Shown: positions 1-64,000 of the stretch, piece after piece
Layout of the letters: each line of letters begins with the position of its first letter
How positions within the stretch are numbered: position 1 is the stretch's first letter
Assembly (NCBI GenBank): GCA_963924555.1
Contig: OZ004592.1
Coordinates: 2,542,001-2,606,000, forward strand
DNA from: Crambe crambe
Taxonomy: Eukaryota > Porifera > Demospongiae > Poecilosclerida > Crambeidae
Direction: 5' to 3'
DNA: 64,000 nucleotides
Notes under the pieces: generated by a model
Told to the model about the DNA's origin: nothing
Seen by the model: only the letters and a program-made list of their open reading frames with translations
The model's database searches: none
Made by a program: the position numbers and the translations under genes

Positions 1-870
1 GTTTTGGATCCAGGGAATTACCCCCTTAAACAGTAAACTCATTGTACATACATAGACGCTCATGATTGGACTCACAGTTAATGGGGCGATCCCTGGTTGA
101 TTGCTTGCTCGTGGCTGCAGTGAATAACCCTGAGGAGGGCCTAGGGGAACATGATGGATATACAAAGAGAACAGTTTGTATGCATGGACTACCAGAATCT
201 ACACAATTGAATGAAACATAATACAGCTCACACTTACTGGAGACTTTGATGTTGAAGATAGGGTCTTTGTGTCTAGTCCAATAGGATTGAAGCGTTCCTT
301 TGTATGAACTGGGTCAAGGAAACCCTTGGAGGGTAGCTAATCTGGACACTCGGGAATGTCTAGATGCAACTCTTCAGGAAGATGAATATCTCTCCTTAAG
401 ATCTATCAGGAAGTTAAATAAATTCTATCTCTATGTCTGATGATGATTTGAGTATCATTCTACTAGCCCTAGTGGGTTCTGTGTCGAAGATGATGTTCCA
501 AAAAGAATGGCTTCTTCCAATGTTAGCTTAGCAGTGACTGCAGTCAATTTCCACTCTTTTCCATCCTATATCACGATGCTGCACATATGTAATATGTATG
601 TGTGTTAAATATAACTAGCAATGTTATATTCCTAGCATACCTTTGTGTATATTTCATTGTATAAGCAGATACAAAATACTGCAAAGTATTGGGATAAGCC
701 TCTGTACAGCCGTGCAGAATACCAGATGGGAGAAATTGCCTAAGGCATTTTTGTATAATAAAGATAGAAAAGAACACCAGAATCTTCTGATTCAGAATCA
801 AAGAACCCAAAGGTATGATGCTACCATAATCAGCTTTTAATATTCTATACTTCTTCTCACTTTTCTAGGA
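1..870. other. no recognisable gene
   Basis: I see no supportable gene here. Short open frames on both strands lack family motifs or convincing splice context. Around 300-460 (+) two adjacent frames could be scraps of an old coding exon, but I cannot assign a family. Confidence 0.4.
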
Positions 871-871
871 A

Positions 872-1345
872 ACACATTGTATCCTAGTCTGAACACCCCC
901 TTGACTCCCTCTATTTCCTTGAAGACGTACACTGACGAGACCCCCTGAACTCTGGAGTGGAGCTGGCTGACAGGAACACCATGTCATCACAGTGATGGAT
1001 TTTGACTGTAATGTCTTCTTGGAATTCCACTCGTCTGCTGTGTTTGATAAGGTAAGCTGGACTAGCTGACTCACAATTGTCTGGTAACTCAAATAGTCCA
1101 CTGAAAGCAGGGATGGATGGTTAGAGCGAGACGTTCCTCTGTGGAACTCAAAGAGGCTGGGATGGCTAGACATACACCCATACCCTTAAGGACAACTCCT
1201 CTCACTGTCATGTCCTTATGTATCAGAGTAGACTTTCCATCACTATCTTGTAAGTCAACTTGAGCTCCTCTTTCCAGTAATAGTTTAGCTGTTTAATGTC
1301 TCCATTACTGCTGGCAAGCACGAGATGATCTATAACTCTTTTACA
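872..1345 (-). pseudogene. broken ankyrin-repeat / ZU5-like exon
   Basis: Read on the minus strand, three frames join into one protein-like sequence. It has the end of an ankyrin repeat (LASSNGDIK, then a new frame TAKLLLERGAQVDLQDSDGK), a linker, and a ZU5-like stretch with PCF, ELPDNCESASPAYLI, VEFQEDITVKI, MVFLSASSTPEF and, after another shift, VYVFKEIEGVKGVF. The frame changes near 1290, 1110 and 930, and no single reading is open throughout. Ankyrin repeats bind proteins; ZU5 domains occur in ankyrins, UNC5 receptors and PIDD. The family call rests on motif memory only. The frame breaks could be decay or sequencing error, though three within 470 bp favour decay. It lies just downstream of RPS12 on the same strand. 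Confidence 0.6.
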
Positions 1346-1510
1346 AGTTGACTTGAACATCCAATATTTCAGTATTTCCATTGAACAGATGAACTTATTA
1401 ATAGGACTATTTCTGTAAAGCAAATAATTCACTTTGACCCCACCCACCCTATCTGCGCAGGCGCAGGATTAATGATGAGTTAAGTAAAACTGTCAATCTA
1501 AACAGATATC

Positions 1511-2563
1511 TCAAATGGAAGCCCCTTTGGACTTGATGTACTCCTGTACTGTGCCCCAAGCATCACTCTCAACAGCAACTTCCTACAGCAAGTAATAGTA
1601 ATATTGATGATATTGTCATAGAAACTAACCTTGACAACCACACAGCTACACTTGACCACTTTGCGAGGTTTTCCATCTTTGTCAATTTTGCACAGACCCA
1701 CCCACTCCCCAAGCTCTTCCTTATTCTCCACCTACAGACACAGAAATAGAAATTTGGCACATATATACAGTGGAATCCATAAGGCCCTAAATATGTTAAG
1801 ATTGTCTCAGACAGAGATTATGTTCCGGATAAGAGCAATTCCTCAGCGCAACATAGCTCAGAAGAGGGAGCTCATATATCATCAGCAACAATCAATGAAA
1901 TCATCCCACCATCCCAACTCAGTAACCTTCCCATGTGCTTATCAAATGCCACCCTGGAAGTTATGCCCTGCCATGCACCCCAATAACACCTTGAGAAGCT
2001 TGATTTGGTGTTCATTGCAGAGCGCTTCAACCAAACGGACATAACCTGCTTCAGAACAGTCCTTGGCCAGCACACAAAGGAGAGCCTGTCGCCTGCAAAG
2101 ACAACAGAATGTATAACTACCAGTGCTCAAATCAAGACAATCAATATGCAGTCTGAACCAGCAATATAGTACCAACTCAAAAGTCTTGTCCAGAGGCTCT
2201 TTTGGAGTGTCCTTTATTGGGGTTCCATTAACTAGCATTATGGGAAATACTTTTTCTGTCAGGCCCTATAGCTAGCACAGAGATACTTGTTTATAACACA
2301 TCTACCATCTAATTACATGTACAGAGCTGCATTTTTGGGACAAGTTCACACTCAAGTATTGACTTACTTATCAAGAGCCTTGACTACTTCCCGGAGACCC
2401 CGGGAAAGTCCCTCATTGATGAGAGCATTCCGAAGCACTTCCTTCAAGGCTTCTTTGATGTTCATACCCTGAGACATATCACCTCTGTCCTCCATATTAA
2501 AGAAGACATTTAAAATAATTCATAAAGACACACTTGCAAAACTTACCCTTCCGTATCAGCCAT
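1511..2563 (-). CDS. RPS12: 40S ribosomal protein S12 (eS12)
   Basis: Structural protein of the small ribosomal subunit in the cytoplasm. Five coding exons on the minus strand join in phase: 2547-2563, 2368-2484, 1990-2092, 1630-1731 and 1511-1582, giving 411 nt and 136 aa against 132 in human. Visible family blocks are [70 protein letters not shown] and CSCVVVK. The start codon is in a 17-nt first exon (MADTEG split across the intron). An ATG at 2493 lies in the intron before exon 2, so I did not use it. All introns are GT-AG and short (47-275 nt). Every block is intact and in frame, so the gene looks functional. It is divergent from the TLCD4-like gene 368 bp away. Confidence 0.95.
1800..1893 (-). 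ncRNA. candidate C/D-box snoRNA in RPS12 intron 3
   Basis: On the minus strand a 94-nt segment of the intron starts with GATTGT and ends with the complementary ACAATC, giving a terminal stem. Next to the stem are a C-box-like TGATGA (1879-1884; the preceding base is C, not the consensus purine) and a D box CTGA (1807-1810). An internal D'-like CTGA lies at 1858-1861. Directly 5' of D' is GCTCCCTCT (1863-1871), complementary to AGAGGGAGC in the conserved 18S rRNA segment GGAGAGGGAGCCTGAGAA. Vertebrate RPS12 introns are known snoRNA hosts, and I recall SNORD100 aiming at this 18S region. The role, 2'-O-methylation guidance in the nucleolus, is inferred. Confidence 0.6.
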
Positions 2564-2930
2564 GCTGTTCCGGTTTCCTCGCTATATGTAGCAACGTACA
2601 TTCAAGATTTGAAAATAGCATGCTTTGCACAGATTAACAATTTGAAAAGATTTTTTCGACTTCATTTGATGAAAATACACACCGGATTGACAAAATCATG
2701 ACACTTTAAAATCATAATCTTACATGATTGTCTTTAGATTAAAAGATTCTGGCTTCAACCCTTCTGACCCCCAGTCTCCAAATCAGCAGAAAGAAACAGG
2801 TGGCCACGTGGAACGTAGATATCCCGTATATGTATCTACACGAAGATATCCGGCTGGCTAGAAGAATTGGATCGGATCGCCGTATAAAGGTGTGAACTTC
2901 AGATTCAGAATAAGCAAGTGAGATCTCGCC
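2564..2930. promoter_or_regulatory. shared upstream region of RPS12 and TLCD4-like gene
   Basis: This 367-bp gap separates two divergently oriented start codons, so it must hold both 5' UTRs and probably both promoters. I see no clear TATA box and no unambiguous pyrimidine-tract transcription start for the ribosomal protein gene. A bidirectional promoter is inference from spacing. Confidence 0.5.
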
Positions 2931-3704
2931 ATGATTGGGGCTGGGGAGCGAGTAAATGACTTCAGTTGGCGACATATGCTTTCTCCAGCTTTCTTTGTGG
3001 CTTTTGTCGTAACATTTTCATGCTGCTATGTCGTCAGCCCCTTTCTCAGCGGTTTGATCTTTACAGCTCAACAAAGGGAGAAGGCAGAACGAAGGAAATG
3101 GTATTTCCATTCCATACTCGGTTCAGCTCTCCATGCTGTGGAAGCTACCTTATTTTCATCCTACATTTTGTTCATCTCTGGAGAGCTGGGTAGTGACAGA
3201 ATATTTTCCACCTCTCTCAATGGATATGCAGTTTTACAGCTGACTCTGGGTTATGTAGTGGCTGATTTCATTGTATGTCTATCAGACCCTTACCTTCGAA
3301 GCTCACATGCGACACTACTACACCATCTGGCTATGTTTGCTGGTATATTTATGGGATTTTATCACCAACTATTTATGTTCTTTATGGTTTATCGCTTATT
3401 ATCGGAACTATCCACACCATGGGTGGACTTGCGTATTGCTTTATATGAGATCGGAGAAAAACAAGGAAAGTGGTACATCGTGGCATCATACGGAATGATG
3501 GTCAGCTTCTTTTTATGTCGTGTGATGGTCATACCATGGCACACATATGCACTATTCACTGTCATACTAAGTCCTCAGGGAGCTCTTGTCCCTCTACATT
3601 TGAGGATGTACATGGTGCTGAATTTTGGTGTATTTGACTTCTTGAATGTCTTCTGGTTTTACAAAATGATCAGAGGAGCTTATAAGCATTTCAAGAGAAA
3701 CTGA
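2931..3704 (+). CDS. TLC-domain membrane protein, TLCD4/TMEM56-like
   Basis: Intronless 257-aa frame. TLC-domain proteins are multi-pass membrane proteins linked to lipid metabolism and membrane composition; ceramide synthases share the fold, but the biochemical role of the TLCD4 branch is not settled. Hydrophobic segments lie at about residues 16-38, 62-83, 95-113, 125-150, 178-200 and 225-245. Family-like motifs are the tandem His in TLLHHLAMFAG, the conserved stretch RLLSELSTPWVDLR, LCRVMVIPW, and a C-terminal DFLNVFWFYKMIRG followed by a basic tail. Length is close to human TLCD4 (263 aa). The ceramide-synthase Lag1 motif is not evident. The start at 2931 is the first ATG of the frame. 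It overlaps no other gene and diverges from RPS12. Confidence 0.85.
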   Translation: MIGAGERVNDFSWRHMLSPAFFVAFVVTFSCCYVVSPFLSGLIFTAQQREKAERRKWYFHSILGSALHAVEATLFSSYILFISGELGSDRIFSTSLNGYAVLQLTLGYVVADFIVCLSDPYLRSSHATLLHHLAMFAGIFMGFYHQLFMFFMVYRLLSELSTPWVDLRIALYEIGEKQGKWYIVASYGMMVSFFLCRVMVIPWHTYALFTVILSPQGALVPLHLRMYMVLNFGVFDFLNVFWFYKMIRGAYKHFKRN

Positions 3705-4287
3705 TCTTGTAAACCATATTATTATAGATACAGCTTTCATTATAATATTTATTATGGGCATGCAGTGCATGCAGTACACAGACACATGCAGTCTAGTATG
3801 CATATGCATTATAGCATGTTATCACGTGCCCCGCGGTATGGGTGTGTCGCTCTAGCTAGCTTGTTAATGTTCTGTCCGCCCAAAAATAGTAACTTCAAGT
3901 TGAAGAGCCTACGCTAGGCAGTGGAGCCTTCAGAGGCAGCACTCGACAGACTTGACTAATTTTGTAAGTTCGATTGAAGGGTCAAACGGTTAGCTAGTAT
4001 TCAAGCTGTGAATCAATGACGTCTGGTTAGCTATAGGCTATCATGCCTTCTTTGTGGCCCATTTGTCTAGCGCTCCAGGGTACTGGAACTCAGCCGAATA
4101 GGGGCACGTCTATGTAGCTCTAGACTAACCCTGGTTTTATAGCCATAACTATAACTAAGGGCTTAGCTTTCCCACTTTATAGCTGCTAACAATAAGCTAG
4201 TGTTAGCATTCACACACCCTATGGTGACTGAATAAAAGTCATAAACTCTGTGTGTAGACATATAGGTGTTCAGCAGCAGTTTCCAAC
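3705..4287. other. intergenic, upstream of SFK1
   Basis: This holds the 3' end of the TLCD4-like gene and the presumed promoter and 5' UTR of SFK1. I see no canonical AATAAA just after the TLCD4 stop and no repeat or RNA gene that I recognise. Confidence 0.4.
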
Positions 4288-13424
<9,137 letters not shown>

Positions 13425-13888
13425 GGTATATACAACTCTTGGCCTTATTCGACCTTTAGTGCAGAAAAGAAAAAAGTTGTCAGTATAATACACAATATTA
13501 ATAAATTATTATCTGTCCAAAGTGTGTACTATTTCAATATTATTTAAAACCACAAACACTATGGGAAAACTGCATAAATAACTCTGATTATTTTACATGT
13601 AGTAGACCTATCTATGGTATTCAAGTTTTGTTCTATATATATTTTGTTCCTGTGACAAGTTCTTTCTTTGTGTTGGCATGCAGTATAACAATAGCTGTCA
13701 TTATGTATTAATAGATATTATTGTAGGTGATACATGACATTTTTTAAATTATTACTCGTATACACTTATCTGTCTTTCCTGTATTTTGAATCACTTTAAA
13801 GTTAAGGTTGCTTTATGAACATAGACCCTTTACCCATTGTCAAAGTTCTCGATACGCATGCGCAAGGCGTGAGCCACGCGCGCTGGAG
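13425..13888. other. SFK1 3' UTR and intergenic DNA
   Basis: Contains the SFK1 poly(A) signal (AATAAA, 13500-13505) and presumably the promoter of the downstream large gene. An in-frame ATG at 13808 would extend that gene by 27 residues, but the extension is Arg/His-rich and precedes the obvious signal peptide. Confidence 0.6.
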
Positions 13889-16800
13889 ATGGCCGTCCGT
13901 CTCCGTGTTATGATTATTGTTCCACTCGTATTGGTGAGCTTGCCGGTTGTGTCTTCTGGTAAGCAGGTGGATATAACAGATGACGAGACTTTGAAAGAGT
14001 ATCTTTGTCCTCCAAGTGGAACTCTTCCTCCTCATACCACTCTCGTCTTGAGCCGCAGGTCATTTCGTATAGAAAATCAAGAGCAATTCTGTCTCATCGA
14101 GAATACCACCGATTTAGCAATCATTGGAATTGAAAATGTCACTATTCAATGTCTGAACTCAACAGGAGGATTTGGTTTTTTTAACATAACCAACCTTAAT
14201 ATAACTTCAGTTTCATTCCGATTCTGTGCAGTCGATTCCATTCCACCATCAGCTCTGAGGTATGTGAATGATTCAGATCATGATCAGTTCTTGTACTATG
14301 ATATAAATACTGGTGTAGGACATATTTTCAACCATTGCTATAATGTATCAATATACAACCTCTTGCATACTGAGTTGGTGCATGGAATCATAGGAGTGAA
14401 TTTGTGTGGGCATAGCAGCATCAATATTACAGTAGATCTAGACTTCGTTTTTTTAACGAGAATGCTGTTTTACTATACAGACAGTAAATATGATAATATA
14501 ACAACAGAATGCAATCTACATGTTCAATCCAATGCTTTTTCATCCTTACCACTTTCACCATCGATGGAAGAGAGCCTGAGTGGAAAGCCTAATCAGCTCC
14601 CAATATGGATAATACCAAGAGGGCTTGCTTTAGTGCTAGCACAGCAAACTTTTAATGCAAATTTGGATATCAATATAGTGCCTTTGAGTCATGTCTCAGC
14701 TCTAGTTGTTTTTGTTAACGCTGTTACTAGTTCTCTCGTTTCTTTGCGAGGGCTTTCATATGACTACTGCAGAAAATCATCACCTGATGAGTATTACCAA
14801 TTAAGTCTGAGTGTATCATACTATGAAACTCCCGACTTCAATACAACTTTCAACGAATCAGATGTCATTAAATCTCTGAAAATCAAAGACATCTATTTTT
14901 TGTTGTATTTGTACAATGGCAGAGCTGTGGGCCCTGGACCATTTGCATTACTACAAATCACGAAGATTTCAGGCAACCTATCACATCAGATTGAGATGGA
15001 AAATGTTTCTTGGTGTACTGTGTCATTGCCCAATCCTGACTGTGCACTTTATTCCACACCTGCATACCTAATTCATATGCAAACTTTTAAAGAGGCACTT
15101 GGAAACTTGCATGTGGATATGGTTAATGTGTATATGAATAAAAGTGACAATAGTATCATACCACTTAGTGCTTCAAGTTCAGTAAATTTTGTTAATGTCA
15201 AAAAGATTACTCTGGGTGGCACTAACTACTTTGCAATTAGTGATGGTGGATCAATACTGAATGTTGTATCAAGTAATCTAACCATTACTGGTGAACTGAC
15301 TGTAAGAGATGGTTATGCACTTGAAGGTGGAGGAATAAGGCTTGACGGATCTTCTACTTTGTTTCTGAAAGAGCCTTTAAAGGCGAAGTTTATTGATAAC
15401 ACAGCATATCAAGGAAGTGCTATATATGCACCAATCCATAAAGTTTTTGGTGATGTTCAACAGGCTCCTGCTTCAGTACAATTCTTACCAAGTCAGGCTT
15501 ATTTGCTGGAAAATATTACTGACATTAATATTAAAGTTCACTTCGAAGGTAACATTAATAACAATTTAAATGCTTCCATTTCCTTATATATACCACAGCT
15601 GAACTTTTTATATGATCAAAAATCACCTAAGTTCCTATTCAATCGCAGTATTTGGGATGAAAATCATCACCAGTATGCTTATACTACACTGTTTGATGCC
15701 ATGTTCAAATTTAAAAGTAAATCCGACAAATACTCTTCACTTTTGAATGGAGTATGTGTCCAAATTCATGAACAGCCATTGAATTGTACATTCATCGATA
15801 ATTGGATTCATAATAGTTCTGAGGAATCAAACTTCCTGCAACCTGTTTATGCCAGTCCAGGAGAAAGAATCGTTTCAGTGTTATTAATGAATAATAAAGA
15901 GTTCATCATAATGAATTCTTCAGATTGTAACAATTCAAACTACCAACGCATGAAATTCAAGTTTTACCCATTAACAAAAAGTGCTTCAACTGCTTCCTTT
16001 ACCTTTTTGAACACAGAGAAGAAACCTTTATATTTTTGCATTGTTCTCATCAATATTGAGGTCCAGGAGTTAAGAGCACCAATTATCCAAGTGATTGTGA
16101 ATGCAACATGCCCCCTTGGATTTAACCTAACTGATGAGGGTAACTGTATTTGTTTGCCGGCACTGCATGCCATTGACACAGAGTTCAAATGTGATATTAA
16201 CACTCGAACCATTACGAGCCCTGAAGGATACTGGACTAGTTACCATGAAGAACACGACTCTTCCCTGACTACTCTTATGCTCACCAGTAATTGCCCACCA
16301 AATTATTGTTATCCTGAATTTCACAGTTTAACTCTGGATAACTTCACTGCCGATTCCTCCTGTCTAAATAATCGCACTGGAGTCATGTGTGGTACTTGCA
16401 AGCAGAACTATAGTGCAGTTTTTGGATCTGACGTATGTTCTGAGGACTGCAGCCACATCTATCTCTTAACTCTCCCTGTGTATGCTTTAGCTGGACTCAT
16501 TCTTGTGGTGATTCTCTTTGTACTTAAGCTTACAGTGGCCTTTGGCACTATCAATGGAGTAGTATTCTATGCCAACATATTAGGATTATCACTAGACAGA
16601 CTGACAGAGAGTTACAACCATGAGGTTTACTCAACTGTCTTTCACATTGTAATCTCATTACTCAATTTGGAGCTGGGTTTCCCTCTGTGCTTTTATGAAG
16701 AAATGAGTACAACTGCTAAGGTTGGATTTCAGTTCATATTTCCTGTCTACATATGGAGCATTGTCATTGGAATGATAATAGTATCAAATTACTCCATCAG

Positions 16801-17641
16801 AGTTTCCAACCTCATTGCAGGCTCGTCTGTCCAAGTTCTTGCTACCCTGTTTTATCTTTCATTTTCTAAAGTTCTACGCACAGTGATTGATATTTTCAGT
16901 CCTTCCACTCTTCACTTGATGACCTACAATTCTAGCGACGACTCTTACACCTACAGCGAAAAGATAGTGTGGTTTTACAATGGTGATGAAGGTTATGGCC
17001 ATGGAATACACGGTTTCTACATATTTCTTGCAACAGCATTCGTCGTACTGTTCTTACTTCCGTACACTATCCTCGTGACTTTCTCCTACTGCTTCATGAG
17101 ATTTCGACTTGTCAACAGGTTCAAGCCCTTGATCGATGCTTATGGTGGTCCATTCAAGGATAATTTGAAGTTCTGGTTTGGATTCCGTCTCTGGTTGACC
17201 ATCTTGCTTTTCTCGGTCAGTAGTGCTTTGCAGGGGGATAACTCACACACTGTTTTCATTTTCATATATGTAACTGTTTTGATATTTATCCTTATCCAAG
17301 CTTTCGTAAATCCTTTCCAATCGTCCCTTGTCTCGCTAGTGGACCTGTTTTTCATGCTGGATTACTGGCTTATAATTGGATTTTACTTATACTCTGAGCC
17401 CAAAGCATTGGCTTACCTGCTGAGTTCAGCAATCTTTGTCATGATCGTTATTCTTCTCTCCCATTTCTCCTATGTCTTCATCTACTCCAAGTATCAGCTG
17501 AAGATGCGGATTCATAATGCATATCTTCAGCTGAAGATGCGGATTCACAATGGATATGCTGAAGTTGATAATCAAGTTGATGAAGATGACCAGGTTTTCG
17601 AGGCAGATGAAAATCGTCATCAACTTCGTGACACTTATTGA
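13889..17641 (+). CDS. large secretory-pathway ectodomain plus polytopic membrane protein
   Basis: One uninterrupted 1250-codon frame. I start it at 13889 because MAVRLRVMIIVPLVLVSLPV is a clear signal peptide. Residues about 30-735 form an ectodomain rich in N-glycosylation sites and short hydrophobic beta-like strands, with a stretch resembling right-handed beta-helix repeats near 480-550 (GGSILNV, LEGGGIRLDGSS, YQGSAIYA). A Cys-rich region at about 740-855 follows (CPLGFNL, CICLP, GVMCGTCKQNYS). From about 857 to 1200 there are roughly seven or eight hydrophobic segments, then a charged cytoplasmic tail with a duplicated 11-residue unit (QLKMRIHN). This architecture resembles uncharacterised membrane proteins of sponges and other marine invertebrates; I cannot name a function. 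It converges on psiSFK2. Confidence 0.85.
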   Translation: MAVRLRVMIIVPLVLVSLPVVSSGKQVDITDDETLKEYLCPPSGTLPPHTTLVLSRRSFRIENQEQFCLIENTTDLAIIGIENVTIQCLNSTGGFGFFNITNLNITSVSFRFCAVDSIPPSALRYVNDSDHDQFLYYDINTGVGHIFNHCYNVSIYNLLHTELVHGIIGVNLCGHSSINITVDLDFVFLTRMLFYYTDSKYDNITTECNLHVQSNAFSSLPLSPSMEESLSGKPNQLPIWIIPRGLALVLAQQTFNANLDINIVPLSHVSALVVFVNAVTSSLVSLRGLSYDYCRKSSPDEYYQLSLSVSYYETPDFNTTFNESDVIKSLKIKDIYFLLYLYNGRAVGPGPFALLQITKISGNLSHQIEMENVSWCTVSLPNPDCALYSTPAYLIHMQTFKEALGNLHVDMVNVYMNKSDNSIIPLSASSSVNFVNVKKITLGGTNYFAISDGGSILNVVSSNLTITGELTVRDGYALEGGGIRLDGSSTLFLKEPLKAKFIDNTAYQGSAIYAPIHKVFGDVQQAPASVQFLPSQAYLLENITDINIKVHFEGNINNNLNASISLYIPQLNFLYDQKSPKFLFNRSIWDENHHQYAYTTLFDAMFKFKSKSDKYSSLLNGVCVQIHEQPLNCTFIDNWIHNSSEESNFLQPVYASPGERIVSVLLMNNKEFIIMNSSDCNNSNYQRMKFKFYPLTKSASTASFTFLNTEKKPLYFCIVLINIEVQELRAPIIQVIVNATCPLGFNLTDEGNCICLPALHAIDTEFKCDINTRTITSPEGYWTSYHEEHDSSLTTLMLTSNCPPNYCYPEFHSLTLDNFTADSSCLNNRTGVMCGTCKQNYSAVFGSDVCSEDCSHIYLLTLPVYALAGLILVVILFVLKLTVAFGTINGVVFYANILGLSLDRLTESYNHEVYSTVFHIVISLLNLELGFPLCFYEEMSTTAKVGFQFIFPVYIWSIVIGMIIVSNYSIRVSNLIAGSSVQVLATLFYLSFSKVLRTVIDIFSPSTLHLMTYNSSDDSYTYSEKIVWFYNGDEGYGHGIHGFYIFLATAFVVLFLLPYTILVTFSYCFMRFRLVNRFKPLIDAYGGPFKDNLKFWFGFRLWLTILLFSVSSALQGDNSHTVFIFIYVTVLIFILIQAFVNPFQSSLVSLVDLFFMLDYWLIIGFYLYSEPKALAYLLSSAIFVMIVILLSHFSYVFIYSKYQLKMRIHNAYLQLKMRIHNGYAEVDNQVDEDDQVFEADENRHQLRDTY
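17495..17560 (+). repeat. 33-bp in-frame tandem duplication in the large gene
   Basis: Two 33-bp copies, each starting CAGCTGAAGATGCGGATTCA, encode QLKMRIHNAYL then QLKMRIHNGYA just after the last membrane segment. They differ at only a few positions, which suggests a recent duplication. Confidence 0.9.
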
Positions 17642-17953
17642 TTTGTGTGTGTATGAAACAGTTCATCATATCTTTTGTTGTTTTGTTTTGTTTTCATTTT
17701 TGTTATTTTTTGGTCCTTTTTGTTATTTTTGTTTTTTGCTGTAGTAACTTGTGCAGAGGATGAACAGGAGCTAAAATTTTATGGTATATACGATATTTTC
17801 TTTTCTTTTCTTTAATATTTTTCTTATAACAGTTATCGTATTATTACTGATGGTTTTCATCAATTCATAAAAATGTTATTAAAGAACAGAGATTTAAAAA
17901 ATGACATAAGTAACAAAAAACACAACAGATACAACACAGGAGAAGATAAAGCT
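17642..17953. other. convergent 3' intergenic gap
   Basis: 312 bp of T/A-rich sequence between the stop of the large + gene and the terminal TAG of psiSFK2. It holds (TTTTG) and (TTTTC) runs and no recognised gene. Confidence 0.6.
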
Positions 17954-19091
17954 CTATTGCTCAGTGTCTTGATATGCACCTTCAGCTGCCGATACGTAGT
18001 AGTCTTCCAGCAATGCTTTCAAGGATTCAAACGTAGGTCTATCATCGGCCTCTGACTTCCAACAGCTCACCATAATGTTGTACAGGGCTTCAGGACAGCC
18101 TTCAGGACAGGGCATGCGATACCCTTGATCCACGGCCTCTAAAACTTGTCAATTATTCATCCCCAGGTACGGCATGGCCCCTTTTGTTATCACTTCTGAT
18201 ATTGTCACCCCAAATGACCAGACGTCGGATTTAATACTGAAGCGGTTGTAGAGGGCGGCTTCAGGAGCTGTCCACTTGATGGGGAACTTTGTTCCTTCCC
18301 GAGGGTTGTAGATATCTTCCTTGATGACACGGGCTAGGCCAAAGTCTGCTACTTTACAGACATTGCCTTCGCCAACCAGGATATTGCGAGCAGCAAGGTC
18401 ACGGTGGATGTACAAATGCTCCTTCAAGTAACACATACCTATTGGGGGGCATAGGGTCAGTTTTAATATGTATGTATCATGAGTTTTGATATTTAATTTT
18501 CGTGGTTTTTCAGGTCTCTATAATTATCATTTCCTGAGGCAGAGCAAGAAATTTAATTTTTGTGGGATATTTTTGTGGGGCTAATTTTTTGTGGTTTGGA
18601 ACAAGGAATTTATATCTAATTTTTTGAGCACGAAATTTAACCCATAAATTTTTTGCGTTATAATGGTAGCTAATTAATTTCCATCTGGGATGTCACATGA
18701 TTATGTCACATGGTTATGTCACTTACCAGAAGCAATCTGAGCAATCATGTCGATGAGCTGGTGCATGGTGAGGGACTGTCCTGATCCATGTCGGAGGTAC
18801 TCGAGGAGACTGCCATGTTTCATCAGCTCTGTAATGATGTAGATGGGCTCCTCCAGCGTGCACACAGCATACAGCTGCAACAGGTTGGGATGCTGGATCT
18901 TCTTCATCACCTGGGCCTCTGCCACAAAGTCCTTCACCTCCATTGTGCCTGGTAAACAGAAGAGGTTGGTAAATCATACTGTATGTAACTCTCGGGAGTT
19001 TGTTTACATGTTTGCCAATCTAACTCCTACTGTAGGTTGAATTTCTAATGGCAAAGCAGGGATTGATACAGGATTATTATTTTTTTTGCTT

Positions 19092-19115
19092 GGGGGGGGG
19101 GGGGGGGGGGGGGGG
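19092..19115. repeat. poly-G tract
   Basis: 24 consecutive G in a psiSFK2 intron. Confidence 0.9.
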
Positions 19116-19563
19116 AGAGAGAAAATTGTATGGACGACGTGAATGTCAGATCTGCTTATTATATAACTGTAATTTGCACTTGCTATCCTGAATTCTTATT
19201 GTCATCAAGACATGCATAATAAACTTTCCTGCTGAGTGACTCAGTCTCCTAGCTATGTTGTTAATAGTATCAATTTATTGTAGGGGGGGGACACTCTAGG
19301 TTGTTGTTGTTGTTGTTTTTTTGGGGGGGGAATCCCAGGTTTTCACGACCTCTGTATTAATCCCTGCAAAGAGTCATCAAAATACTTGTTACCTGTCGTG
19401 AGCGTTTTTATGGCCACAGGAGTCGACTCATTCCATAGTCCAGACCACACCTCCCCAAAGTTTCCTTGTCCAAGCTTCTTATCGAACTGGAGAGTTGATC
19501 GATCTATTTCCCACTCATCATGAGCATCTCCTATCATTAGTGCAATGGGTATATGGGTATAAT

Positions 19564-19601
<38 letters not shown>
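19564..19601. repeat. poly-G tract, 38 nt
   Basis: 38 consecutive G within a psiSFK2 intron, flanked by repeated units containing CCTATCATTAGTGTAATGGG. In the reverse frame this reads as a poly-Pro stretch, which is an artefact. Confidence 0.9.
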
Positions 19602-19602
<1 letters not shown>

Positions 19603-20574
19603 GGTATTTCCTATCATTAATGTAATGGGTGAGTATATTCTCTAGTCTAGCTTTAATTACAGGTGTCAATTTCCTATCATTAGTGTAATGGGGTGAGTGG
19701 CTATCAGTAGTGTATGGGTAGCTGAGTATAAGAGACTCACTTGTATGAGAATCCGACAGTGCGAGGCATATCGATACGGGGACACGGGGTAACCAACCGA
19801 TGTGCCAATCCATCTGAATCCTCCATATAGTGCTGAACCAAATCCTGCAACATTATAAGGTACATAAAATATTTTTTTTTAAAGAAATCTATTAAAAACA
19901 CATCCAGGAAATTCCAAAGATCAAAGCCATAGGATTCATAATTGAGGCTAATTATATCATGTCCAGGATGTTACTTGCAAATATTGCTCTGTAGGAAACA
20001 CTGTGAATGAACTGATTGGTGTCGTAGGAACACTGTGAATGAACTGATCGGTGCCAGTGGAATCATGCTGTTTGGAAACACACATCATCGCATCAGGCAT
20101 AGCTTGGAGTCAGAAAGGTTGCTCGGTTACCACTTGTACTAAATTAACTAATGTTAGTACAAGAAAATTCATCGCTATGTTACCACTGGGGAACATACTC
20201 ATTATATTTTATTCCTCATGCTGCTATCATAAAATACGACCTCCAAAAGCACACACTTTCAGCTGATTTACAAATGAGTCAATGGATATAAACTCGGGGC
20301 TGTTTATTTGTTTCAAGACTCTTTGACATACACAAAATGATCAGCAAAACAGTGGTCGATATCGTCTCAACTTTATACGGAAGAATGTGCCTGATCTGAA
20401 TTAGTAAACGATAGATCAAGTTTCGCATAATACAGTTACACCTCATGCCTTTTAAGGATACTAACTAGCCACTCTTATAGCTAATGGAGTTACACAGATC
20501 TTTATAACACAAACAATCACAAGGCAGAAAGATGTAAATAATAGGATGCACCTGCCACACACCTCTCTTCTGTC

Positions 20575-20790
20575 TAGACCCGCTGCACCTCCCTTGATAC
20601 ACTCCCCTCACACCTCTCTTACCTCTCCTGATACACTCCCCTCACACCTCTCCTGATACACTCCCTTCACACCTCTCCTGATACACTCCCCTCACACCTC
20701 TCTTGATACACTCCCTTCACACCTCTCCTGATACACTCCCTCACACCTCTCCTGATACACTCCCCTCACATCACACCTCTCTCCAATGTT
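20575..20790. repeat. minisatellite, about 25-bp unit, psiSFK2 intron
   Basis: About eight tandem copies of a unit close to CACCTCTCCTGATACACTCC plus CCTCA. Confidence 0.85.
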
Positions 20791-21834
20791 TACATATCTG
20801 ACATTCAGCCACACCATTAACCACTGAATCAGCCACACAAAACATCCACTGGTCCAGCATAGTAAGCATGTGTAACCACGCGTGTCTGTACTTCCCATAC
20901 CACTCATCACATATTTACGAACAGTACCACAAGTTCCCAACCTCATCCTTAGTATGGTACCAACATGTTCACCCTCATCCTTCATATAAAAGTACAGATA
21001 AGTTCCTAACCCTCATCCTTCATATAAAAGTACAGATAAGTTCCTAACATGTTCATCCTCATCCTTCATAGCTATAAAAGTACAGTACCAACATGTTCAC
21101 CCTCGTCCTCCAAACACACAACAGTAATACATACATAGTTGCTACTGGCTCTGAAGTACCCTCCCTGTATGGTAGTGTTGGTCTCCTCTCCCTTCCTGTC
21201 CCTCCCCTTCCCATCCCTCCCCCTTCCTGTCCCTGTCCCTCCCCCTTCCTGTCCCTCCCCCTTCATACCTGCAGTGTTCTGAAGGTGACTCTGCTGGCTA
21301 TGAAGTATCCTCCGTCATCCAACTTTCTTATACGGTAGTTTATACGGTAGTGCTTGATCCCTTCCCCATCACGAATCGACAGTGACAGAATTCTTCTGAC
21401 TGGAACTTGTGTGAATCAAGAATGTCCCATTGACATTCCCAGCAAATAGTAACCACTTCTCGGCCTCTCCACGGGGGATGTCCCCAAAATACCAGCTGCA
21501 AAAGGCAACAAAGGGGAGAGAGGATAAATCATTGCTATTGGGGTACATGTACAGGAAGTGTTCCAGTGGGAGGGGCTGTGTGCTACAATTCATTCAGGTG
21601 GTAAGAACTCCTCCTGTAATCAGGACACTCCTCCACCCCACCCCACACATGCACACAAATACATCAAAGAGAAAAAGTCACATGACCAACAAAAATACCA
21701 CCAGATTTTTAACAAGCAACTTGAGATGACTTTACAATGGTTTCTTGTTCAAGAAAGTGATTGTGTGAAAGTGAAAGTATTTGGCTCTCTGTCCAGTCTT
21801 GCAGTACATCTTACACATGCATGCACATGTTATG

Positions 21835-22270
21835 ATATATGTACAACCACACCACAGTATAACCATGTACATGCATATGCCTTACAACCACACCACAGTA
21901 TAACCATGTACATGCATATGCCGTACAACCACACACATGCACATGTCATGATACATGTACACCACGCCACAGTACAACCACGTACATCCACATGTCATGA
22001 TACATGTACAAGCACACCACAGTACAACCACATACATGCACAGTCCATGATACATACAACCACATAGCTACATGTACGGGCCATGATACATGTACAACTA
22101 CACCACAGTACTACCATGTACGTACATGCACAGCTACAGGTCATGATACATGTACACCAAACCATGTACCACGGTACAAACATGTACAGGCCATGATAGC
22201 TATATGTACAACTATGTACACGCACAGGCCGATGAATGATGTACACACCACAGCACATGTTGCACACTAC
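21835..22270. repeat. degenerate minisatellite (ACATGTACA / CATGATACATG)
   Basis: Irregular tandem copies of a roughly 35-50 bp unit containing CACCACAGTACAACCA and CATGATACATGTACA. The reverse-complement counterpart in the plus arm is 62690-63090. Open frames here are repeat artefacts. Confidence 0.8.
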
Positions 22271-22762
22271 ACCACCCATCACCACCCTTACCATCTTTAC
22301 ACATCACTATGTATGTATGTATGTATGTGTGTAGCTATGTATGTATGTATGTATCCACACGTCCATAGCATAAGATTTGTCACATTTCACACCATGCAAG
22401 GGATCCCAAGTTGTTATAACTCTATGTGTCACTCCGATACACAGTTGTAAGGTGTGGTCTATGCAGCTGTAGTACATACAGAGCCGGAGCCAGCTCATTT
22501 GTAGTGGTACGGCCATAGCTACCCCAGTAAAATTTTCAATTTCAATCTGGTATGTTCTAGGCAATGCCATGTAGCTACTAACTTATAAGTCATTGTTATT
22601 ATTCAAACAAAACCAAAAAACTCAGAATGGTGGTACAGCCATGGCCGTACCAGCCGTAGCAATGCCTCCAGCCATGACATACATACGTAGCTGTGGTGAA
22701 TCGGATTGGGTCATTAGTTAAGAGCAATTGGTTATGTATCTAGAGCCACAGATGAATGTGGT

Positions 22763-22815
22763 ATGTATGTATGTATGTATGTATGTATGTATGCATGCAT
22801 GTATGTAAGTATGTA
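22763..22815. repeat. (TATG)n microsatellite
   Basis: About 12 tetranucleotide units. The plus arm has the matching but longer (ATAC)n at 62064-62155. Confidence 0.9.
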
Positions 22816-23108
22816 TGTCAGTGTATGGATTCCTCCAAACTCAACAATGTCCTGTTCTTGCCTGTCCTATTGCTCTCCCCCAACAAGAGTGTGTAACATA
22901 TCTTGGGACACTGTGCTCTAAACCAACAACTCTTGTCACTGTGGCACCTTGTTGTGTGGTCTCTTAAAACAATGGCCCCCCAGGGTGCCTGAATTAGACT
23001 GTTTATTCATCACCATGGTGCTAATCTTCCTGTTAATGGGAAGAGAGGGTGACTATAGGTTCATAACAGATTCCAATTGATAACACACAAAGCTGTGTAC
23101 TCGAGGAC

Positions 23109-23503
23109 TAGGCATGGGGCTAATATGCTCTTCCTATTATTCTATTCTGCAGTGCTCCCCCAGAAGACCCATTATTCTTTTTATAGTAGCCTATTATTCT
23201 CAATAAAATGTCATGAAAGAGTACTTTTTGAACTGTGCATAGCATTAAAGATGTATAAGTTTCTTGCTGATCCCTAAAAGGATGTAAAAAAATCTCACTC
23301 AGAATGCACATACGTACCAGTATCAATTTTGTGCCAAGTCAAGACGCCAGCACTTGACAATCAGATAAAGGCTAGGGAGGAGTGAGGAGCAAGCTATAAT
23401 AATGACTGCAACCTATTATTCTGTCTTTTAAGCCTATTATGCTGCTATTCTAGTGAGGCCCTATTATTCCCATTTTTATGCTAGCATATTAGCCCCATGC
23501 CTA
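23109..23503. mobile_element. hAT-like MITE with perfect 8-bp target duplication
   Basis: 395 bp with terminal inverted repeats TAGGCATGGGGCTAATATGC and its complement. It is flanked on both sides by TCGAGGAC (23101-23108 and 23504-23511). The plus arm near 61735 has the unoccupied site, with a single copy as CCTCGG. An 8-bp duplication is typical of hAT elements. No coding capacity. Confidence 0.88.
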
Positions 23504-24524
23504 TCGAGGACTGTCCACTTGATAACACTTTCATTATATAAAGCTGTGTACTTGAGGACATCCAGAATGTGTCAACAATACCACATCACATCTGGCTGGA
23601 CATCTCCACTAAACATTGAAAAGCATCAAAAAACATGAGAAGCCGTCTACATACCACTTATGCTTAAATTATTATTAATTTGCCACTAATGAACTTTCTA
23701 TATTAGTATGGGGCAATGATTTGACTGTTACACACTTAATGTGAGCAGTGTTCCAGTGTAGGGAGAGAGTACTAGTGTGGGCAGTGAGTGTAGGGAAGAC
23801 TTGATCAGTGAAGAGAGTATTTTGTTGATCTAGTATGGGCAGTGTAATTCCAAGTATGTGTAACTGAGCAGGGTGTATGTATCACCGTGGAAACAGGATA
23901 ACTCTATACCCTTAAGACTGACTCAAGAGTAACATCCCAGATTTAAAAACACTATCATAATTATTTCAGTCACAATCCTCTGTTATCAATATCGACTGTT
24001 CATGACCCCTTGGCTCTACATAATCTCCTGCAAACATTATGGGGCTTACCCAAGGTCATAAAAAACAAAACAAAAACAAACAGACAACAACAACAACAAC
24101 AACAAACTGTAAACATTAGAACAGAAAACTTCTCAGCCAACTTGCTAGTGTGGGGCTTGCTTCGTTTGCCCCTATTATTGACTAGCTGGAAAAGATATTT
24201 ACGGGGTTCATTTGCAAATTTGGGGAGCCCACATTGAGGGATTCCAGTGTATTCATGATCAGAGAATATTAGGCCCCATCCTGAATTTAGTTACACAATC
24301 AGCACTGACACTCACAGATAGCAACTGATGACATTACTGTTAAAAAAAACTCTCCATCATAGCTAAGTGCAACATTAATGGATGGACGTCAAAATTACAA
24401 ACAGTCAGGAGGCCAAGATTACTAGTCAGGGGGTCAAGATTACTAACAGGGAGTTATGGGGGCAACATTACTAACAATGGGTTATAACAGTCAGGGGGTC
24501 AGTATTCAGTCGAGGGGGTCAACA

Positions 24525-24910
24525 CAGTGGCGTAACTAGGCTTGATTGAGGGGGGTTCACAAAGATATTCATGTGCTCTCGTACATGGAAAAAATTTGCC
24601 TGGCCATGCCCACTTTTGGCCCACTTGATAAAATTAGTCCTTCCCACAATGATTCGGTGTGGGTTCATTGCTATGAATCTGGACAGAACTTCTTCTATGT
24701 TAATATCCATGTTGTAATGTGTGTCCAAATCACTTGTTCTCTCCTGTCCCATAGTGGATCAAAGGTAGCACCTCTTAGCTTGCTAATTCAGCCAAAATAC
24801 TCTACTGTACCTATAACCACCAAGTTAGGCTATGGCTATGGCCATACTTGGTAGGTGAAAGGGGGGGGGGGTTCACATGCAACCTGTGAACAATAGTAGT
24901 TACGCCCCTG
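24525..24910. mobile_element. hAT-like MITE (CAGTGGCGTAACTA ends)
   Basis: 386 bp starting CAGTGGCGTAACTAGG and ending TAGTTACGCCCCTG, with CAACA on both sides. The matching site in the plus arm (about 60700) lacks it. End sequences fit hAT-type elements. No coding capacity. Confidence 0.8.
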
Positions 24911-25224
24911 CAACAAATCATATTGTGAGTTAGAGATAGGACTCCACACTGTGTTCCTTAGAGGCCTAGAGGGAACTGTGTGCAAATTAGAGAATTGCGG
25001 ATACATACAGTTTCACACACGTACACGCACACACAAATCATAGCCTGAAGCATGGCTTTATGTGATGCAAGGGAACAATTAAGTGGTCGATTGCAACCAC
25101 TGTGACACTGGAAGTACAAAGGTTGATGTACTGCTTCTGAATCAATCTGAACTCAACAGACAGAGGGTAATTAACGACATCATACACCATATCATCTGAC
25201 CAATAGCATATGATTATAAAGATA

Positions 25225-25420
25225 AAAGTGATGCATGTAATAAAGTTTTTGTACCTACTGAACATGTAATAAGGTTGTTTGTACACACTGAGAAGTTGTT
25301 TGCACCTACTGAACATGTAATAAGGTTGTTTGTACCCACTGAGAAGTTATTTGTACCTACTGAACATGTAATAAGGTTGTTTGTACCCACTGAGAAGTTG
25401 TTTGTACCTACTTGAGCATG
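25225..25420. repeat. minisatellite, about 51-bp unit
   Basis: Tandem units containing TGTTTGTACCTACTGAACATG and ATAAGGTTG. The same units occur in reverse at 60160-60260 in the plus arm. Confidence 0.85.
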
Positions 25421-25685
25421 TCCCATAGAGTGCTATTTTCACAGTAACTTCTTCACAGTAACTAGCTAATGACTAACAGGAAATTGTTACCATGAAAATA
25501 TCATTGGCTGGCATTATTTGTTGCATGTGGCACTCGAGTCATTTGAATGTACTGGCCAACAGAGTCATACAACTACGTACACCTTCCACTATCATGAGTG
25601 TACAGGACAAGTTATCAGGACACGTTAAGTGTATATCATAAGTGTACAGCTGCCTGTACAGAATACAGGACACTTTTTAAAGTGT

Positions 25686-25792
25686 ACAGGATAGCCTCGT
25701 TATATTTCCTTGGACACACCCACACTTAGTATGGTTTCTAGATATTTTCACGTACCAGACCCTCCACAATCATAATTCGGACGAGGCTATGT
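25686..25792. mobile_element. internally deleted foldback element (AGCCTCGT ends)
   Basis: About 105 bp between AGCCTCGT and its complement ACGAGGCT. The plus arm carries the longer version at 59348-59930, whose two arms share TTCACGTACCAGG and CCTCCACAATCATAA. Confidence 0.6.
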
Positions 25793-28391
25793 ACAGGACA
25801 CGTTATTCATTATGTGTACAGCTGCCACTATGAGTATCATAAGCTGTCAGAGCCAATTATTGGTTGGCAAGGGTACCGGGTGACCCTATTCTTGAATTAC
25901 AGAGTATTCAATGGGAGGATACTAGCTAGAAAATAATCATATCAATCAAGAGATCAATACATTAAGTTGCTTCTCATAATCATGCGCACACTGCTATAAT
26001 CATGTTACCATAGAAATGTCAGTGCAAGGCACCCCCTACACTTTGTACTCTGCAGGTTCGTGAGGCTCCACTTACAGTGTTAAAGCATTATTTATATGTA
26101 CCTTTATACAACTAACCACAAGAATGGAAACATTGTAGAGGGTGTAAACAAGGGCTATGCTCATGACCATATAATGACTGCTTCATCTGTGTGCTATGAG
26201 GTATGGAGTTAAGTACATGTACAATGCCCAAATATGTATATCTCATTATTAGATGAGGAAATGCCACCATGAGAGTTTATAACCCATTGATTTCGATCTC
26301 AAACCCCTAATTACACTTGGATGGAGGGTTAGTAAAAAGACGTTATGACAGCTAGTACTTCATAATTCCATGAGTAGATAATTATAGTTATTTCATGAAG
26401 ACTAGAAGCCCTCCCTCACTACATAGCTAGTCCAATTATAGGATCATGAATAATTCCAAATGCTTGGCCATTACATAATTATGTAGTGACAAAAGAACAA
26501 GTTCATCCAGAAAACCAACAAACAGCAATAAGGAGTCACACCCATTGTGATATTGTGATCCTCAATCTTGTGCTACCCAATAGGAGGAAACGAGCAAAGC
26601 CCCAACATGTGCAATTAATTATCACTAAGACTTGTGTAAGAGCCTTATTTATGTAAGAGTCAAGAATGTGGCCAATCAAAAATAAATAAATAAATAAGTC
26701 GAACTCAGTAGCTATGTAGGTTTCTTAGGTTTCTTCAGCTGTTAATCAAGCTGTCTCTTCATTTCAGAGCACAAATTCATACATGAAGTTATCTTTATAT
26801 GTGTAAAAAATGTTGTAGTTGTAGCCAGCTTTTATAATTATGAATCACAGACCAATGTTTCTGGATTCCCCATTCCTCTACACTTGATCTAAAATAAACC
26901 ACAAGGAATTGATGCATCACGTACTTCAACAAAAGGCTTCAAGCTGTACACACACACCACAATAGCTGGCAACAAGTAAAGGAGCACGGTTAGACATGTG
27001 AATGGAATGCTGAAGCCAGTGAAAGGTCGTGTAGCTGCTACCTTCTCTATTGACACAACAAGCTTGTATCCCAAGGGACCAAGGGGGGATATGACTTATG
27101 CATGCTCCAGCAGTCAAGTAGTGCCTTTGTGCACACATACCACACAAAAAGCATGTCAGTTCACCACATACCTTATGCACATAATAGTGAAATCCACTCA
27201 ATTGGATCAATAATGAATAAGGAGTATAAAACCATAAGAGAAGTATTCCAGCCCTATTTCTAGAAAGCTTAGTGTCCAACTCCCATAATTCATTCCATAG
27301 AAAGCCCTTTACCAAGCGTCGATCCACATACGTACTGAATGAAATGCTCTGGACAGTGCTATATAACATTGTGTATACTTCTCGAGTTCTACTCCAAGTG
27401 AAACAGCTATCTGAGTGAAACAGCTCTTACTAGAACTGTTAACTCTAATGGAGTGCCTCTAACGCAAAACTCTTATGGACGAGTCTTAGCTAAGTCCATT
27501 ATGGGATCAACTTGGGGATTGGTGACTCACGGCATGTAATGATATTATAGTAACACACCATCCCATGACATTATGCTTGGCATAGCTACTATGGGACAAG
27601 TGTAATGAACCCTGCACTAGGGGGGCCTGGGGTATAGGATAGCTGTAGGGTAATGAGTACACATCAATATTATGACTACAGGGCATTATAATATGTTATA
27701 CCCACACGTCACATGCATACATGTATGCATATGGGATGGGAAATACTCCACATCCTTCAACTAAATCAATTCATAGGTCCATATACAACATAGTAGAAGT
27801 ATACATACTAGAACCTAGCTATGTACTCACTTTCAATTGTTCTCCTTTTTCAAAACTGAGATCCTCCGATGTCCTGGCCTGGTAGGCATAGCGGGCCACA
27901 AAGAGGGACCCATCGTCCTTGGGGAGAGGGACACTGGGGAGCCGCTGATTGTAACCAACGCTCCCATTCCGTGAGTTGACACCACCACTGGCAACAGATA
28001 TTCTGTGCTGGGAAGGTTGTTGAGTGAAGGGTTGCTGAGCGGGTGTTTGGCCTGAGGTGGTTGGGGGAGTGTAATGGTTTTTAGATTCTTCTCCTGCGGT
28101 TTACTATCTATGCACCCCATGACTTATCAGTGGAGGGGTAACTCCTAAACTTCTATTCTCCTGGAAGCATAATTTCACCAAATGACTCTCATATGTTAAT
28201 GAGTGATTAATACTGCATCTTGAGATAATTATTCTGGTTACATCATATTTTAATACAAAAATGTATGTGTACATATAATATAGTTGTGGCATGATGGCTC
28301 TGCCTAATACCTAGGAGGTTTCTTATTGAACTCTAGATATTCATCCTCAAGTCTTCAAAGGAGGAACTACTTTGTCTGTGACCAGGATTTG

Positions 28392-31300
28392 CTACATTGA
28401 AGTGACCTGTGTAAGATCAGATTCGAGTGCAATAATGCCACATGCCATGCCATGGGGGAAAAGGTTACCTGTTATCTCTTTCAATGAGGTGTCATCACTG
28501 CTATCTTGTTTCACTGCAAGATCCTTATTACTGCTCATCTTTGTTGAGATACTGTTATTGCTACCCTGCAGTGTTGAAATATCTTTACTGCTGCCACCCT
28601 GAACCATTACATCTTTACTGCTGCCACCCTTCAATGAAGTATCCTTACTACTGCTCCGTTTCATTGGCATCATAGAATAGTCCTCACTACATTGACCTGA
28701 AAATAAGAATTTCAATTTAAGTCCAAAATGCAATTTATAACTATTACAATCATATTCACGTTAGCTCACACTAATCCATGCTTTACATTAGGCCATTAGG
28801 CTCTCCTTGAATAAGTTTCAAGAGAACAAAATTTTATCATACCAAGGTCTGCCTTGCCAAACTTGTCATCACTCCACTCCTCAAGTTTCTTTTGGTCAAT
28901 GCTATCATAGTGTGTATCATTATTTTGGCTTGGGGTTTCTTGAAGCACTTCAGATTCAACTCCTTCCCCTCTGTAACTTTGGCAATCGCCTAGGGTACTT
29001 TGGCTTCTATAATTCACAAAAAAATAAAATAGATACACACGTTTGCATGGACCATGTATCATTAATAATCAGACAGGTGAAACCGAGACACTCCCCGTGT
29101 TAATTTCAGTGCATTGGAGATGAAGAATTATTTCTAGTTCTTTAGCTGCAGCTCTTTAGGATCTAGGATGACCTATTATTTCAGCGGTCACATGATTGCC
29201 ACACCATCTTGCACTGGAAACACTTTTTGAGTGTGAGCTTTAGTAAACCCAATGACTCTGGGTAACTCAATGGACAGAAATCTAACTTAGGTAGCTAAGT
29301 ACATAATGTATTTACGGGCACCACTCACCTATTCCTGTACCTGTGCTGACCATGACTACCTTGGCTACTATAGCTACTGCCACTTAAGCTTCGATGTAAT
29401 GAACCACTATAGATACTTTGCCTTGAAGACTTCTTATTCTCTGCTCTTCTCTTGTAATATATTATCATACAGCTGCAGCATGTGATGATAATGATCAATA
29501 GGAACACGACCACAAATACAGAGAGAACTGCAACTGTGACAGTATTGCTGGGCCTCGAACATGGGTTGCTCACACCACTGGGCAGCACTAAAAAAATGAA
29601 GGGAGAAAAAAATTTGTCAACATGGCCAAGAGAAAGACATCCTCTATTTTCTTTCCTCTCTAAGAAATAGCTTTCTTTCCTCTCTAAGAAATAGCTGAGG
29701 AATTTATTCAGAGGAATGATAAGAGGAGGAAATGTTTTGGACATCTTAAGTCTTAGCTAACATATAATTACAGTGAATAATTGTTGATAATGACTTTTTT
29801 AATACGAACATTAACTAGTAGTCCAGGTGGCTAATATTTTTAGCTTCCTACTCCACTGCCTGTACAACATAGCAGGTCATCATTGAATCATTGAAAGACT
29901 TGGGTGACACCTCATGTAACTGCTGGCTGTCAAAGGTACACTATGGGTCTACCACCTGTGTGTGGATCAAGTATGGCTGCTGAGTCAGGTAATAGTCCCC
30001 CAGTCTAAAGCCCCTCTTCTTGGTTGGATGACTGCAAGAAACATGTACATATTATGTTCAAATGGAGATAGCTGAGAGCTCCATACTTGTCTTTTTTTTC
30101 TTCTTTCAATAGTACTTAGCTAAGATAAAAGTAGTTGTACATTCATGTACAAGGGTAACTGCACTGAAGTTTTAAAATGGGACAGTCATAGCTATTCATT
30201 GCAGACCCTTTTCCCTGAAATATCCATAATATTGAAGTGAACGGACTATACAGTAAGAATCACCACTGATCACAGACAACAGAGATTACAGTCCAAGCGA
30301 GGCAAAGAGAAAGTGAAGAATGATAACAACATCAGATTGAGAGGAAGCACCAAGATCTGTCACAGGCCCAACAACCGTAACATTGCAAGAGTAGCTACAA
30401 GAGCAAGACGCCAAGAGCAGAAGCATGGACTTCAAGTATTGTGAGTGTCAGAGAGCATACACAAGAACAGTGAGAGATAAAACTACATTGCAGCTAGTGA
30501 GCAAGGACCAGTGAAATAGTGATTGTAACTACAGCAAAAAGCTTAGCAAGTTAACAATCACTAAGAAAGTACAGGGAGCAAGAGAACAAGAGCAAGAGTA
30601 GAAGATAGCTACAAAGTGACAGTCTGCAAGAGAGCTGATAAAGGAGTACTATAGCAGCATTGACATGATCATCTTCACTTCCTTCAGTCCAATGACAGTG
30701 TTGGCCTAAGTCTACTACATGCCAAGGCATGAAATCTTTTAAACTTATTATCATCTATACGACAGATGTGCAGGCCAAACCAATTAAATTTCCTGTTTCT
30801 CACATTCAAAGTAAAGTGCCAGTCTTGTAGACAGCCATCTTTGCATACACACTATGCAGACAAAATGTACCTAGCTTCATAGTTCTGCATGTTGAAATGC
30901 AGCTAAAAAGGTACTTGTTTTTATTTCGCACACAGCATTCATACTTTTGTGATGAAGAATATTAGGTTTGAACTACTTCCTAGCATGATTTACAGTTTTC
31001 CTTGTCTTCTCAGCTGCCTGAACAACTGGCCTGGTTCCATGGTACGTAGATGAACATGGAGTTCAATGATGTAGTGCACTTATTATCGTCATTTCCTGCC
31101 ACGTGGCATATGTCCTCATTTTGGGCGCCTCTGCGCCTCCTTTTTATATATATACCTGTGTGTGTCATGTAAATTATAATTGTTATTAGTCTGTCAAAAG
31201 TAAGTGCGATTACTATACTCTATGGTCCTAAGTTGTGACAAAGTTATCACAAATGACACTGCCAGTAAAACCAGCTTGCTAATGGTTAGGCTGAAGCTTA

Positions 31301-34300
31301 ATTTTTCAGCTTAGTAATGCTTAGGCTGAGGCTTAGACAACTGGTAGCTTTTGCTGGTGGCCAGCTGGCCTCCCTCCATTTGAGCTCCTGCTGTTAACTT
31401 AACTATAAAAAGTATCATGTCATCATATAACTTAGCCCATGCAGGAGATAAAGCCTCCCCCCCGTGAATTTTATTGCCATCACTGCAATAAAGGATCACC
31501 ATAACAGTTTTAGATATTCTATACCAATTTTAGCAGATGACCGTGAGAATGGTCCTGTAGCTCCATCAGTAGTCACAATTGCAGCAGCTGCACTGAAGGA
31601 TCGAAAACTGGGCAATTTTTCCTTTTCTATTTGAATATCAATCACATTAGTATCTTGGAGAGAATGATCAAAAATGACTCTATCTTCAGTTTGTGAATTG
31701 GAAGCATAGAAACGGACTTTTAGTAGAAATATTCCGATTATGTGAGCAGGCAATACACCCCTCATACGAACTTCATCATTTTGAACAGTCAGGTCCACAT
31801 TGAAGTTATTAGCTGCGTGTGGGGTGTGTGTGCAATCAGATAATGATGGTTTTTAAGATAATGCTTGTGAATACAGCCACACAATCCATGGTATAGCTAC
31901 TCTATTGTGGTTTAATTGCCTAGAACTGCTCAGGGTCACTGGACCATGGAAAGAGAGCACAAAAAAGGTTACCTTAAGGTGACTATTATTAATGGGGTCA
32001 AAATTTTAGCGATTTTGCATTTCTTTGTATTTAATTTAGCGATTTTTGTGAATAAAAGAATGTGTGAACCACAATACACATGGACAGCTACAATACAAGA
32101 AAGCCCTGGTGAAGTGTGAGGAGCTTGTTACCAAGCTCTACCAAGCTCTGATGAAGTTCTTGAAGGCTTAGACTCTGATACAGATGAAGAAGAAGAAGAG
32201 CAAGATCAATGAAGTGCTGCACTAGTGAAGAGAAAGTACAGAGAAGAGAGCAACACTAGCCAGCTGTGGGAAGCTTGGTGAAATTCTGTTTGTTATTTGT
32301 AATAATATTCATAGTTATTTGTAATTTTATTCATAGTTACTTTGTGATGTAATATTTCATTAGTGGGTACAAAATAATATGAACGATTATTAATAAATTG
32401 CTAAAATTCGCTAAAATTAGTACCCGTTTTTTATAGTCACCTTAAGGTAGCTCTAATATAGATGAAACAGGGGTGTATCCACAGAATTTTGAGTGGCCCG
32501 GTGTGACTGTGTGTTGGATCGCCATGCCCACTTTATCCTTCACCCACTTATCAAAAGGGGTATGCTAGTGTGATCATGATTCTTGAAGGTCATGGTGCTT
32601 CATATACACATAATCACTTAGCTAACTCTGCAGGCATGGGATAGAATATTATTATTGGATAATAAAAGTGGTCCGGTGAAAATCGGACCAACTGGAGTGG
32701 TGGATACACCCCTGGATGAAAGGCAACTTCTAATGCCTGCCAGATAAGAGCACAATAATTTTAACTTACTCAATATGATCAGATTAGCAGTTGAGGAGAC
32801 AGCATTTATTTCAGCACCCTGCACAGGATCCATTTCTACACCCTGCACCTGGTAGGCCAAGCATGTTACTGGACCTGTGTGCCTCTCGGTCAACTGGATC
32901 AATACTAGGGTACTCTCTACAGTAATACCACTACGTTTACTGATTATTCCACTGTGTTGCTCAGTTCCATTCAGCAACCATTTAATCCGAGGTAATGGGA
33001 CTCCACTAGCATGACATGTGAAAGTAGCATTCCTACCAGTTTCCACTGCTACATTTCTTGGTGTCTTAGTGACTTGAAAAGAAGCTGAAATAAATAAAAT
33101 GAGAGAGGAAAACAGTATTATGATATTCCCAGCAATAGCTGCTTCCATAAGGTCATGAATGGTGGACTACTTTACCTTTATCTTCCCTATAAAGAGATCA
33201 TTTCTCTCTTATCCACCAACTACATATGTCAGTGGCGGATCCAAGATTTTCTAAAAGGTACTTCTTATTAGTGGGTGTCCCACTACCACTCCTATAACCA
33301 CACCCATTTTTATATTTTTCATTGCTAATGCTGTCAGGGTTGAATCCAGGGGTGGGGTTGAGGGGGTTGCAACCCCCCCCCCCTTTTGTTCCCAAGCTAA
33401 GCCTGTAGATAAAATGATACTCTATATTATAGCTAATGCAATTTGACCATGTCTACTTGCTTAGCCGTATCTATTTTTCTTGTGTTTCTGCTCTAAAGTA
33501 GTATAATTAGAGGAACACAATATATGAGCTAACTTAACCAAAATGAGTGTAGATACTACAGCCATCATCATCTAAGGCTATGGTCAAGAAAGAAACGCAG
33601 TCTATATATACGTGATGCATCCATTTTGGCTCACACTTTCAAGGTCACACTTTAGATAACTCAGTGCATACTAACTGAGACTTCCTTAAAAATTACACCT
33701 GTGATCTTGCATGTGTCACTTTAAAGGTATCCTTTGGAGCACTGGCTTTCATTTTCAAGGTCACACATTAGATAACTCAGTGCATACTAACTGTGATTTC
33801 CTTCATGAACACCTGTGACCTTGCATGTGTCACTTCAGAGTTTGAGTGCAATAGCTAGCTAGCAATTTTGAGATGGTTCACCCCTTATAATGCACACAAA
33901 TATGTGCTAGGGAGATTTGGGGGAAATTTTTGATTTTTTGGATCCAATTTGTGCATTATGAAGCAAAAATGCTAAATGCCCAAAAGGCAGCCTGCAAGTG
34001 AAGCTGTCATGGATCCTCCAAATAACTTGAACTTTCTTGCAGCCTTCCCCGTGGCCCAGTGTGCGTACTCCTAGTCCTGCAGCCCCACCTAGCTATCTAA
34101 AAATCCTGGTGGCTGTGCTAAATTTTAAGATGTGAATTAAGATGGGTACTTCTTAAGAAACTCCCACTGGAAGTATTGTCGACTGGAAAGAGAGTTCAAT
34201 GAGCAAGTTATTTATCTTGTGGAAAACTTCAGGAGGCTATTTTATATAGTTCTTATTTCAAATGTTGTGCTCAGGAAACTGTAATAGCCTATAGGTGCAT

Positions 34301-35105
34301 AAAATACCATGGATCTCTGATATAAGAACACTATCAAGGAATACTTACCCTGAATATTTAACTCTATGGTTGGTCCTCGTCTAATGACAGGCCCATTGAT
34401 CATTGATACAGTCATCATACAGTAGTAACCCCTGCTATAATCGGATGTCCTGATATAGGAGAATTGAAGGGAATAATCATCACGAATTGATAAATCTCTA
34501 CTGGATGAGGCATTGATCATTGAAATACCCTTGAACCACTGCACACGGTACTTGTTACGAAGAGCTCCAACTTGGATATTGCACTTTACTACTAGGCTCT
34601 CCCCTAGCCTGGCAGTATAACTTCTACTGACGTTTGGATTGATGATAGGATATGCTAAAGGGAAAATGTTAAAGGATAATCGGAGGGGATTACATTATTA
34701 GCATATCTCATGACACTCACCAACCCAAGGTATGACCTTTAAAGTAGTAATTACCACAATGGCCAGCCTATATACGCTGTCAATTGCTTGTTACTTACCA
34801 ATTAATACTACTTCATTAGACTGTACACCGTCTATCTCACATGAATAGTAGCCTTCTTTTTGAGGACTTAAATCAATGCGGATGAGATTGTTACTGTTCA
34901 TGTTCATTCCTTCAACACTGACATTCCTAGTTATATTACCAACTCTAATTAAAAAGTTTGGTTTTTGCTCTGTTGAGCTATCACATCTCAACACAACTTT
35001 TGTTGGGTGATATGATGAGGAGTATTCAGTCGCTGTCAATGATGGCTGTTGCTGTGAAGTTTGAATGAGCAGCAGAATGAATGGACACCAGAGACCTTGA
35101 GACAT
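28392..35105 (-). CDS. single-pass receptor: three Ig domains, FN3-like, TM, Tyr-containing tail
   Basis: Seven minus-strand exons join in phase (34799-35105, 34349-34654, 32770-33084, 31525-31812, 29329-29587, 28843-29006, 28392-28696), giving 1944 nt and 647 aa. MSQGLWCPFILLLIQTSQQQ is a signal peptide; its ATG lies two bases after a splice acceptor, implying a 5' non-coding exon. Ig1 (about 25-100) has VVLRCDSS and GYYSCEID; Ig2 (103-204) has VVKCN, QWFKG and GYYCMM; Ig3 (205-309) has ATFTCHAS, IKWLLNG and PVTCLAY. About 310-405 is FN3-like. The TM lies at about 422-446, followed by KRR. The tail is Ser-rich (SSKD repeats) with Tyr in QSIYSG, CQSYRG, HYDSI and DYSMM. YSMM fits a YxxM SH2-docking motif. 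It has no kinase or phosphatase domain. One exon per domain, phase 1, is typical of Ig genes. The ligand is unknown; adhesion or self-recognition are possibilities. Confidence 0.85.
30773..30815. mobile_element. end of the GGCCAAACCAATTAAATTTC element family
   Basis: This short segment in a receptor intron matches the left terminal repeat of the MITE at 38463-38787. I could not find the partner end nearby. Confidence 0.5.
31972..32447. mobile_element. TA-flanked MITE in receptor intron
   Basis: 476 bp with ends CCTTAAGGTGACTAT and the complement ATAGTCACCTTAAGG, flanked by TA at 31970-31971 and 32448-32449. This fits a Tc1/mariner-type non-autonomous element. No coding capacity. Confidence 0.8.
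32468..32714. mobile_element. hAT-like MITE in receptor intron
   Basis: 247 bp with ends CAGGGGTGTATCCAC and GTGGATACACCCCTG, flanked by GATGAAA at 32461-32467 and 32715-32721. It lies 20 bp from the preceding element, in the same intron. Confidence 0.85.
33638..33840. repeat. two-copy tandem duplication, about 115-bp period
   Basis: Two copies of a unit containing TTCAAGGTCACAC, TAGATAACTCAGTGCATACT and TTGCATGTGTCACTT, diverged by several substitutions. It lies in the receptor intron between the Ig2 and Ig3 exons. Confidence 0.8.
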
Positions 35106-35432
35106 TTCTGCAATCAGAACATGGCAAAAGTGATGGTTCACTAAAATTACTATGTCGAACTGTCTTTCCCAACACCCTTACATACACAGTCATCTAGGTG
35201 GCACAGGACCACTCTCTCCAAAAGTGCAAAACCATCGAGCTATAGCTACAGGTACAAGTAACTTAGCTTGATAAGATAACTAGGTAGATTAAAGGATTAG
35301 CTAGCTGAAGTATTAAGTCTGTCATACCTGAAACGGCTGAGTCTTCCTATAGTTCCTGCACAGCTAGTTGTTGTTATTCCTGAGCGAGCATGCGCGCACG
35401 TAAGCATAGATATGACACGGATCATAGATATA

Positions 35433-35695
35433 CAGTGGTTTTACTCAATCTTGCAAAATGCTGAGTGTGCATTCTCGCGCATGCTCGACTTTGAGCCTCG
35501 AAAATCTTACCGGAGAAGGTGAGTGGCATGCTAGTAGGTTAGAACTAAACCAGGACAGTCACTAGCTAGCTCTTCAAAGCTTACTTCTCTAAAGTTCTTT
35601 CCAAATCTGAGCGCAATTTCAAAATTCAAGCAGTGCGCATGCGTATACGGATGACGCCTGACGACCAATTATTGCAAGATTGGGTAAAACCACTG
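35433..35695. mobile_element. TA-flanked MITE (CAGTGGTTTTAC ends)
   Basis: 263 bp with ends CAGTGGTTTTACTCAATCTT and the complement AAGATTGGGTAAAACCACTG, flanked by TA on both sides. Its right-hand TA is also the left-hand TA of the next element. Confidence 0.8.
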
Positions 35696-35697
35696 TA

Positions 35698-36802
35698 AGA
35701 GGTTTTACGGGATTGGAAACGCCCAATGAACTGCACAACCGTGGCGCGTTGACAGATGCGCACGCGCATGCAGCATTAATTATAATTATATTAATGGTTG
35801 TGAAAAGAGATCAATATTCACTCCTTTCAAGGCATTTAAAGTGATGTTCTGCCCCACAGCTCACAGAATAGTACAAGTAAGCTAAGGGGAAGGTATTGAA
35901 GAAGTGAAGAGTCAGAGAGTTGAAGTTGGAGAGTGTGAAGAAGGAAGTTATTAATTATTCATAACTTTTTTCCTTGTAATTATAACTATGAGTACCTATC
36001 ATTGCTCATTATACATTAATTTTATGTGATTGATTTGAAAGAAAGGCCAGAATGACTTTTGGTATTAAAATTAGACATAGATTCATTATTATTATTATAG
36101 CTAGATAATTTTGCCCCGAAGTTATCTGCCAGTTTCTGCTCAGTTCTCCCTCATCAGCATTATTGCAATACTTCCAGCTTTTGGCTGTTGGATTTTGACA
36201 CCATCCACCTCAAGAATTCGGCTCAGTCAGCTGTCCTATGGACCCTATGGATATTAGGGGGGAAATATAGTAAGCTTGCCATCTCCATAGGATGACTATT
36301 GTATAGAAAACAAATGCACCAATTCCATTTACAGTTCTATCCTTTCCCTGAAATAACTAATACAGTTGAAATATTGTTAATCTATTTCTTGGGAGAGGGA
36401 TTACAGTTTTAACACCACTTGCAAATGCTAGAGACAATATATGTCTGCTAATACAAAAACTAACATTACTATTCCATGTAGCTAAAGTTTACATGCCTTT
36501 TGATCAGAAAATGGGCAACAGCAATTGATTCCATCAAGCGTGAGAAGGGAATACAGTCCCATTAACCACTACAGTAGTATTTGTAGGAATAAACTTGAAG
36601 TTCTGAGCTAAAATTTATTTCATACAGTAAATCTATGCCCTAGTGTATCATAGTATCATTGGCATAAGTCTTACCTCACGGATCTTATCAGAACAGCAAC
36701 TTTGACGAAAGTGCTGTCATTCAGCTGTCAACGCGCCTCGGTTGTTAGTTGCTAACGAAAGCACGTGATCCGTTTCCAATCCCGGATCCCGTATAAACCT
36801 CT
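35698..36802. mobile_element. 1.1-kb non-autonomous Tc1/mariner-like element, copy 1
   Basis: Starts AGAGGTTTTACGGGATTGGA and ends with the near-complement ...CCAATCCCGGATCCCGTATAAACCTCT, with TA on both sides. It is nearly identical over its length to 44115-45203. No long open frame. Confidence 0.88.
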
Positions 36803-36864
36803 TATATCTATGCACGGATCGATCGCGGAACCATAGATTGTCTGGAAAAGGGCGGGGCTAGGGC

Positions 36865-38249
36865 TGTCACGAAATATTTGGTCCGAGGAAATAATTATTT
36901 TGTCCGGGGCGGACTATAATTTTTTGTCCATTTTCCAGCTAGCTATATCTTTTCCCTGATTGACCTCTTTCCATGCATTAGCTTATATAGCTACTAGCTA
37001 TTGATCACTAGGTAGCACAGTTAGCTATCATAACAGTTTGTTCAACCAACAAGTGAACAAGTCAAACCCCTCCATAGGTGATACCAACTCTGATTCTCTG
37101 GTTTTATCATCAGTGCTAGCTAGCTAGCAGGGGCGGATTTAGCCAGTCTTCTTCCGTGTTCCGGAAGACGGTCAATATTTTTGATATTAGGTAAAGATCG
37201 TCAGCGCGTGCACAGACTGATTTTACACTCCGCATTTGATTAGGTTTCAGCCTATTGCTAGCAGCTAGCTACAGGCTACAGACTACAGCTGAATATTATG
37301 AAGCTTTAGATAGCTGGGCCATCAGAATTCTTCATCAATCAACTTCGAAATGGGCGTGGCTGAGCAAATGTGTGGGCCCCGCGCGGAAGTGATTTACCAC
37401 TGGTAGAAGACTGTCAATTTCAAGGGCTAGATCCGCCCCTGAGCTAGCTAGCTACATCATATGTCTGGAGGGGATCAAAATATGGCAATCATATTGTCCA
37501 TGCACTGCGGACAAAATACAGCAGCCATATTTTGTCTGTATAAGGTATATTAGCTTCGCTATATACTTTGCTTTAGTTCTGTAGCACCAAACTCTTTGTA
37601 TAACATATTGAGAAGTCAAAAATATATTCAAGTTGGTAGGGTCATACAAAAACAACAACAACAACAAAAAAGCATAAGATAGCTAGCTAGCTAATAGCTA
37701 CATCAGCAATAAAGTCTTCCTACCAATCATAATTCATGGTTCCTCTGTCTCAGTTCCAGTGGAGTAACTAACTACAGCTATGTATGATCTTTGATGGGAT
37801 GAATTTTGTGTGAGGTGGATATCTCATAAAATATAAATGTATAGCTACAGATATATAGCTATGTAGCTATATATTTTTGTCCAGATGATGAAAAATCTAA
37901 TTTTAAGTCCCTTGGACAAAAATTAGCTAATAGCTAGCTAGCTAGCTAGCTGCTAAATTTGTAATGTCCAGAAAAAAAATAATAATATAGCTAGAAGAGT
38001 CTCCCGAACAGAATGTAGCTAGCTGTCATATTTTGTCTGAGCAAAAATAATATAGCTAACTGTCCGTGTCCCATGGATAAAAATAAATTCCATAATTAGG
38101 TCTGGACAAAAAATAAGGGGCTATTGGGGGACAAAATATGGCAAGAGGGGACCAAATATTGCAACCAGATTTGGTCCACAAGGACAAAATATGACCGCCA
38201 TATCTTGTCCTCATGGACCAAATCTAGCAGGACCAAATATGACATGACA
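36865..38249. mobile_element. TGTCA-ended element with internal hAT insertion
   Basis: Ends are TGTCACGAAATATTTGGTCC and, at the right, the imperfect complement GGACCAAATATGACATGACA. Flanks are GGGC (left) and AGGC (right), so a 4-bp duplication with one mismatch is possible. The interior has many copies of AAATATGGC/GGACAAAATATG-type motifs. A 314-bp hAT-like MITE interrupts it at 37128-37441. Confidence 0.7.
37128..37441. mobile_element. hAT-like MITE nested in the TGTCA element
   Basis: 314 bp with ends CAGGGGCGGATTTAGCC and GGGCTAGATCCGCCCCTG. It sits inside a TAGC-rich tract, so the target duplication cannot be read unambiguously. Confidence 0.78.
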
Positions 38250-38462
38250 AGGCTATAGTCAGTCAGAGGTATGCTAAGAGGACTTTGCTTTTGGGGGTGT
38301 GTCATTGCTTATCTACAAGTATGATGCTTCTTCTTGTTTGTTTCGTGACATTCATCATTGCTGCATTTATATTCATCAGGTAAAATGGACAAGCATGCAG
38401 CTTTCAAATTAGCTAGCTAGCTGTATTAAATCACTGGTGCCTCAGTAAAATCATTATCGTTA

Positions 38463-38787
38463 AGGCCAAACCAATTAAATTTCCTGTTTCTCATCACAAA
38501 ATAACCAATGTTGCGTGCGAAAACAAAAACACAAGGACTTTCCAGCTGCACTGAGTTATGTAGCTAGAGCGATATATCCAGCCAGCCTAGCTAACTTGGT
38601 CTACAAAAGCTACTAACTGGCTAGTGTGTGTGCCACAAATTTTTTGTTCCCTAACTTAAGCAACCATCACAATGAGTCTCTCTGATTAGACTGGCACAGC
38701 AAAGAAAAAGCTTTGTGTTTTTTAATTTGGCAAAAATCAATGAGGGAGCTAAATGAGAGAAACAGGAAATTTAATCGGTTTAGCCTA
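38463..38787. mobile_element. MITE in P450 intron 1
   Basis: Left end GGCCAAACCAATTAAATTTC CTGTTTCTC; right end GAGAAACAGGAAATTTAATC GGTTTAGCC is the near complement. About 325 bp, non-coding. A related end is at 30773. Confidence 0.75.
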
Positions 38788-40279
38788 AGTATGATTAGGC
38801 CAAGCAAACTTAACACTGAGTTTATCGTTACCTCCCTCATCCAATTATGTCAGCAAAATATCGAATTTTGATGAGGCACTTCAGACAAAAATTATAATAA
38901 CCAAGAAATTGGTAAAGGCCTCAGCATTTTTCCTTTAAAATTCAAGTAGGCTTGGTTATCCAAAGTAAAACTGATACTGAAATTTGAAAATCTTGTGACA
39001 GTTATTATAGTCTTACTCTCATAACCAACTGCATAATGTAGAAATTGTGTGGTGCTAATTTGATTGATAGATGGAAACTGGCCTTTGGTTATCTCAAGTC
39101 ATATGGGATTCAAGGACCAACCCCTGAACTTTATTTTGGCAATTCAAGATAGATATCTGCAATGATGGTTAGTTTAACGATCAATAAATCCGGGACTGTC
39201 CCAGAGGTTTTAGGACAGTTGGGAATTATGCAAGTGTTAGAGCATGTTTGAGCTCATGGCTTTGTTCACTATGGCATAAGCTGCAACTTGCATAAACAGG
39301 CCTGCTGGTATGGCACATGTCAGACTACTATAATATTATTCCCACAGAATACGTTGCCTATTGTAGTTACAGTAGATCTACAAGTGCAACTGATTTACAT
39401 AAACTCCATTGACAATGTCAAAGCCTGTCTGTAGCTAGCAATTAGTGTACTGTACTCCAGATCAGCCATAATTATAGTCATAGACACACAATATAAGAAA
39501 GTAATAGCTGCCTTCCTTCAAATCAGCTGCTTTTCTCTTTGAGTCCAGCAAATTGCCAGGACTAGGGGACATAGGCTGCACCCCAATCACACCCACAAAC
39601 TACACCCTTTGTCAACGATAAAAGTAACTATCAGATTATATACACCCACGGAGTATCAGGTACTCAAGTTAAAACTTATATGGAAGGCATGAATAAGAGT
39701 GATGGGTCTTGGCATGCAGCTAACATAGCTAACCATACAGCTAGGAAATACAGTTAGCACCTATGTATACTATCTACATAGTGCCCAGCTTTGTCTTTCA
39801 ATGGACAATCCTCCTCCTACAAAGAAAAAGAAACTTTCGCCATTTTGATCCCAAGTGGATTGAGGAGATTGGAAAGAGTCACAAAAGGGTGCCCCTGAAA
39901 TCGGTTTTGAAACGTTGGCACCTAGAAAATAATGCTATTGCATACAAATAGTCTTATTAGCAAGGTTGCATGTACACAGTTATTAGGAAATGGCCCACTC
40001 TTTGAATTATCCACTTGTGCCCAGGATAGTGTTGCTATTATAAAGTTATACAATTTTACTATTTTTATTATTCAACATGTAGGGGCCTCTGAAGTTTATT
40101 GAAGTTAAGTATGGTGACACGTTTGAGTATGTCAAATTTGTAAGCATGATAATTATTCTGTTCGTATTTTTTTTTATGAAGAGAAAATTGAGATACACAA
40201 AATAGCTATGAGCTAATATTAATGTGTACTTATTGAAACAGAGGAGAGACATAACATTTGAAGGCAATGGCAGTTTGAG

Positions 40280-40640
40280 TTTAGTGCCTAAAGTGGCAGA
40301 TTGTTCCACAAATGGATCGAGCTTGGCACAAAAGATGACTGGAATGCAACAGACTTTGCTAGTGGCTCACGTAAAAAAGGATGATACACGGGTTCTCCAC
40401 GATGTGGTTTTGGAGTAAATGCATTGGGAGGAAAGTCTAGTCTTTTCTGGAGGATGTTGTGGAGGCATAACATCTTGAGAAATGATCTGTGATTCTGTAA
40501 GGTGGGAAGGCCAGCAATTCACAGCTATTGCCCCATTGTTTAGTGCATAATTTCAAGGCAAACTTTTGAACTGACTCTAATTGGTGGATATCTTTAGATA
40601 GATAAGGGTCCCAGACCTGAGCAGGTTTTTTTAATAAATT
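40280..40640 (-). mobile_element. LINE reverse-transcriptase 3' fragment
   Basis: Minus-strand translation gives AQVWDPYLSKDIHQLESVQK and, after frame changes, VPSSIHLWNNLPL. These resemble the C-terminal end of non-LTR retrotransposon ORF2 (VWDP...ESVQ; S.I.LWN.LP). Frames are broken. It lies within a P450 intron. Confidence 0.65.
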
Positions 40641-40689
40641 TCAAGCAGAGAGTCTGGTCTCCCATAGCTACTCCCTTACTTTGTAATTA

Positions 40690-40840
40690 ACAGTACGCCC
40701 CTGGACTTAGTCCCACACTTCAAATACTTGGGTGTTATAATTTCATCCGACCTGTCATGGTCTCCTCATGTAGAGTTCATCAGTGCTAAAGTTAGGAAGC
40801 TGTTAGGAGTAGTGTCAGAGATTTCCTTTTTCTTGTGATG
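40690..40840 (+). mobile_element. LINE reverse-transcriptase fragment, opposite orientation
   Basis: Plus-strand frame HFKYLGVIISSDLSWSPHVE then KVRKLLGVVSE matches the conserved 'YLGV.ISSDLSW..H' block just after the RT core. It is a short scrap facing away from the preceding fragment. Confidence 0.7.
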
Positions 40841-42658
40841 TGCATGGCCTTGCACTTGCTGAGATTGAAAGTGTATTATGTATTTCTACAGTGTAGAAAT
40901 AATTTAGTAGCCTTTTGAGAATCTGTAGAGAAGGCTAGAAGAAAAAAGAAGAGTTTTTTTATATATACAGTCTTATGACCTTTGACCTGCCATCAAGTTT
41001 TAATTCCACCAACTTACGCAGAGTATGTCATAAGTAAACTTATTTAGCATCACTTGACATTAAATGGAACAGATGTCTCCAGTAATTGAGGAATCATGTG
41101 ATTCATTAGTTACAAAGTTTGGCGAGTTCTCCAATATAGTGGGAAAAATTTTGATATAATTATCAGAGTGAGTTGGAACTTTTTTATACACTGCAAACAC
41201 TTCATTATAATTATTTATAAGTGTCTTTGGACGCTACACTATGGGGGTCATTTTAGCAACAGGTTTTGGACAGAAGGTTGACTTAATCAATGGTAAAACA
41301 GATGAACTGACTAAAGCCTCAGAATCTGTTTTTGAAGCAATGAGGAAAGGAAATGCTGAACCAATAGTTGCATTATTATGTTAGTTAGCACCCGCATTTT
41401 TTGATCCATGTATTTAATTATCATTATCTTGTGTAGCAAACTTTCCATTCCTGTGGAGTGTGTTATTGCTATGAGGACAAAAAATGCTGCTAATTATGCT
41501 CTATTTGAAGATAAAATAGCAGAGCTAGTGGAGAAAAGGCTGGAAGATATTCGTCAAAATTAAGAAATTGTATAATTTTTTCATGACGTATGAATCATAA
41601 TAATAATGTGTCTTTACTATTATTTTTTTTATTGCAACTGTTAATTGAGGCAAAAGCTGATTCTGATGATGAGGATGAGCAGCCTGCTATTAAAAGCAAA
41701 AATAAATTGTCAGATATAGAAGTGGCTTCCATTGCAACTTCATTCCTATTATATAGCTGGTAGCTAGCCACTTTTTCATATCAATTAAAAATATAAATTA
41801 TTCCTTACATAGGCCATGAGACAGCTAGGAGCACGCTGACCTTCATCTTTTACCTTCTAGTAGTTAATCCAACAGTTCAAGAAAAACTGTTCAAAGAAAT
41901 CGATCAATTTTATTCCAGAAATCCAGTAGGTTTTTTCCACAATAATAAATAATCATTTATACAGGGCAGTACTTTGTTTGAAGTTGCTCAGTCCATTGAA
42001 TATGTTGATATGGTAGTTCAAGAGTCACTAAGAATGTACCCAGCTGCTCCCATGTATGTTATGCAAAAAAGTCAACTAACTTGCATATTATAATATATAG
42101 AGCAGCAAGAAAAACTGCCAGAAATATTGAAATAAATGGTCAGCTATTTCCAAAGGGTTGTGCAGTTGTTCTTCCTATAATGGCTATCCATTACTCACCG
42201 GAGCATTGGCCTGAACCAACTTTATTTAGACCTGAAAGGTTTTTAAAGTGACTTATTACTTGCACTGATACGTTAGTAACCGATCTATACAATAGGTTTT
42301 TGAAAGAAGAAAAAGAGAAAAGGCATTCATTGGCTCACATGCCTTTTGGGTATGGACCAATGAAATTGGCTTTGATGGAAACAAAGATGGCATTAGCTAA
42401 CTGCACTAATTAGGGAATACAAGTTTCTCGAAGGTCCAGATACTGAAAAGGTATTGCTATGTACAAATATTGGGCAGTTGAGTCCATTTTTGTAGCATTA
42501 TGTTTTCTATTGAATCATGATCATTGTTAAAAATTAATTTTTGTGATAATTGACTCCACTTGCTTTAATTATTTTAGCCATTACGAACCAGTTTGGGTGT
42601 AACTTTGTCACCCACAAATGGAGTCTACTTGGTTCTGGAGAAGAGATCAAGGAAGTAG

Positions 42659-44114
42659 CTAAAATGGCCATAAAAATTTTTTTGACATTAGCTATGACTG
42701 GTTATCACTGTTTTGTAGGTAGCTAGTTATGTGTATTTTAGAGTTGTGTATTTTATAGTTATAAAATAGTATATTTTTATAGAAATAATCTATTACAGTG
42801 GAACCTTTCTTAGACTAAGGTCTTTCCCCCCAAGTTTCCTCTATTCAGAGGTTCCACTGATTGGTTTTGAACTTTTTTCCTCCAAATACACATGAATAAG
42901 ATAACTGAGGGTTTTAATATTGAAGGCACATTCTATGAAGCTAGCTAGTACACTACGACTCATGATAAATGCATTGATGCTTCTCATAGCTATAATTATG
43001 CATGATATCCTCTCAAACAACTTGTCCAGTTGGAGAAAACTTCTCTCACAGTAAACTGAATCATGCAACAAGGGACATGTCCAGAGTGGGTGTGGCTAAC
43101 ATGGCAAAGTGCAAATTCTTTTATGCTTTAAATTGTACTGCAAACAGTAAATCTTGCTTGAAAGAGTGCACAAAAGAAGTAGTGGGCTAGTATAGTGCTA
43201 AACAAGCATAGTTCTTAAAAAGGCTGGTTTCTCAAGTGTTAGAGGGTATTATTGCGAGTATATAACAATGGTAGTTCGACTTTGTGGACCTCTGGAGCTT
43301 GGATGTTAAAAGTATAGTCTCTTTTTTTCCACTAATCTGTTAGGTAGTGATCATTCATATGTACATATATACTTTTTAAAGGTGCCTGTAAAAAGATCAT
43401 GTCAATGTTACTGTTTCTTTAGATTACCCATGGCTGGCTGTCAAGAAAAGCTATAGTAAAGAAGGATACTATAATGTAGCAACTAATACTGTCACTTTAC
43501 ACATATTTCCTTTCATGTTATAATAAGAAAATGATAATAACAAGTACTGATAGTGCACTGCTGAACATCCAATTCATCGAGAGATTCATTGAGAGATTTG
43601 TTGTGATATATATACTTGTTTTGGGGGATCAAGATGAAGAGTAAAGCTGCCCCAGTGTATCCTTTCCTGCCCCTGATACAAGAAGGTATCTCATCTCCTC
43701 ATATAAGAACAACAACATAGTGAAATGGCTTCTTAAACCATCAATGGCAAATGGCATGCCATCTCCAGCCCTGCACAAAATTAAAACTACTTGAGTACAT
43801 ATGGTCAACTAGTATCTTTCATTTTATACCAAAAGTAAGGCAGTTAGACTTCTATTTTAGTAGTAGGAGTGCCACAAAACTTTTCAGTCACCTGTTTCCA
43901 CGTTTTTCTTCCATAGCAACAGTAAATAGACTAAACTGACACGAGCCTTTTCACTTATAATCATAATTATTGCTGCGCTAAATACCTTGCCTTTCACCCT
44001 CTTTCTTATTTTGTGTCTCTGTTCGCCAGGTACCTACACGGATGGTCTATAAATTCTACGCGCGCATGCCCTGTTTCCAATCCTGTGTACGTAGTCTAGT
44101 CATAGATAGATATA
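42659..44114. other. non-coding interval with one short palindrome
   Basis: I see no gene. A 65-bp hairpin at 42797-42861 (CAGTGGAACCT ... AGGTTCCACTG) looks like a very short Tc1/mariner-type MITE. Confidence 0.5.
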
Positions 44115-45203
44115 AGAGGTTTTACGGGATTGGAAACGCCCAATGAACTGCACAACCGTGGCGCGTTGACAGATGCGCACGCGCATGCAGCATTAATTAT
44201 ATTAATCGTTGTGAAAAGAGATCAATATTCACTCCTTTCAAGGCAGTTAAAGTGATATTCTGCCCCTACAGCTCACAGAATAGTACAAGTAAGCTAAGGG
44301 GAAGGTATTGAAGAAGTGAAGAGTCAGAGAGTTGAAGTTGGAGAGTCTGAGGAAGGAAGTTATTAATTATTCATAACTTTTTTCCTTGTAATTATAACTA
44401 TGAGTACCTATCATTGCTCATTATACATTAATTTTATGTGATTGATTTGAAAGAAAGGCCAGAATGACTTTTGGTATTAAAATTAGACATAAATTCATTA
44501 TTATTATAGCTAGATAATTTTGCCCCAAAGTTATCCGCCAGTTTCTGCTCAGTTCTCCCATATCAACATTATTGCAATACTTCCAGGTTTTGGCTGTTGG
44601 GTTTTGACACCATCCACCTCAAGAATTCGGCTCAGTCAGCTGTCCTGTGGACCCTATGGATATTAGGGGGGAAATATAGTAAGCTTGCCATCTCCATAGG
44701 ATGACTATTGTATAGAAAATGAATGCACCAATTCCATTTACTGTTCTATCCTTTCCCTGAAATAACTAATACAGTTGAAATATTGTTAATCTATTTCTTG
44801 GGAGAGGGATTACAGTTTTAACACCACTTGCAAATGCTAGAGACAATATATGTCAGCTAATACAAAAACCAACATTACTATTCCATGTAGCTAAAGTTTA
44901 CATGCCTTTTGATCAGAAAATGGGCAACAGCAATTGATTCCATCAAGCGTGAGAGGGATTACAGTCCCATTAACCACTACAGTAGTATTTGTAGGAATAA
45001 ACTTGAAAATCTGAGCTGAAATTTATTTCATACAGTAAATCTATGCCCTAGTGTATTATAGTATCATTGGCATAAGTCTTACCTCACGGATCTTGTCAGA
45101 ACAGCAACTTTGACAAAAATGCTATGTCATTCAGCTGTCAACGCGCCTCGGTTGTTAGTTGCTAACGAGAGCACGTGATCCGTTTCCAATCCCGTAAACC
45201 TCT
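44115..45203. mobile_element. 1.1-kb non-autonomous Tc1/mariner-like element, copy 2
   Basis: Nearly identical to 35698-36802, same orientation, ends AGAGGTTTTACGGGATTGGA and CCAATCCCGTAAACCTCT, flanked by TA (44113-44114, 45204-45205). The near identity of two copies 8 kb apart suggests recent mobility. Confidence 0.88.
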
Positions 45204-45309
45204 TATAGCTATGGTCTAGTATACAGTCGATTGCAGCTCCGTTCGAATTTCCGTCGGAAGCGTATGGTTTGTGCATAGATAGTATATTACCGCCCCGGTG
45301 TCAAATAAA

Positions 45310-46130
45310 AATGGGGACCCCCACAAAATGGGGACCCCCATCCCCATTTTTTTGTAATTTTGGGGACCCCCATGCCCAAATTTATCATAAATATGGGGAT
45401 CCCTCAAGAATTTTAGGGACCCCCTAATTATGGATCACCATCCTCATTTTTAAGTAATTTGGGGACCCCATGCCCAAATTTATGTAAATATGGGGACCTC
45501 CTAATTATAGACCCCTATTCCAATTTTAAGTAATTTTGTGGACCCCCATGCCCAAATTTTAATATGGGACCCCTCAAGAATTTTAGGGACCCCCTAATTA
45601 TGGATCACCATCCCCATTTTTAAGTAATTTGGGGACCCCATGCCCAAATTTATGTAAATATGGGGACCTCCTATTTATAGACCCCTATTCCAATTTTAAG
45701 TAATAATTTTGTGGACCCCCATGCCCAAATTTTAATATGGGACCCCTCAAGAATTTTAGGGACCCCCTAATTATGGATCACCATCCCCATTTTAAGTAAT
45801 TTGGGGACCCCATGCCCAAATTTATGTAAATATGGGGACCCCCTAATTATAGACCCCTCTTCCAATTTTAAGTAATTTTGTGGACCCCCATGCCCAAATT
45901 TTAATATGGGACCCCTGAAGAATTTTAGGGACCCCCTAATTATGTATCACCATCCTCATTTTTGGGGATTTCATGCCCAAATTTATGGGGACCCCATGCC
46001 CAAAGTTATGTAAATATGGGGACCCCCTAATTATAGACCCCCGATCCCATTCTTAAGTAATTTAGGGAACCCATGGCAGTTAATCATAAACATGGGGATC
46101 CCTCAATAATTTTGGGGACCCCCTAATACG
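45310..46130. repeat. tandem array of about 180-bp GGGGACC-rich units
   Basis: At least three long units, each with ATTTTAGGGACCCCCTAATT, GGGGACCCCATGCCCAAATT and GACCCCTATTCCAATTTTAA, with diverged units at the edges. It is part of copy A. Confidence 0.85.
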
Positions 46131-46749
46131 GACACAATAATTATTTTTGATATGATTGTTTCAAATATCCTTATATAAACCAGGCCTATAATATTTTTTA
46201 AAGATTAGATCATTGGTTCGGTGGATACCCAAGTGGCTATCATCATGAATAGTTGCAATAATTCGTCTTCGCTTTTCAGTATCTTCAACCACAAGCCTGG
46301 GCTTAGTTCGAGACTTTGCCTTACCTACTCAAATACAGTCATAATAATCTCCTATAGCCCTACACATATGGCAAGGTATAAACCCTCATAGGATATAGAG
46401 GACCCGGAGCAGGAGTTTAAAAGTGTAGCTACTAAATTTTGTATAGAATAACTGAATCTCACTGACTATAGCTATAACATAAATTCTCACCAGTCCTATA
46501 CAAAAAAAAACTAAACAAGAAAAAACATGAAAAGCAAGAAAAGACATGCACAAAACCAATAACCACTACCCCATTACGCATAAATGGCAAATCATGAAAA
46601 AACCTGTCACAACAAAAGCACACACAGCATAAAAGGTGTAATGATACAAAGTAATGAAGTGATTGCACGAACTAACCATCAATCTATAGCATAGGGCTAT
46701 GGAAATGTTAGTTGTGCACCAATTCAAGTTGGGCTGACTTTATTGAAGA

Positions 46750-46887
<138 letters not shown>

Positions 46888-48570
46888 GGGATGATCCAAT
46901 ATAAGCCTAAGGGCTCATAGATAGCTAGAGAAGATTGCATGCAACTATTGCGTATCTACAATTGGTATTTATCCTCACTTTGTCCACCAATATAGTAGAG
47001 ATCAGCCTCCATCACTATGAAAAACTTACACCTTTTTCTTAGGGCTAGTTTGTCACCCTTTTCAAAGCCTTCTGGATATAATAATTATACCATCGCTAAT
47101 GTAGTTATATATTTGGTCAAAGGTAAACCTTCCCTGAGCATCTTCCATCTTCAGCTGGACTGTAGTACAGGATTTTGCGAGCTTTTTGCTTTACTTACGG
47201 CGCATGCGCCCCAATCCCGCGCGCAGAGCATGCATGGGGTCCCTAATTTTACAGGGGGGACCCTAATTTTACGATAATTTTGGGGTCGGGGGGTCCCCAA
47301 ATTTATGGGGTCCCTAAATTTACGTGACACCGGGATTGGAAACGGTAGCATAGGCTAATTGAAAATTCCGCGGGCACTCCGTGTTATGGTTTGCGACCAA
47401 GAAACTTACCTAGTTACGTGGGTAGCAATGGGCTGCAGCGGTCCGCTAGGAGGCGTGTGGCTGCTCTTTCACAGGGAAACTGCAAGCGGCGGTTAGTATT
47501 TATAATTTGCATCCACAATTTCAATTATTCCTACCTAATGGCTAATTCCACACTTTAGCGATATAGAAAACTAGAAGAAAATTTGTCGGGGGAATGGTAG
47601 TCTTCATAACTTAGGTTTGTGCTTATTATTTTTTTGTGAGTAGAGTCATCCTTCTTTTATAGAATGAGTGGCATTAGATGCATGTTACTGCATTAATGGT
47701 GAAAATATAAACCAATTAGCTAGAGCACTCATGGGAGGAAGGAAGCATCGGCTATGTACAAGAAAGTAATGGTCATGTAACCTCCACTGCTGCACTCCAT
47801 TCCAGATATCCTGGTCACTCCACAGTTCATGCCAGTATTAAATGATCAATAGTGTCAATATCATTTATAGATTGCAACATAACCCTAAAAATTGTTCCGG
47901 CATTGCAGCTCCTGTGTCTCTCTAGTAACTGTGCCGGATTGATTCCAGCAAAATTGTGTTGGTAACTCTGATGATTGCATCTTGGCATTGAAGTTCATTG
48001 ACAATTTTGATGGTATAATATTATATTATTAGCAACTCTGCATCAATTTTTGTAATCACTTACTTGTGCATGCAAATCTATCTGAGCCAGAAAGTAATTA
48101 TTATATTGTGTAGTAGCCTCCTCGACTGAGGAAGAAGAGTCCATCACATCACTAGTAGCATGCACTGTATGTATTGCACATTATCACTGTATGTTCTGTA
48201 ATAATTATTAGATTTAAGCGCGCGCGTTGACTTCATAACACGGATTGCCCGTGGAATTGGTTCCGTTTCCAATCCCGGGGCGGTAATATACTATCTATGG
48301 TTTGTGCGTGCCATACAAATTTAGGCCTATCAACACTTCTATTTAGGCACGCACAAACCATATGCTTCATACGGAATGTTCAAACGGAGCTGCAATTGAC
48401 TGTTTAGGTGGATTGGAATCCCAACCCGGGGTTGGGTGCGCGTGTAAACACGGCTATAGAGCTAGAGCCCCATACAATTTTATTTGCACCGGAAGTTATT
48501 CATTTGGAATATTTTTTCGTTTAGTTTAAGTTATAATTCCTGCTATAACTCTTACACTGTATACGTATAG

Positions 48571-48786
48571 TAAGGTAAAGCGGGGCTATTTCGAATGGCG
48601 GGTAATTCCATATTGTTCAAATATTTCTGAAACTACTGAAGCTTCTGAGCTCAATGTTGGAGGATATAATCTACTATAATAGTAGAATATATTCTTCAAA
48701 ATAGAGATCATAAGCTCGAGGAGTTTTGAAAATATTTGACCCTACGGAATAGCCCCACCGTTCGAAATAGCCCCGCTTTGCCTTAA
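48571..48786. mobile_element. short MITE (TAAGGTAAAGCGGGGC ends)
   Basis: About 215 bp with inverted ends TAAAGCGGGGCTATTTCGAA and TTCGAAATAGCCCCGCTTTG. Non-coding. Confidence 0.8.
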
Positions 48787-49806
48787 GCAAAACACTTCAC
48801 ACAAACAGATCACACATAGACCTATCTAACTATGTGAAAAAGTGGTTACTTCTAGATATACGAGGTCACCATCACTTGGAAACGAGTGCCTTGTAGGGGT
48901 GTCCACATTATTCTTATTTTTTGGCCCCAATATGCTTTTCAGAAATTCCAGTTAAGATTACCCATTATGCTTCAATTTTATCCCATTATGCTTCAATAAT
49001 ATTCATCGTTTATTATTGCAACATTAAGGAAGTGTCTTCAAGTGAGTTTGTTTGGGTATGGTTGAAAGAGTTTGCTAGGAGAGAAAAAAAATCAGATGAT
49101 GAATCAGATGAAGCTGGACCTTTCAGTACATCCAGTAGGGACCTGTCACGCAAAATCCGGTCCCCCACCAAAAGCGGTCTCCCCGGACCAAAAGTAGCTG
49201 CCAAAATCAGTCCCCCCTTGCAAAAATTGGTCCCCTTGCGCAACCGTGCACAATAGCTTTGCGCATACAGCGTACTCGGCTAGTTCTCTGTCATTTTTGG
49301 TGTCTGGCTGTGTCATGGATTCATGCTCTGAGACTGAAGAAGATAGAGAAGCTGTATTGGTGAGGGATGCGGTGCAATACCTTCAGAATGCTATTTACCC
49401 TCCAGGTAATGTTCTAACTACTAACTAGAGTCTATTGCTAGCCATACAGCCAGTAGTAAATCAACTTGAGATAGTAGATACCTATATCACCAGCCATGCT
49501 AACGTTCTTTGAGAAACAGAACATTTAGCCCCCTGGTAAGCATATAGAATCAGGGTTCAGTTGTTTGGTGGTTTGTTGTTTTTTTTAATTTATGGAGAAC
49601 TCTTGTCAAGTCCAGAAATCCTTAGTGGAAATCAGGTGTGTATAGGTGTGGGTGTGTGTGCTTGCATGCATGCACATGATCTTGCACTGTTATGATCTTA
49701 TTATAACAGTTGACTATTTCTTCTGAGGAAGATTCTTTACAATTTTCTCCACTCTCATCAAGTGCTGAAGCCCTATTCAATGGAGTAAAGCTCACGGTAC
49801 GTATAT

Positions 49807-50062
49807 CACTGGCGTAGGAACAAGGGGGCCTCCCTATGTTCAGCTATTGCTATAGCTACCACAGTAGAACGCTCCCTTCGTCAAATTATAAAGTACTAGG
49901 ACTGAATGTCGAATAGTTTGGAGTTTGATTTTTTCTAAAAACTAGTCGGTAGTGCCACCCCCCCCCCCCCGCACCCTCCCCCCCCTCCCAGTGAAATAGG
50001 CGTGGTCTTAACTAAAACTTAGGTGGGGCCCCCTCATTCAAAATCATCTTCCTATGTCACTG
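49807..50062. mobile_element. hAT-like MITE nested in the Ulp1-PHD element
   Basis: 256 bp with ends CACTGGCGTAGGAA and TTCCTATGTCACTG, G/C runs inside. Non-coding. Confidence 0.65.
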
Positions 50063-50240
50063 TATGTAGCCAAATTGCTTCTGCTAAATCCATGCCAGCA
50101 CTGATTTTATTTTTATTGAACCCTCCTTCACCACCTCCCAAAGCACTACTTCCGACTATGAACCTGCAGTAGATAAAGGGATTTTTACAAGCACTCCAAA
50201 ACCAAAACGAGAGCTCTATACAGATTTCTTCCCTCTTGAG

Positions 50241-51173
50241 TTGGAAATGCTACCTTCTCCAGTTCACTCGCCTTCTCCAGTTAGTTTACTTTCACCATCT
50301 TTAGGTACTGTGTCACCTCCCACTCATTTGCCTCCACGGTCTTCTAAATTGCTTCCTGTTCAGTTATCTCCAACATCACCTCTTCAATCAAATCAGCTTT
50401 TTCTAAAAGAAGGAAGTCAAATCGAGCAAGGATATCTAATAGATATATGTGGATTCCAGAATTAGGCTTGAGAAAATTTGACAAGAAAGTATTACAAAGT
50501 GAAACAGGTTGGCTTAATGACAACATAGTTGATGCTGCCCAGATTTTGCTTAAAAAAGTCTGCCCATTTCAAGGTTTGCAGAAAGTTTCACTCGGCATGA
50601 CTCTTATTTTTGAAGTTCAACGTGGTGAATTTATTCAAATTCTTAATACTGGAGCTGGTCATTGGGTCACTATTTCAACTATAGGCACTGATCATCCTGT
50701 TGTCAATATTTATGATAGTGCTGCATGTGATGAATTGCAACAACAAATTGCTTCTATTCTTATAACACCACATTCTTCAATTATTCTTCATTTTATTGAT
50801 GTTCAGCTTCAATCTAGATCATCTGATTGTGGCCTCTTCGCTATAGCATATGCTACAGCTCTAGTTTTTGGGGAAATGCATGCCTCAGAATTTTTGTTTT
50901 GACCAAAAGAAAATGAGGAGTCATTTGTTTAAATGCTTGGAAAATAAAAATATGACACTCTTCCCAACCCTGCATAAATGAAGAATAAGGCAAAGTATGA
51001 TAAAGGCTGTACAAGAAGTTGCTGTCCATTGCTCGTGCAGAATGCCTGAGATGGGAAAATTTATGATAGAATGCACCAACTGTAAACAATGGTTTCATGT
51101 TTCTTGTTATAAAAATATACCAAAGAAGGCATTTGATTCTAAGAAGTCATGGCTATGTTGTAATTGTAAATAA
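50241..51173 (+). pseudogene. Ulp1/SENP-like cysteine protease plus PHD finger, transposon gene
   Basis: The coding trace runs through a Pro/Ser-rich segment (50241-50465), a Ulp1-type C48 peptidase domain (50447-50902) and a PHD finger (51030-51172). Protease landmarks are GWLNDNIVDAAQ, GHWVTIST (catalytic His), VNIYDSA (Asp) and SSDCGLFAIAYATAL (Cys). After EF an extra base shifts the frame, and the next frame continues FDQKKMRSHLFKCLENKNM. A TGA follows FPTLHK where Arg is expected, then RIRQSMIKAVQEV and the PHD residues CSC, CTNC, WFHVSC and WLCCNC. Ulp1 enzymes cleave SUMO-like tags; transposon-borne copies are common in marine invertebrates, role unknown. This copy has one frameshift and one nonsense codon. 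A splice at 50447 is possible, so the upstream exon limits are uncertain. Confidence 0.75.
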
Positions 51174-51617
51174 CTTTTCTTGACATTAACATTTTCAACA
51201 GTATTGGGGGACTAATAATTGGCAGCAAAAATTGGTCCCCTTTAGAAAGCCAGAATTGATCCTGGGGATTGATTTTGGCTGCCAAAATTTGTCCAGGGAC
51301 CAATTTTGGCAGCCAAAACTTGTCCTGGGGGACCAGTTTATGGGGGACCATTTTTGCCATGACAGGATAATTTGCTTGGGGGGACTGTATTTGGCAGCCA
51401 ATTTTGGTCCGGGAGGTCCAGGAGGGGGACCATAATTTGCTTTGGGGGGACTGTATTTGGCAGCCAATTTTGGTCCAGGTGGTCCAGGAGGGGGACCATA
51501 ATTTGCTTGGGGGGACTGTATTTGGCAGCCAATTTTGGTCCGGGGGACTGATTTTGGCAGCTACTTTTGGTCTGGGGGGACCGCTTTTGGGGGGGACCGG
51601 ATTTCGCGTGACAGACC

Positions 51618-53644
<2,027 letters not shown>

Positions 53645-54029
53645 ACAAGTGAATGCAAAAAATTTCTTCGAAATAAAAATGTGAAGTAGGGATGACCACA
53701 AATTTAGCACATAATTATTATAGCTATTATAACTGCAGCTTTATTATGAAAACCAAGTACTGCAGCATCGAAGCAGTATGGCCCAAAAATCTAGCTGGAA
53801 TATGTATTATAACTGCATGCAAGAGAGTGAACTTAGTGAAGTGACCCTTACCCATCATCAAGTACGAGATACTATTCCTACTTCACTCATGGCCATACTG
53901 CTTCGATGCTGCAGTACTTGGTTTTCATAATAAAGCTGCAGTTATAATAGCTATAATAATTATGTGCTAAATTTGTGGTCATCCCTACTTCACATTTTTA
54001 TTTCGAAGAAATTTTTTGCATTCACTTGT
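53645..54029. repeat. perfect 139-bp inverted repeat with 107-nt loop
   Basis: Arms 53645-53783 and 53891-54029 are exact reverse complements over 139 bases by eye. Left starts ACAAGTGAATGCAAAAAATT, right ends with its complement. The loop is 53784-53890. A diverged single arm lies at 53145-53240, so it belongs to a family of foldback elements. Confidence 0.9.
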
Positions 54030-54337
54030 ATGCACTAGGCTTATCTAAGTGCTTTGAGGTAGCATGTATGCAGCTGCCTGCCACCATTACATGACTCTTA
54101 GCAATATCAAGCACTGAAGCCTATCAGCTACTTTAATTGCTCACTTGCTCACTGTCAAATGCTGCACATTGCTACAGATACTCAACAGCAAATGAAAATC
54201 GTTGAAGAATACTTGCTTGCTCGCTCGCTGTCAACTGAATGTTGAACATTGCCCTAGTTAGACAAAATAATTATGATGAAATCAAAAACGGGAAAGTACG
54301 GAGGGAATCCAAATCCCCCGGAATGTGAGGGATCCGG

Positions 54338-55375
54338 TGTCATAAAGTTTCGGGGACCCCCTATTTTAGGGACCCCCGTCCCCAAATCTATGTAGATGTG
54401 GGGATCCCCGTCCCTAAATCTACGTAGATATGGGGACCCCCGTCCCCATATCTACGGTAGATTTGGGGACCCCTATGTAGATATGGGGACCCCAGCCTGT
54501 TTTGTCTAGCAGGCTAGCAGAGGTGTAACTAGCAGTGTTTTGTGCATTGGTCAGGCAAATACTCCCACTGGTCAGCTAGGCTCTCCCCCATTAACTGTAA
54601 CCTGAGTGGTATGAAGAATCTGGAGGTGTCGGTAGTCAAATTAGTAATCAAAATACTAAATTACTGAAGTTATGCAAACTGCATTAATGTTGTAGCTAGA
54701 CTCTCCCTGAAGTGAGGCCATCAGGATGTGGAAGATGTGTTGGCTTGTATAAATGCCTGACCTGCCCCAGCACTACACCTATGTGCGATTGTTCAGTACT
54801 TTTGGAAATCCTTGGTAGCTAATGATGCAGTTATTGGCTTGCCTCTATAATACCTCAGTTATCATGATGCAGTGAACATGATGCAGTTATTGTGGGCTAC
54901 TTGCTTGAAATAGTGTTGGCTATTTGAAGAGCTTTGGCTTTGGCTATTTGTATAACTATTAGCATGTGATAGGTGGGTTAGTTGTGCTATTTTGGGCAAA
55001 ATAGGGTTCTGAAATTGCCCTTTCGTTGCCAAATTGTACTTGCTTTGCTCGCACAATTTTGGCAACCATGCATGGACTATTTCAGAACCCTATTTTACCC
55101 AAATAGCACTACTATTACTACTACTACTACTACTAATAATAATAATAAGTTAGACTCAGCTACCATACTTTGAGCAGCCACCCTAAGGCCAAGATCTAAC
55201 ATAAAAGGTGTGGATTTAACTATTACTGATGTCTATGTAGATTTGTGGATGAGATATCTTCTATAAACATACATTAGGGATGGGGTCCCTATATCTATTT
55301 GGGAGTCCCCATATCTACGGTAGATTTGGGGATGGGGGGTCCCTAAAACTACGGGGTCCCCAAAACTTTATGACA
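54338..55375. mobile_element. TGTCA-ended element, CCGG target duplication, copy B
   Basis: 1038 bp with ends TGTCATAAAGTTTCGGGGAC and the near complement GTCCCCAAAACTTTATGACA, flanked by CCGG at 54334-54337 and 55376-55379. Both edges carry GGGGACCCC-type motifs as in copy A. It contains a nested hairpin at 54986-55107 and short (ACT)n/(AAT)n runs at 55108-55148. Confidence 0.88.
54986..55107. mobile_element. hairpin MITE nested in copy B
   Basis: 122 bp; arms GCTATTTTGGGCAAAATAGG and the complement CCTATTTTACCCAAATAGC, then a short loop. Non-coding. Confidence 0.75.
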
Positions 55376-55769
55376 CCGGTCTGCAGTAGAAACCATGCAG
55401 GCTCTCCTTTTCCGCCCCCACATTTCCCGTTTCACTGAGCTGTGAGAGCCTGGACGAGGCTAAATTTCTAGCATGACTTCCGGGGGCTCACCCATCAACC
55501 CTAATTGAGCGGTCAAATCTTGAACAAAGCAGTCACGCCCTCATCAGTTTTTTGATCTCCTGCAGTGAAGGTAGCGATTCTTGGACACCGGATGCGGCTA
55601 CTTAGCTAGACTTTGATCTTCTCGAAGTACTCGAAGTATCTTTCTAATAAGGTCCTTTTCGTCAAAACAATCAACATAGGTAAAAAAGCCGTAGTGCAAT
55701 TAGCTAGCTACATGCTGCCTGTAGCCAGATTATTAATGGGTACGTAGCTAGTGGATTTTAGCTTAGCTA

Positions 55770-55934
55770 CAGGGATTTTCAGGTTGATTGACACAAAATT
55801 TGCCGACTGTGCAGAATTAAATTCGTGCTCGCAAAATTTAAGATCATTGCATTTATATGACAGTATATTGTGCTCGCTTGAATTTATCTTGCACATGTGC
55901 AAATTCTACTGGTCAACCAACCTGAAAATCCCTG
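55770..55934. mobile_element. TA-flanked MITE (CAGGGATTTTCAGGTTG ends)
   Basis: 165 bp with ends CAGGGATTTTCAGGTTG and CAACCTGAAAATCCCTG, flanked by TA on both sides. Non-coding. Confidence 0.82.
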
Positions 55935-56316
55935 TACACTTTTTTTGCCAGCTACAATAATTGTATAAGCAATAGAGTATTATATTATAGTAGAATCTGT
56001 TCCCACAAGTCAAGTGTTGGTTATTTTTATGACAACTCAAAAGAAAACAAAATGCATGCCTGGCTGCACGATTTGTTGGATGAAATATAATTCATTCACT
56101 CTAAAGGGCCAGGTCAGTACATGAACTCTAATAAAGGATGTGGTGATTTTACACTTGCCATTAATGTGTTTCCCTCTGTCATTAATTTTGTTTGCCAAAG
56201 CGCTTGCTCATTATTTATAATGTAACATACAAGAGTCATTTGGTGAAATTACTTCCAGGAGAATACAAGTTTAGGAGTTGTTGAGCACCACTAGCCCACC
56301 CCTCCACTGACAAGTC

Positions 56317-59300
56317 ATGGGGTGCATAAATAGTAAACCGCAGGAGAAGAGTCCAAAAACCAACAGCGTACATTACACTCCCCCAACCACCTCAGTCCAA
56401 ACACCTGCTCAGCAACCCTTCACTCAACAACCTTCCCAGCACAGAATATCTGTTGCCAGTGGTGGTGTCGACTCACGGAATGGGAGTGTTGGTTACAACC
56501 AGGGGCTCCCCAGTGTCCCCTCACCTCTCCCCGAGGACGATGGGTCCCTCTTTGTGGCCCGCTACGCCTACCAGGCCAGGACATCAGAGGATCTCAGTTT
56601 TGAAAAAGGAGAACAATTGAAAGTGAGTGTTAATCACAAGGACAGGTTCTGCATATGTAGGTTCTGTATACTTCTATTGTGTTGCATATCCTACTCACAT
56701 GGACCTATGAATTGATTTAGTTGAAGGATGTGGAGTATTTCCCATCCCATACATGATGTGTGGGTATAACATGTTATAATGCCCTGTAGTCATAATATTG
56801 ATGTGTATTCATTATCGTACAGCTATCCTATACCTATAGATATCCTCCCCTAGTGCAGGGTTCATTACACTTGTCCCAATCACAGGACATAGTATGCCAA
56901 GCATAATGTCATGGGATGGTGTGTTACTATAATATCATTACATGCCGTGAGTCACCAATCCCCAAGTTGATCCCATAATGGACTTACGACTCGTGTGTTA
57001 CTTCAGAAGCATTCCATAAGAGTTTTGCGTTAGAGGCACTCCATTAGAGTTAACAGTTCTAGTAAGAGCTGTTTCACTCGGATTAGCTGTTTCACTTGGA
57101 GTAGAACTCGAGAAGTATACACAATGTTATATAGCACTGTCCAGAGCATTTCATTCAGTACGTATGTGGATCGACACTTGGTAAAGGGCTTTCTATGGAA
57201 TGAATTATGGGAGTTGAACACTAATCTTTCTAGAAATAGGGCTGGATACTTCTCTTATGGTTTTATACTCCTTATTCATTATTGATCCAATTGAGTGGAT
57301 TTCACTAATATGTGCATAAGGTATGCGGTGAACTGACATGCTTTTTGTGTGGTATGTGTGCACAAAGGCACTACTTGACTGCTGGAGCATGCATAAGTCA
57401 TATCCCTCCTTGGTCCCTTGGGATACAAGCTTGTTGTGTCAGTAGAGAAGGTAGCAGCTACACGACCTTTCACTGGCTTCAGCATTCCATTCACATGTCT
57501 AAGCGTGCTCCTTTACTTGTTGCCAGCTATTGTGGTGTGTGTGTGTGTACAGCTTGAAGCCTTTTGTTGAAGTACATGATGCATCAATTCCTTGTGGTTT
57601 ATTTTAGATCAAGTGTAGAGGAATGGGGAATCCAGAAACATTGGTCTGTGATTCATAATTATAAAAGCTGGCTACAACTACCATTTTTCATGCATATAAA
57701 GATAACTTCATGTATGAATTTGTGCTCTGCTGGATTGACAGTTTGATTAACAGCTGAAGAAACCTAAGAAATCTAGCTACTGAGTTCGACTTATTATTTT
57801 TTGATTGGCCACATTCTTGACTCTTACATAAATAAGGCTCTTACACGAGTCTTAATTGCACGTGCTTTACCTTTGGGGCTTTGCCCGTTTCCTCCTATTG
57901 GGTAACACGAGATCGGGGATCACAATATCACAATGGGTGACTCCTAGAATGTTGTTCTTGCTGTTTGTTTGTTTTCTGTTCTTTTATCACTATATTATAA
58001 TCATGTAACCAAGCATTTGGAATTGTTCATGATCCTATAATTGGACTAGCTATGTAGCGAGGGGGGCTTCTAGTCTTCCTGAGATAATTTCATTGGTTAA
58101 CTGGGACCCCCTCCTCCAGAGTAATAGTTGATGACCATCCTTCACCAACTAATCACTCTGTGCTTTGCAGGGATTGATATGTTTGTAGATAAAGTAAAGT
58201 TTTAAAATCTGTTCTGTTGCTTGGATGGGTATTGTAATAACTTAACAAAACCTGTTCTTGATTAAGTCGCAGTGGAACAAAACTAGTCTCAGAGGTTTGT
58301 GATTGTACATGTTATTTAACCAGAAGTGGGCACCTAAAGTAAAATACACTAATCAGTTCTTTGATTGAATAGTGTCTGTATGTATTGAGGTTCTGAAGTA
58401 TCTTCCTCTACCCATTACTGGATAATATCATGTGATGCTTGTGATTCCAGGGCCAATTTTTGTTGACCTGACATTATCATAAATTTCAAACACCTGCTAT
58501 AGCTAGCTGTAATCTCATGTCAGACTGTCCCTTACAGTCTCTGACATATGTACCCTCTCCCGATGCAGATCGTTGGTGGCATTGATGGGGATTGGTGGAT
58601 GGCCCGCTCCATCACCAGCGGGAGAGAAGGCTACATCCCTCGGAACTACGTGACACCCGTGACTAGCTTCGAGGCAGAGGAGTGAGTTGTGATTAAGTAA
58701 CCCTCACATGTACCTCTAATTATGATACTGTACACTCATGGAGTTAAGTACTATACTCATAACCCCTTACTCATCAAATTAAGAATTAATACTATTATTA
58801 TATATAACCCTCTACTCATGGAATTATGAAGTACTGTCATAATGTCTTTTTACTAACCCTCCATCCAAATGTAATTAGGGGCTTGAGATCGAGTCAATGG
58901 GTTATAAACTTTCATGGTGGCATTTCCTATGAGATATACGTATTTGGGCATTGTACACATACTTAACTCCATACCTCATAGCACACAGATGAAGCAGTCA
59001 TTATACTAACATAATTGGTGATAAACATTCAGCATAGTTGCTTACACTGTTTGCTGTATAAAGGTACATATAAATAATGCTGTCTGCATAAAGCAGAGTA
59101 CAAAGTGCAGGGGTGCCTTGCCTTAACTTCTGACATTTCTATGGTAACATGATTATAGCAGTGTGTGCATAATTATGAGAAGCAACTTAATGTATTGGTT
59201 GATTGTTTCTAGTATCCTCCCACTGAACACTCTGTAATTCAAGAATAGGGTCACCCGGTACCCTTGCCAACCAATAATTGGCTCTGACAGCTTATGATAC

Positions 59301-62300
59301 TCATAGTGGCAGCTGTACACATAATGAATAACGTGTCCTGTACATAGCCTCGTCCCCAGGTCCGAATTATGATTGTGGAGGGTCTGGTACGTGAAAATAT
59401 CTAGAAACCATACTAAGTGTGGGTGTGTCCAAGGAAACACATTCCCATCGCAAACGTCACCATGACGAATCGGTGCTATGACCACCACGCACGAGCACAT
59501 GGCCAGGCCTAAGAAAAGAAGAGGCATTGAGCTGCCACTGAATTTGAGTGTTGCTATACGCTTTGCTAGCCTAGCAGCAGATAGTATTGGAGCTGCTTAT
59601 CGTTAGATAGTAAACTATCTAGTAGTCTAGATTTTGTTCATCCTTTTTGGATCATAATATAGATTGGCCTCAGAATTCTAGTAAGTCCTTGGTTGTATGG
59701 CCATAACGAAATGGTCATTTTGTTGTAGCGAACCAGCAGAAGTTCTTCTGAACACCTGGTCCTTTAGGTTGATCCTGTAGTCACTCCAATCCATAGCCTA
59801 AATGCGCGGGCAGGGTCATAATGCTTTCATGCACTGCCCACGCCCAATTAGACGGTTCTATCCCCCTGTGACTTCACGTACCAGGCCCTCCACAATCATA
59901 ACTAAAAAGAGGGCCTGGGAGGACGACGCTGTACACTTAACAAAGTGTCCTGTATCCTGTGCAGGCAACTGTACACTTATGATATACACGTCCTGATAAC
60001 TTGTCCTGTTGTGGCAGGTGTAGGTGTACGTAGTTATGGTAACATGTATGACTCTGTTGGCCAGTACATTCAAATGACTCGAGAGATAATGCCAGCCAAT
60101 CAGATATTTTCATGGTAACAATTTCCTGTTGGTCATTAAAAATAGATCCATGGGACATGCTCAAGTAGGTACAAACAACCTCTCAGTAGGTACAAACGAC
60201 CTTATTACATGTTCAGTAGGTACAAACAGCCTCTCAGTAGGTACAAAAACCTTATTACATGCATCACTTTTATCTTTATAATCATTTTGGTCAGATGATA
60301 TGGTGTATGATGTCGTAGCATTCTTAATTACCCTCTGTCTGTTGAGTTCAGATTGATTCAGAAGCAGTACATCAACCTTTGTACTTCCAGTGTCACAGTG
60401 GTTGCAGTCAACCACTTGATCGGTCCCTTGCATCACATGCTTCAGGCTATGATTTGTGTGTGCATGTGTGAAACTGCAATTTTCTAATTTGCACACAGTT
60501 CCCCCATGATACAGTGCTTTGCAAGTTGGTTGGCACTCAGCTCTACTTTCCACTCTGCCAGTTGTACACCTAAGACAACTATGAATAACTAACTTAGCTC
60601 TACATACAATTACTTTAACAGAATGCTACAACTGGTGAGTGGGAAGTCAGCAGAGTGCCAACCAACCTGCAAAGCACTGTACACAGCTATCTCTAACTCA
60701 CATTGACCCCCTTCGACTGAATACTGATCCCCTGACTGTTATAACCCATTGTTAATAATGTTGACCCCATAACCCCCTGTTAGTAATCTCGACCCCCTGA
60801 CTAGTAATCTTGGCCTCCTGACTGTTTATATTTTTGACTAATGTTGCACTTATGATGGAGAGTTTTTGAACAGAATGTCATCAGTTGCTATGCCTATGTA
60901 GCTGCGAGTGGAAGTGCTGACTGAGTAACTAAATTCAGGATGGGCCTGTGTCTGGGCCTGATCATGAATACACTGGAACCCCTCAATGTGGACTCCCCCA
61001 AATTTGCAAATGAACCCCCTATGTACTTGCTACACTTTTCCAGCTAGGGGTGAACGAAGCAAGCCCCACACTAGCGAGTTGGCTGTATGTTTTAATATTT
61101 ACAGTTTGTTGTTGTTGTTTTTGTTTGTTTGTTTATTGTTGTTTATTTTGTTTTTTTTTTGTTTTTGTGATGACCTTGGGTAAGCTCATAATGCTTGCAT
61201 TTCCCTAGTAGGAGATTATGTAGAGCCAAGGGGTCATGAACAGTCAGGGAGTCAACATATTGATAACGGAGGATTGTGACTGAGATGATTTTTTAAAAAT
61301 CTGGGATGTTACTCTATGCCACTTGAGTCAGTCTTAAAGGTATAGAGTTATCCTGTTTCCACGGTGATACATACACCCTGCTCAGTTACACATACTTGGA
61401 ATTACACTGCCCATACTAGATCAACAAAATACTCTCTTCACCGATCAAGTCTTCCCTACACTCACTGCCCATACTAGTACTCTCTCCCTACACTGGAACA
61501 CTGCTCACATTAAGTGTAACAGTCGAATCATTGCCCCATACTAATATAGAAAGTTCATTAAGTAGCAAATTAATAATAATTTAAGCATAAGTGGTATGTA
61601 GACGGCTTCTCATGTTTTTTGATGTTTTTCGATGTTTAGTGGAGATGTCCGGCCAGATGTGATGCGGTATTGTTGACACATTCTGGATGTCCTCAAGTAC
61701 ACAGCTTTATATAATGAAAGTGTTATCAAGTGGACAGTCCTCGGGTACACAGCTTTGTGTGTTATCAATTGGAATCTGTTATGAACCTATAGTCACCCTC
61801 TCTTCCCATTAACAGGAAGATTAGCACCATGGTGATGAATAAACAGGTTTATGTACTAATTCAGGCAGCCATTGTTTTAAGAGACCACACAACAAGGTGC
61901 CACAGTGACAAGAGTCGTTGGTTTAGAGCACAGCGTCCCAAGATATGTTACATACTCTTGTTGGGGGTCATTGGTTCAGAGCAATAGGACAGGCACTAGT
62001 GATATGCTATGCACACACTACAAGAATAGGAGGTTGTTGGAAGGTCGTTGGTTTGGAGGAATCCATACATGCATACATACATACATACATACATACATAC
62101 ATACATACATACATAGCTACATACATACATACATACATACATACATACATACATGCCACATTCATAGATACATAACCAATTGCTCTTAACCAATGACCCA
62201 ATCCAATTCACCACAGCTACGTATGTATGTATGTATGTATGTATGTATGTATCCAACGTGCATAGCATAAGGGATCCCAAGTTGTTACAACTCTGTGTGT

Positions 62301-63591
62301 GTCACTCCAATACACAGTTGTAGGGTGTGGTCTATGCAGTTGTAGGGTGTGGTCTATGCAGTTTTAGGGTGTGGTCTATGCAGTTGTAGGGTGTGGTCTA
62401 TGCAGCTGTAGGGTGGGTCTACATGTATGGGTGGTGTAGTGTGCAACATGTGCTGTGGTGTGTACATCATTCATGGCCTGTGTGCAGAGGTGTTGGAAGC
62501 AAGATTCGCCAGGCCCGAAATTGAAATGTAATCCCACAGACCACTGAAGCTCTACAATTTGTTATATTTGAGCATCTTTCTTTTGTTTTTGATTGATAGC
62601 TACTTGATAATTAACCTTCTTTTCTCAAAATATTGGTCAGGCCTGGGCCTGACTGGCCTGACCTGTTCCACTGCCTATGGTGTGTGTACATGGTTGTACA
62701 TGTATCATGGCCTGTACATGTTTGTACTGTGGTGTGGTGTGGTGTGGTGTACATGACATGTGGATGTACGTGGTTGTACTGTGGTGTAGTTGTACATGTA
62801 TCATGGCCTGTGCATGTAGCTATGTGGTTGTATATGTATCATGGACTGTGCATGCATGTATGTGGTTATACTCTGGTGTTGTATTATGGCATGTGCATGT
62901 ATGTGGTTGTACTGTGGTGTAGTTGTACATGTATCATGGCCCTTGCATGTAGCTATGTGGTTGTATATGTATCATGGACTGTGCATGCATGTATGTGGTT
63001 ATACTCTGGTGTTGTATTATGGCATGTGCATGTATGTGGTTGTACTGTGGTGTGGTTGTATATGTATCATGGCATGTGCATGCATGTGTAAGATGCACTG
63101 CAAAGATTGGACAGAGACTTTCACTTTCACACAATCACTTTCTTGAATGAGAAACCATTGCAAAGTCATCTCAAGTAGCTTGGTGATATTTTTGTTGATT
63201 GGTCATGTGACTTTTTCTCTTTGATGTATTTGTGTGCGTGTGTGTGGGGTGGAGGAGTGTCCTGAAGTCTTACCACATGAACAAATAGTAGCACACAGCC
63301 CCTCCCACTCGGACACTTCTATGTACCCCAATAGCAATGATTTATCCTCTCTCCCCCTTTGTTGCCTTTTGCAGCTGGTATTTCGGGGACATCCCCCATA
63401 GAGAGGCCGAGAAGTGGTTACTATTTGCTGGGAATGTCAATGGGACATTCTTGATTCGCACAAGTTCCAGTCAGAAGAATTCTCTGTCACTGTCAATTCG
63501 TGATGGGGAAGGGATCAAGCACTATCGTATAAGAAAGTTGGATGATGGAGGATACTTCATAGCCAGCAGAGTCACCTTCAGAACACTGCAG
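56317..63591 (+). CDS. Src-family tyrosine kinase SFK3 (partial, intact so far)
   Basis: Exons 56317-56622, 58569-58681 and 63375-63591 join in phase (636 nt, 212 aa) and end on a phase-0 donor (CTGCAG|GTATG). The linker and kinase exons must lie beyond the window. [11 protein letters not shown] predicts myristoylation at Gly2 and palmitoylation at Cys3, like vertebrate Yes/Lyn. SH3 spans about 78-138 ([32 protein letters not shown]). SH2 starts at [12 protein letters not shown] with FLIRTSSS (binding Arg present), [18 protein letters not shown] and GGYFIASR. It is the undamaged sister of psiSFK2, which indicates the expected continuation (DLVQHYM linker, then kinase). Role: membrane-proximal phosphotyrosine signalling. 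Confidence 0.9.
59348..59930. mobile_element. foldback element in SFK3 intron 2
   Basis: About 580 bp. The left part reads AGCCTCGTCCCCAGG with ATTATGATTGTGGAGGGTCT; the right part reads TTCACGTACCAGGCCCTCCA and ends in AGGACGACGCT. A shortened version lies at the same place in the minus arm (25686-25792). No convincing gene inside. Confidence 0.6.
62064..62155. repeat. (ATAC)n microsatellite
   Basis: About 22 tetranucleotide units with one GCTAC interruption. A second (TATG)n run follows at 62222-62252. Confidence 0.93.
62690..63090. repeat. degenerate minisatellite (TGTACATGTATCATGGCCTG)
   Basis: Plus-arm counterpart of 21835-22270. Irregular copies of about 60-120 bp include one nearly exact repeat (62790-62930 versus 62920-63060). 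Open frames here are artefacts. Confidence 0.8.
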
Positions 63592-64000
63592 GTATGAAGG
63601 GGGGAGGGAGGGGGGAGGGGGGAGGAGACCAACACGAGGGTACTTTAGAGCCGTAGCAATTATGTATGTAGTACTGTTGTGTGTTGTGCGTGTTTTATAT
63701 GAAGGACGAGGGTGAACATGTTGGGAACTTGTCTGTACTTTATATGAAGGACGAGGGTGAACATGTTGGGAACTTGTCTGTACTTTATATGAAGGACGAG
63801 GGTGGACATTGGGAACTTGTGGTACTGTTTGTAAATATGTGATGAGTGGTATGGGAAGTGTGCTGACTGGTGGATGTTTTGTGTGGCTGATTCAATGGGT
63901 AATGGTGTGGGTGAATGGAGTGGTATGTAGATATGTAAACATTGGAGTATAAAATAGAAGGAAACATGTTTCACATTTAGAGGGGGCATATCAAGAGAGG

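Follow-up and report, generated by a model that had tools for sequence, protein, structure and literature searches.

A sponge Src-family kinase locus with three copies and a probable history of direct duplication, reciprocal loss and inverted duplication

Introduction

In the sponge Crambe crambe, two Src-family kinase genes face in opposite directions on either side of a receptor-like gene, which raises the question of whether they are the arms of one palindrome or the products of separate events. The window analyzed here is the whole 64,000-nucleotide stretch that holds them (bases 2542001-2606000 of contig C15), in an assembly of 143 Mb and 119 contigs. It was compared with itself together with 40 kb on its left and 100 kb on its right (204 kb); positions given below are window positions, extended past 64000 for the sequence on the right. 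The whole analysis was made on the sequence of this one assembly.

Three copies of the Src block

An inverted match between 20950-28205 and 56205-64000, covering 5' flank, exons and introns, had been proposed from the window in a sequence-only reading. The match is real and lies near those coordinates: 20781-28198 (A) pairs in reverse with 63947-56223 (B) in broken blocks of 75-87% identity, gaps counted, of which the first is 20781-22225/63947-62680 and the last 26388-28198/58087-56223, and the introns and 5' flank match as well as the exons. When one arm was reversed without complementing, no match was found, and plus-strand comparison of the arms gave four short matches of low-complexity type only (29-155 bases). 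The antidiagonal expected in a self-comparison is thus present but discontinuous, as the alignment contains 166 indel events (4,015 bases in total, three of them longer than 480 bp). The longest identical run reported is 291 bp, the sole run of at least 200 bp. The proposed arm ends are close but cut the match short: A reaches 17860 in the Src gene and 14201 in the neighboring gene, and B reaches 66883.

A 1.8-kb arm probe found three matching places in the 143-Mb assembly. The self-comparison likewise shows three copies of the Src block, of which the window contains A and B, and the third, C, lies beyond its right edge. Unit A (14201-28198) pairs in direct orientation with 76267-90659 of unit C (76267-91241), while copy B (55462-66883, with 55462-64000 in the window, plus strand) is an 11-kb inverted copy of 91241-80123 of C, and is inverted relative to A as well. 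The pairing was partly misread from the window because the window edge cuts the locus. A plasmid collection searched with the arm gave zero matches, as expected for animal DNA.

The probe search places four Src-family genes in the 204 kb, namely S0 (plus), A (minus), B (plus) and C (minus). S0 (4257-13424), with SH3, SH2 and kinase domains, lies outside the duplicated unit. Its SH2 end and whole kinase domain form one exon, whereas exons 4-7 of C (80204-82169) have three introns there, a difference that may reflect the loss or gain of introns among related Src genes. Three strong tandem tyrosine-kinase domain matches, the top three of 122, are found about 300 kb to the right (2907173-2913224 of contig C15), and a long series of such matches occupies the plus strand of contig C16 (5422000-6050000). 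Several src-related kinases have reportedly been found in another sponge, Spongilla lacustris.

Divergence among the copies

B and C differ at 111 of 10,899 aligned bases (1.0%) with the ends trimmed, or at 133 of 10,951 before trimming, and are separated by 44 indel events, including a 165-bp insertion in B that is missing from C. A is far more distant, with 995 substitutions from B in 8,908 aligned bases and 948 differences from C in 8,818, about 11% in each case, a divergence that comes partly from badly aligned repeats, single windows reaching 27-45%. Judging from these distances, the sister of B is C, not A as had been proposed, and A and C appear to descend from an older direct duplication. 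Over all aligned bases, B carries 50 private changes and C carries 35.

Probable reciprocal loss in units A and C

Unit A contains a membrane-protein-like gene (13889-17641, plus strand) that is open and encodes a 1250-aa product; its 1283-aa frame gave zero Pfam matches. In unit C, the corresponding copy is missing its first 102 residues and so starts at residue 103; it contains one stop, and a Helitron-like element occupies its expected start. A genome-wide search for the part lost from C, with 13430-14260 of A as query, returned 11 matches: the window itself, the edge of the remnant in C (60 bases) and nine weak relatives of 69-79% identity.

The Src-family genes of the two units show the opposite pattern. 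In A (17954-28139, minus strand), a match to exon 2 is absent, exons 1 and 3 are altered in length, the acceptor AG of exon 5 is lost and exon 7 contains a TGA; no open frame passes through all exons, and by these lesions gene A is to be regarded as a dead pseudogene. Gene C encodes a protein of 524 aa in seven exons, whose splice sites are regular. Its phmmer match to Fgr extends over residues 77-520 (E = 2.4e-179), with SH3, SH2 and kinase domains at full length, and its best solved matches over these domains are Fgr, Src and Hck. The exon model starts with MGC, placing at Gly-2 a candidate site for N-terminal myristoylation, and a tyrosine is located near the C-terminus. In all these features C resembles Src-family kinases, whereas A is broken and the glycine loop of B is altered; C is the likely working gene. 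The open membrane-protein gene in A and the intact Src gene in C suggest reciprocal loss after the old direct duplication, where a gene is called kept if its predicted frame is open.

Apparently relaxed constraint on gene B

Gene B (plus strand) has exons 1-3 in the window (56317-63591; 56317-56622, 58569-58681 and 63375-63591) and exons 4-7 past its end, at 64826-66814. All seven exons are open with splice sites kept, and the protein is identical to that of C at 514 of 525 positions, stop counted. The glycine loop GxGxxG is not preserved, since two of its three glycines are replaced relative to C (G264R, G269W), and P416H falls in the activation segment. Positions in the glycine loop and the activation segment matter for kinases. 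The expectation that one arm would hold a decayed gene and the other an intact one was therefore right about A; B is open, yet not plainly intact.

With A as outgroup, itself a pseudogene, 10 nonsynonymous and two synonymous changes fall on the B branch, whereas zero nonsynonymous and four synonymous changes fall on the C branch (P = 0.008, Fisher's exact test, for the small set of 16 coding changes that could be polarized). A 17th change, nonsynonymous, is in exon 2 and is unpolarizable because A is without that exon. The nonsynonymous to synonymous ratio on the B branch fits neutrality; the changes look neutral and the gene seems to be drifting. Gene B has presumably lost its function. That B is instead a new pseudokinase, with SH3, SH2, frame and splice sites kept and the kinase disabled, acting as a decoy against intact C, is in our view highly improbable.

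A Helitron-like element between B and C

The Helitron-like element (66886-76265) separates B from the gene remnant of C. It encodes both a Rep-type N domain (Helitron_like_N, PF14214, E = 8.6e-29) and a PIF1 helicase (PF05970, E = 4.5e-12), together with an OTU domain (E = 4.4e-12), in separate, several overlapping frames. Its 5' end at 66886 is the start of 34 of 41 other matches (40 of 913 candidates scored), and its 3' end at 76265 is common to more than 40 of 124 matches, some of which are two matches within one copy. Capture of B by the Helitron was considered and is not favored, as B lies outside the 5' end at which those other matches stop.

On the other side of B lies a shortened copy of the element's 5' end, in inverted orientation (52816-54254, minus strand). 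The two element ends flanking B (52816-54254 and 66886-68411) share 95-98.6% identity, lie in inverted orientation and have their outer termini toward B. Another repeated element (54334-55379), which has a copy at 100% identity on contig C2, stands beside B at its outer end.

The spacer between B and C (66884-80122, 13.2 kb) consists of the Helitron and the broken gene. It is not repeated in B, and its gene part has its sole other copy in A, as expected of the single-copy spacer of a fold-back duplication. At the B junction, the element is without its terminal CTA, which is present in five of five other copies (the left copy and four elsewhere). Between the 3' flank of C and the flank expected from A, 4-6 bp could be shared (TTAA to TTAATA), a short and AT-rich stretch that presupposes an old flank of C beside the element like that of A. 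Among 200,000 random junctions, at least 4 bp are shared in 1.9% and at least 6 bp in 0.2%.

Origin of the locus

Taken together, we consider it probable that the locus was built by a direct duplication, then reciprocal loss, and then a young inverted duplication beside the Helitron-like element. The first step would have been the direct duplication, into A and C, of a block at least 14 kb long that held the membrane-protein gene and the convergent Src-family gene. Each unit would then have lost one gene: the Src gene decayed in A, and C would have kept its Src gene while its membrane-protein gene was cut at codon ~103 by the element. More recently, an inverted copy of the Src gene of C (B, 11 kb) would have been joined to the outer end of the element. 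Most likely a break occurred next to the element and the broken end primed by fold-back, or switched template, at the 3' flank of C, after which B would evolve as if unconstrained. We infer the break and the fold-back because together they would account for B as an inverted copy, for the spacer and for the absence of the start of the membrane-protein gene in C. Since fold-back by itself would cost the chromosome its distal part, a second switch, back at 55462, would be required, and no parental sequence was found for that junction.

In the main rival, B arose as a direct copy and became inverted at a later time, when the oppositely oriented element ends at its sides recombined. In its favor are the near identity and the inverted orientation of these ends, whose outer termini are turned toward B. 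By itself, however, it does not explain why the left flank of the element in C, where the membrane-protein gene would begin, has been lost, or why the element terminus is trimmed on the B side, and it requires more steps. We regard this inversion as unlikely.

Since two alleles of one animal could differ by 1.0%, and a single assembly was available, B and C might also be two haplotypes of one locus, misjoined. An assembly artefact of this kind would have to account for the inversion of B and its own flanks, for the many indels including the 165-bp insertion, and for a coding pattern in B unlike that of C, and the three places found by the probe include no further haplotype copy. It is very unlikely.

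The least likely proposal, and an extremely improbable one, is that of a single palindrome with A and B as its arms, exchanging sequence and flipping the receptor gene. Although the two are inverted and share the 291-bp identical run, C is far closer to B, and in none of the 26 alignment windows does A lie nearer to either of the other copies than these two lie to each other. Of the proposed exchange between the arms, no A-B trace was found, and the B/C differences show an even spread (variance/mean 0.91-1.22). Arm-to-arm gene conversion in a palindrome was accordingly rejected, high-identity patches between the arms being absent from the 26 windows. The sequence-only reading thus finds partial support: the region does contain Src-family genes in an inverted duplication, one copy of which has decayed, but the sister pairing was wrong.

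The region between A and B

The gene enclosed by A and B (28395-35177, minus strand) is receptor-like, with an immunoglobulin-domain match (Ig_3, E = 2.1e-13, at 32618-33166), a further weak Ig match and a hydrophobic stretch. No sign that this gene has been flipped was found in the one assembly. B and C share 11 identical runs of at least 200 bp, against the one shared by A and B, so recombination between B and C is the likelier. It would flip the 13-kb B/C spacer more easily than the receptor gene at 28.4-35.2 kb.

Other repeats were observed between the receptor gene and B. A 1.1-kb direct repeat of 95% identity is located at 35696-36812 and 44113-45213. Short-unit repeats at 46752-46885 and 52121-52289 align with one another in numerous registers, at 94-100%. 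A 184-aa open frame at 50348-50902 gave sub-threshold Pfam matches (Peptidase_C48, E = 0.029; Acetyltransf_14, E = 0.019) and is possibly derived from a transposable element. Elsewhere on contig C15, another cluster of large direct duplications, of about 72-94% identity, is found at 117070-163000 (L009-L013).

Comparison with known duplications

Fold-back at a double-strand break, in the human cases as far as the available text describes them (PMC3907307), yields an inverted copy, a kilobase-scale single-copy spacer and, at the edge of the spacer, short inverted microhomology or repeats; the first two are paralleled here, and perhaps the third. Spacers of 766-70,466 bp and inverted microhomology of 2-8 bp in 13 of 21 junctions are given there. 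Those cases are large and are accompanied by adjacent terminal deletions, translocations or rings, whereas the present locus is interstitial and small (11 kb) and has a transposable element in its spacer. In the genome of the sponge Ephydatia muelleri, duplicated gene clusters are reported to be widespread, and segmental and tandem duplication there resembles the present case in that clusters are copied with exon-intron structure kept and introns varying; the accessible part of that account describes no inverted Src pair or reciprocal loss (PMC7385117). Among the literature titles found, none deals with sponge Src genes paired in inverted orientation, which is not proof of absence in print.

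The types of event are already known, and the locus is a clear example of serial duplication. A 64-kb view of it can misname the sister and overlook the working gene. One locus would hold an ordered series, in which an old direct duplicate was resolved by reciprocal loss and was followed by a young inverted duplicate, and gene B has apparently been caught decaying by missense changes ahead of any stop. It also offers a testable case in which the point where the inverted duplication turns is occupied by a Helitron-like element.
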